Source: Loxodes magnus
Lineage: Eukaryota; Ciliophora; Karyorelictea; Loxodida; Loxodidae
Direction: 5' to 3'
Length of the DNA stretch: 64,000 nt
NCBI GenBank assembly: GCA_946699065.1
Contig: CAMPDV010001028.1
Coordinates: 81,916 to 145,915, forward strand
The notes beneath the pieces are model-generated. The model did no database searches, was not told the DNA's origin, and saw only the letters and a program-made list of their open reading frames with translations. Position numbers and translations under genes: made by a program. Shown piece by piece: positions 1 through 64,000 of the stretch (position 1 is its first letter; the number at the start of each line of letters is the position of its first letter).

Positions 1-660
1 ATTATGTATTTTTTATTTATTGTGAGAAACATTAAAATGAAGACATCTTGTTAATATCTTATGATATTATGATAAACTAAGAAATAATAAATTTAGTGAT
101 CAATTTATTTTATTAAAATGTCATAAATTTATAAAAATAAAATAGTATATAAAAATAAACAACAGAAGATATAAAAATTTAGTAAATATTAGCATTTTTT
201 ATTTTTATCATTATAATCTAAAGAAAATCCAAAAGGATATTCAATTTTAAAATAACTTATAGGAATTTTAATGAATTTTATTAATAAGTTATTAATTATA
301 AAGCAATTAAACTTAAAAGTTTTTCTAATAGGCAAAGATATAGAAAAAAATGCATCAAGCAAACTTCCTTAGAATTAATTATTTTGGAAAAGCAAAACAT
401 TAATAGCAATTATTAATTGATTAAATTCAGAATAAATTCTAGTCTTCAAGCTTTATTTTTATCCGTTTCTCAAGCAAGAAAAATTCTAAAAATCTTCTTC
501 ACTTTTTTAGATATCTTATCATACTTACTTTTTCAAGCTGATTAAATTTTTGATTTCTCAAGATTTTAAAAGCTAATCTTTTATAAGAGTATTTGAAAAC
601 ATAAATAATTTAAAAATGTTTTCAGAAAAATAAAGATTAATTAATTTCAACTAAAAAAGT
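1..660. other. AT-rich DNA, no gene seen
   Basis: Very AT-rich sequence with no reading frame that has protein-like composition when TAA/TAG are read as Gln and TGA as Trp. No RNA gene or repeat family recognised. Confidence 0.5.
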
Positions 661-955
661 TTTTGGACCGGAAACTCCTTTCCAATTGCACGACTCGACG
701 CTCTCTTTTTATGGAATAACGGGGATATCCTGTCGTGCTCCAACACAGCTGCCAGGGAGCTCCATCGCTATGGGCAGCCAGGCTTCAAGCCACTACCAGG
801 AGTGGATAATCAAAAGGAAGGTGTTCCCTTGCAAAGGTTGACTTTGGCCAGGGACTTTCTCAGCGACAGGAAAGGAACTTGTTCCTAGCCATAAACCAGA
901 AAGTATGATTCAGAAGATCAATCTCACCTCCCACCATCTTTTTAATTATAGGTAA
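661..955. other. isolated GC-rich island of unknown nature
   Basis: About 300 bases at roughly half G+C by eye, with sharp edges, inside DNA near 20 percent G+C. It holds short perfect stems such as CCACT/AGTGG around 800-816 and GGC/GCC just before, so it may be a structured RNA. All frames are open under the reassigned code, so openness is no evidence of coding; the forward frame from 661 has a reasonable amino-acid mix but no motif I recognise. I looked for SRP RNA, RNase P RNA, snRNA and rRNA signatures and did not find a convincing match. It could also be a fragment of a mobile element or foreign DNA. Confidence 0.45.
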
Positions 956-3900
956 AAATTTATTTTCTTTATATATAATTAAATTATTTTATTATATTAT
1001 ATTATTATTTTATCTTTTCATTTAAATAAATTTAAGTATATTAAATATTTTATCTTATTAAATTTTCTTGTATCTTAATTTTTTAATTATAATAATTAAC
1101 TAAAGAAATAATTTATTCCAGGTTTTTTTTATACCTGCTATCATTATTTTTGCATGGATAAATAGCATGACCTATGTTTAGATTGGAATGCAAAAATTAT
1201 GATTATCTATATTTCTAGTATAAATTTACTATTTATATACTCCAATTTCAGTAATTCAGAATATTTAACATTCTTCGTATTTTTTATTGCTATCTTAGCT
1301 TGAGCTTTTTTCACGCTCAGCATTGTATTAAATATAGTTATTAACTTTGCGATATCATTAATTTTTGTTTAGTTTTCTCAGAATTAAAAAATTTCTATTA
1401 TTTTATTCTCTTATGTTAATTTATGCCAACTTTCTACTTGCTCATTTCTTAAGCAATGAATTTAACTCAATCTTTTTGTAGAATAATTTTTTAATGATTA
1501 AATATAGATTGTGATTGATAATATGATTATTATTATATTATTAAATTATTAAATTATTTGAAACTAACTAATTTAAAAATAGTTCATTATTCTAATTGTT
1601 AATATAGTTCATTAATTTTACGATATTTTCGCCTCAGATGAAAATTATTTCTTCATATTTTTACATTAAGTCTAGTTGATCTTAAAGTTTTATTAGTTTC
1701 GCTCCTAGCTCTCTCATCTCAAAAGATTCTGATCATAACTTTATCTTCTGATTAAGAACTGTACTTCCTTCTCTTGATATTGTTTTTTTACTATTTTTTT
1801 ACTTCTTTTCTACTTAAGTTTCTAAATTAGTTTTTCGGATGACGAAAACTTACTCCTTTTCTATCTTTATTTTTTATTTTTTCTCCATATAAAATCTTAA
1901 AATATAATAAAATGTAATAATTGAGAATAGCAATACTTAGTTAATAAGAATAGAAATTAGATGTTAATTTAAAAAATTAATAAAAGTTATTAATTTTTAA
2001 ATATTTAGATCATTATTAAAGAAAAATTTCTGGTGGAAATCTTTAAGAATTTTCATTTAAAAGTTGCAAAAAGAATAAATAATTAATATTATTATTTTTT
2101 ATTTTATAACTCTTTGTTATCATTTTATGTACATTATTGTATAAAATTTCAATAGATTAAATAAACTATAAAGATTTATCTTAAAATAAATCATATACGT
2201 AAATAATAAACAATTTTTATTTAATTAAATAAGTAAATAAATAGCTTCTTTTTAAGAGATAAGAAATTTAATTTAAATTAAAAAGATTAAATATGAAATT
2301 ACTAAGTTCCAATTTTATATAATTTAAACAGCTATTTAGATCTAATAATATATCTTATAAATATTTTTACCTTAAAATATATTAATGTAGTGCTAATTAA
2401 AAATCACTAATATTGCTTATATTTTTCAAATGATTTGAATTCTAGCAACAAAAACTTTTAGAACTGAAAAAGTTTATTTAAGGAATATTTTTATTTTATT
2501 ATTTAATAAATATCGCTTTATTTTTCTTTTTGTGTGAATATCTAAATTTAGAAATGAGAGAAAATCACCAAAATTTGAATTTTTTTAATATTTAACTTTA
2601 AAATTATAATCTTTTTTAAATTAAGTTTAAAAACCTAAATTATTCTATTTTTCTTTATTTGATTATATTTTATATTAATACACTATTTTTTTAATTATTA
2701 ATTTAAATAATAAATGAAAGCAAATGCTTATTCAGGTATCTAAAATTTAAATGAAGATGAAGTTTCCTAGTTAATAAGTTTATGAAAAGAAATAGGGAAA
2801 CTCTGAAGAAAATGAATCCTTTATTGAAGAGTTTAGTACTTTAGTTTGAAAATAAAACTTCTTAAATGTTAGTAATAGGTATAAGCAACAAATAATATTT
2901 CTTTTAAAAAATTATATTAATTCGAGGGTAATTATAAGGTTAAACTATCTTAACTTATGTTGACGGTATTAGAGCTAGGTTTAGAGTTTTAAAAATGCTA
3001 AGCTAAAAATTTGTGTTTTTCTTCATGATAGTATTTTTTCATGCTTATTGGTTGTTTATGTTCCTTTCATTTATCCTAATAAATAATTTAATAAAAATTC
3101 GCTAATATATTTATTGTAACAATGAGAACTACATTTAATCTTGTAATCAAATAGAATAAAACTAAACTGACTAAAATGGTAAAAAAGAAGGGAATCTTGG
3201 CGAAAGTAAGTAAGAAGACAACATTAAAGCTTTCTAAATAAATATAGATGAAAAATAAAATAATAAGTAGGAATAATCTTCTAAAAACTAGTAAAGATAT
3301 AAAAAAATTAAAATAAATGAGAATTAGATTAATGGCTAATTTAATTAATAAATGAGAACAAATATTAACAATTAAATTAATTTAAGATGCTATTGTTAAA
3401 TATATAATAAATAAAAAGGCATTTTCTATATGAAGTTAGATAATAAAGAGAACTCAAACATTTTTTTTTAACTTGAGTAATCATATTTAGAATAATATCT
3501 TAGGTAATAGAATTTAATATAAATGCTATTTAAGGTTTAGAAGTTGTTTTAAGTTAATTGCTTAGAATTCTTTATTTTTAAGATTTAGTTAAGAAGTCTC
3601 TCATTCATTACAAATATAAAAATTATTGTATGACTATCCCTCTTTAGCGTAGAGCTAAATTATTTGGGCAATTTCTAGTGATAAATTCCTAACTTTTTTT
3701 TAAATTTATTAATTTAAATTTCTACTCTTTAAATGTTAAAGTATCTCATCAATAACCTTAAAAATTATTTGGTTTTAGCTATACCAACTATTGAAAAGTT
3801 TATATCTAATTTCTCAGGAAAAAATTTATTTTTCTATAAATCCATCAATATAAAAGAAAAAAAAAGATTTAAATGAAAAAAGAATGGAATGAATTTTATT

Positions 3901-6900
3901 AATAAATTATCAAAATGATTATATATGACTTAATAAACTAATTAAAAATTTTATGTTGGTTTTTAAATTTGAAAAAAATGTAAAAAGAAATAAAATAATA
4001 AAATAATAAAGAAATAACTTTGGAATTTTTGAAATTTTTATATAGAAAATTTAAAATATATTCAGCTTTTTTAAATAAGATAAAATCATAAACATTTTAG
4101 ATATTGAGGAATGTATATAAAGTTAAAAAATAAATAACATTTTTGATTTATGATTACATTAATATATTCATCTGCTATAGAACATTTATTCTTTCATTTT
4201 ACATCATAAAAAATATTATAATGTTTAATATAAACATTAAAATTTATTATTCTGTTTATAGAAATAAAATCAAATATATTTTAACCTATCTCTATGATAG
4301 TATGCAAAAAAATAAATAACTCAATTTCTCGAATTAAAAAAAGAGGTAAATAAAAAATTTACAATAAATTTATGAGTTCAAAATATAAATAAAAATAAAA
4401 TTCTTCATTGATTATATCAAAAATCGTATTTTATAAAATCATATAAGCTATTCAAAAGATAAAATTCCTCCAGAGATATAAATTTTAATTAAATAATCTT
4501 AAATATTATTTATCCTTAAAATAATATTTTAAGAACATCACTACAATCATAATTTAAAAAAATTATAATCAGTTAAATTATAAAATTTTTTATAATAAGG
4601 ATGAACTTTTCCTGGCAAAAATTGATTAAAGAACAGAGCTCTATCAAAATATTAATGTTTTGAGTAATAAATTTTATATTTAGCAAATTTTTGTTTTCTT
4701 ATGTTCTACTAAATTGTAAAAGATAATTAAAAAACGTTTTATTTTAATTCTTTAGTAATTTTTAATTTATTGAAGATCTTTTCAATTAAACATAAAAAAA
4801 ATCGAAACCGAAAATTATTTTGATGAAATATATTTTCAACTTTAATTTCTTTTAATTAATAAAAAAATATAAAGAAAAAAATTATTAATAATTATATAAA
4901 AATTAAAAGAAAATATTCTTAAATGCTAACTAACTTTTATTATTAATAATTATTTACTTATAATTTTTCTATTTTAAATCATTTTTCACTCAATTATATT
5001 AGTTGATCGCGTAGAAAAAATAAAAATAAAAATTGAGTTAGAGAAGATGTCTTTAATCGTATGGATAATAAATTTTAAAGTTATTATTTAAAGAAAAATT
5101 ATACTGTAATTATTATCTTCTAGAAAAAAACTAAACAAGTAAAATTATAGGAAGGATAAAATTTAATGAAAATTAAAATAAATAATTACCTTTTATTTAT
5201 ATTGTTCAAAAATAATGAAATTGAAAATAACTAAAACAGTTTAAAAATTAATTTTAAATTTTTTTAAAGGATTTTGAGACCAAGTTAACAAACTAAAGCA
5301 TTACCTACATCAAAATTAATTAAAAAAAATTTTAAACATATTAATCTAGCTTAAAAAAATAAATAAAAAATAATTATATAGATAGAAAATTGTTTAAGCA
5401 AAGAATTATTTTTATTTAATTATAATAATTAAGTAAAAAATAAAGCATTCATTATTTTAATTTTTCATTTCTTAAGATATTTAGTATATAATCTGAATAA
5501 TATTTTTTAAATAAACTATCGATCAGGAAACTAAATGATTTTAAATTTGTTCCTATCTTTTATTATTTAATAGGGCTAAGATCATTTTTAATTCAGAATA
5601 ATTATAAAAATCTATATTAATATATTTATAAAGGATATGGAAGTAGCTCGCAAAATTTTAAACATGCAACATACAAAAAAAAAGAAAATTGAATATTCAA
5701 GAAAGATTGTAATGATTTGGTACTTAAAAAGGTAGAGAAGTAGGAAGATAATGATGAAAAATTATAGATTTTAGAAATATTTCAAAAGGGATAATAAAAA
5801 AATAATTCCATGAATGGATGATTTTCTTCCTTGCTGAAATGGAATAAGCATAAAGCATATCGATTGAAAAATATTGAAATACATTTTTTTATTAAAATAA
5901 TAATAAATATGAAAAAAATTGGATTAATAAATAAAGGTAATTAAATCGATTTGAATATAATAGAAGAGATATAAATTATCTCTTTATTGGCAGAATAAAT
6001 CTGAAATAATTTAATAAAAGATATGTTTATGAGAAAGATAAACCTTCTTATTGAGAGATTGTTAAATATTTTGCAGTTTAATAAAATCAAATACTTAATA
6101 AAGAATTAATAGTAACTTTAAAATTAAGATGAATTGAATAAACATTTATAAAAAAAAGTTTATCAGATATACTTTTAAAGGAAAAATTGAAAAAATAAAA
6201 CTTTTTTTTGAATTAGTAGCCTTTAGTGTTAAGACACCTCCACTTTTACTAAATATTAAAATATTTAGAAGAAAATTAGTAAAATTAGTAAAATTTTAAA
6301 ATAAAAATAATATAATAAAGATTTTAGAAAACTTAAAATTTGATAAATTTCAAAATTAAGAGAATAATTTATCTTAATAACCAACAATTTAAATCTAAGC
6401 ATCTATGAAAATTTTTGCATCAAAATTTTTAGATGAATGCTGAAAAACGCAAAGAGATACTAATCTAATTAAGAATTTATAAAAATTAAAAATAGAAAAA
6501 GAACTTTCAAAGAGAAAATAATAAATAAAAATTAAAAAGAAAAAAAATACATAAATGATTACTTGAAAGCATAAGAAATAAAAACAAAAATTTGCTGATA
6601 GTTTAAAGGATAAAAATATATTAGAATGTTAATTACCAATAAAATGATGATTTTTTATAGTGGATAGTTGTTAAGAAGAAAATTAAATTTGGAGAATATC
6701 TATATAAATAAAGCAAGCTGAACTATATATATTCTAAGATTATAAAATAAATTATTATTAATAAAATAAAAATAATGAAATAATATTTAAACGTGGCTTA
6801 TAATTAAAATCTCAAAAATATCAAAATTTTTAAAATGTTGAAGAAAATAAATTAAATAAATACTAAATTCTAATAAATTTTAAGTAAGAATCGAGTTTAA

Positions 6901-7380
6901 GATTCAATTTTAAGTTAAAGAAAAAAGCATAATATAAAATTCATTCGAAAAATAACTATTAATAAGAAATTTTAATTTTAAATCATAAAAAAACTTTAGG
7001 AGACTTATAAAAGATATTAATTTAAGAAAAAAATGAGGGATCAACTTCTTTAAATGGAATTTTGTAAATTATGAAAAGAGGTATCTACTTATAGTAATAA
7101 AATATTTTTAAGGATATTAAGAATTTAATTTTTTAGCTAAATAAATATTATAAATGAAATGAAGAAAATGACTTGGAAGACATTTTAATATTAAATAAAG
7201 GCAAATATACGAGTATATTATATAAAATAAAAATAACGCAATTTATGATATCAAATACTAAATAAATTATAAAAATTTTAAGTAATTTAGATTTTGATAA
7301 ATAAAATTAAAATTTTGTTAAAAAAAATTATAATTTTTAGGTTTAAAATTATTTTAATAAGCTTAGGATGACATCTTATT
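956..7380. other. long AT-rich tract without recognisable genes
   Basis: More than 6 kb of AT-rich DNA with many short A/T runs. I found no zinc-knuckle, reverse-transcriptase, MORN or other motif on either strand, and no RNA gene. Old, unrecognisable mobile-element remains are likely but cannot be shown. Confidence 0.4.
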
Positions 7381-7385
7381 ATTCT

Positions 7386-7400
7386 TAATAATAATAATAT
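7386..7400 (-). repeat. (TTA)n tail of element A
   Basis: Read on the minus strand, a short run of TTA triplets lies about 30 bases after the 3' hairpin of element A. It matches the tails after elements C, D and the 42.3 kb end. Confidence 0.6.
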
Positions 7401-7425
7401 ACTAAATTAAAGTGTTCGTATCTCC

Positions 7426-7441
7426 GGGGATTTTAAACCCC
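7426..7441 (-). promoter_or_regulatory. 3' hairpin of ORF1 element A
   Basis: On the minus strand: stem GGGG/CCCC, loop TTTAAAAT. The ORF1 frame reaches a TAA inside the loop. The same hairpin, with other stem bases, ends elements B, C, D and the 42.3 kb end. It is probably the RNA structure the element's reverse transcriptase recognises at the 3' end (inference from non-LTR elements). Confidence 0.6.
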
Positions 7442-8125
7442 TTCAATACATCCTCCAGAGTTCGTCCCTTGAGGTTTAAAATAAAAGTTCGGGACCAGTT
7501 TTTTTGGAGTTCTGGCACTCTTTTGAAAAAGCCTCCTTCTAAATATTCTTCCATCCTTGTCTACATAAATTCTTGACAGTTCTCTCCAAATCTCTTCACT
7601 GTTTCTTCTCTGTTTATCCAAATATATCTTGCATCTCTTGTATGTGTGGAATTTTGATTTGCACAGGTAGCACAGCTTGACGATCCTTCTGGGAGGAGTT
7701 ATCTCTAAGGGTTTTGTGTATTCTAGTTCCATTTTATTTTCAGCTAAGATTTAAGGTTAAATTCTTTTTTCTCCCAAATGTTTTACTTCGATTTCCTGTT
7801 TCATTAATCTTTCTTCATTGTTTTAACTTTTCTATAATAATTTTTGGTTTTCTTTCTTTAATATTTAAACTTCTTCTTATAGATTACGGATAGATTTCAT
7901 AAGTTATTCTATTATTAGCTATTCATCATTTTTCTATTTCTACATTATTTTTTAATTACCACTTTTCATGTAGTTGCTTGATAGTGGCTATGGGAGTAAA
8001 AAGTCTCGCTTGCTTTAGTCAGTTTCTGTTGATTTAATTTCTTATTTAATTTAAGATTATCTTTATTTTTCAAAATTTAGGGGTTAAAGAGCCTAAGAAA
8101 ATTATTATGTTATTAAAGAAGACAT
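7433..8125 (-). CDS. ORF1/Gag-like protein A (coiled coil + CCHC zinc knuckle)
   Basis: Retrotransposon nucleic-acid-binding protein of about 230 residues, read with TAA/TAG as Gln. The start at 8125 gives Met-Ser-Ser-Leu and one continuous frame. A Lys/Gln-rich N-terminal half leads into a leucine-heptad coiled coil (about residues 80-110, core LQEEVQILKKENQKLL), then a zinc knuckle CYLCKSKFHTYKRC (Cys-X2-Cys-X4-His-X4-Cys) and a basic tail. Such knuckles bind nucleic acid in Gag and LINE ORF1 proteins. The coiled coil is close to that of element D, so A and D form one subfamily. No reverse-transcriptase ORF follows: the frame runs straight into the 3' hairpin and tail. The frame has no slip and may be fairly young. 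The true end is uncertain because TAA should be Gln in this code. Confidence 0.75.
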
Positions 8126-11100
8126 GGTAGGAGAAGAATTAGAAGTCTCTGGTTTTTTTCCTTTTTCTATGAAGCTGGAAAAATCCTTCTTGAGACCTTC
8201 TGCCATTTTTTTATAATATCTTATTATTCTTATAACTAAATAAAAAACTAAGGAATAAGAAACAATGTATTATAAAAAATAATTAATAGAAAAATGAAGA
8301 AGTTATAAATTGAATTATATTTGCTTGTATAGATAAACTTAATATTCCTTATATTTTTTATATTAAGTCTTTTTATCTTCATTAATTTAAAATAAATAAT
8401 TTTTTCAATAATTCATATATTAAAAAATTAAATAGCTGGAACTTTATTAATTAACTAATTTATTTAAAGAAAAATCAGCTATGCTAATAAAATTTAAATA
8501 AAATTATTAAAATTTTATTTATTCTTTAAAGTTAAGATTATTTTTTTTATTTTTTAAGGCAATTTATTAAGTTTTGATTGAATGAAAGCTCTAAAATTTG
8601 CTAAAGTAGATATCTTACAATTTTAAATTTTAATATAAAATATAAAATTGAAAATAAAATAAATAATCAAATATTAGCAAATTTTAAAATTTTAAATTAT
8701 CAAAACTCATTCAATCCTAGCTCTTATTATGCTTATATTAATAAATAATTAAAATATATCATATGATTGAATATTTAAACTAACTTAAATATATAAATAT
8801 AGCTTTCAAACTTTAGCAATAAATTTAGAAGAATACCTTTATACCTTCGCATATAAGATTTTATTAATCTTTAAAAAGATTTAAGGTGTTAAATGTAAAA
8901 ATAAAGCGAAATGAATCAAAGCTTAATCTCTGATTTTTGTTCATATTTTATTATTATTTATAATAATCTTCTTCATATTTTCTATGTTTTATATTATCAT
9001 TGCTTTTACATATCAACTATTATATAATTCTTAAAATTTTTTGTTTTATAAGTGAAAAAAGTACGATATATACATTTATCTGAAAGAAATTAAATATTTA
9101 GATACTTGGATTATTTAATTTTTATATATTAATTTTTTTGCTCAAATATAATAAATTTTTTTAGAAACTTTCTAAAATTCAGCATAATTGTTTTTTCTTT
9201 TTTGCTTTTAATTATAAAATAAATTTTAATAAATATAAAAATAAAATAACTGGATTTAGAATTAATTTATTAAGTTTTTACTAGAAAAATATGAAACAAA
9301 TTTAGAAAATTTTTAATGAAGATTATATTTATAAATCTAGAGAAATAGATAAAAATCAAGATATTTAGCTTTTTTTTTATTAATTTCGGAAGAAAGAGAA
9401 TAGATTTAAAAATATGAAATTAAATTAAGTTAAATAAGTAATATTATCTGAGTTAGATATTGATAATGATAGATTAACAATTGAAAATAGATGAAGAGAA
9501 TAAATTTTTATAGATTCTTTAATTTTTAATTATGAAAAATTAAAAAATCGATTGAGATTTTTTTTCATTTACTCTTTTGCTGCTATTTATTTTTAATATC
9601 TTATAAATTATGTGAAAGTAGATTTTTTAATTTTTTAATTGGCTAGCTTTATATTTATTTAATTTTTTTTCTAAATAGTCTAGGTAAAATAAACTGAGAT
9701 ATTTTTAGATAATATTATTATTAAATTTATTAATTTAGCAAAATATTTTATTAGTAAATCTATCATTATATCAATATATAACTATTTTACTTTTTTTCTA
9801 TAAAAATGCATATAAAATAAAATATTTTCCTATTTATTAATTTCTATGCAAATACTGCAAAATTAGTTTATTTATATTAATGGGTATGCAAATAAAAGGA
9901 AAATATCATATTATAATATCTTAGGTAATGTTTACTAACATGCAAATAAATAATTATTTTAGAGATTTTTCAATTATCAGAAAAATACAGATTAGTTTAT
10001 GATAAACTTAATGATTGCATATCAAAGTATAAAACATTTTCAATACTATTAAAATAAATAAAATATTAGAAACTTAATATTACTTGCATAAAAAAGCAAT
10101 AATCAAGCAACCTTTTTATCCAAATATAGCTAAATTAAAAAAGCAATTAAAAAATAATAATAATTTTAAACATTATATATTCTAGAATCTTATTATAACA
10201 GAAATGTAAATATTTTAAGCATATTTAGCATTATAAAATTTTATAATAGTAAATTAAAAAATATAAATAGTTGAATTTATTTAAATTATCCATATAAAAT
10301 AGTAAATATTATTATAGATATCCTATAAAATCATGCATTATTAAAAAATATAATTAAGGAAATTATAGTGTGAGAATATAGTTATATATATTAATATTTT
10401 AAATTATAATTAATCAAATTACTTAAATTTTAAATGCTATTATTTTAAATAAATTATTAAAACTTACCTTTAAATCCAATGGTCTAAATAGAGTCTAAAT
10501 ATTTGTAGATATATGTCTTATTATTCTATACTCATCTAATTTCTATTACATAAGCAAGAATCTAAATGCTTGAAATTTAAAAATACTTTGGTATTAAAGA
10601 GCTGAGAAACTAGACCTATGCAGTTATTTATGCTTCATAAGCAATAACTTTCATAGGAATGGGAATTTGCTAAATCAAAGCAATAAAAGAAATAATTTAA
10701 AAATAAAGGAAAAAATATACTAAATTAATTGAAGCAACTTGATATAATGCTATGATAATGTTAAAAGCTGACATTGAAAGGAATTTTTTTAGCAATAGGA
10801 AGATAGCAATATCAAAGTAACTAAAGATTAATTAAATGCTAGTTGATTAACTTAAAACACTGATTTATCTTAGTTATTATAAACATAAAGTTTTCATCTT
10901 TTAATGAATCAGAGCACCCATAATAAAGGTGCTGAGAAAAAAATAATAAAAGAAGTGTTTTATATAGATTGAAGAAATTAAGATTGAGAAGAACGAAGTA
11001 ATTCACTAAAAAAGTTTTAATTCTAATAAATCAATATGAATAGAAGAAATTAAATAAGATATTCAATGATAATTGAAAAAACTTAAACTATCAATAAAAA

Positions 11101-11580
11101 ATTATTACAAGAGAAAAATAAATTTCTTGAGATTGAAAAATAGATCTTTAGACTTTACTATTTTATACTAAAACATAAAATCATTCACTTTTGATAGAAA
11201 ATCAAATTTTTTTTCTTTTACTTCAATAAAAAATTTTTTTAGAAACTTACCAAAAACGTATTTTCTTAAATACTATGAGTTCACCTTATTAAAAAATATA
11301 TTTTAATAAGGTTGGGAATAAATTTTATGAAAAATTGAATGAATCATGCTAGTTATAAAAAATATTTTGGTTTATTATCCGAATATCATACATTTATTTT
11401 ATTTATATATTTGCTTATAGTTAATATTTACTCTAAAATTATATGATAAAGCTTTAACAAAAATACTATAGAATCTGATTTATTAGAGAAATTTGATTCA
11501 CCCTTTATAAATGAGATTTATTAAAAGTAGATAAACTACTTAATATATTTGAATAATATAACAAATAATTGATAACTATC
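8126..11580. other. AT-rich tract, no gene seen
   Basis: No protein motif, RNA gene or clear repeat family recognised. A stretch around 10.8-11.1 kb is purine-rich on the plus strand but gives no identifiable protein. Confidence 0.4.
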
Positions 11581-11589
11581 GGAAACATA

Positions 11590-11815
11590 CTAAAGATAAG
11601 ACTAAACAGATACTGATAGATAGATAATTTCTATTTTATGTGTAGGGAGTATGATACATTCGAGCACATTTAAGTATATATTATTCTAATATAAGAGATT
11701 GACTATCGTAAATGGTTGTAAATTATGACTTAAGTCTATAATTGAAGGAAGCAATTCTTACAGTTATATATGTCAAAAAACTCTTTTAGTTTAAAAATAT
11801 AAATTTAATGTTTAA
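11590..11815 (+). pseudogene. decayed LINE C-terminal fragment
   Basis: This stretch is about 75-80 percent similar by eye to the reverse complement of 18.55-19.0 kb, which encodes the C-terminal CxCG...H...C finger of a LINE protein. Here the first and last Cys are replaced (Tyr at both), while the Glu-Tyr-Asp-Thr-Phe-Glu-His core and the downstream segment (around TTGAAGGAAGCAATTCTTAC) remain. It is an old copy of the same element in the opposite orientation. Confidence 0.55.
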
Positions 11816-12524
11816 CTATACATTTTTGTAATTTATTGATTAAATTACAAAATAATTGCAAAAACATTAATTAAAGGATTGCTCTTTGCTATTTTGGTTG
11901 GTATTAATAGTATTATTTTAAGAATATTATAAACTTATTTAGATTTTAGGTTAAGCAATATTAAAAGAATAATAATTGAAATTAATCTTTAATAATTGGA
12001 ATATAATATCATTATAATATAATAAAGTTCATTTAATTTAAATAAAACGTTTGCAACTAAAAATTGTAAACATTCTATAAATTTTACAAATATAAAGACA
12101 ATTTTAGCAAAATAATTTAAAATATTTAGGTTATCAAATTAGAAGCTTATTTTAAGAGCTTTATATCTTAATAATAGATTAGATCAAAAATATTAGTATG
12201 ATTTATCGAAAAGCATAAAATTAAAAATATTTTTATTGGTAATACTTCTATTTAGTATTTAGCTTTATTTATAAACTTTAGCAATGCTTAATTTGGTTTG
12301 TAAGTGGCATTATTTTAATTCATTGTAATTTAAATCCTTTCAAATTTTTTTTCGCTAAATATTTGTTTTCATTTTTTTATTTTTATTTATATTTTAAAAT
12401 AATTATTAAAAATATCAATATTTAATCTACTTTTATTTTTTGCAGTCAGCTTATAAATTAATGCAAATTTAATTTTTTATAATATAATATAATTAAATTT
12501 ATTAAAAAAATGTACTAAAAAAAG

Positions 12525-13289
12525 ATGGAGCAAAACTTCCGCCTTTCTAAAAATTAAATAAGAAAAGCTAAAAAAAAGGCGGCGCAGGAGTTACGCAAAT
12601 AGGAAAGATAGGAATCAGATTCAAGCTCATCTTCGCAAGGCAAAATTATGACAGGTGCAATTGAATCTAACAAACATAAAATACAAATCCAGGAAGATCT
12701 AAAAATCAAGATTGAGGCAATATAAGCGCAAATAATTAAATACGAAGAAACAATTTACAATTAAAATTTGTAAATAAAGGAGTTAACAAACTTTATAGAA
12801 GACTAAAGCAATGAACATGTAATATTAAAAAACTAACTTATTGAAAACAACCTAGTGACGGAAGAGTAACTCTGAAAATAATCTTAACAAAACTTTAAAT
12901 ATTCTTAAAAGATGGAAGTCGAAAAATAGCCACTTTCGTGTGAAAAACAATCTAACCCATAGAAAGAATCTTAAAATTCGATAATAACATAATAAAAGAC
13001 TTTAAAAATATAAAAATTTTTAATATAAGTACAATTTAACAATAATAAAAAAAACATTGCAGATACTGTCAATCAAGTTATCATCTACTAAGAAACTGCT
13101 AATAATGAAAAAGATTAAAAGAAAAAGAACAATAAAAAACATGATGTCGACTTAACAAATTATGGATAATAAAAACTGGACTATATAGATAAAAAATCCT
13201 TGCAAGACTTACTTAAATTTATTAATGGTAACCTGCCACTTATCAAAAAAGGTCATGGTCTACATCCATGTAAAAAAATGGCAGAGTGA
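12525..13289 (+). CDS. ORF1/Gag-like protein B (frame slip before zinc knuckle)
   Basis: Homologue of protein C at 24.3 kb: both start with Met-Glu-Gln and share RLSKNQI, a five-serine run, IESN, an ETIYNQ segment and NNLVTE. The frame from this ATG is open for 254 codons to a TGA at 13287. The zinc knuckle CRYCQSSYHLLRNC (from 13058) lies in another frame, entered at an A8 run (13047-13054) that would need one more A. So the 254-residue reading has a wrong C-terminal third, and the functional reading would run to about 13,340. Role as for the other copies: a nucleic-acid-binding retroelement protein with a coiled-coil middle. No polymerase ORF follows. Confidence 0.72.
13254..13270 (+). promoter_or_regulatory. 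upstream hairpin of element B
   Basis: Stem CATGG/CCATG with loop TCTACAT, followed at once by TAAAAAAATGG. Element C has two tandem versions (TGTGG/CCACA and GCGTGG/CCACGC) each followed by the same AAAAAAATGG, so the stem is kept while its bases change. Confidence 0.55.
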
Positions 13290-13291
13290 AA

Positions 13292-13307
13292 CTGGTTGGA
13301 ACTTCAG
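13292..13307 (+). promoter_or_regulatory. 3' hairpin of element B
   Basis: Stem CTGG/TCAG (one G-U pair), loop TTGGAACT, equivalent in position to the CCTGG/CCAGG hairpin of element C. Confidence 0.5.
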
Positions 13308-13332
13308 CAAGCTCGAAAACTCTTAACATTTA

Positions 13333-13372
13333 GTTAATTTTAATTTAATTTAATTTAATTTAATTTAATTAA
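13333..13372 (+). repeat. TTTAA pentamer tail of element B
   Basis: About seven tandem TTTAA units directly after the conserved 3' end of element B. It takes the place of the TTA-triplet tail of the other copies. Confidence 0.7.
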
Positions 13373-13399
13373 AAAAATGTATTGTTACTCTTATATTTA

Positions 13400-16300
13400 C
13401 AATCGGGTTTATGCTACTTTTTATATGACTTTTTTCTTTTAATCCCTTTATATAATGGTTTAAAATGACAGATTTTACTTTTAATTTTTTTCTTATTATA
13501 TCTTAAATGTATACAAAGTTTTAAACTGTTTTATATTATTTTTTTCAATTTCAATTATTTTTTTAAAAAAAATGTAATTATTAATTAAAAGTAAAAATGT
13601 TTGCTTTTATTTTGAGCATTTAGTTATTTTTAAATAAAAATTATCCATAGTTCCTCAATAAAGCATTATTTTGTTTATAAATTAAATTAAAAAATAATCA
13701 TAATAATTCTCTTAACAGATGTTCTATGATTAATTCTTTTATCGAAGGATCTTTAAATATAGTCTTTTCTTCTTACCCATCAATCTTTGAAATTAGCATG
13801 ATGGACATGAATATCTTATTTTTTATCATGTTTTCTTAAGTGGGGACTATTTTATGACAAGGTATATTCAGTTTTAACAGCGATCCTAGTATATTATTCC
13901 AAAATAAATGAGTTTCTAAACATTTCTCTTCTAATTTTTTTCAATCAGAAATAATATAATAATTTTATTCTTAAATAATGTTATGTAATTTTTTATATAA
14001 CTAATTAATATTTTACTTATCATAAAATAATAGTAAGATAATACTCAAAAGTTTCTTTTTAATTATTAAAGTTTTATTACTTTTTATAATAGAAATATTT
14101 AGAATATTTTATTTAATTTTGCTATTAAATAGACATTGGAAAAATCATTAGTATTTAAAAGAAAAAAATTTAGATTTAGATAAAAATTAAAGGTAATAAT
14201 AATAAAAAATGAAGTTAAACTATGTGATTTTTTATTTTTTTATACATTTCTATTTACTAATTAGAAATTTTATCCTTTAAATATAAATAATTTTAAATAA
14301 AATTAAGATTATAATAATTAAAATTATATTTTTCATTATTTTAATCATTTATTAGATTAGATATGTAAAACTAAATTACGAATATAAAAATATAATTTAA
14401 GATTTAAACAGTTTGATCAAGAAATTTTTATATTAAAATGTTTTGAGGTTTTCTATTTCAATATTCTTGATTGAGAAAATCCTTAAATATAGTAAACAAA
14501 GTTAGATATTGAAATATCTAATCTCTTTTGAATTTAATTTTCGAATATATTTTAATTTTATAAATGTAAAGCAGAAATATATAAATTTGTAAAGGCAGCA
14601 TTTATATAATCTGATTGCATAATTAATTTTATATTAAGAATAAAGAATTAGCTAAATTATATGGAAAAAATTAGCCTAAATTAAAACTGAGCAATAAAAT
14701 ATTTAAAGTATGAAATAAAGAATAAAGAATAATGACAAATAATCATAAAAAATACGAGAGACTTTTCAAGTAAAATAAAAAGAAGGCTATAATTTTTAAA
14801 GGAAAACACTTGAATAATTGCAACTTAGTAGGATATAAGGTAAATCTCATTTGATTTTTTTTTGGTGATGACTGAGAAGTAATTTTCTATGCAAACTTTT
14901 TTTTTTACAAAAGATAAAAAATTATATGTTAAGCTTGAAAAATTTATTTATGCAATAAATCATCATTTTGCAAGCAAATTTGATATTATGTAAATAAATT
15001 ATTCTAATCTTTTTTCTAATTTCTTTAAACTCAATGATCCAAATTATAGAATATTACAAAAGAAAATTAACATATTTTATGTGTTTTACTAAAATTTTGA
15101 AATGAATTAAAATATAAAAATCATTATAAGTTGCGTTTTATGACTATATAGCACAAAATTGATAAATGAATTAAATTATAGAAATAATGAAAATTGCAAT
15201 TGATTATTTACTTAGTAATGATACAATTTTATATTCAGTTCAAATGAAATAACATTAAGAAAAAAATGTTTGATTTTATATTAGTCTCAGAAATTTCTAA
15301 TCATATTATTGTAAAATTAAATCAACTAAAAAGATAAATTTTCTCATTCATTTTTCAGTAGAAAATTTAGACCAATTTCCAAGGATTTTTCCTTTTAGAC
15401 TTCTGTAATTTAAAAATTTTATTTTCTTCTTACTATGTTTATTTTTCCTTTAAAAGATTCTAAAAAAGTATACATTATAAATAAGTTATTTTATATGAGC
15501 ATAACTTTCTTAAGTAGCAATAGATAAGTTTGAAAGATTAACTATAAAATATTGCTTTTTGAAGAACTTATAAGAATAATGATAGCATTATAATTATAAA
15601 TTAACTCTATGATTTATTTTAATAAAACTATAGAATAATTTTATAATTTATTCTTACATTTAGAAGCTAATTTTCAATAAATGTTTACTATCACTAAAAT
15701 AGATAAGCTTAAAGGGGACAAACAAAAATAAATAAAGTTAAAATAAAAATTCTCATTCATAAGATAAACCAAACTATAATTGATTATAGTAAAATGTTTT
15801 TATGTTTAATATCTGTAAAATTTACAAAATTAATGCTGATAAGAAAATAAATACTAAAATGATATTTAATATTTACTTTATTATTCATTAAATATAAAAA
15901 AGGTCATAAACATAAATATTCTATTTATATTTTACTTACTAGAGTTTATAAAGCAATAATTTAAGAATAATTTAAATTCATATAATTAATATAATTATAA
16001 TATTTTATGTATCTAATTAATATTTTCTAGATTTTATAATTTCTAAAATAACATGCATAAAATTTAGAATAATAATCATTTATCATCGGAAAACAAAAAT
16101 ATATTTAATCTCTATTATACCATAAATCTAGTAAGCATCATTTTATTTAAAAGTCAAGAAGTTAAAAAATAAAAAAAAAGAAAAAACAAATAAAAGATTA
16201 TTAAGTCCATTAAAATAGAGAAAATATCTGATTAAATAAATAAAAAAAAAAAAATTAATCTTAATATTTAAGACATGCTTATCATTCGTAAAAGTATTTT

Positions 16301-17380
16301 ATAATAAGGATTAGACTATGAAATTATAAATAAATAGTTATTATTATGAACAGAAAAATAGTAATAAAGTGAAGCAAAGTATCTAGTAAGATAAAAAGAA
16401 TACTCACTAAAATAAATTACTAAAATTCTTCGGGAAAAGGAACAGAACATTGACGGGTCAAAATAAACTTTAAAGGCATAAGAGGTTTCGAAGTTTAGAA
16501 AAAAATAAAAATAAAAGAATATTGAAAAAATTATTAAGATTATATTATCTACTGAATATAGTTACGATCTGCATCATTAAACATACTGGAAAATATTAAA
16601 TACAAAATCAATAAAAGTCTATCCAGAAGCAGATCGAATGTAAAAAAGAAGAATTTATTAATTTTAAAACATTCTTGACTTAATATTTAAAATTATCTAT
16701 AATAAATATTTTTAGTAAGTTAAGACTTTATTTAATTTTACTTAGAATACCTTTAGTTTAATATATAATTAAACATTTATTCTAGATTAAAATATAATTA
16801 AATATTTGACTTTAAAAAAATAATTAAATTTTATTTTTTACTAAATGAACTTTTAGAGAATAAAATGCTTATAACTCTAAATTTGGTTTAAAATCTAATT
16901 GTTTTTCAAAAATTTTTCCAATATTTAGTATAATTTACCATTAACCTAGCATTATAGTAATTTTCCTATATATTTTGAATTTTATTATCCATATTAGTAA
17001 ATATAAATTATTTAATCTATTTGTTTTATTTAATTTTATTTAATTTTATTTAATTTTATTTAATTTTATTTAATTTTATTTAATTTTATGAATACTTAGA
17101 TTTTCATAGAAAACTTGGAAATCATTAAGTATTCAAAAGAACTTTTAATACTTTATAAATTTAATGCTATTTAATAATTATTTTATTTAAATAAATTAAG
17201 TTATGTTATGCATTATTTAAAGATTTATATATTAAAATAGTTATTTACTATCATAAATAAAAGCATATAACATTTATTTAATTTAGATATATTTTCATAC
17301 TCCTCTTTTGCTTTTTTCTTACTGTATAGATTAAAATGTTTTATTTTCCTTATTAGTAATGAAACAGTATTAAAAATATT
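13400..17380 (+). repeat. segmental duplication, copy 1
   Basis: Parallel to 26.97-30.18 kb. Matching landmarks occur in the same order: a block after ACTCTTATATTTACAATC (13.43 kb), GGTCATAAACATAAATATT (15.90 kb), a block around TTAGAATAATAATCATTTA (16.07 kb), the GAAGCAAAGTA block (16.37 kb) and ATTTACTATCATAAATAAA (17.24 kb). Between landmarks the copies have diverged. No gene is recognised inside. Both copies lie just downstream of an ORF1 element, so the duplication may include that element or be part of a longer one. Confidence 0.65.
17025..17091 (+). repeat. tandem 10-base repeat (TTTATTTAAT)n
   Basis: About six and a half near-perfect units. The matching place in the other copy of the duplication (about 29.89 kb) has only about one unit, so the array expanded after the duplication. 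Confidence 0.75.
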
Positions 17381-18479
17381 ATACTATTATATATTGCTAT
17401 TATATAAAATGGCACCTAAGCAAGAACAAGTTCAATTTGAAGAAGAAGACTATTATTGAGAACTAACTCACTTTATAAGCTAATATATGACTAACAAAAT
17501 GAAGGTGAAGTCACTCTAATAAGTTATGTTATTTATTATAGCTATTTATTTTTATTTTCTTATAAAATTTTGTAATTATATCAGTTTTTAATATATAAAC
17601 ATATTTAGATATAAATTATTAAATATAATGAATTACAAATTTATTTCTTGACATTTAGTAAAAATATCTAGCTGCTCAAAAGGTAATAGTATTTTAAAAG
17701 CTTAATTAAGCATACTTTAAGTTATATAAATCTCTTCATATGAGCTTTCTTAGCATAGTTTGTGATTTAATTTTCTCACCTCTGAGATCATCAATCTATC
17801 CAACCTGCTAACTCTTATTTTAGTTTTTTCTCTTTCATCTACTTAAATAAAATCTTATTTAATCCTTCCATGCTTATTTAAAATATTTCAACTTTAGTTT
17901 GCAGTTAAACTAGCGGCATTAAATATCTTCTTTTTTAAAGTTACTCATATTTTACTAAAATTAATAAATCTTAGCTGATTTATTTTATTAAATATACTAA
18001 TTACTCTAAGTTTGGATAATATTTACGATTAAAGCAATTACATCGCATATTATCTTTTCAAGACTATCAAGCTTTTCAACTGAACCATTGTTTTCTTTTA
18101 AGACTCATCTTTATTATAAAAGACCTCAACCACCATCAACTAAATCTGATTATCCAGTCTTTTCAGATTTTTTAATTAATTTCAATTAATAGATATTTTT
18201 AATATTTCTAATAGAGCAGAATCACAAGAAACTTTTTAGATTTAGTTAAGACTATTAACTTTTTCAGTTATTCAGAAATTGTTTTGACTTAAGTTAAGAT
18301 TTTGTAAAGATGAAAATCAGAATTATTTGATATATTTCTCTGAAATTCTTTTATGTGATAGTAATAATGATGCTATCTACTAAATTTTAAATCGATTATC
18401 ATCTAACCATTCTATTAAATTATTATCCAAGATTTGATTTACAAGGCTAGTAAACTTTCTTTGTCGGTTTATTTATTTC

Positions 18480-19480
18480 AAGCATTCTACCTTTACGGAT
18501 AGATAAGCCCGATTGATAAGCTTTTTTTATAACTCCAGATAACTTATTTTGTTATGTTCTACAAATAAAGCTCTAAATTAAATTTAAACTAAAAGAGTTT
18601 TTGACATTTATAACTGAAGAATTGCTTCCTTCAATTATAGATGCTAGTAAATATTTTTATGCTTTTTAAATATAATCTTTAACTCCTCAATTTTTAATTA
18701 CTCTTGTTATAGTCACATTTTTTATTTCTTCCTTTTTCATTTTTTTCGCTTCTAATAATTCTAGTCTTCTTGACATTAGCTTCTTATGTAAATTTTTATT
18801 TTATATATCTAAATACTTCAATTTAAACCTTTAAAATTAGTTTATATATTCTTGATCGTATAGTATGAGATGCCTTAAATCATAATTCCCATTTTTTTCC
18901 GATATTCAATCTCTTATATTAGAATAGTGCATGCATTTAAAGAAATGCTTGAAAGTATCGTATTCTCCACACATACAATAGAGATTATCAATAGGATAAT
19001 GACTATCTTAAAGATCTTTTCGAAAACTATAGGATTAGGTTCTAAGTTTTCACATGCTGATAATTTATCGTCTATACTATTAGTTTAACTTTATATAAGT
19101 AATTTGTGAAAAATATTAAAGATTACCAAATTACTCAGTATATATTTTAGCTATTTACATTCCCTTAAATTTTTGAGAGTTGGATTAAAGAAATATTGTT
19201 GTATTTTGTCTCTTGAATACTTGGTAAAAATTTTAAGATTGATATTATTCTAATAATTCTGCAGATCTATATTGTAAAGGTCTAATAATTGCTACATTTA
19301 ATCATAGTATTAAAATACTTTATTCCAGATATTAATGAAAAGAGTCTATTTTTATCTTGGAAATCGATACTTTTCTTATTTCATTTTATAGTAAAATCTA
19401 AAGAATGTTATAACCATAATATGCTTAAAAAGTAATAAATTCTGGACAATATGGCATGATTCATTAAAAGTTAAAGATAC
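18480..19480 (-). pseudogene. LINE reverse-transcriptase C-terminal region, degenerate
   Basis: Read on the minus strand with the ciliate code, the tract has good protein composition and carries the finger YCMCGEYDTFKHFFKC (Cys-X-Cys-Gly, X7, His-X3-Cys) near 18,930-18,985. A motif of this kind ends many non-LTR retrotransposon polymerase proteins. A Lys/Glu-rich tail follows towards 18.6 kb. The upstream part (19.0-19.4 kb) is coding-like but I did not find the catalytic Asp-Asp motif. A decayed inverted copy sits at 11.6-11.8 kb. Frame is not continuous, so this is a remnant. Confidence 0.6.
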
Positions 19481-19639
19481 CTATTAATTATAAAATTGAG
19501 AGTTGATAAAAAAGTATGTTACTAAGGAAACAAAGTGATTTGAAAAAAAGGTTATATAATACTGAAGAAAGCAATAGTGTAAGAGACGAGATAAAGATGA
19601 AATATTAAAAAGGTTATTAATTATCCTAAAGATTGAAGC

Positions 19640-20120
19640 AAAATAGTTTCCAATTTATACATACACGAAATCAAATAGATTTATGATTATAGAAATAGTT
19701 TCTATATACGAATTTAGAACCTTTTGTTATAATTTCTAATATTATTTATAATAAAGATACTTCAAAATAAGCACTCTGAGATTTGCATCTGTGGAGACTT
19801 AGATAGCTCGATACATATTTAATAATGTGAAGTTCTTCAAGATCTTATTTAGGAATTTCAAGACTTAAAAAATGATGATTTACTAAAGATATTAACATAT
19901 AATCAAAACTATCTTTTACTTAAATTTCCTATTTAAAGCAGTTAAAATAAATGAATTTTAGAATTAAAAGCTTTTCTGAAAGTTACTTAGAAGAAGAAAT
20001 AAAATTCTTGAGTGAAATGAATTAAATTATAGAATAATCAGGACAAAATTGAAATAGTAGAAAAGTAGAAAGAAGATAAATATGAGTAATAAGTAAATTA
20101 GGATTGATGAAAGAAATGTA
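19640..20120 (+). mobile_element. LINE C-terminal finger and 3' region, dispersed repeat
   Basis: The plus strand encodes CICGDLDSSIHIQQCEVL from about 19,784 to 19,840 (Cys-X-Cys-Gly, His, Cys), a second type of LINE C-terminal finger. The flanks recur at 42.43-42.79 kb (shared blocks such as TTATAATTTCTAATATTA and ATTAAAAGCTTT), but that copy lacks the finger, so one copy has a deletion or the other an insertion. Confidence 0.55.
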
Positions 20121-20810
20121 AGAAAACAATTTAATTATCTATTTGGGAATACAATATAGACATATTAATTGATAATATTATTAATATCTGAAAAAATTAA
20201 ATTTAGCAATTAAAAGTTCCAAAAATCTTTTAGTTTAAAATACCCAGTTTGCATACTAATTTCAATCTTTATTCTAAGAATTTTATCTAATATAAATGTT
20301 ATTTATTTATAATGTAAGAACAATAAATAACATAACCTTAAACATGATTATTGCTACAAAGATAAAATAATCAAAAACATATAAAATTTAGTATAAATTC
20401 CTACTATATTATAGCAAGATAATAGTCTAATCTTTTTACATACATCATACAATTATAAATCATTTATAAAGCCTTTAATTTAAATCTTAAAAAATGTAAT
20501 AAATAGAATCATAAATAGTTCCTAATAGTTTGAAAATAAAATATAATAAGAATCTATTACTTTTGCTTCTTTATTCTTATTAAATTTAGACTATACATTT
20601 AACTTTCTTTTTAGTAGATGAAATTAATAAATAATAAATATTTAATGTGTCTATGTTATATGCATTCACACTTTATCCTGTAATTTATATTAGCAGAATT
20701 ATAGGAATATAAGCCAGTATATCTTAACCTCGCTTCTCTCAAAATTCTTCGTAGTTTATTATCTAATTTTGGTTTTCTCTTTACTGATTAAATCTATAAA
20801 ATGGGTAAAT

Positions 20811-20960
20811 TACAAGTACTCAATATAAGTCTCAATAGCATAGTAAATCAACAAAGACAACTTTAATTTTTTAAAGAAAGTTAAAGAACCTTACTATTAG
20901 TTTTTTAACTTAATAATTTTAGTTAAAAAAATTATACTATTTATCTTTAATTCTATAAGT
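20811..20960 (+). pseudogene. possible LINE endonuclease N-terminus
   Basis: An ATG at 20,811 opens a frame beginning MGKLQVLNISLNSI. This resembles the first strand of APE-type endonucleases of non-LTR elements (pattern: hydrophobic strand, Asn, then Asn-Gly/Ser-Ile). The following segment fits loosely up to about residue 45, after which I lose the similarity. The catalytic Glu is not seen. Weak call. Confidence 0.25.
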
Positions 20961-23900
20961 ATGGCTATCTTTACTACCTACAGTGCAGTTTATTCATATT
21001 TTTCCTAATATTTTAATCTGCATAGAAAATTAAAATATTCTGTGCATTTTTAAGTCTAATTATATCAGAGCTTGTTCCTTCTTTTTATTTCCAATATAAG
21101 GCAAGCGGATAAAACCAAAAATATTTTCAGGCTTATAATTTTTATTTGTATTTTTCTATTATGCTTTAGTATTTAGAGTTCTATTCTAGAAGCATGAAAT
21201 GATGTCTGAAGCTATAAATTTAACGTTTGATCTAATTTAGTAGCTGAATTCATACTTTTTATTTCTTCTCGTTCTTATTCTCATCTCGTAATTAGTATTA
21301 TATTTCAGAATAAATTATTATTGAAGAAAAATCTGAGAGTGGTAACAAAAGGTTTTTATACAAGATCAACAGAAGACAAGATGAATCATAGTTTGAAACT
21401 TAGCAAAATTAAGTAAGAAAAAATTATACCAACAAACTCTAAGAATAAAGAAAATTAGTTAAGATAGTTAAAAACTACAGCTAGAATGTCATTAATAAAC
21501 ATTAAAAGGTAAAATTTAAAAAGATGCAGTAATTGCGTTAAACAACGAAGTTTAATATAAAAGGACTATGCTAATAAAATTTAGCAAAAGTTACAACTAT
21601 TACTGAGTCTTTTTCTTTGAGATTTCTACTGCCACAAATAGAATTAAATATTCAGTGCTATAAATTTCAAGTCGTTTCATTAGAGTAAATTTGGCTTTTG
21701 ATTATTATTCCATGAACTAACACGTTAACATTTAATTTTCACTATTTACTACTCTTCGATTATCTAAGTTACTCCTTTCACTTTAATCTTCTAAATTCAA
21801 AGATCTAAATTACAGTATATTTATCATTTTCCTTTCTACAATTTAAAAGCTCTGGATTTCCTTTTTATATAGATTTTATGGAAAATAACTAAATTAATTG
21901 AAAAATCTCTTTATAATTAAATTTTAATTATAGGATTTTGGAGTAAATGCTTATTTGAATTAATTACTTTATTTAGTTTTAAAATTATTTTATCCTAATT
22001 AAATTTTTTAGGCTAAAATATTTCTACATTATTAGATCTACAGAATTATCAATAGCTATTTTGTATATTTTTTAATAATTTTAACTTCTAAATTGAAACT
22101 CTTTTTATAATACTGTTCATTTAATTAGCTAGTTACTTGCTAAATGATATAAACCCTTATATAATTCTTAAATTTTTATAAATATGAATAATATTAATTT
22201 CTTCATAATGGAATAAATTGAATATATTTTCTTAAACATTAGCTTTAATAAAGAAGTACTATATAAATATAATCTTATTTCTAACTATTTTATTGCTTAA
22301 TAATTTATTAATAATGGATTATACAATCTCTAATTATAGCTTAATCTTCTTATATTTTTTAGTATATATAATATTCATTATTTACTTATTCATTACTTTA
22401 TTTTTAATACCTTTAAAAAAGGAAAACTTTTCTATCCAAAAGATTTAAGAATTTCTTTCTTAATCTAAAAATAATAAAATTATCAAATATAAGAACTGAT
22501 TGTACTTATGTGTAGTAATATATTATAAATATTAAACAAATTTTAATAATAATTGTATAAAATAATTATGAAAGGAAAAACTAACTAATTTTACTTATTT
22601 TTAATGAAAAATTAGAAATACTTTAGTTTATAAAATTACTAATTAATCATAAAAATAACTAAATCTCACTAAAATTATTGAAAGTATTTTAACCAAGAAA
22701 ATATATTTAAACAACCTTTCTCATCAATTATTTTATAGCACTGGAATTTTTATTATATCCAAGCATTATAAAACATATTTTAAGTTTAATCACTTTTAAT
22801 AACTTCAAGCAGTAAATAAAATATCACAGTCTCTTTTTAAAATTTGGATGAAATACATTAAAATGATTAATTAGTAATTTTTACTTTTGGATAAGATAAT
22901 AGAGAAATATAACAAAGCTTTAAATCAATTTAATTAAATGATAACTTAATAATTAATTGGAGTTAGTTAATTCTATTTAAAAGCGAATTTCTAACTAATA
23001 ACTTTTAATACTCATGTTCAATTTTAATAATTAAATAAATATTTATTACTTCTTACCAATAATAAATATCAATAAATTAATTTTTTATTACACTAAAAGA
23101 ATATAAAATTAAATGCATTTTTATCTTTATATCTAGCATTTAATTTAAATATATCGAAATAAAAATGACTAAATAAATCAATTTACTAAGAATTGGCATT
23201 AATTCAATATTTTTTATTTTTAAGCAATTTTTATATTTATTTTTCTTTTAGAAGTTTATATTATTTTATAAAAGTTCGCCAATAAAATATCATAAAGCTT
23301 ATTATTAAAATAAAAATACTGTGAAATTGTTGTTTATAATAAATTTTTCTTCTTTATGCTTAATTATTAAAATATAATAAGTTTGCTAAAATTCTTTTAA
23401 TATATCAAATACTAAAATAATTCTATTTTTATGCTAAATTTTACTATTCTATTTCTCTTGCAATATTTTACTTCTCATATGAAATTAAGTTTAAATTCTA
23501 ATTAGTATTAAGAATTTTGTTATAATTATCTAAATTTTATTTTAATTATTTAATAGCATAAAAAATTCTATTTATATAATTGCCTCACTTAATCAAATAA
23601 AGAATTTCTTAATCTACTCTGTTATATAAAATGTAAATTATATAGCTTTTTTTAGCTAAATAATATAAAATATAAATACATTATTGAGCTATATTAGCTT
23701 AAAGTTTTAAGTAATTATTAAAATATTTTATTTGATACTTTCTATTCTTTGGCTAATTGCTTTATTTTTATTGAAAGTGATATTTAAATATTTAATCCAT
23801 ATTATATATCTTTAATTTTATTTATCTTACCAACATAAAAAATTATTTTAAATTTACTGTAAAAAATTTGCATCATTTTGATTAAAATTATGATGGATAA

Positions 23901-24300
23901 AATGTATTATTTTTATAATTAGAATACTACCAAATTTTTTTATCAAAAGCCTCTATTTTCTCTATAACAATGCTTTAGTAAATTTAATTTAAATTGCTTT
24001 ATTATCTTATTATTAATGAAGTTATTTTTACTAGCAATATTAAATTTCTTTAAATTTACTTAATTGAAATAATATTTAAACTGTGCATCAATTTGGTTTT
24101 AGATAAAAATTATAAATTTATATATTTTTTATTTATTAAATGTATCTCTATTAAATGATTACTTTCATTTCTTTTGTCTAATTTTTCTAATATTTTAGAT
24201 AATTTTAAGTTCATTATATTAAACTAAATTTTATTTATATTATTCATTTAAATATTAAAATTAATTTTATTTTATCAAATTATAATTTCTATTTGAAAAA
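20961..24300. other. AT-rich tract, no gene seen
   Basis: No motif recognised on either strand. Composition is like the other gene-free stretches. Confidence 0.4.
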
Positions 24301-24303
24301 AAA

Positions 24304-25074
24304 ATGGAATAATCTATTCGCCTTTCCAAAAACCAAATTAAGAACGCAAAAAGGAAAGCTGCGAAACAAATGCAAAGACAACAACAACAAGAAGATAAAT
24401 CAAGTTCCTCCTCTGAAGGAAAAATCATAATCGGAACAATAGAATCGAATCCAGTAAAGGTATAAAAATAATCCGAAATATAAATATAGCTTGACCAAAT
24501 GAAAACAATAATACAAAATTATTAGGAAACAATTTACAACCAAGGGGAAAAAATAAGAGAACTAATGAATACTATCGAAGATTAAAATAACAAGCTTCTA
24601 ATAATTAGACGATAATTGATTTAGAATAATCTAGTCACGGAATAGTAACTATATGAATAATCTCAATCGAATTTTAAGCAAGAACAAAATATGATTATCG
24701 AAAATGTTTCTACATAAGCAAACGTTTAAGAAAAATAGAATGACTAAAAGATTAATATAGATTTAATCAAAAGAATCGATTAACTTGAAAAAAAAGTATT
24801 TCTGAAGAGATTCAAGAAAAAACAAGGCAAACAATGCTATTATTGCAAATCAAAGTGACACTTATTACAAAATTGCGATTAGTGAAGATAAATTTAGATA
24901 AAAGAACAATAAAGAACGTTAAGCATACTCAGCAGACGCTGAATAACCTAAACGGGGATTTACAAGAGAAAACTATTCACATAAAAGACAGAAGATCCTC
25001 TGTGGTTCCATCCACATAAAAAAATGGCGTGGTATCCATCCACGCTAAAAAAATGGTAGCAAAAACCTGGTTGA
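24304..25074 (+). CDS. ORF1/Gag-like protein C (complete, coiled coil + CCHC)
   Basis: The best-preserved ORF1 copy: 256 codons from ATG to TGA in one frame. Order: basic N-terminus (RLSKNQIKNAKRKAAK), poly-Gln, a serine run followed by Glu-Gly-Lys, a long Gln/Glu-rich coiled coil (about residues 55-165), a basic linker, the zinc knuckle CYYCKSKWHLLQNC at about residue 178 and an Arg/Lys-rich tail. TGA must be Trp at several places (for example the Trp before His in the knuckle), yet the frame ends on a TGA that lies inside the loop of the conserved 3' hairpin. It binds nucleic acid if like Gag or LINE ORF1p. No polymerase ORF lies between it and the tail, so the element is non-autonomous or internally deleted. 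Confidence 0.82.
25001..25045 (+). promoter_or_regulatory. two tandem hairpins in element C
   Basis: TGTGG-TTCCAT-CCACA (25001-25016) and GCGTGG-TATCCAT-CCACGC (25027-25045), each followed by TAAAAAAATGG. The unit is single in element B (CATGG/CCATG). Stem bases differ but pairing is kept, which points to selected RNA structure within the 3' end of the coding region. Confidence 0.6.
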
Positions 25075-25083
25075 AAATCCAGG
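25066..25083 (+). promoter_or_regulatory. 3' hairpin of element C
   Basis: Stem CCTGG/CCAGG, loop TTGAAAAT. The ORF1 stop TGA is in the loop. Spacer of about 28 bases to the TTA tail. Confidence 0.65.
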
Positions 25084-25111
25084 GAATGCTAAACTTTAAT
25101 TACTTTTAGTT

Positions 25112-25131
25112 TACTATTATTATTATTATTA
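25112..25131 (+). repeat. (TTA)n tail of element C
   Basis: A run of TTA triplets marks the 3' end of element C. Confidence 0.65.
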
Positions 25132-25984
25132 TAATTTCTAATTTTAATTCTATTTTTATGGTATTTAGTTACATTTTACTATAAGAAACTTTACTTCATA
25201 AACTATTTTTTATTATTCAGTTAAAACTTCTGATAAGCCACTTCCTTTAATATTTTAAACTTTCCTAATAGGTTAGTTTATACATAATCTAGATAAAATA
25301 ATTTCATTTACTCATTATCCAAAATTTTAAAATAATTTCTTGCAATTAAAAGAATTTGAAACATTTGATTAACTTGATATAGATTAAATTTAAATCTTTT
25401 ATTCTTTAAAAATGATCTATTTATAGAGCTTAGATTTCTTTTCTAGCATTTCAATAAAATTAGATATTTTAAAAACTTTTGCATAGATTAAAATTAATTT
25501 AATCTAACTAATAAAAAAAGTTTTAGATAAACTTCATTTCATCATATTTTAAATTTATGCCAATATTACTATGAAATTATTTTCTGACTCTACTTTTTAT
25601 TTATAATTTTAATAAGCATTTTTAGTATTAATACCAATAAGGAAAATATTCTTATATGTTTCATATTTTAAAATATATTCTTCTTTTTATTATAAAATAG
25701 TGCTATTATAGATTATTATTTATAAGCAGCCTTTATAAAAATATCAATCATAATTTAAAGATTTTTCACTTAATAATATAATTTATTTTATTATTCTATT
25801 TTTAAGTTAACAAATAAATTCAAAACCTTAAATTCAAGACCTAAAACTTGAAGTAACTTCAGACCAAAAGATGTTGTATAGGAAGGAGATTGAAGAAAAA
25901 CCCTGTCGATAAGTAGCCAGGTAGAAAATAGCTCAATAACAAACTAATTAATCATTCATTTCGTAAATTTATTAGTTAATAAAT

Positions 25985-26400
25985 AAATTTGCTTACTTAT
26001 TAAAGTCAAGGAATGTTTGAAAACTAAAAAACACTTCTTTTTATGTCCGATCTCCTGGGCAGATTTCTACTGATTTTTCACTTTATATTTTTTAAGATGC
26101 TTTTTGAAACTCAGATATTCTGTAGCGATATCTGATTTATAATTCAATCTCAATAATTAAAATTCTTTAATTTTCATCTTGCTCGAACTTGCAAAATTCT
26201 TACTCCTTTTACAGTTTATTTTGTCCCGTAACAGTTCGGTTCGTTTTTTCGAAGTATTTTGTGATTTATTTAAGTGAGCATTCTTTTTATCTTACTAACT
26301 ACTTTGCTTTATTTTATTACTATTTTTCCACTCTTAATAATAGCATTTTATTTATGATTTCATATTCTAATCTTTATTAGATAACTAATAATAGAATTTC
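25985..26400 (-). repeat. inverted copy of the 28.9-29.3 kb repeat
   Basis: The reverse complement matches 28,885-29,275 closely (shared stretches such as TTTTCAAACATTCCTTGAC, AATCAGATATCGCTACAGAA and GAAAAAACGAACCGAAC). The two arms are about 2.5 kb apart. The arm that reads sense in copy 2 may encode a fragment of protein (FDRTKQTVKGL region), but I do not recognise it. Confidence 0.75.
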
Positions 26401-26969
26401 AAGAATTTCTATAAATTAATTCACGATTTTTTAATTAATAATATCAAATTAAGTAAATTTAGTTAATTTTTAATTTAAAATTCGTAACTAAAAACTGTAT
26501 ATATATTTTAAATTTAATATATACCAGTACCATTTAGACATAAATTATATGACTGAGCATTATTCAAATTATTATATATAAAAGTTATTTTAGATAATTT
26601 TTATGTATTTAAATCAGAAAAATTATAACAAAAAAATTAGTTTAATATTTTGAAAAATTTGAAAATTTGAAGCAATTTTTATTATTAATACTCTTGAATA
26701 ATATGAAGCTTTACTCTATCTATTTTAGAAAATCTTAATGTGGTTGATAAGTGATATAATTTTAAATTCGTTATAATATATGTATTTTAAATTTTATTTT
26801 CATTTTTTAAAGATTTTTTAAGCTTACAATTATTTTTTAAATTTTAGTTTATTGTTTTTAATTTTATTGCAAATATTAAATTTTAAATAACTTTTAATTT
26901 GTTCAGTTTTTTTACAAATTATATAGCTTATTTTTGTGATTCACAAGATAGATATATTTATAAAATTAT

Positions 26970-29900
26970 TTTTATTACTATTCTTATATTTACAATCAGG
27001 TTTATTTAATTTTGATATATTTGCTTAAAATTTCTTAATGATAATGACGATCAAAGAAAGATTTAATTTTTAATTTTTTTCTTGCTAATATATCTTATTT
27101 CTTAAAAAAGTTTAGACTGTTTTATGATATTTTAATTTTTTAAATAATAATATATTTATTAATTATCAGTAAAGACTTTTTTTAATGTTCGTTTTTTAAA
27201 AATAATCCTTAATTTAGTCAAAAATGTGCAATTTAATTTTTTAATAAATTTCTTTATTTATATAGATTATGAAGATTTTACTCATAATAGAATAGAAGTA
27301 AGCAATTACATTAAAAATTTACTTTTTTTATTCTAAAATTTTGTTGGTTCTTTAATAAAAATTTAGAAATATCTGATTTTTTAGTTAAAAATATGTCATT
27401 ATTAAAAACTATAAACACTAAAAGGGATTAAATATTTAGATATAAAATAAAAGCTTTTAAGTATGCTTAACTATATTAAATAAAGATATTAAATGATAAA
27501 ATATTGGTTTAATTATTTTCTTCTTTGTACGAAAATAAAATTTGATTTTTTTAAATTAGAATAAAACATTACTTTTAATAATTTTTATATTATGAATAGC
27601 CTAAACAATCTTAATAAATAAGACATCGAAATTTGAAAATAATATTTAAACATTTAACATAATAATTAAAGATTTTACACAATAAATATTAAAAAAATGA
27701 TACAAAATTGTTGAATCTGACAAAATTTATAGTGAAGTATACTTTAACTGAAGTAATTGATAAAAAATGATTATTTGAAAATTTTAAATTTATTTAGTTT
27801 AAAAATATAAAAACTGAAATAAAAATTATATATTTTTAATTAGTAATAAATAAAATAAATTATCTAAAAGTGATAAATAAGAAAAATAAGCATATTATAA
27901 TATAAAGTAACTGTTCTTTTCAGCTCTAGTATTTTAAATTTAAAAATATACAAAGTAAAAAATGATTTTAAAGAAATATAACTTCCAAAAAGATATATTA
28001 TAGTTTCAACTAAATAAGATAAACATTTAGTAAGTAGCTTACAATAAAAAATAACTTATCTTCTAAAAAAGAAAAACTTAAAGGAGATAAAGAATAATAA
28101 ATTACATTAATATAAGAATTCTTATTTATAAACCAAATAATAGTTGATTATAGTTAACTAATTTTTCAAACTTGTACATCTAGGTTTTGTAAAAATTTAA
28201 GAAGTAATTATATAAAAGCAAGCAAGAAATGTATAATTTAGATTTAAAAAATGTAACATTTACCAAGACTAATGCTGATAAGGAAATAAATACTAAGCCT
28301 AAATATTTGCTTTATTATTCCTTAAATATTAAAAAGGTCATAAACATAAATATTATATATTTGTTGTTTCCAGAATTTATAAAGCAATAGATTTAGAATA
28401 ATTTAAACTAATATAACTAATATATCTACAATATTTTATTTATCTATCGATTTTTTCTAAATTTTACAAATTCTAAGAAAAAATGCTTAAAATTTAGAAT
28501 AATAATCATTTACCATCAGAAAATAAACAATTATTGTATCTTTATTATACCATAAATCTAATAAGCATAATTTTATTTTAAAATCGAGAAGTAAAGGAAA
28601 AAGATTAAATAAAAAAGGTTATTAAATTCTTTAAATTAGAGAATTCTGTTTAAACAAGTAAGTTAAATTTTAAATTAAAGGAAATAATTTATCGTAGGAC
28701 AAATAGTTTCTTTTTGAGAAATTAATGATAAAAATTCTTTAATTACAAAAATCTAAGGTCTATATGTATCTGTTAAAATAAGCAGAAATATTCATTAATT
28801 AAAAAAATTAAATAAATAAATAAATAAGTAAAAAAATTAATCTTAATATTTAAGGCAAGTAGATTTTTCTTAAAAGTATTTTCTAATAAAGATTAGAATA
28901 TGAAATCATAAATAAAATACTATTATTAAGAGTAGAAAAATAGTAATAAAATGAAACAAAGTAGTTAGTAAATAAAAAAGAATACTCAATTAAATAAATT
29001 ACGAAATCCTTAGAAAAAACGAACCGAACTTCGACAGGACAAAATAAACAGTAAAAGGACTAAGAATTTTGAAGTTCGAAGAAGATTAAAATTAAAGAAT
29101 TTTAATTAGTGAGATTGAATTATAAATCAGATATCGCTACAGAATATCTGAGTTTCAATAAAAATCTTAAAAAATAGAAAGCGAAAAACCAGTAGGAATC
29201 TTCCCATGAGATTGGAAATAAAAATGAGAGTTTTTTAGTTTTCAAACATTCCTTGACTTTAATAAGTAATCTTTGAACTTTGAAAAAGATTGCCGAAAGG
29301 GGAATCTCAACCATTTTCAAAGAATAGTAGCTATTGATCTCTTCTGTTTAATTTAAATGTCTGGAAATTCCATACTCGGCGAGATCGGAAACTCGGACTT
29401 CTTCAGGTTTTCTTTCCTTTATTTGTGGTATCAGATTATTTTCATCTTTCCTGATTTTTAAAATTTTTCTACTTAGTCTGCCTTCTTTTCATTTTATCCT
29501 TTATTTCTCTTTAATTAAACAGTTTCGTTGTTTCTCTTGAAAAAATTTATCTACTATAAACTCCTTTAATTGTAATAATTCAAACTTAATTTTATTTTAC
29601 TTTGAATATTTTTTAGTTTAAAATATAAATCAAAATTTCTTCTGCACTAAATATTATAAAATTTTGCTTTTAGAAATTAAATTAATCTTTATTTTTATAA
29701 ATGAATTAAAAAAAATTTAAATATATAACATTAAATTTGTCTTAAAAATTGTAAAATAAAGTTTATTTTCAATAATTTTTTTAATATTAAATATAGCTTA
29801 CCATTTACTTAAAATTATTATAATTTCTAAACAGAAATTGCATTTATTATCTTTAATATTAAATATATGTATTATAGATTTCTAAGTTTTTTATTTAATT

Positions 29901-30180
29901 TTATGAAAATTTTGATTTTCATAGAAATCTTTAATAATATTAAAGCCTTTAAAGAAATTTTAATTTTTTTCATGTTATTGTCAATTTATAATGACTTTAT
30001 TTAAGGAAATTACGATTTGTTATGCATGATTTAAATATTTATAAATTAAAATGATTATTTACTATCATAAATAAAAATATACTACATTTATTTAATTTAG
30101 ATATCTTTTAAATACTGCTCTTTTGTTTTTTCTTACTGTAAAGAAAAATTTCTTATTTTCTTTTGAGTAATAAATGAGAA
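26970..30180 (+). repeat. segmental duplication, copy 2 (includes plus arm of inverted repeat)
   Basis: Matches 13.4-17.4 kb in the same order and orientation. It contains the plus-strand arm (28,885-29,275) of the inverted repeat with 25,985-26,400; a third, more diverged relative of that arm is at 16.29-16.51 kb. No gene recognised. Confidence 0.65.
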
Positions 30181-33180
30181 AAAAAGAGCATATAATTATT
30201 ATTTTATTCTTACTTTCTTATAAATTTATAAAACTATCGTATTTTATAAACTTAGGAATATATTTAGTTTAAAAATTTACTAATAATGTATTAAACATTT
30301 ATTTCTCAATATTTGTAAATATATATAGCTATTACATATTTTTATTTATTAATGTTTTAAGTATTTCTAGTGTTTTCATCTATTTCTTCCTAAATTTGCT
30401 ACTTTTTTACTCATAGGAAATCTAACTATAAGCAGCTAAATTAATATTCTTATTTTATTTCTTGACTTTAATTTCAAATTACACATCCTAAAGTAACTTA
30501 ATATATTGAGTACATTTTTTAAATATTTAAATGTATTTTAATGTATAAATAATACATAATTTTGCTATTGCTATATTTTACTTTACTATACATAAAATAA
30601 TATTAATTATATAAGTTAATATACTTTTACATTATTAGAACATTAAAATAATTTATTCTTTATTAAATTAAATTTAGCAATTTCTATATTTGCTTGCATT
30701 ATTTACTTATAGTAATTCTTTTATTTACCTAGCTTATCATTTAATAGTATTACGTATATAGTTAAGGCTTTGCGTTACTTAATTAAGTTTATTAATAAGT
30801 TAAGAATAAATTATAAAAAAATAGCAGGAAAATTAGTAAAATTAATTAAATTTAAATTCTAACATTTACTATTAAAAATAAAGCAAAATTAATAGGTAGC
30901 AAGTTATTTTAAAAGATATATAAATAGAGTAAATTATTAAGATATTATAATAATAATTAAAATTAAATTAGCTAATAGTAATAATTAAAATTAAATAACT
31001 AATATTAATACTATTATAAATATAACTATAAATTATAAAAATTACTAATAGTTATTTTCAAATATAGAAATTAGATTTCCTTAATATTTTTAATGAAGTA
31101 AAATTAAATATTTTAAATAAAAATAAATTTAAGGAGCAATTATATAAAATTATATGGATATATTTATTTCCAATAATAAAAATTGGATTATAAGAATCTT
31201 TTTAAATAATAAAAATGACTTTAGAGGCATATTTTCTAATATTTTAAAGAATAATATAAAGGAAATTATTGTAATTATAAGTTGATAAAGAATACAAAAA
31301 TATTATTTATCAAATTGAGCCCCTTATAACTAAGATCCTATTATGATGCTATTTATTATAGCTTTTTCTTTTTAAAATTTTTCTTTTAAATAAAAATTAA
31401 ATTTTATAAATATCAAAATTTTCAATTTTTATTATAATAAATCTTAAAGTTATTTTATTTTTCTACTTTAAATATTTAGATTCATGATATCTTTCAAAAA
31501 TTAATTACCTAATTTACAAAATTTTGTCTATAAAATAAAAATAAAAATTGGAAATAAATAAAAAATGAATGAACTATAAAAATAGCGAATTGTTAGTGAC
31601 TCTTCTTTATTAAAAAATAAAGAAGTTAAATTGCATGAATGGAACATAGTTTGTTTAACAGAACTTCAATAATAGAATTCGGAGATGCTCTAGTAAAGTA
31701 AGCCAAATAAAATTTTAAAATTTAAAGCTCTTTATTAAAAAATTAAATAAATAAACATTAAAAACTCATAAAAATTATTCTAAATTTGCTTATAAAATCT
31801 TTAAATTAATGGAAATAATTGTAGCAAGATTTAATGGCTGAAAAATATATTATAGGTAGAAAAGTAAGTAAGCTGTCAAAATTAAAATAAATTATTAGGA
31901 AAATTCTTTATAAAATTTAATATTAATTATAGAATTTAAGATAGGGAAAAAATTATTTTATATAAATAAGAGCTAAAAAGAAAATAAAAAGCTATAATAG
32001 CTATAATGCGTCAAACAAAATTTATGTTTAACTACTACTAAGATGTAAGAAACATAAAAATCATGCGAATAAATTGAGTCAAAACTAGAAGATTTTTTTG
32101 ATCTTTAGCATTTGTAAAGTAGTCATAAAAATAACTTTAGTCAAAAATAAAATAGTTTAAAAAAATAATTTAATGATTCAAGCATTTAAATTTAAAATGA
32201 TAATATTTAATATTTTAATATGAAAACCAATTTAATAATAAATATGAGAATTTAATTACATCTTAAAAAATCTAACTAATAAAATAAAAATTTGAAATAA
32301 AAATTAATTAGTAATAATTTTTAGTTTTATTAGGATTCTAAATAAATTAGAAGTAATTACAATTATATGTTATTCAAATATAAAACGTAACTAAATAAAA
32401 ATTACTAGAAAATAAAAAATATTTATATCAAAATTAGATTTTAATGCTTTATAAAACTAAGATAAAAATAAAAAATTTAAATAACTTAAAATAACGAAAG
32501 ATAAATAAATTTTGTAAATATGGATATTTATTCAAATTTTTCAATTTATCTAAACAACAAAAACTGTATAGATTGATCAAATAAATATTTTAGATAAAGA
32601 ATCTTAGACTAAAATGTTAATTTTAAAGATTAAATAATTAAAACATTTAAATCTTAATTATTTGGAGTTATCATTACTGATATTTTTATTAGTCGAAAAT
32701 TAAATTAAGAAATAAATGATTAATAGGTTTCAATAATAGCAAATTCAATATAGGATAAAAATTTAATTTAAAATGAAAAATTATCTTTTATATTATTAAA
32801 TAATTTATTAGTTTCTATTTTAGTACATTCAAATTATTTTTATTTTTACCAAACTTATATAATATCCTTTATTAAATTTAAACAATATCAATTTTACTTT
32901 TATTATTTTTAAAAGTTTTATTTGGATAATTATAGTAAAAAACGTTAAAAATGTAAATTAAAATTTCAAATTAAATTAAATATCTAAAAAAAGTAGAATA
33001 TTAAATTAATAAAATAGGAATACTAATTAAATTTATTATAAATAAAATAAATTTCTTAAAAGGTTTTATAAAAGTAAAATGATTAAATTTAAGTTATCTT
33101 AAATGGTAATATTAATATTAAAGAAAAAAAAATTTAATTACTTTAAGGTTGAAATATAGAAGGAAAATTTCATAGATGGT
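30181..33180. other. AT-rich tract, no gene seen
   Basis: No motif recognised. The 3' part could be the decayed 5' half of the LINE that starts to be readable near 33.2 kb, but no endonuclease signature is visible. Confidence 0.35.
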
Positions 33181-33249
33181 CATAAAAAATAGTTAATTGC
33201 TACTCTAATATACGTGAAAAACGTTTGATAGTATAACAAGGAAAATGCT

Positions 33250-34950
33250 ATTTTACCATCTAAGAAAACTTAGATTACCTCTGGGATTGATAATGGCATT
33301 TGAATCTTTTTACGAAAATTATGATGCTAAGTTCCTTATTGATGGTAATATTACAAGATCACTTAAATTAAATAACGAAGTATTATAGGGAAGCAGCCAT
33401 GGACCTGTACTTGTAATACTTTACTATGATATTGTAATTAGATATTTAGAAGAAAAATAACATAAATATGGTTATAATATCATCTTGAGAAATTTTGTGG
33501 TTCGTGGCTTTGCAGATATCTTAATTGAGCTTTCTAATTCATAGTAAAATGCATAGAAATTACTTACGCCACAAAAAATATTTCTTGAGTAAAACTAAAT
33601 ATAATGTGGATAAATGTGAAGTAATTTAGTTCTTAAAAAAGAAAGAAAATAGAATTTAAATAAATTTAAATATTAATGGAATTCCTATTGTTTAAAAGAA
33701 CGAAATTACATATCTTGGATACAGATTGGGAAATAAATAAAATTATAAACTACACTGTGCAAGCAAAGTATCTGACTTCAAAGAAGGATTTTTGAAAGCA
33801 TAAGAAATTCTTTCTTAGTACGGAGTAGTATCACCACTCAATTTTAAAAAACTTTGCAGAGTGTTTATTTTGACTAAAATATAGTATGAAAGTGATATAA
33901 CTCCTTGAAGTATCATGTCAGGACTTAAAGGAAAGAAAGCTTAAATAACTAAATTACAAAGACTCATTTCAGGGAAAGCATTTAAATCTCCTTGATTGGC
34001 ATTCAATGAATCTTACTTCGTTGATCTTAATTGACTTCCGTACACACATGGCTATATTAAAATTCATGCGTTTTTATTTTAAACTAGAACAAAACCATTA
34101 AAGAAAACCTGAACTCTAATATAGCATTCTTGTTTTCTAAATGCAAGCAATACTATTTGCCATATATGAAATACATAAATAAAAGCCTTTAATAATATAA
34201 AATTGATATTGAAAGTATGAAAATTATAAAATAATTTAATTAGCATATTATTCTAAGAGTGAAAGAACAATTTCTATAAGAATTTTTTTACAGGAATACA
34301 TGGATGCTTACAGCTTAAAGATACATGCAATCTATTTAAAATAATCAAAGTGTATTTCCTGAAATAACTTATACTAAGTTTAACAGACATAGAATATAAA
34401 ACATAATTTCTATTTTCAAACTGAGGACATTCACCTATAATTTCTAATACGAATTTAGCTTGCGTCACATAAGCACAAAAAATGGAATTGATTGTGCATG
34501 TGGTTTAGCTAGTGGTGAACTCGATCATATATTTGAATGTGCTTTATATAAAGATGTCTTTTAGGAATTATCTAATCGAAAAATATTTAATGACAAAGAT
34601 TATAAAAACTAATTACGAACGACTAAAATTATATTAATTCAAACTTTGTAAAAAGTAAAGCCCCTAAGATTGACTAATATATTAAAAATTTTCATCAAAA
34701 ATTACTTAAAAAAAGGATAAAAATTTAAAAAATTTAGCAGTTGAAACAAAAAGAAAAAATGATGGGAGAAAAAAATATATTTAAGAAAGAAACTTAAATA
34801 ATACATGTGAAAACAAATAAGAAAAAAATGAAAATAAGAAGAGAGAGGAAAATGCGAGAACACAATTTAGAGCCAATATAGAAGAAATATAGAAGAAATA
34901 AAAGAGCAGGAGAAGGAAGAATTAACTAGAAGCTGATAATAAACTTACAT
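33250..34950 (+). pseudogene. non-LTR retrotransposon (LINE) polymerase, degenerate
   Basis: Reverse-transcriptase motifs appear in order on the plus strand. A segment ending LNNEVLQGSSHGPVL (about 33,365-33,405) matches the conserved Gln-Gly-Ser...Gly/Pro-Pro-Leu block. The catalytic loop (about 33,505) reads Gly-Phe-Ala-Asp-Ile, so the second catalytic Asp of the FADD motif is lost. The connection and thumb region (YLGYRLGN and onward) follows, and the C-terminal finger is DCACGLASGELDHIFEC near 34,490-34,540. The frame shifts several times. A Lys/Arg-rich tail precedes the 3' end. It would have copied its own RNA by target-primed reverse transcription; this copy is dead unless the losses are sequence errors. 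Confidence 0.75.
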
Positions 34951-35013
34951 AAACTTTTATACTTAACATAATTCGCATGAAATATACCTATAAGTAGTGC
35001 AATTATGTTCCAA

Positions 35014-35060
35014 TACTCAAAGTATTGAAATTTGTTTATCTTATTATTATTATTAATTAT
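35014..35060 (+). repeat. LINE 3' end: hairpin and (TTA)n tail
   Basis: CAATACT-CAA-AGTATTG stem, a short spacer, then TTA triplets (about 35,041-35,055). Same layout as the ORF1-element ends but a different stem and loop. Confidence 0.55.
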
Positions 35061-36365
35061 TTTACAAATTTACTATTTTATACCCCTTATTTATGAATCG
35101 CTTATATATCGATACATTTTATAAAGCTTGTAAGATTTTAATTAATAATTTTAAACTAAAAGTAATTATATAGTCACATCTCTGATTTCTTATTCGTTTT
35201 AAGTCATCACTATTTATTAAAACCAAGATTCATGATCTAATCATCCGAATCTTCAACTCTCTTCATTATTGTAGGCAACCTAATTTAAGTAAATTTATTA
35301 TCTTAGTTTGCTGTCAATCGTTATATTCTTTATTAAATTTAAATCATACATATGTTTTATATATTCCTCATTATTTGCTTTGCTTATCTTTAATAAACTT
35401 GATTAAATGTATGCATTTGTTTCGAAGCTTAAGATATTAAATTTTAATCTTATGGACTTTATTCTTAGATCTTACTTAATTTATTGATATAAATTTTCTG
35501 TAGTCTATTTTTTCATCAAACCATATAGCATTCTAATATTCGCTGATAATCTAAAGGTGAATCTAAGCCAAAAGGTATTTTCTTTTACCTTTCGAAACTT
35601 ATATTTTTTGAAATATCTTTACAGTATTATCATAGTAATCACTATAATGTAAAACCGTCCAAGAAATAGCAATAAATCTTTGGCTAGTTTATTTTACTTG
35701 CTAATGTTGAAGTATAATGTGGAAAGAAAACTTGCTAAATCACGAGAGTGAAGAAACCGAATATAAAAAGTTTAGTTTTTTGTGGTTATAAGATCTTAAT
35801 TTACATTATACTATTGGAAAAAACTTTGAAGAGATATGTAGCTTACAGACAATTAATCACTATTTCCAGCCATAAACTGTTGTTATAAAGGTTTATAAAA
35901 ATGATAGATAAAAAGTAGAAAAACAAAAATATGGTTTCTGAAGTTAGGTACTTCAGGTATTCGTTCATTCAAAACGAAATTAACAATCTCGTTATAAAAA
36001 ACTTTCATTATTTTCATAGCTTCTCTTCTTATCGAAATCTACTGCTTCTAGACACCTATAAATGTCTCTGATAATTAGAGAACTGGAACTAAACTAGTCT
36101 AACTTAGAATAGATAAAAAATAAAATTATATATAAGTTATTTATCTAGTGATTCATCGTTTCCCTCTAAATTTTAACTTTAAAATTATAAATATAATTTT
36201 CATTATTCAGGATCCTGAAATGCAGATAACAAAGTAAAACATCTCATGGAACTCTTAGCTTTTTTGTAATAAACGAAACAAAATCAGGCTTTAGAATTTA
36301 AATAAAATTTCATAAATATTCACTAAATAAAGATAAACTTAATTCTATTGAAAGTAAATATAACT
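35061..36365. other. no gene identified
   Basis: No recognised motif. The part next to 36.37 kb may be the more decayed continuation of the receptor pseudogene (its later membrane helices), but I cannot align it with confidence. Confidence 0.35.
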
Positions 36366-36369
36366 GTTA

Positions 36370-36930
36370 AATAATAAAAAAAGTGTACTACAATCCATCA
36401 GTAAGTGTCATTTATCTCTTTTCTTTAATCTATTATATTTCTAACTTTCTTCAAATTCTATAGTTATTAATAATAAACACCTGATAGAAAAACTCGAGAT
36501 GAGTATATTATACAAGCTAAATCTTCTCCTTTATGGAAAATTCTTATTTATCTCTTTCTAAAAGGATAATCTATATCTTCTATATAGTCTTTAGGAATTA
36601 CAGTAGTTCTTTCTCCTTATGTTATTTACTTATCAAGTTAAAGTATAATAGGATATGTAGTACAGAAAGTTTCTCTATTATAATATTTTCAAGTTTTATT
36701 TTCGTTTCTATTTCTAAAGTTTATTATATCATAAACTTTAAGATTTGGATTGTTTTAATTATTTTCTATTTATAATTTTCCTTATAATCCCAATATTTTT
36801 ATAGTCCTTAAGATGTTATTTGTATTCTGGAATCTAGATAGTCCTTACTCTATTTAAAAATTTATAATCTTTAGTCAAGCTAGTCATCATCGACTCTGCA
36901 ATCCAACGCAGACATTGCGAAAGGTTAGAC
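36370..36930 (-). pseudogene. decayed partial copy of the double flytrap receptor gene
   Basis: Read on the minus strand this matches about 51,380-51,880 of the receptor gene: the end of the second ligand-binding domain (equivalent of the LDYLDFQN and NALRTIKIYG segments), the linker that in the receptor has CATCP, and membrane helix 1 followed by the MTFTDG segment before helix 2. Nucleotide identity looks like 75-80 percent. Frame-changing indels and lost cysteines (Cys to Tyr in the linker) show it is broken. It lies 15 kb from the intact gene, in opposite orientation, next to the paralogous RING-MORN gene. Confidence 0.8.
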
Positions 36931-37552
36931 TCCAATAATCCTTATAGAAGTCTCATCTTCCAGAATAATTAAATAGGAACGTCACTTCGTGAAAAAAATC
37001 AAAATATTAAAATTAGACAAAATAATAACTTGGATTTAGACTCTTTGTAGCTTTCCCCTTCATTACCAAATTTAGTTAAAGCTGAAAATAATAAAATATA
37101 TTTTATTTTGTTACTTAGAATAAACTTTTAAGATCTATCTTAAGAAGAGATCCTAAATGTAAATATTCAGATAAACTTTAGTATATTATAATTATATACT
37201 ATTAAACCTAATTATTAATAAAGTTGTTTATTAAGCAAGGTATATCTTCATTCTTTTAATTAAGAAGAATAATTAAATATCTATTATTGTATTTATATTC
37301 TTACTTAATAAAAGATAAGAAAAACATACTTATTAGAGTAAAAGCACAAAAGAGCGAAAAGAGAGAAAAATAGAAAATTGAGAATTTTATTCTAAATTTT
37401 AAGGATTTTTAGTATTTTAATGCTTGTACAATAAATTATTAACTTTTCTAAGATTTTCTTGTAAATTCTTTGTACAGTAAAATATTCCAAAATACTAAAG
37501 AAAATAAAAGAACTAAATATTAAACTAGACCAATTAATTTTAATAAATTAAA

Positions 37553-37572
37553 TTATATAATATTATTATTAT
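37553..37572 (-). repeat. (TAA)n tail of element D
   Basis: A short AT triplet run read 3' of element D on the minus strand. Confidence 0.5.
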
Positions 37573-37596
37573 GAATAAAATTGTTTGGCCTTCTTG

Positions 37597-37644
37597 TAGG
37601 TATTTCAACCTATTTCTAGCCTGCCTCCAGATTGCTCCGGAGGC
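37597..37644 (-). promoter_or_regulatory. two 3' hairpins of element D
   Basis: On the minus strand: first GCCTCC/GGAGGC (37,644-37,623), then TAGG-TTGAAATA-CCTA (37,612-37,597), then the spacer CAAGAAGGCCAAACAATTTT and the tail. The 42.28-42.36 kb end has the same order (CCGGAGCAATT, then GAGG/CCTC) with changed stem bases. Confidence 0.6.
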
Positions 37645-37649
37645 TAAAA

Positions 37650-38326
37650 TTAAATGTCGATATTATCTATCTCCATCCACTGTCCTGTCTTGCTTGTTCT
37701 TGAAATCTTCAATTTCTCTTCCATTACTAATTGCATTTTTTCTTGTATATATTTACAAGAGCGTTTATCCATAACTGTTCTATATTCCTTCTTACTTGAA
37801 GCTGTCGCTACCTCTTCCTTTTTTCCTATTGTTATCTTTGCTTTTTACAGTAACTCTGTTTGAAATTTAGGAATTTTTTACACTTCTTTCACAAGTGTTC
37901 TCTTGAGCCACAGCAGTAGCAGGATTTTATTTCTCGCTTGTATAAAGGCTTGTCGACTTTAATTTCTTCGATTTCCATCTTGTCTTATTTCTAATCCCTT
38001 GATTCAATTTACTTTTGCAATGTTTGCTGATTTTCTAGTAGCTGTTCTAATTTACCATCGATTTCTCTGTATTTTTAATCTTGATTCTGGGATTAACTGT
38101 TCTGACTCTGAGATACGTTCCAGAAAGCGCTTAAATCTCTCTCCTGAGACATGAGTCTTGATTCGATTTCCTCTTGCTTTTTCAGATTCTCCTTTAGCTT
38201 GTCATTGTCCTTTTTCAGCTTCCTGACCTCTTCCTGGAGGTTCAGTATCACTTTGATGAGCTATTCCATACTCATCTGGCTAGAAGGATTAAACTATGAA
38301 ACCTCCTAGCGAAGAGTAGACTTCAT
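37650..38326 (-). CDS. ORF1/Gag-like protein D (coiled coil + CCHC)
   Basis: From the ATG at 38,326 the frame gives a Ser/Gln-rich start, then a strong coiled coil (MEQLIKVILNLQEEVRKLKK onward, about residues 15-60), a Gln-rich second helix and the zinc knuckle CYCCGSREHLWKKC (Cys-X2-Cys-X4-His-X4-Cys), where TGA is the Trp. A basic tail (KKQRQQQEKRKRQRQ) follows. The coiled coil is nearly that of element A. Upstream DNA to about 38,530 is also G+C-richer and open, with another ATG at 38,518 in a different frame, so the N-terminus may be longer with a slip in an A5 run. No polymerase ORF follows before the hairpins. Confidence 0.75.
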
Positions 38327-38764
38327 CAGCTTCCATGGCTTCTCTTATGAGGTTGGAGTTATTGCATGTGTTGTCTTTTGAACTTGTTTCTGCTCCTCTC
38401 CAGGTTATTAGGACTAAGAAAAAGGTTAGGGTTAAGGGAAGGAAGACTATCCAAGATTGGATTCAGGTTTCCTCTCCAACTTTTTGGAGGTTGTGTAGAA
38501 ACCTTTTTGAATTCTTCCATTTTATATTTTACTATTTAAATTATATAATATAATTGGTTTTATCTCTTAATTTTATAGATAAAAAAGTTATTTAATCATT
38601 TAAATTTATTTGGTTTATCTTTCTAATTAAATATTTTAGAAAAACTTAAATTATAAAATATTTCATTAAATATGCTAGTTGTTTTTAATTTATAAATTTA
38701 ATAGTTTAATAGTTAGTTTAATTATCGTTATTTAAACGTTTTGGCAGCTAAAATTATAATAAAA

Positions 38765-40117
38765 ATGTCAGAAGTGTAAAAATGCGCTTCTTGCTAGAAT
38801 GAGTTTGATTCTTTTTTTAACACTCCTCTATTGTTGCCCTGCAATCACACAAAGTGTCAAGCATGTTTGTTTACTGAATTTAAGAACTAGAAGTAAAATA
38901 AATGTTCTGATTGTAACGAAATATCATATAGAAATCCTAATAATCTAGCTAAGAACTAATAAATATTAGAAGTAATATAGAAGAAAGAAAATAAATAAAA
39001 TGAACTACTAGAAGAAATATAAAACTGTAAAGAATATAAAAGAGAACTTAAATAAATTTAAAAAATAATAGCAAAGTAATAATCTCAGTCATTAAGATAA
39101 AATTTCTTACTTATGAAATAGCTTTATAATAATAATAAATAAGTATATGATTAAATATCTTAAGCTATACATTCTTTAGACTAAAAAATAAGAATACTTA
39201 CATTAATAGCTTAAAAAGATAATTTAATTCAAAGTACATAAGTATAAAACATTAATTTAAAGCTTAGTGATGAAGAAATGTAATTCTTAAAAAATAAAGC
39301 TGAATCTCATATCAAATTATCTGAAGAAAGGTAATAAAAGTTAAATGTTTAACTGTAAGAATTAATAGAAGAAATAGTTAACTATGAAGGAGAAATAAAA
39401 GAAGGAAAAAATCATGGATATGGAGTATAAAAATATAAAAATGGAAATAGATATGAAGGATAATGAGAAGAAGGAAAAATATAAGGAAAAGGAAAAGAGT
39501 TTTACGCAAATGGAGAAGAGTACGATGGAGAGTTTAAAAATGGATTAAAGGATGGATACGGAGTATAAAAATACGAGGATGGAAGAAGATACGAAGGATA
39601 ATGAGAAGAAGGTAAAAGGAAAGGAAAAGGAACAACTTTTCTTAAAAATGGAGGAATTTTTGAAGGTGAGTTTTTAAATGATAAAGCACATGGATAAGGA
39701 GTTTACAAATTTGTAGATGGAAGTAGATATGAAGGATAATTTGTATAAGATAATTATCAAGGTAAAGGAACTTTTTATTATGAAGATGGAGATATATATG
39801 AAGGAGAATGACTAAATGATTAAAAACATGGGTAAGGAGTTTACAAGTTTGCAAATGGAAGAAGATATGAAGGATAGTTTGTAGAAGATAAAAGATAAGG
39901 TAAAGGAACTTTTTATTATTAAGATGGAGATATATATGAAGGAGAATGACTAAATGATTAAAAACATGGATATGGAGTTTTAAAATTTAAAGATGGAAGT
40001 AGATATGAAGGTTAATGGAAGGAAGGTAAAAAAAATGGGAATTTTAATTTTATAGACATCAATGGATAAATCATAAAAGAAATTTGGAAAGATGATATCA
40101 AATAGAAGATAGAATAA
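38765..40117 (+). CDS. RING finger, coiled-coil, MORN-repeat protein 1
   Basis: Single unbroken frame. Residues about 7-56 form a C3HC4-type RING: Cys-Ala-Ser-Cys, then PCNHTKCQACL, then Cys-Ser-Asp-Cys. A Gln/Lys/Glu-rich coiled coil (about 70-215) follows, then ten MORN repeats of about 23 residues (YEGQWEEGK...G.G... type). RING domains usually act as E3 ubiquitin ligases; MORN repeats bind membranes or scaffold the cell cortex in protists, so a cortical ubiquitin ligase or scaffold is plausible. TGA is Trp in four MORN units and TAA/TAG is Gln throughout. Repeats 6-7 and 8-9 are near-identical 138-base units. The end is unclear: protein-like sequence stops around the TAA at 40,115 (450 codons), but the next TGA is at 40,406 after AT-rich, unlikely sequence. 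Paralogue of the 57.5-60.2 kb gene. Confidence 0.85.
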
Positions 40118-40870
40118 AGTTAAACATAAAACTTTTTTATTAACTAAAAGTTATTTAATTAAAATATATCTATAATAACTTAAAGTTTTAATATTAAATT
40201 TTATGACTTAATATCTAATCTAAACATTTTTCTAAAGCATTTAAACATTATTTTATATTATATAGTTTTTCTATTTTTTTTAATTAATAATACTTGCAAT
40301 TATCTTCATTCAACATTTCTTCTTAGTTTTACTATAGTAGTAAAAGACTTTTTGCTCTAAACTATTTTGCTAATTAATATGGAAAAAATAAAGATTCTAG
40401 TTAACTGAAAATAGATAATAATTGCTAAATAATTTAAGCTGGAAACTTTATCTAAGGTTATAATACTATCAAACATGTGAAAAGTGCAATATAAATAAAT
40501 TATATATAATAAAAAGAATAATAACCATTGCTTAGATATTTATAATTTATTTCGTACTTAGCAATTAAATTTATTTAACTAAATTAAATTAAAATAAAAC
40601 ATGGAAAGTTAAAGAATAATAATAAAAATAAATCTACTTATTCTTCATAAATGATACTTCAATTAACTACTTTAAAAATAATTTTTGTAGGAAAGATTAA
40701 AAAATAATTAAATCTTATTGGTTATCCTTATGTTTATTAGTCTAAACCTTTTAAAAATGTAAATAAGGTTTTTAAAGCCTGATTAAGTTGCTAATAATTT
40801 CTAATTTTTTAAATTTATTTTAATATTATAGTTGTTGAGAAATAAAGAATTAAATAAATATTTTAAATAA
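40118..40870. other. AT-rich spacer
   Basis: Likely 3' untranslated and intergenic DNA. No motif seen. Confidence 0.45.
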
Positions 40871-40879
40871 ATATGATTA

Positions 40880-42050
40880 TAAAGTGCGTAGTACCTTGTT
40901 GGCGCATTGCCCTTTCATTATTAATATTTAATATTAAAAAAAATGTTCTCATACTTCTTGTTTTCATTCTAGCTGTACAATGATTCACGTCAATTTCTTC
41001 AAATGGAAATCTGCTTATGAAAAATTATTCTTGAATCTTGAACAAAATGCTCCAGTTTTCTTGAATAAGATCCATATAAGAGTTAGTTATTAAGTCATTA
41101 ATTAGAAGTCCCATCACTAAAAATGTTTATATTGCAAGCGAGAACCCTCGGGGTAAGTTAGGCTTGTCTCTTCCGAGCTTATTCAACCTTCCCTGTGGTG
41201 GATCTAGTGTAAGATTACTTACAATGCAGTATACGCTGCACCAGATTACCTATTAGTTCTCCTAACCGCTGCCAACATCGATTATTTATAATAATATAAT
41301 AATAAAGAGTATATCATAATTTAGAATTTAAAATTATCAAAGTTAAATATTATTTTCAGTCTAATTTTTTATAAAACTCTCACTTTTTTCTTCTTTATAA
41401 GTTTACTAAAATAAGTATTATCTTAAGTTTCTATTTGAACTCCATATTTTAGTTTTTTTAAATTTCATTTTTGTTAAATATTTAGTCAATATCTTGAGTA
41501 ATTAAATTTTAAACTCAGCATAAAATTGAATATTATTATGCTAGATAAAGAAACTGAGAACATCTAATGCATTAATCAAGATTAAACTAGTTCATTTGTA
41601 AGATACTTACTTTAGAACAGTTTTGACTTAGAAATAGGATAACTATTTAGCAAAATACATTTCAATTAACAACTATAAAAGTAAATTGGGAACAGATTAA
41701 AATTATCATTTAGTATAGCAGAACATTTTTTTAATTAAAGCAAGCGAAAAATTAAAAAACTAGAAAAAGAGAAAAATTCTTTTAATTATCAAGACTAAAA
41801 GCTTAAATCTAATTATTCTAATAAAATTTTTCATCATAAGTAGTTCTTCCAAATCTAATTCATGATGCATTCAGATTTGATAGCATTAGTCTTTAAGTGA
41901 GTTAATGTAAAAACTTTACTTGTTTCATTTATTAAATTCCAAACCTATTTTATAGTTTTGGAAAGAAGAATCAGATCATCTGCGCATCCTCTGCAAGCGA
42001 AGCTAACACTCAAGGCCTGGCATTTGAATACCAATTAGGTACTTACATTT
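40880..42050 (-). pseudogene. LINE reverse-transcriptase fragment
   Basis: On the minus strand, GCADDLILLSKTIKQVWNLI (from about 41,990 downwards) matches the catalytic Ala-Asp-Asp motif of reverse transcriptase and the helix after it, with both Asp present. Towards 40.9 kb other coding-like pieces follow, including LPRGFSLAIQTFLVMGLLIN (about 41,160-41,100) and FPFEEIDVNHCTARMKTRS (about 41,000-40,950), in varying frames. The patch at 41,120-41,290 is clearly richer in G+C than its surroundings. I cannot see an endonuclease or a complete polymerase. Confidence 0.55.
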
Positions 42051-42277
42051 TCCAATTATCTAATTACAATTTCATTACTTTTATTATAAATAAATAGAGA
42101 GAAGCAATTCTCCAACTGAAACTGATTTAAACTCTGGTACCAGGAAGTACCCCATAGGTGAAGAACTAGCCAAGAGAAGAGAAGACAAGATCGAAGAGAA
42201 TGGAAGATGAAACTGAAGACAATATGACCAAGTGAGAGAGAGAGGAGATCAAATATTTAAACATTTTTATATAATCC

Positions 42278-42360
42278 CGGAGCAATTCGGCGATTGGCAG
42301 GAAGAGGTGAAATTCCTCCAAGATTACCAAACTTAATTTTATTATTATTATTATTATTTT
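42278..42360 (+). mobile_element. 3' end of an ORF1-type element
   Basis: CCG-AGCAATT-CGG-like first hairpin with GGCAGG after it, second hairpin GAGG-TGAAATT-CCTC (42,304-42,318), spacer CAAGATTACCAAACTTAATT, then (TTA)n (about 42,337-42,356). This is the same order as the end of element D. Upstream (42.1-42.25 kb) is purine-rich on the plus strand and could encode a charged protein end, but I see no zinc knuckle. Confidence 0.6.
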
Positions 42361-42429
42361 TATTATATGCTATATAAATGATAAGAACAATACAAACTGT
42401 ACATTTTTACTTTGAAGATAATGATAATG

Positions 42430-42790
42430 AAGCAAGATAATTTCCAATTTATATAAGCACTAAATTAAATAGAGAAACAGTCTCTCTATACAAATTTAGA
42501 ACAATTTTCTATAATTTCTAATATTACTCATAATAAAGACACTTCAAAATAACTACTATAGTCTTAAATTTCCAACTTAAAAGCAGCTAAAATAAATCGA
42601 TTTTAGAATTAAAAGCTTTCTCTAAAAAAAATATTTAGAAGAAGGATTGAAATTCTTGAGTGAATGGATGAACTACTACAATGATAGAATTATTTGGACA
42701 AATTCAAGCAATAGAAAAGGAAGAAGAAGAAGATAGATATGAGTAGTAAGCTAATTAGGACTGATGAATGAAGCATAAATAAAAAGTTTA
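42430..42790 (+). repeat. dispersed repeat shared with 19.64-20.12 kb
   Basis: Several blocks match in order (for example GATAATTTCCAATTTATA, GAATTAAAAGCTTT and AATTCTTGAGTGAA), with the LINE finger segment absent here. Confidence 0.65.
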
Positions 42791-43026
42791 TACTACACAT
42801 ATGAAAATACAAAAAAGACATATTAATTGATATTTATATTCTTAAAATTATTTTTTAAAGAAAAACTAAGTAGGCATTAACATACTCTATCAGTTTAATT
42901 TCTTTTATTACTCATTTCAAATCTTTAATACATATGTGATGATCTATGGAAACTTCTGGCTATTTTAAATCCAGAATTTGGAAAAGAAAAATTTAGATTA
43001 TTTAGTATTTAGAGAATTAGATTAAA

Positions 43027-43251
43027 ATGAATTTCCAATCTGATTTGCAAATGGAAATAATTTAAGTGCTTGTCTCTAAAAATGGAAAAAGTAGATAAAA
43101 ATTAATCTCAAGAGATTTAATCTCGTTATAGGTGATTGAATCATGCATATAGATTGGAAATTTTAGAGTTGTTGAGTGAAAGAAGTAAGAATTTAGATTA
43201 TATTGGAGTGAAGGTTAAGATAGGTTTGATGTATTCTATCCCAGCTCTTGA
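43027..43251 (+). CDS. small ORF of 74 codons, unidentified
   Basis: ATG to TGA in one frame on a purine-rich strand; begins MNFQSDLQMEIIQVLVSKNG and ends with Phe-Tyr-Pro-Ser-Ser. Composition is protein-like, but there is no motif, and openness means little in this code. It may be a fragment of a longer gene: coding-like sequence extends upstream to about 42.95 kb in another frame. Confidence 0.3.
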
Positions 43252-43319
43252 TTTATTAATTTATTTGCTCGAATAAAAAAATATTGTATGAAGATTCTGA
43301 TTTTGGTCGGGCGCTTCAT

Positions 43320-44620
43320 TTTATTTAAGTTTACAAATTTCTTATTTCTTTTCTCACCTTTCTTCTTCTATTCTCTATCTTTATATCGATCTCAAAATAT
43401 TTCATTCTTTCTATGCCTCTATTTATCTTTATGTACTTTTTCTGAGTAATAATTATCTTTTATTTCGTAATTTCTTGTGAAGATTTTTAATTTGCTGGAT
43501 TATTTCAGATTGGAGTTTTCTAATAAATTTTTAGCTCAAGTATATTATCCATAAGTTATCAATCTTTCCAAAATTTTCCAGGACCAGAAAGGTTTCCAAA
43601 TAAGTCTAAATTTTAAACAAATTCGAACATATGTCTGAATGCGTTTTTCCTCCAGATATACAGAGTTAATTTTTCACCGTATAAAGACAAAAATGCTTGT
43701 CATACTGAAAACTATAAAAATTAGTTTACAACTTAAAGAATGAGATTGCTTCTTGCCTATTTTCCTTGCTTATTTAGTTTAATTTATTTCTGAACATTTC
43801 TAAAGTTTTTCAAGTCTCTCTCTGAATATCTAAGTTATGTCTCTATAGTGAAAATTCATTTTTTTATAAAATTAATTTCTTGAATTTCCTCTCTTTAGTT
43901 CTCAATAGAAACTTAGTTGGAAATCATTTTTTTATCGCTATTATTATTTCATATAACTAAAACATTTTTTTACTTACTAAAAGTATTAAAAATTTTTAGT
44001 TCCAATGCATTCGAAGAGTATTACTAAGTCAGATTCTGGATAACGCTTCGTTTCGTATTTTAAAGTAGAAACGAAAAAAGCGTTTTGCCATAATATTTTC
44101 AAATGAAAACCAGTTGAAATCTATGTAACAGGATTTATTAAATTAGAGATAGATGACTGCAACTGTCTTATGCCTTTAGTTTGAATTATACTTTTGCATC
44201 ATTCTACGTCCTACAATTTTACTTCCTCGCATGAAAATAGCAAGCAAATATCCTATCTTTCCTCCACAGTATTATTTTCAGCTACCCCTATTCATTTTTT
44301 TATCTGCTACCTAAAATCAAAATCAAAGCTATCAGCTTTATTCCCAGAAGGTACTGCTTTTAAACTTCTACATGATACTAATTTCTGAACTATAAGGATT
44401 AGTTTCTCTTTAATCTAAATTTAAGTGCTTAGGTTGATTAAAAAAGTTAGGATGAGAGATACTACAAGCAGCATTTAGATATAGCTTAGCAATAATTATA
44501 ATAGAGGTAGAAGACCCTTGTAATTATAGCTCTATGTACTAGTAGCATATCTGAATCCAGTTTCAGTCGTAACAAAGAATAATCTTCATTTTGTTTGATA
44601 AGAATTGGGTAAAATAACGA
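43320..44620 (-). CDS. unidentified protein-coding tract
   Basis: The minus strand is purine-rich and gives protein-like frames in succession: a part with DWNWIQICYQYIELQLQGSS near 44.6 kb, one with ADSFDFDFRQQIKKWIGVAE near 44.33 kb and one with LSGPGKFWKDWQLMDNIL near 43.55 kb, ending in a Lys/Arg-rich region. Frame changes fall near A/T runs, as in the neighbouring genes. No signal peptide, membrane helix or zinc motif stands out. I cannot name a family. Limits are approximate. Confidence 0.45.
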
Positions 44621-44750
44621 TATGGTAAAAAGCAAATTATATGAAATAGGAAATTTGCTATATATCTAAAGAGAACTAAAGTAAGAATTGTTTCTTCAAA
44701 AACTAATAGAATAATATTGAACTAGCTAGCACATTTATAGAGGTGTTAAA

Positions 44751-45110
44751 ATGAATGGCAAAAATGGAAGGTTAAAAGAGAAAAAAAGGAAAATGGTAGA
44801 AGGTTTAAATGCATTAAAGGAAAGCTAAACTATTAATTTTTAAGAGAGGATTAATCTTTTGAGTTAAAGCTGATAATTAAACTTGCTAAGAGAAGGTTAA
44901 TATTGTGATAATTAATATGACCTAAGAAGAATTGGAAAAGCTATAAAATGCTCACTTGTAAAAGAAACAGATATGATTAAGATGAAATATAAAAAGTAAG
45001 AGAGAGTTTAAGTGTAATAAGAATTTAACTCTAAAACACTAATAAGTATTAAAGCATTATACTTATAAAATAGTGGAGAAAATAAATAAATTTAACTTAG
45101 CTAAACTTTA
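44751..45110 (+). CDS. short unidentified coding tract
   Basis: From the ATG at 44,751 (MNGKNGRLKEKKRKMVEGLN) a Lys/Glu/Gln-rich, protein-like frame of about 120 codons on a purine-rich strand. No TGA stop found within it and no known motif. Convergent with the minus-strand tract that ends near 45.15 kb. Confidence 0.35.
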
Positions 45111-45149
45111 ATATTCCTTTCCTATTTTACTTTAGTTATTTATTCAATT

Positions 45150-47330
45150 CAACACAATGGAATAAAAGATTTTAAATTCGGAGAAGCAGTTTCGATCTAC
45201 AGACTTTTAGGTTTTGATTCAGCGCATTTCCACTGTGCTTCTCTGCTAATTTATTAATTCATGTTCGAGATCTTCATAAATAGCTTTAAACTGACTAATT
45301 TTCATCACAATTATGGTTAGCTTAAACTTATTAACTTCCTATCTCTTCCACAAACTGCTGGTTTATTATTCAAGTTTCTTTAATCATTCTAGAGATTAAG
45401 TTTTAGGTTAGTATTTCCTTATCTTGATATATAAATATCCTTTTAGTTATAAATCTAAATCCTAACTATATATTCATAGTTTTGCTAAAGGCTAGTATAC
45501 ATATCTTCAGTTTGAAGCTAATTTATTAATATCTATTGATCCTATTTAATATGCAAGCCAAATTTAAGTCTTTTTTGGTTCTTTTCTCCATACTGATATG
45601 TGTATGCCTATTTTTCCCGGTCTTTTTTGATGAATTTGAGTAGAAACTTTTTAGGATTTTTTTATGAGAAAATAAAACTTCAGAAAGTTCTAGTCAGCTT
45701 TCTATGAATTTCATCAGTTTATAAATATCACAGATGAACATTTTTTTTACAATCTCAGGATTTAAACTTAAGCAGAAAGTGCTAATTTATTCGCTTATCG
45801 ATCTGCAATGAAAACTAAACTTAATCGATATTCTTGCTTATAGAAGATAGCGTCTACAAACTTACTGCAGTTAATTGGAAGAAGTTTCTAACTTGATACT
45901 GGTTTAGTATTCCAAATCTATCAGTTAAATTAAGTTTTGACTCATTTTATAAACCATCTAGCCTGTTCCTTCTTTCTTAAGTGCGACCAATCAAGACTAA
46001 CTTTTTAAGTCTAATCCTAATTAATTTTAACTTAGTACTCATATACAGCAATCCAATTTTAAGCCATCTTCTCTATATCTCTCCTCAAAAGTTACAACAC
46101 ATTGCATTCTTACTCCAAAGCACTCTACAGAAACTATCTTTAGTCTTCTATCTTAGTATGTCATTTCCAGAAACTACTAAATGTATATCTCTTATACTAT
46201 TACCTTTATACCTATATTACCTTTTTAGATATCAACTCTAGATGTATATAAAATCTAAGCTTTACTAATTTAATTTATTTATATGCTTTTACAATGTTCA
46301 ACTTAATAAGATTAAAAGATGTAAGAGTCTTTGTATCTTAAATCTGATCTATATATGAAGCATGTCTAATCTAATGGACTAATAGGAAACAAGAATCAAT
46401 ACTTGATTCTTTCGCTGCTTATTCTTCTTGTAGCTGATCTTTATAGCTACTTTAGATTAACTTACCTTAATATTTATATCTTTAGGAGTTTGTTCTTGTA
46501 ATGAGATCATTGAAGACTCTTGAGTTGGTTTAGTAACTCAGTTAAAAATATAATATTATATAGTGTCAAGGCCTTTTACGCTCTTACCTTCGAGAATCTC
46601 TTAACAACTAGTTACTTAAAAAACCCCTCCTAGTATCTCTAACTTTTTTCCCTATCAACGACTTATTAATTTTTTTTGTTTACATATGAAGAAAAATCTA
46701 AAAAAAATAGGTTTGAAATGTAAAAATTAAGCAATATAAAAGAACTCTATTTTATCCTTTTAGTCCCATATATTTAATTATGCAATCAGTTTACCAAATA
46801 TCAGTTACTATTTTATCAAGACAATACATCCATTTTTGTATAGCTTATTTATAATCTCTTGATTTATTAATATGACTATAGTTAGGAAGCCTTAACTCTA
46901 TTGCATAAGCTTATTCTTATATTATACTGCTTGTATTATCCTCTTCATATAGACGAGCATGCTTTCTTTATATTTCTGTTTGAGCTTTTTTATAAGCAGG
47001 CTTTTCGAAATTTTAGTCTCAATTATACCTTAAAAATTTTAGCTCTAAACTGATAAAAAATCACGAAGCTTCGTATATTAACTTTTGATATAACAATCGA
47101 AAGGATATTCTCAAGTCTGCCTATATCGTTTTTAATTGGTCAGTTCAGTAAAGAAGGCATTAATAGTCTATCTATTAAACCCTATTCTTACTTGTATATT
47201 TCCCCCTCAGTTAGAACCTAAAAATAAGACTGGAAATAGGAAATAGTTTTCAAGTATTGATTTCATTGCAACACATCTATTCGATTTATCTTAGTTCTTC
47301 CCTCTTTTTTGCTATAGTATTTATATATAT
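45150..47330 (-). CDS. large unidentified coding tract
   Basis: Convincing protein-like composition over about 2 kb on the minus strand. The N-terminal part near 47.2 kb reads INRIDVLQWNQYLKTISYFQ and then LTEGEIYKQEQGLIDRLL. The middle has a Lys-rich helical segment (IKKLKQKYKESMLVYMKRII). The C-terminal part (about 46.05-45.5 kb) reads RTQERRNRLDGLQNESKLNL, later KNVHLWYLQTDEIHRKLT. At least two frame changes occur near T or A runs. No transmembrane segments or known catalytic motif seen. It could be two genes. Family unknown. Confidence 0.5.
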
Positions 47331-47339
47331 CGTACTGTC

Positions 47340-47990
47340 TAGCGTTAACCAAAGGGGCTTATAAATCAAGGTAAGTTTTGTGGTAATTGTAAAGAGCTTG
47401 AAGGAAAAAGCTTCGACAGTGTATAAGGGTGAAAGATGGTGGAGTTTAGCGAAACCTTTTTTTTCAGTAAGAGAAGCGTAAACTGGTAATTTTGGCGAAC
47501 TTTTACGTTAATTTTGTATTTAAAGCTTCAAGGAGCTACTAATAAGAAAATTTGGGGATAGATGTAAGTCTAAATAATTAAGACGAAAAGGAAAAAAATT
47601 AAATTGGCAAATCTTTTTTATACAGTTAGACTAAAAAAATGCGATATGAAAATCGTGTTGATATTAGAAACTAACAGACATTAAATAAAAAGTTGATTTG
47701 TAACTGGTAAATTTTTAGGCTATAAGAGATAAAATTTTCATATTTTAGTTTAGATTCTAAAGGTTCAAATATTAATACTTAAACTTTTGCTTTATAAAGG
47801 CTAATATAAAGTTCGTGAGAAGTTTATCTATAAATGAAAGGAGATGCTCTATTAGTTGGCAGATTCGCTTTAAAATAGTCATGCTAGATATCAGATTAAC
47901 TTAGTTTAATTTCTCAGTTTTAGATTTAAATTAGCATATAATTGAAGCCTTTAATGACCAAGTATACAGCATTTCAATATGCATCTTGAA
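47340..47990 (+). CDS. unidentified coding tract between opposed genes
   Basis: The plus strand becomes purine-rich and G+C-richer here, and the frame from about 47,345 gives LKEKASTVYKGERWWSLAKP, then QTGNFGELLRQFCIQSFKEL and a Lys/Arg-rich region. No in-frame ATG is evident at the start, so an upstream piece or a slip is missing. Function unknown. Confidence 0.4.
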
Positions 47991-48004
47991 AAAAAAAATC
48001 GCTA

Positions 48005-48943
48005 TTTACTTGCATGTAAGTATCTTCTTATGATACATTTTAAGCTTCTTTTGGAAATTCCTTGCTAGATCCTAATTTTTGATTCTTTCATTATTCTAGT
48101 AGATTTAGCTTGTAAATATAGTAAGCTATATTAACTTACCTATACTTGCTCATTGTCCTTATCTAAATAAGGAGACTAACAAATATCATAGTAATCATTT
48201 GACATCTCTTTGGAAAAGCTTACCTAGATTTCTTTCTTCCAATGTCTTTTCAATCTAATCTCTGACTCAATTACTCCCAGTTAGAATGCTCCTACTCAAA
48301 CCTTTAACATCAGCTCTAATTAAGTCAATCTTATTCAAAGCCTTCACTCACTTTTTATTTTCATCAACTCTTTTTATCATAGCTAACTAACAAGCGTCAA
48401 TACAATTTTAAAACAAGTTAATTAAAAAAGGGTAAAATAATACCTTACAACTCTGCTTAGATTAAAGATTACTATTTGACAGCCTTTCAAGGTAAATTTA
48501 TATGTCATTATTTATAGTTATTTCTCCTACTTTCTTAAGAATAACTTTATTCTTAAGATCATTAAATAGCTATTCCTTTATAGCTTATTTGAAATATTAT
48601 AATACACCTAAATCTCACTTATATAGAGATTATGTTTAGTTCTAGTTATATAATTCGAATGGTATGATAAGGATGAGAATTAGTATAGTCGCAATTTCGC
48701 TTCAAGTACTGATGTGATTCTCTTATAAGTCAGTAAAACCATCACGCTTGACTCTTTTTCACTTCTGCATTCTTGATTCTTACTTAAAGTTACTTTGCAA
48801 GATAATTCCAGAAAATCCCTTTCTACTGGCTAGATTTTAATCCTCTTATTCACACTAACTCGAGAAGCAACTCAAGCAAATGCTACCTAAAAGCTCCCTC
48901 GCCACTCCCAAATCTACACACCTTTTAACTCCTTCACATACAT
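48005..48943 (-). CDS. unidentified coding tract divergent from the receptor
   Basis: Starts plausibly at the ATG at 48,943 (Met-Tyr-Val-Lys-Glu-Leu). The protein-like reading includes IKIQPVERDFLELSCKVTLS, then NLYISEIQVYYNISNKLQ, FLINLFQNCIDACQLAMIKR, VDENKKWVKALNKIDLIRAD and DYYDICQSPYLDKDNEQVQV. Frame slips are needed at a T4 run near 48.44 kb and again near 48.22 kb. Mostly hydrophilic with a possible short hydrophobic stretch. No family recognised. The 5' end faces the receptor gene across about 460 bases. Confidence 0.45.
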
Positions 48944-49401
48944 TTACTCTCCTATACTTCAAAATCTTCTAATCAGCTTCTTTTAATATATACTAATTTC
49001 TGAAGATTTAACAATATGGTATATATATCATTTCATAATCTGAGCATAAGCAAACAATATAACCATTATACTAGCTAAATATTAGCTTTGATTAAAGGCT
49101 AAGAAATATACTTTAATATCTAGGTGTAAATACCATTACTAGCATGGTGCTTAGTTAGGATGTTCATAGTTTACTTAAGTACCTTAAATGCTTAAAGTTG
49201 GTGCTAGATGTGATTATAATATGGTGAATCTCACATTTTCTCTTTAAAACTGAGCTAAAGTAAATTATTTTTTTTAATCTGATGATGCTATTTGAAGGGG
49301 TAATAGATTAGTGGTTTATAGGGTTTTTTGGTATTTAAGCATGTCTAGTAATTTATTTTCAAAGCTAGGTGTTTAATCGTTAAGATTTGCTTTCAGATAA
49401 A
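48944..49401. promoter_or_regulatory. shared 5' intergenic region
   Basis: Lies between a minus-strand tract and the plus-strand receptor, so it should hold both promoters. No recognisable promoter element stands out from the AT-rich background. Confidence 0.3.
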
Positions 49402-52400
49402 ATGGAAATGAGAATATTAATATTTTGCTTTATTGGGTATGTTGCTATGTCGTAATCTGTTGGTGTTCTCTATAGTGAGAAGAGTAATAGAGAATTATAG
49501 AAGTCAGTGGTTTAGTCTCTTTAGTAGAAGTATTAGATGGAAGTGAGATAGCGAAGCATCTTCAGTTAATATGAGATTGACTCAGTCATTCGTAGTATTA
49601 ATAGAAAGCCTCGCATAGATATGCTTGTAGATGTCACGTAAAACAAAATATTCACTTTTTGGATTTCGAAATTCTGTAATGAGAGCTAAATAATTCACCT
49701 CATAGTTGGCTAGCAAAACTAACTTACCGTGGGAAATTTTTCCGTCTTTACTGATCCAGATGAAAAGGAGGAAATAGAAGCTACTATAATCCTTCTTCAC
49801 TATTTTAACTGAAGAAGAATAGGAATTTTCCAAGGCATCAAGCCACATTTTTCCTCGAACTTGTTTTTTCAAGATGATCAAATATATCTGATTGATAGGT
49901 TGCTAATACCTTAAATTGCTAACGCGAAAGAAAAAAATTTATTTTACAGTGAAGTATTAAAATCCCAAGGATTGAGCATTTTCGTCTTCTAAGCTGAAGA
50001 AAATAACCTAGAAAAGCTAGTAGAAATAACAGATATGTTGAGTTTGAATACTAGAGGCTTTCAATGAATTTTCACTCAAAATGCATTTATTGAAACCTAT
50101 AAATAGCTCCTCTATGAGAAAAATCAACGCTAAGGAATTATTTTTATTTCCTTAGGTCGATACTCTTCAAAAGAATAGGTGTAAGTGAGATGACTAGAGT
50201 ATGCTTTAGATATCATAATTCAAATTCAATCAAATTATAGTAAAAACGCAGATATTTAGATGCTTCTGTAGAATGAAGTTAGGAAAGAGAGCTTGTTTAA
50301 GATTTATAATTCACAGGAAAACGAGATTAAGGAAGTGGGTAGTATTTATTTAAATAATAGAACTATCGAATGAACTTAAGAAGTTATTTTCCTCGGATAA
50401 ATGAAAACACCTCCTTTTGATAAGGTCACAATCGAAATTTCATATTCGTCAAATTATACAAACGTGGATGGTTCGGTAGCAATATCACAGATTGATGTCA
50501 TTCGTGGAGCAGAGCTTGCCATTCTTGAAATAAATCGGAAGAAAGACATTTTGTAGAATTTCATACTGAAAGGAAATGGATATGGAGTTGGAGCTACTAT
50601 ATGAAACCCTGATTATGCTGAGTAGTAATTCTAAAAATAGAAAGAATTCTACGGAGTTGGAATGCTAAGTCCTTATACATCCTCAATGACTTCAAACTGA
50701 CTATTATTTTTATACTCCCACGATTTTTATATTCCTGTCGTTGGAGCAGTTACAACTAACGCAGCTCTTTCAAACAAAACAAAATTTCCTACTTTTGTAA
50801 GAACAATCTACTCAGATTCTTATATGTCTTAACTATAAATAAGATTAATGCAAATCTACAAGTGGAAGAAAATAGCTATTCTATACTCAAGTAACAAATG
50901 AGCGTCAGATCTTGGAATGAGCATAGTGAAAGAAGCTTAGGCTTTGGGGATAGAAGTAGCTAACCCTGAAAATTTAAGGCAATATTAGTTGAGTTAGTAA
51001 GAAGCTAAAGAAGAGAACTGAAAACCTTAGGTAAAGGCTTTTCAAGAAAGTAAAGCGAGAATTTGAATATGTGTCTGCTTTCAGTATGATGCTTATTCAT
51101 TTATTTTCCCTTATTTATATGATTTAGGAGCTAGAGCTGGGGACTGAGTATGATTAGCAAACGAGTGATTTGTCTCCTAATGAATATAACAGGCCAATAC
51201 AAACTTAAACTGGACTAAAAGTCTAGAAGTAATAAAGGGAGCTTTATCATACACCCCTTCTTCTTATAGAGGAGAGTATGGAGAATATGTTAAAAAAGAG
51301 CACCAAAAAGTATTTGGAAATGCTCCTTACTGGTTGACATGCTTTAACTATGACGCTGCTCTTTTACTAGGAACTGCTATAAATTATTAAATAGAGCAAG
51401 GACTGGACTATCTAGATTTCCAGAATACGAACAACGCCTTAAGGACTATAAAAATATATGGATGCTAAGGAAAAGTTCAGATAGAAAAGAATTCAAACGA
51501 TCCAGATCTTAAAGTTTATGACATAATAAACATAAGAAATGACAACGAAAATAAAACTTGAAAAGATTAGAAGATTGGAACATTCTGTGCTACATGTCCT
51601 ATTATACTTGAACTTGACAATTAAATAATATGGGGAGATGGAACTACGGTAATTCCTAAAGACTATATAGAAGACATAGATTGTCCTTTTAGAAAGAGAG
51701 AAATAAAAATTTTCCAAAAAGGAGAAGATTTAGTTTATATAATATACTCCTCTTGAATGTTTCTATCAGGTGTTATACTAATAATAAGCTATATGATTTG
51801 GAGAAAGTTGGAAATAGAATAGATAAAAGAAACTAAATAAATGACATTTACCGATGGACTATTTTTTATCCTATTTTTTGTGTAGCAATGCTAATTTCTT
51901 TCAGTCGGACCAAGTTTGTCATTTGTTAGCGAAGACTTATGAAATTTAATTCAGATTCTTAAGTTAGATATTTATTAGCTGCCTTATTTATAGTCTATAT
52001 AGTTCAAGCAGGTATTTGTCTTTATACTTTTCATTTCTATTTCGTGATGCTTAATGTTGATCTATATATTTCTAAGATTGGAAGAAAAGATGAACTAATG
52101 GGCTATACACTGAGCAACTTCAGCTGCATTTTATTTGCTACCTATCATTGGCTAGGTGAGCATAGTTCCTGTTCTCTATACATTAGGGGAAGTGTATAGA
52201 TGTTTTGACGTGGTAGATTTTGATAAGAACGGAAGTTTGAAGTACAATGAAAGCATATTAGAAAAAGACTGCTACATACGATGTTGGTAGGATAAGCACT
52301 TAAAGTACTTAATTTCTGGAACAATTTGCTTGTTTTTCTATTTGACTTCAATTTGTTTTTTTAATCCATTTCTACAATATATTTGATAAGAAACAGTGAT

Positions 52401-53163
52401 TAGACAATCTGTAGGATATATAACCCTTCAAAACCTTTTCTAGATATTTGCCACGTTGCTATACTAGTCATTGATTCATTCTGACTAAGAAACTCACTCA
52501 ATAGTATACACTATAGTATTCACTCTGTTCTCTATAATATCATGGAAGCTGAGACCCTATAACTATGGAAGATTAAACTGCCTTCATGTAGGTGGTTCTT
52601 GTTTAATAATCTGATCAAGTTTTGTCTCAACTCTGAGTATAAATACCGATTAGATAGACAAGCTAGTTTTGATTCTGCTATTGTTCTTAGGCTGAATTGT
52701 CATTTTAGTCATCACTTTGTTCATTCTATACAAATATTTCCCCAAATACCTATTTAGAAAGGCTAAAGACTATACTCCTTGGTTTAGATTCGCATTTCGA
52801 CTATCAGTGAATGTTAATATCTTAAAGGACTTTCTGAAAATGCAAACTTACTAGAAAATTTCCATTTCCTAACCTGAAGCTAAGGACTCAAACTCCCATG
52901 AGTAAGAAATTGTGTCCTAGAAGTTAGAAAAGAGCTAGGAACAAATAGCAACCAGTATGCTATTCGTGAACAGAGCTAACTTATAAAAAGGAATTGAGAC
53001 AAGTCATTAAAACAACAGGCTAAACATGAGTTAAAACATAATAAATGAAAACCAAGTTAAATAGTAAGTAAGCTTATACAGATCTTTCACTATAGTGGAT
53101 ATACAAGATGGACATAACCAAAAAACCTTTAAGACTACAAGCGTTAAACAGATGTCTCTGTGA
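49402..53163 (+). CDS. receptor with two tandem Venus-flytrap domains and 7-8 membrane helices (class C GPCR-like)
   Basis: One unbroken frame of 1253 codons to a TGA at 53,161. Residues 1-18 (MEMRILIFCFIGYVAMSQ) form a signal peptide. Two ANF-receptor-type ligand-binding domains follow: the first about 20-335 with the hallmark YFNWRRIGIF (about residue 133), the second about 345-750 with IYKWKKIAILYSS (about 481), a Tyr-Asp-Ala segment and a closing Gly-Lys-Val strand. After a short linker containing CATCP come 7-8 hydrophobic helices (about 778-1115) and a hydrophilic C-terminal tail of about 140 residues rich in Gln/Ser. This is the architecture of GABA-B/metabotropic-type receptors, except that the ectodomain is doubled and the Cys-rich domain is reduced to a few cysteines. 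Likely a plasma- or ciliary-membrane chemoreceptor; the ligand cannot be guessed. TGA codes Trp many times here. A decayed partial copy lies at 36.4-36.9 kb. The end could lie slightly further, since the frame stays open. Confidence 0.85.
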
Positions 53164-53439
53164 TCTGAACATAACACCAAGATAAACTTAAACTGTTAAG
53201 TTAAATATTTCTACCTAATAAATTAGTTACTTTTAAGCTTTAAATTTAATAAATATATCCTGCATTCTAGCCAAGCTAGATATAGTAAATAGACAAGCAA
53301 ACATACTTCAAAGCTAAAATTAATAAGAAAGAAAGCTAATATTTCAATACCTTTCTTTATATTGTTTGCTAAGATTAAAAAAACTGAGACTAACTTAAAT
53401 AAAAGACAAGCAGTTAGATAGTTTAAAAATGACATATAT

Positions 53440-56400
53440 ATGAGGAGATTTTGAAGGTATGTAATCCTAGGTTTTGAATTAATTCATTTAAGCTAAGAAA
53501 GAAAGTTTGTTAATAAGGATTTTCCTCGATCTAGCGGGAAAATAATTTAAAAGTAGTATAGTTCTACTGATAAAACCAACTTTTATAGTTTAGGAGACAA
53601 AAAAGTTAATTTTAGCAATTAACATCATTGATTTTATATCTCACCAAGCAAGGAATTTTTTCTTTAGCTCAATCAGCAGAAATGTCTTCCATCATTAGCA
53701 AGATAAAATAAATTTAAGAGCTACTAAATACAGAGAAGTTCCATAATAATGAATCCGCATATTAAATAAAATTTTCTTGGATTCGATAAATTTATTATTG
53801 AGACTTATCCTTTAAAGCTAGGCATATAAAAATAATTAATTTATCTGCTATAAAATCTGAATAGCCAGTTTCAAGACGAAAATAATTATTCTAGTTATGC
53901 ATAAATTGCTAGAAACGAAAAAATTTTGATTTTTCATTAAGCAAATAAAAAAACCTTTAAATAAGTTAAAACTTTTTGGTGTATAGATTTGCCTTCCCAG
54001 CTAGATGTCAAACTATCTATCATTTTACCTGGTCAAGTTTCTAATATGTTTATATTTAGCTTCATTATAAATTGCAGTCCTTCTTTTTATAACCTAATTT
54101 ATTGGTATATTTTTATACATCTTTATTTATGAAAAATAAAAAGGCCCTCATTCTAAACCTTTATCATCTTTTTATCTTTATGTTGTTTCTCTTTCTCTCA
54201 TGATTAACTATTTTCCTTTATCTTCTATTTCCTAGAGAGTTTAGAAACAGATATATGTATACTAATAATATCTTTTTTAAGAGTTCAACGTAGGTTTTTT
54301 ATCTCTCCTTATCTACTTATAGTGTGATGTTTTAAAGTAATGATAATAGAAAAAAATTAAGCGTTTAGACGTAAGAAGCTTTAAAAGAGGACAATTAGTT
54401 AAATGCTTAAAATAGCAGAGGAATATCATTTTATAGATATCTCGAAATTTCTTTTTCTGTGATTTTTATGAAATGCTCGTAGGATGAAAAAAGTAATTTA
54501 GATAGTAAAGATATCTTTCTTTAAGCAACCTCTCATGATAAAGAAGCTCGATTCTAGATACTATACTATTAATCTGGCTTCTGGTCCAGCATATTTTCCC
54601 CCATTTGCTTAACTACTAATTAAAGCTATTAGTTGTTATATGAATAGAATGATATATCAAAGTTCTAGGAATTCACGATTTAATCTATAAGATATTCTGT
54701 TATTCTATTTTATCCTTGTGGATACTTTATTCAGAATCAAAATTAGTATAAACCCTTTATACTTCATTAATGCTATAGCATTTTATAATTCCCTGACTAG
54801 ATTTATTATATCAAATATTTCTTTCTTCTATCCAAAATCTAGCAACTAAGACATTATGCTAAATATTAACTAGTGCTTCTATATGATGACTCTATTTAAA
54901 GGGATATTAACTAACTTATTTTTAAAATGGTATTTCGACAATTTATAGCTAAATCATGTTTATGTCTCTTTATTAAATTTGCTTGCTTCATTAAATCAAA
55001 TTTCGATCAGTGCATCTAGATTGTTTATCTACTTTATCTTATTACTAAGTGAGTTGATCTTTTAGATTACTCTTATCTATCTTGACCTTCATTAGTCTTC
55101 AAATCTAGTTTTTAAGCCTTTTCTGTCTATGATCAACTTTTTTCCTCATATATTAAGCTTTATCCCTTAGATTGCCTGATTATAAGAATTGAGCTTATCT
55201 GAAGTGTTATCTAAAGCAATTTTTATCTTCTGAAGGTATCATAAATAGATTGTTCTTATCTTAATAAAAGGAAAACACTTAGTACTGTGTGAGTCATAAG
55301 TTGACTGATTATGTATACCATCCTAAGATGAAATACTAGTATATGAGAAAAGGTTAAACGCTTACTTTGCTTAGAATTGAATAAATAAAAAGAGCTCATG
55401 GTAATAAACCTATAACTAAGACAAGCATGGCAAAGGAGTAAAACTAATAGACATATAAGAGCGAAAAAAGTGTCAAGAGAACTGAAAGTTATCCACCTTT
55501 ATACAGAAAGAAGAAATTACAATCACTTTGATAAAAATTTAATTTAACTAGTAAGAAGCAAAATGAAATGCAGTGTTGATGGTAATAAAGATAGCTTTAT
55601 ATAAGTTCTATATTCGTTCTTTCGAAGTAAACTTCAGAGGTTATAATAGATACTTAATTAACGATAATAGAGCTTTCTCTATTTAGATATAGAGGTTAGT
55701 GTAGAATAATATGATTAGGTATTTTAAATATGATAGATAGGCTCTATGGGAGATTTAAAAATTTTATAGTAGTTCTTTCTCTTTATTTAGAGAAGCTGAT
55801 GAGCAATCAATAAAAGAAGACACTAAAGAGAAGCAAATTAAGAAGAAATTAAATGGAGATACTCATATTATCAAGTTATGCTATAGAATCAGAGAATCTA
55901 AGCATGATAAGTTGTTTTCAGGTAATATGGCTTATATATAACCTCTTTGATTTATTAATAGAAGTTCTAAATATTTTCCCATTATTCATATTAAAGAGCT
56001 TCAAAATCAGGTTTAATAAGTAAAGCTATTTTTACATATATTCAAGATAGAATTTTCAAGGATTACTATCTCTTTGTCTTGAAAGCAATTTATACTAAAT
56101 TCATGATATTCAGGCAATTGCTTTCACAAACTGATAAGTAAGTAAGTCATAAATCAGAAAGGTACACAGTTTAAATAACTAAGCCAGTTGAGGATATTTT
56201 TTCGATTTACACTTTAACTTGTAAATGCATTGAATAGAAGGTATTATTAAGCAAACCTATAAATAAACCAATATATGCTAATATAGGTAAGGACATTTCT
56301 ATCAATATGTTTAAATCTAATAAACGTAGACTGAGTCACTACAAATGCCTTTCTTTTACTACATATCAATTTAGTCTTTTTATGAAATTTATGTTAAGGA

Positions 56401-57466
56401 TTTTTTATCTAATTTACCTGACTCGGTTATTTCGAGTTTAAATGTAAACTATATTAGACTGATGCTAAGGAAATTTAAAATATTAGATTACTTACTAAAG
56501 TGAATAGATAAAAAAGGTAAGCTTAATATGGATAAATAATTGTATATTTTGCCTGTATATCTTTAAGCAAAATCCATGGTAGCATAACAAGATAAGTGGG
56601 TAATCTTCACTAGAAATGACTTGACTAAATATTTAATCATTCTCATTTATAAACTCAAGAAGGCATAAAATCTACTTTCTACTAACTTCTTTTACTAAAA
56701 TGTTGAACTTTAACAGTGGAGTAGTAATAGAAATTAGGAAAGAAGTAATGAGTTTTTGAACTATTTTCTTATAGTCTTAAATCAAAAAAATCTAGTTAAC
56801 TTTACTCATTTAAATCTGACACTAAATGAAGTTGAAATACATTTCTAGCTAATACCTAAACTATTAATCTAAATAATAAAAGTGAAGACTGTTTAAAATT
56901 AAAATATATGGGTTATGTACATGCAATACTTATTGCGTTATCCACTCTTACTCAATGCTTTGCACAACTTTTGAAAAAAAAGAACAAATCGAAATTTTTT
57001 TATGATTCGTTCTAATTATAGTTTGTTTATATACATTGACTAAGAAGCTAAAATTTGTTTTTCTATTATTTTATATGATTAACTTACTAGAGATCTTTGT
57101 CAATCATACCTAGCCATTTATCGTTTCGTTTACTAAGTTTGTAGATAATAAACGATGCTGCTAAAGTATTTAATCCTTCTGATTTATGATAATTATCTAA
57201 TTTTAATACTTCTATTTTGGAACCTTAGGGGTTTATTTTCTTGCAAGTGTTTTTTTAATGAGAAGCTATTATTACATCTATTAATTTTATACTCAGCAAG
57301 GAAATATTTTGATAAGACTGTATATAAATCTACTATTAAAGGCTACTACCTCTCATCTGAAAATGAATATAGACATCTAAGTGAAGGATTGAAAGAATAA
57401 CTTTCTAAGAGCATTTTATTATTTTATTAATTACTCATCAATTTCTTAGACAGGCATATCAATTGA
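53440..57466 (+). CDS. large multi-pass membrane protein, unidentified
   Basis: Plausible start at the ATG 53,440 (MRRFWRYVILGFELIHLS), in the same frame as the receptor upstream; another good ATG is at 53,749 (MNPHIKQNFLGFDKF). About 1340 codons. A hydrophilic N-terminal region is followed by many hydrophobic helices (for example LLFYFILVDTLF, LFIYFILLLSELIFQITLIY), then a long soluble region (DWLCIPSQDEILVYEKRLNA, GYNRYLINDNRAF, LNGDTHIIKLCYRIRESK) and a partly hydrophobic C-terminus. Two slips, each missing one base in a T5 run (56,029-56,033 and 56,377-56,381), join the three frames. The reading ends at the TGA 57,464; a TAA at 57,398 is read as Gln. Function unknown; being 280 bases downstream of the receptor on the same strand, it might be a partner, but that is only a guess. 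Confidence 0.65.
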
Positions 57467-57539
57467 AATTTATAAATTTATTATATGAAATAAAGAATTT
57501 TAAGTATATAAATGTTTAATTGAAATTAATTTGTCGCTT

Positions 57540-60194
57540 TCAAACTTTTTTCCCCATTTCCCATTCTTCAACTTTTGTTTTTCCTTTTCTACTTATTACA
57601 GTAATTTAACCATGCATCTTATCTTCTACCCAAGTTCCTTGTCACTTTTTTCCTTTATAATCTAGTACACCAATTCCATGCTTTTTTTTATCCAATATTT
57701 CTCCTTCATAAAATTCTTTGGATTTATAAGTTATAACTCCTTTTCCTTACATTTTCCCCTAATTCATTTATACTTAACTGAAAACAATTTTATCATTTAT
57801 CCAATTTCCTATTCCATGCTCTTTATCACCTAATCAGTTTCCATCATATTGGTCTCCATTTGCATATTTAAAAATTCCAATGCCTTATTTTAAACCTTCC
57901 ACGAATTCTCCTGTATAACTATCTCCATTTGAATATTGATAAATTCCTTATCCACAAAACTTTCCATCAAAAAATTATCCTTCATAAATATCTCCATTTG
58001 CATATTGTAACTTTCCTGTACCTTAATATTACCCATTTACAAATTTTCCTACATATTTATCTTAGTTGATGCATTAATATATTCCATCTCCGTTTTGCTT
58101 ATCGTTACTCCACAATCCTTCATAACTACTTCCACTGGCATACTAAATAAATCCCTTTCCTTGTCTCATATCGTTTTCAAACTATCCTCTAAATAAATCA
58201 CCATTACTATAAATATATATTCCTTCTCCTTATTTAATCTTATTAATCCAGTTGCCGTTATAAAAATCTCCATTTGAGTAAACAAACTCAACATAAGATT
58301 CTTAAACTCCATCATTTCATTTGCTTTCATATTTATCACCATTGTTAAAAGTATAAATCCCTTTTCCATGATTTTTATCATTGAATCATTCTCCTTCATA
58401 TGATTCTCCGTTGACATATTATATTATTCCATTTCCTTATCTAATACCATTTACGAAATTTCCAACATACTTATCTCCATTTTACCATTTAAAGGTACCA
58501 TCACCATTTTATTTATCCTCTTTTCATTCTCCTTCATATATATCTTTATTAGCATAGTAATAAGAGCCTGATCCTTATTTTTTCTCATCTTAAAATTATC
58601 CTTCATATTTATCTCCATTTTGATATTTATAGATGCCTTTACCATGCTTCATGATATCCAATAAATCTCCTTCATACGTTTCTCCATTAGCATATTAAAT
58701 TATTCCTTTATCTTGTTTAACTCCATTTATTCATTATCCCTTAAATTAATCTGCATTCTTATATTTGAGGATTCCTTATCCATGTTATTTGTCATTAAGC
58801 CATTCTCCTTCATATATTTCTCCCGCTTGATAATACAAAATTCCTTTACCTTACTTTAGTTCATCTATAAATTACCCTTCGTATTTATCCCCATTATTAA
58901 AATTATAAACTCCAAATCCACTTTTTTAATCATCTAACCATTCTCCATCGTATATATCATAATTAGCGTATTTAAACACTCCTTTTCCTTATTTTTTATC
59001 TTCATATCACTATCCTTCATATACTTCTCCGTTTTGGAAACTGTAGACTCCTGTTCCTTGCTTCCTATTATCAAATCATTCTCCTTCATACACATCTCAA
59101 TTAACGAACAGCATTTTTCCTTTTCCTTATTTTTTACCTTTTTCGAAATTACCTATATATTTATTTCCATTTCTTTGCTTTAAAGTTCCTAATCCATGCT
59201 GCTTATCCTCCTTTCACTCTCCTTCGTATATATCACCGTTAATAAAATTAAAAGTTCCTGCTCCCTATTTTTATCCATTTAAATACTACCCTTCATATAT
59301 TTCTCCGTTTTTATACTTATATACGCCCTTTCCGTATGGCTTTTCTTCTTATCATTCTCCCTCATATATATCTCCATTTTTAAACTTACAGAAGCCTTAT
59401 CCATTCTTCTAATTATTCATTAACTCTCCTTTATAAAATCCACCCACGCTATAGAAAATAATTCCTCAGTCTTTTTCAACTACTGGGCTTAAATTTTTAT
59501 TTTCCTCTTAACTTTTCTCGTTTTATGGATCTTGTTGTAAAAGGTTGTTTTTTCCCTTCTTTTTCAAGTTTTCCTAACTATCCCATTATTATAGTAATTT
59601 CAAAGATATATTCCATCATTAAGTTTTACTCATTTTCCATTTATTCTATCACTTTTTTATACTTCTTCTTCATTTTTTATGCTAATTCCTCTATAAGTTA
59701 TTTTGATATTTCGTCTTCCTTATTTTATATTTACTCATTTTCTTCAGATTGCAAACTAGATTAGCTTTGGAGTTTTTCCCTAACTTCTTATAATTTTTGC
59801 TCTGCTTGCTATAAAAATTTATTGCTCTAACCTCCCATTAGTTTGCTTATCGGTTGCATTATCTCTTGCATTACCTAAGTTTGCTTTTTCTCTATTTCTA
59901 TTTTTAAATTTTTTCACTTGGCTTTATAAGATTTCAAGGAGTTTAACCTATTCACTTTAAGACTTTTCAAAACTTTCTTCTAAACCCTTTTCACTTGAAG
60001 TAGCAACTTTCTACTCTAAGTTTTCCAACTAAAATTAATGATTCTACTTACACTCAGTAAAAGGACACTAAATAGTCTACTAATTTTAGAGATGCTCCTA
60101 GAAGCAACTTTAACAGATGAAATGCTCACATTAGAGTTAATAAGGAGTATCAAAAAATATTAGAGCAAAGACCACATTAATTAGTTTCAGACAT
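57540..60194 (-). CDS. RING finger, coiled-coil, long MORN-repeat protein 2
   Basis: Begins at the ATG 60,194 (Met-Ser-Glu-Thr-Asn-Gln-Cys-Gly-Leu-Cys) and ends on TGA at 57,542-57,540. N-terminal C3HC4 RING: CGLC, CEHFICQSCF, then Cys-Pro-Phe-Thr-Glu-Cys. Next a coiled coil (QFQLENLEQKVATSSEKGLE onward, plus an ELAQKMKKKYKKVIEQMEN helix), then about 27 MORN repeats (YEGEWKEDKQHGLGT type). TGA codes the Trp of the YEGEW core in many repeats and also ends the gene, which fixes the code. Three slips of one extra base, each at a six-base run (60,152-60,157; 59,909-59,914; 59,548-59,553), are needed to join RING, coil and MORN array. Probable cortex- or membrane-attached scaffold or ubiquitin ligase; paralogue of the 38.8 kb gene. 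Convergent with the membrane-protein gene, stops 73 bases apart. Confidence 0.83.
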
Positions 60195-60389
60195 TAAAGT
60201 AAATTATAAAGGTAAAATATTAATTATTTAGCCTATACATCATAAGCTACCACAATCATCAATTATTATATAACTTTCATTATCAATACTTTTGTATAAT
60301 TACTAAATAAACAAATAGCTTATCCTGCTTTTAGTATGCTTAAGCTTATCTAGTCAACTTAATTAAATTTGCTTCTGTTTTATTTTGTT

Positions 60390-61759
60390 TAAATTTAGAT
60401 GGCTTAGGTATAAAATTAAGGGGATAGAGTTTTGTTATTGTTAGTGTTTTAGATGGAATAAAGGGAAAAGAGATCTTTCATTTTGTTTTGCTTGATTCTA
60501 AAATAAATTAATTATATGGTAATTAATATTGCTTGGTAGGTATACTTTCTATAGAGGATTTAGTAAAAAAAATAAAAATGAAGATGAGATTTTTTCTCAA
60601 GGAAGTTGAACAAAACATCTTTTTAGGTAAAAGGCATTGCAAAGAAAGGTGAAAGTTAGCCTACAGATCTATTTCAATCAATATACAGGCTAAAAAAGGT
60701 AAAACTATCTTATTAACTTATCTAAAATGACTAAAACTTTCAACTTTTTTATCTTAAGAAACATCTTAAGTCCTTTATAAAAGCTATGTTTAGATTATAG
60801 AAAATAGGTATAGCTTATCTCCACTAAAATCTTAATTTCATTACTTTATTCCTTATTTTTCTAACCTTAAAGTATGAACATCTGGATTATTATATAACCC
60901 TATTAATAAAATTCAGGTTTATTTAAGAAAAATAATTTAGACATCTAAGCTAATTAAACGCTAATAAGGATCTCATGAGATATGCAAGAATTAAAGGTAA
61001 TAAGATTAAAGTTAGACTTAGGTATCACTATTTAGATCTAAACTTAAAGCTTCTCCTAGATATTTTCACATCATTTATTTATTTACTTTTAAAATAATTA
61101 TAAGCAAATTTTTTCGGTTCACACTCCTTTACTTTTAATATAAGATAACAGAAAATGCGAAATTAAATAAATTAAAGAAAAAAGGGGAAAAATTTGAACT
61201 TAGTGGAGTTTGATAATTGAGATCTACTTTAGATAGTAATTTTTATTTTATTGCCTGAAAAATAAACCTAAAAGATATAATACTTAATTAGCTTTAGTAT
61301 AAATAACCTAGTAAATAAGTGAATTTTACTCTCTAAGGTTTATATTTGAAATTTATAAAAAGTATATTTATGGTTCTTTGTATAATTTATGATAGAGAAG
61401 AGAAGAAAGCTAGTATTATAATAGACTAGAAAAATATTATGTTAGAAATGGAATTTTATATAAAGCAAAAAAGTATTAGAAAGAAGAATATGTAGAGGAA
61501 TAATATGAAGCATTGCTTACTTTTTCTAAAAAAGATTAGAAAAAATGACTTAAGAATCGAATCTTTTTAAAGTCATTTTAAATTTTACATACTCTATAGA
61601 TTATTAAATGAACATTTTAAGTTCTTAGACTATATCATTGAAATGTATTTAGTTTTAATTGAAAATATAGAGAAAGAATATAAAATTAACATTAAAAAAA
61701 GACAAGAAAAACAGTAGTTAAAGTAACTTAAAAACGTTAAACAACTTCTAGAAATATGA
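60390..61759 (+). CDS. divergent protein-kinase-like gene without catalytic signature (pseudokinase or pseudogene)
   Basis: From about 60,398 the frame follows the kinase fold: a hinge-like segment (QYCLVGILSIEDLVKKIK), a helix (FFLKEVEQNIFLGK), then AYRSISINIQAKKGKTILLT in place of the HRDxKxxN loop, Tyr-Leu-Lys in place of DFG, RYSLSPLKS near the APE region, and FSNLKVWTSGLLYN matching the Asp-Val-Trp-Ser-Gly helix. So the catalytic Asp, Lys and Asn and the DFG Asp are not conserved. The C-terminal part (61,372-61,759: YYVRNGILYKAKKYQKEEYV, then LLTFSKKDQKKWLKNRIF, ending in a Lys/Gln-rich coiled coil and TGA) lies in a different frame and looks well kept. A slip at a T5 run near 61,565 is needed. 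The glycine-rich loop and start codon are not identified. ULK-like ciliate kinases are the closest type I can suggest. Confidence 0.55.
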
Positions 61760-62005
61760 AAAAGTACAAAGCATTTAAGTTATTGATAACTAGTTATAAA
61801 ATAAATAAATTAATAAAAGGGTTGTATTAGAAAATATGGCGATATAATAAAAGTTTATAGTGAAGTATTGCAGAACTGAAGCTTAAAAAATTACATTTTT
61901 CACTCTTTTGTGTTTATACTAGAGTCTAGTAATTTTTTTCAAATCAGCTAGAAGTTAGAATTTAAATACTCGATTCAAAATTCTTAATATTAAGGAAAAA
62001 TATAA

Positions 62006-62480
62006 ATGGAAACAGTAAAAAAATGCTTATTATAGAATGTTAATAGATTAGTTCCAACTAACGAATAAAAAAAGCTAGAATTAGGAGGAAAAGATTTAAG
62101 CTAGAAAGATATTTGATGAGCAATGCTCTAAGAATTATTTCACATTTAATATTTAAGATATCACAGTCAAACTAAAACAAATAGATATACCTTATTAAGA
62201 ATTAGGTTAGAATGCTGTTAAAAATTAAATTGTTTATATCAAAAATGTTTCGATTATTTAATAAATTTATGAAGTTTAATAGAAAATCTTTTATTGATTT
62301 ACGTGGATAGAAAAAAAATATCGTAAATCGAGAAGCAAATTGAGATTTAAATGAAAGATTTTTAATTAGTTTTTCCGACTAAGATTATATTCAGATTCTT
62401 CTTCTAATACTGTACTTTTTTATCATCATATTGGATTTAGTATTTAACTATTAACCAATTTTGCTTCTGTTTATTCTCCA
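62006..62480 (+). CDS. unidentified ORF with cysteines
   Basis: From the ATG at 62,006 (METVKKCLLQNVNRLVPTNE) a protein-like frame of roughly 130-150 codons, Gln/Lys/Leu-rich with several Cys (LECCQKLNCLYQKCFDYL). Composition worsens after about 62,390. No motif recognised. Could be a fragment. Confidence 0.3.
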
Positions 62481-62799
62481 CTTTTCTTTCTTAACTTTGA
62501 TTATAAGTTCTTAGATAATAAAAACCAAACTAATGATTTTGATTATTTTTAGTTAAAGTATTTATTAAATTTATTAGCCATCAAACGTAGATTTTGTCTT
62601 CTGTATTATTCAATACAATATTTTTAACTACAACCTAAAGATAAAAATCAAAGCATTTTATTTCCTTTATCCTTAAAATTAAAACTAAGGATTTGTTAAC
62701 TAACCCATATAATATATTCTTAGTTTAAAGAATATTTAAATTGAGTTTCTTTTAATGAGATTGATATTGCTAAGCTATTATATTTACTTATGCTAATAA

Positions 62800-64000
62800 A
62801 AACTTAAAGTAACTTATCTAGAAATTTAAATTATTTTCTTAATTTAAAAGTATGCTGAAAATAATATAAATTATCCTAAAAGATTTTAGAAAAAGTCCTT
62901 TACTCAAAGGTTAACTACTCTGTAACTAAATTTTTTTGATTATTTTCAATCATTTTATTCACTCTTTTCTACCTCTCTTAGCTTTTTGTTTAAACTTGAT
63001 TTTTTTTCTTCTAGTTTTAAAGTTTTTTTTGTGTTCAGTTAGCAAGTAATTAGTTTGATCAAAAAGGACTTTTGCTAGATTATGATTATTTTAGTTTCTG
63101 TCCTCTAATATTGTACTAATATTTTAACTACCATTCCTTTGATCAAGATTTATAAATTTTATCTTCTTTCTTTTCTATAAAGCTTTGTATAGTATAATTA
63201 CATTAATAGGTATTTTAGTATTTTAGTTTTCTCTTTCTAATATGTAACAAAGATATTCTCTTACTATTTCATTTCTCTTATAATTTAAATATCTCAACTG
63301 GAGAAATTTTGAAAAAATGTGTTTCTAAAATCTACTTTTTTGTATTTTATCTAGCAAATTGAAACTTTTATTAACGCTTTCTATATCTGCTAGTGGAAGT
63401 GGATATGCTAATTCCAAGTTAACTAGAGAAATTTGAATTTTATCTAAAAAGGTTGCTCTTTTTGAGTTACTTCCTGCTTCTATTCTTCTGCTAAAGTAAT
63501 TTCTCTTGATACTTAAAAAGAAAAAGTTAGGAGTAAGATTAAAGTAAGAAAGCTTCGATATTTTCTTCTCCTATTTTTCCTTTACTACTTACGTTTATCA
63601 ATTCTGTTTAAGTCTGCACTTATATTGCATCGTTTATTCTTCTAAAAGCACCTTCATTTATTAAAGATCCTATCCTTTTCACTTCTTTATGTACATTATT
63701 GAAGGAAAAGCATTAAAACTTGGAGACATTTCTTCTGTTTTTAATTAGCTCGATACTTCTTTTCCAACTTCTCTTTAATCTCTTTCTATTATAGTAAATC
63801 TTATTTTTAGGTCTTAAAATGGTTTATCATGTAAAATATTTAAGAATAAGCTTAATCAAAATAGCAAAAGCTAAGTAAATTTAATTTTTACTCTTAAAGC
63901 ATAAAATAGCAAGAACATACTCTATAACTATGGAAGCTCTGACAAAAAGAATTGAATTAATGAGTCGTTATCTATCATTTGATAACTAGTTTGTATAATC
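62800..64000 (-). CDS. unidentified coding tract running off the right edge
   Basis: The minus strand is purine-rich and protein-like. Near 63.7 kb it reads FNNVHKEVKRIGSLINEGAF and then a Thr/Gln-rich part; after a slip near 63.56 kb it continues KLSYFNLTPNFFFLSIKRNY, SRRIEAGSNSKRATFLDKIQ and AYPLPLADIESVNKSFNLLD. The start lies beyond the window. No family recognised. Confidence 0.4.

Follow-up and report, generated by a model that had tools for sequence, protein, structure and literature searches.

The stringent-type LINE/SINE tails of UnaL2 (eel) and of ZfL2-1 and ZfL2-2 (zebrafish) place a stem-loop near the 3′ end ahead of a short repeat tail, combine a specific loop with a replaceable stem, and are used by elements that lack a reverse transcriptase (RT). 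In the zebrafish experiments described in PMC4176376, the ZfL2 LINEs needed their own loop and tolerated a swapped stem, in one case at about half the rate. Removing the fourth base of the UnaL2 loop, GGAUA, turns it into the GNRA tetraloop GGAA, as described in PMC6510757. Among mammals, the non-autonomous HAL1 ('half-L1') elements are described as encoding ORF1 only (PMC5753468). The karyorelict ciliate Loxodes magnus has its own LINEs, including two families of 5–6 kb described in PMC11441545 (rnd-1_family-27 and -19), a paper that counts 915 repeat families in the assembly.

We analysed a 64,000-nucleotide stretch of L. magnus DNA (the window), in which five elements, A to E, have 3′ ends that resemble the stringent-type tails in the placing of the stem-loop, the specific loop on a replaceable stem, the short repeat tail and the lack of an RT. 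Unlike those tails, they share their hairpin with none of the autonomous LINEs of four sampled families, their ORF1 frame enters the loop in several families, and their host is a ciliate with an ambiguous UGA. HAL1 differs in belonging to L1, of the relaxed poly-A type, whereas the Loxodes elements combine an ORF1 of zinc-knuckle pattern with a 3′ hairpin and a simple-repeat tail. The LINEs of L. magnus share the genome, and the sampled ones also bear 3′ hairpins, but the hairpin sequence of A–E differs from theirs and the tails mostly differ.

A common hairpin precedes the simple-repeat tails

We found that elements A–E end in a common form, NNGG-UUGAAAAU-CCNN followed by a simple-repeat tail, and that all five hairpins reported in a first-pass annotation are present in the window. 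They read GGGG[TTTAAAAT]CCCC in A (7426..7441, minus strand; identical in copy L167), CTGG[TTGGAACT]TCAG in B (13292..13307, plus strand), CCTGG[TTGAAAAT]CCAGG in C (25066..25083, plus), TAGG[TTGAAATA]CCTA in D (37597..37612, minus) and GAGG[TGAAATT]CCTC in E (42304..42318, plus). At least four standard pairs form in 24/24 copies of C and 26/28 copies of B, and at least four pairs in 27/30 copies of D; the E hairpin is present in the window and in all three fetched copies (L168–L170). The TCAG arm of the window B copy is a point change; most copies have CCAG, and the exact CTGG[TTGGAACT]CCAG occurs in 19/28. The motif GAAA or GGAA lies inside the loops of B, C, D and E and is absent from the A loop.

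As in stringent-type tails, the hairpin sits close to the 3′ end, ahead of a short tandem repeat. The AAAC spacer that had been described occurs in B, C, D, E and a further family, F1, but A has only a loose match (AACAC). Tails are unlike between families: the proposed TTA or TTTAA holds for A, C, E and F1 (TTA) and for B (TTTAA), but D ends in ATA/TAA repeats. No Rfam family was matched in the window at the gathering threshold.

The hairpin-tail arrangement, observed five times, appeared in none of 200 simulations of the window by a block-wise Markov model, where the core hairpin with the tail ignored had a mean of 0.21, for a pattern composed after the five hairpins had been seen. Genome-wide, the loop-plus-tail pattern matched 303 times versus 32 times for its reversed-pattern control. 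We rejected chance, including the random AT-rich background considered in the first-pass annotation, on the basis of the simulation and of the reversed-pattern controls. About 100 of the 303 matches were listed and 60 places were fetched, omitting places that resemble C repeats; these comprised 24 copies of C, 26 copies of F1 and 10 other sequences, none of the latter with four pairs.

Elements A to D encode ORF1 only

Element A (7386..8206, minus) is ORF1-only, with the zinc-knuckle pattern CYLCKSKFHTYKRC and a 3′ (TTA)4 tail; 40 matches were scored out of 1121 candidates, 39 besides the window copy at 97%. The window copy of A lacks one base near its end that copy L167 has, and most other listed A copies likewise exceed the window copy by a few bases. 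Elements B (12517..13368, plus; ORF1-only, about 830 bp plus the TTTAA tail) and C (24304..25131, plus; ORF1-only, zinc-knuckle pattern CYYCKSKWHLLQNC with TGA as W) are related to each other and carry one and the same stem, their N-terminal parts being 46–52% identical. The (TTA)5 tail of C occupies 25117–25131, and its 5′ end was placed at the ATG at 24304, not from copies. Element D (37561..38530, minus) is ORF1-only and about 970 bp long, with the zinc-knuckle pattern CYCCGSREHLWKKC and an (ATA/TAA)n tail, and its ORF1 is 54–56% identical to that of F1. Element E (42193..42357, plus) is a SINE-sized repeat of 165 bp with a (TTA)6 tail and no zinc-knuckle ORF; its 5′ start falls at the same base in 36/40 listed matches, with 2845 first-look candidates. 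ARAGORN (bacterial code) found no tRNA in the window.

A, B and D span 0.8–1 kb and carry the zinc-knuckle pattern. Pfam searches at E up to 1 gave no RT and no family above cut-off in A, B (three frames), C, D or F1. By these searches, A to D are 0.8- to 1-kb elements that encode ORF1 and no RT. Many copies share element ends (B, D and E), and 19/28 B copies start at query positions 316–319.

Outer stem pairs change together

All stem pairs had been proposed to change together. We found that the outer two pairs vary in a compensatory manner across families, but the inner two pairs are GG/CC in all five elements and stay constant. In eight family-level rows, 32/32 cells are paired. In a set of 11 hairpins from different kinds of element, 44/44 cells are paired versus 71.5% in shuffles that ignore the relatedness of families, and 15 cells are changed on both sides versus 4.3, with 0/500 shuffles as high on either measure; nine of these rows were chosen with their pairing already known, three of the 11 were drawn from a list of paired types, and one F1 row (L118) is the copy that pairs best among 26. 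In aligning the hairpins, one N was inserted into the E loop for its missing base. Two other measures did not stand out from the shuffles (437/500 as high for pairs with a double change; 181/500 for pair types).

A scan without an outer-pairing requirement gave 1295 hits versus 133 for the reversed pattern. The 100 of these hits that were listed collapsed to 88 places when tandem places were merged, and among the 31 types listed both outer pairs were standard in 12 versus 5.0 after shuffling (p = 0.0009) and Watson–Crick in 9 versus 3.5 (p = 0.004). A companion scan, with G at −4, gave 1073 hits versus 516 in the control, a weaker excess than in the first scan; among the 56 rows showing letters, of 100 listed from the 1073 hits, there was no excess of pairing (10/14 types versus 9.3 by shuffling, p = 0.39). 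Because pooling itself creates association, pooled shuffles of the two patterns were not used and only the separate sets were evaluated. A conserved loop on a stem kept by pairing was found for the outer two pairs only.

Seven of the 11 places fetched from the first-scan list have no clear tail (L156–L161 and L163); among them L158 is a relative of H and L159 a relative of D. L159 can be aligned with D and has AAGG/CCTT in place of TAGG/CCTA, a U-A pair swapped for A-U; pairing is kept although two amino acids differ from those of D (Lys for Ile and Phe for Tyr). The stem is also carried by F1 and G (L016), two families encountered without selection on it. In the register of the first-pass annotation, 7/26 F1 copies have no closing pair, and the energy model favours a shifted register for F1 and an alternative pairing, GUUGG[AACU]CCAGC, for B. 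The complete pairing of the 11 rows, the excess in the first scan and the L159 swap, set beside a companion scan that shows no excess, give good support to an RNA structure kept by selection at these 3′ ends, as had been suggested.

Sampled RT-coding LINEs carry other hairpins

LINE35, a 5′-truncated RT-coding copy (33400..35055, plus), extends from a FADD motif (read by eye) to a 3′ end with a (TTA)5 tail at 35041–35055. Its 3′ hairpin, CAATAC[TCAAA]GTATTG (35011..35027, plus), is unlike that of A–E, with six standard pairs in 23/30 copies and five of six in the other seven. Of 3403 RT candidates in the genome 150 were scored, and the 3′ ends of three among these 150 were read (L153, L154 and L155; one copy each, ends judged by eye). 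Their hairpins are longer and of different sequence, and their tails are different as well. The GG-UUGAAAAU-CC hairpin was found on 0/4 of these sampled RT-coding families, so the suggested sharing of the hairpin with autonomous LINEs did not appear at the four ends. The outer stems at the ends of sampled LINE classes I and III show an A-U/U-A difference. Two further stretches considered as LINE pieces were dropped: 35.8–36.9 kb has no Pfam match above cut-off, and an ANF_receptor match at ~50.5–51.5 kb (E 1.2e-29) reaches with its end into 51.4–52.4 kb.

Proposed role and alternative explanations

We propose, with a probability of about 0.58, that the hairpin is a cis-acting 3′ RNA signal of non-autonomous retroelements, most likely bound by an RT encoded elsewhere. 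That RT would bind the loop, which is centred on GAAA (UU-GAAA-AU) and closed by the two constant G-C pairs, and target-primed reverse transcription would start from the simple-repeat tail, 20–33 nt downstream of the hairpin. The outer stem would need only to pair, and its letters would therefore drift in matched changes. Given where the hairpin lies, the tails that follow it and what is published on stringent-type LINEs, we can reasonably infer that RT recognition is the likeliest role. Of the earlier claim of a 3′ structure selected for RT recognition, the structure is supported by its pairing and by the L159 swap. RT binding, the identity of that RT and priming from the tail are inferred, and the four LINE ends have other hairpins.

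The conserved GGTTGAAAATCC could instead be a coding motif at the C terminus of ORF1 (Gly, TGA as Trp or stop, Lys/Asn, Ser/Thr), with the hairpin as its by-product. In the one copy each of C, F1 and F3 that was examined, the loop codon shares the frame of the zinc knuckle, and it does so, among copies with a knuckle found, in 5/14 of D and 12/22 of B; the TGG that occupies the B loop in 25/28 copies is also Trp, the 5′ GG falls within a Gly codon, and the 3′ CC falls within Ser/Thr codons. We regard this explanation as unlikely, though not negligible: the codons that hold the outer stem bases are variable, yet these bases keep their complementarity, L159 retains its pair through two amino acid changes, and E is only 165 bp long and has no such ORF. 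In several families the coding frame continues as far as the loop, so protein constraint may add to the conservation of the loop.

A host-type signal for transcript ends, acting in cleavage, polyadenylation or protection of a short 3′ UTR and not through an RT, is a doubtful explanation. Loxodes genes are described as generally ending in UGA and as having short 3′ UTRs, with a mean of 53 and a median of 41 bp (PMC11441545), similar to the 35–60 nt between the hairpin and the end, and L156 and L157 have the hairpin without a clear element tail. However, the Rfam search of the window gave no family, element families dominate the listed hits, and the four LINE ends carry other hairpins though processed by the same host.

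The hairpin had also been suggested to make an ambiguous UGA in its loop act as a stop. In L. magnus, UGA means tryptophan or stop, and for genes in general it is described as tryptophan where the poly-A tail lies at a sufficient distance downstream (PMC11441545). The TGA in the C loop (25072..25074, plus) is in frame with ORF1 from its ATG, is the last TGA of that ORF and is a likely stop. A loop TGA is likewise in frame in single copies of F1 and F3, and in E through a short frame that also contains an earlier TGA; the D fraction of 5/14 could be counted with these, but is near the 1/3 expected for random frames. The in-frame TAA reported at the same place in A is one base off the C position and arises from the base that the window copy lacks and L167 has, and we rejected it as a stop because it is a frameshift artefact. 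In L167, an in-frame TGA lies 8 nt before the loop, and so before the stem, if the upstream frame is that of the window copy. Since the TAA in A is an artefact and 25/28 B copies have UGG in a loop whose stem is still kept in 26/28, and since UGA stops with short 3′ UTRs and the dependence of UGA on poly-A distance are described for Loxodes genes generally (PMC11441545), a role in stop decoding is very improbable.

Equally improbable is that AT-rich sequence and the common descent of a few families mimic covariation, which would draw on five hairpins originally picked for their stems, on the one stem common to B and C, and on the row choices and relatedness-blind shuffles described above, but is opposed by the simulations, by an excess of pairing that persists without an outer-pair condition, and by outer pairs that differ among A, B/C, D, E, F1 and H.

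Implications

Returning to the hairpin as an RT-bound signal, we raise one speculative extension, to which we give little credence: a protein on the loop would determine whether one and the same RNA is translated or copied. On a free loop the ribosome would stop, while a bound loop would keep the ribosome off the 3′ end and reverse transcription would begin. If true, ORF1 elements in a genome where UGA is both Trp and the only stop would keep a UGA inside the loop gripped by their copying machinery.

Experimental recognition of 3′ hairpins by LINE RTs, in the literature cited here, concerns vertebrate and insect elements. The elements described here would extend the subject to a ciliate whose genome holds LINE-type RT copies in the thousands, with no detected germline-soma DNA elimination. 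Several non-autonomous families with one loop and exchanged outer stems would form a natural mutagenesis series for what an RT reads, and the hairpin may serve as a 3′ boundary signal for classifying part of this genome's unclassified repeats.

Hairpins at the 3′ ends of elements A to E

The five hairpins named by the first-pass annotation are present at their positions in the window, near 7.4 kb (A, minus strand), 13.3 kb (B), 25.07 kb (C), 37.6 kb (D, minus strand) and 42.3 kb (E), each an NNGG-loop-CCNN stem-loop that precedes a simple-repeat tail. The window is AT-rich, and a random background of this kind did not give the same arrangement: using a pattern composed after the five hairpins were known, core hairpins with a tail occur five times in the window versus zero times in 200 Markov simulations, and core hairpins regardless of tail average 0.21 per simulation (n = 200). 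We also surveyed 17 (TTA)4+ sites across the window and the longer of the retrieved loci, with look-alikes collapsed, except that the window's 5′-truncated LINE (LINE35) is still counted thrice. In the 70 bases preceding the tail, seven sites form a hairpin containing two or more G-C pairs; these are A, C and E, the new element G (L016), two of the LINE35 entries and an unrelated sequence. The other 10 sites have no such hairpin there. For E, the top-scoring hairpin was CCGGA[GCAA]TTCGG, upstream of the GAGG/CCTC hairpin originally described.

Elements A to D carry one ORF1-like frame each, without reverse transcriptase (RT). Among the fetched B copies, 19 of 28 begin within 4 bases of one another, and the remaining matches reach further upstream. 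D is about 970 bp long; 21 of its 30 copies share a start point to within about 30 bases, and the others comprise seven with a rearranged 5′ part, one shorter copy and the window's own. Because several D copies have common flanks, they are not all independent insertions. E, a 165-bp repeat, has 2845 first-look candidates in the genome and the same start base in 36/40 among the matches listed. A has 1121 candidates, 40 of which were scored; one of these is the window copy itself, and the other 39 show 97% identity. The zinc-knuckle pattern CX2CX4HX4C is found in A, B, C, D and the genome-wide families F1 and F3. B is related to C (46–52% identity) and D to F1 (54–56%), and A is weakly similar to both pairs; these weak similarities are leads only, because the comparison was made without composition correction. 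A Pfam search of A, B, C, D and F1 returned nothing above the cut-off. A repeat at window 41120-41310 (GCAGTATACGCTGCACCAGATTACCTA...) recurs beside two D copies (L069 and L086) and is perhaps another retroelement end.

Covariation of the outer stem

We compared 11 rows (A, B, C, D, E, two F1 forms, G in L016, L159, the further element H in L162, and L160). All 44 cells are paired, the inner GG/CC is constant, and the outer pairs take five and three standard types. Fifteen cells are changed on both sides, as compared to 4.3 in shuffles (0/500 as high); this count leans towards pairing because the rows were partly selected, five coming from the first-pass annotation, three from a list of paired types and one (L118) as the best-paired of 26 F1 copies. 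Two further covariation measures were not unusual across these rows (437/500 and 181/500 shuffles as high). F1 and G were met without selection on the stem. The cleanest single compensatory case is L159, which can be aligned with D and replaces U-A by A-U. Within families, the stem is kept in 27/30 copies of D and, in B, in 24/28 copies with the original loop plus two with a changed loop base (L007, L018), leaving L005 and L009.

Read as UU-GAAA-AU, the loop has at its centre a GNRA tetraloop sequence, which might or might not fold as one; C, D and F1 have GAAA at this centre, most B copies have GGAA, and A has UAAA. In Vienna folding, the stem forms as expected in A, C, E, G, one of the F1 forms and D, where it gains one pair; B is predicted to pair differently, and the main F1 form in a shifted register.

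Genome-wide occurrence

The genome searches covered 7843 contigs totalling 705,730,643 bases; the Loxodes magnus macronuclear assembly is given as 706 Mbp (PMC11441545). Loop and tail, with no stem required, matched 303 times, and the reversed pattern 32 times; in both counts, overlapping registers within a single tail are scored separately. Of 60 places fetched, 24 are C copies, each with at least four standard pairs, and 26 form the new family F1, where 19 copies have at least four pairs in the originally placed register and two of the seven less-paired ones (L123, L134) carry a sequence that folds in a shifted register. None of the 10 other sequences has four pairs.

A second scan for the constant GG/CC core, excluding G at −4 and C at +4 and leaving outer pairing free, gave 1295 hits versus 133 for the reversed control. 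The 88 places listed from these hits hold 31 distinct types. Both outer positions form Watson-Crick pairs in nine of them (shuffle mean 3.5, P = 0.004) and standard pairs in 12 (mean 5.0, P = 0.0009). A companion scan with G at −4 gave 1073 matches versus 516, and its pairing was no better than shuffled (10/14 types, mean 9.3, P = 0.39); the shuffles of both scans ignore relatedness. Seven of 11 places fetched from the core-scan list show no clear tail. L157 (C15:534610-534750) and L156 (C29:1063480-1063630) have the same core and a paired outer stem with no clear element tail, and could represent the ends of ordinary genes or elements of unknown kind. Tandem arrays were also met, at G000:C29:1063525-1086442 (period about 5725 bp, five hairpins), at C3:1893708-1909196 (1934 bp, nine hairpins) and on C5131 and C20 (2532 or 2504 bp, RT domains); therefore, retroelement-like sequences occur also as long tandem repeats.

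Ends of RT-coding LINEs

LINEs are reported to be abundant in L. magnus (PMC11441545). LINE35 (window 33400..35055, plus strand) ends in CAATAC[TCAAA]GTATTG followed by (TTA)n, and of its six pairs all are standard in 23/30 copies and five in each of the remaining seven. Three further RT classes, picked by size and stop-codon counts from RVT_1 matches (150 scored of 3403 candidates), have longer 3′ hairpins and other tails (one copy each). Classes I and III differ in a compensatory manner in the outer stem of a long hairpin (AGAGC/GCTCT versus AGTGC/GCACT; L153, G000:C413:8089-8889, and L155, C105:426061-426861), a difference independent of the A–E hairpin. Thus, all four LINE ends sampled have 3′ hairpins and none has that of A–E, so that no partner LINE was identified among them by this feature. 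LINE35 shares the TTA tail and has TTGAAAC in a different context, no more than a lead. Directly downstream of the L155 end, a new frame with a zinc-knuckle-like stretch starts, as if another ORF1 element or LINE followed head to tail.

The loop TGA and the stop codon

UGA is described as ambiguous in Loxodes (PMC11441545). TAA and TAG correspond to Gln and TGA to Trp in reading frames where MORN-like repeats and zinc-knuckle patterns were identified by eye. The MORN-like genes at window 39380-40040 (plus, behind a RING-like finger) and 57670-59440 (minus), also recognized by eye, are mutually similar and have TGA at sites expecting Trp. A receptor-like gene lies at 50509-51525 (plus; ANF_receptor, E = 1.2e-29), and 51378-52440, overlapping its end, is 72.6% identical to 36866-35817 on the opposite strand, 15 kb away.

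It had been proposed that the ORF1 stop lies in the loop. For C this is likely, and the arrangement recurs in part in other families; the in-frame TAA of A was an artefact. The single copies examined of C, F1 and F3 each have a loop TGA that lies in frame with the zinc knuckle and is the last TGA of that frame, F1 having another 9 bases upstream. The loop TGA is also in frame in two B copies (L003, L006) and in 5/14 D copies with a knuckle found, the window's D not among them. The B frame extends into the loop in 12/22 copies, with the loop codon TGG in 25/28, TGA in 2/28 and TGT in 1/28. In E, a 36-codon frame ends at the loop TGA, codon 12 of the same frame being a TGA as well. We attribute the frequent extension of the frame into the hairpin to the shortness of 3′ UTRs in Loxodes (mean length 53 bp and median 41 bp; PMC11441545). 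That the hairpin makes the stop is unlikely, since B keeps the hairpin without the loop TGA and the A case falls away.

Proposed mechanism

By text search, the words ‘hairpin’, ‘stem-loop’, ‘SINE’, ‘non-autonomous’, ‘ORF1’ and ‘zinc’ are absent from the main text of PMC11441545, and the open-access literature searched yielded no description of this Loxodes 3′ hairpin. A protein on the loop could decide between translation and copying of the same RNA, with UGA kept inside that loop, which we consider improbable. Two observations count slightly against both this switch and a stringent-type tail: the loop TGA is in frame in only 5/14 D copies, and 7/11 places fetched from the core scan show no clear tail.

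A stringent-type tail is the best reading of the hairpin, with a probability of about 0.58. In ZfL2 LINEs, recognition is set by the loop and the stem can be swapped (PMC4176376), similar to the Loxodes hairpins with their similar loop and free outer pairs; for the loop of UnaL2, a resemblance to GNRA loops is described (PMC6510757). We infer both that a protein would bind the hairpin and that a priming step would take place. Such stringent-type recognition would leave the loop alike and the closing G-C pairs unchanged, with the outer pairs free to vary.
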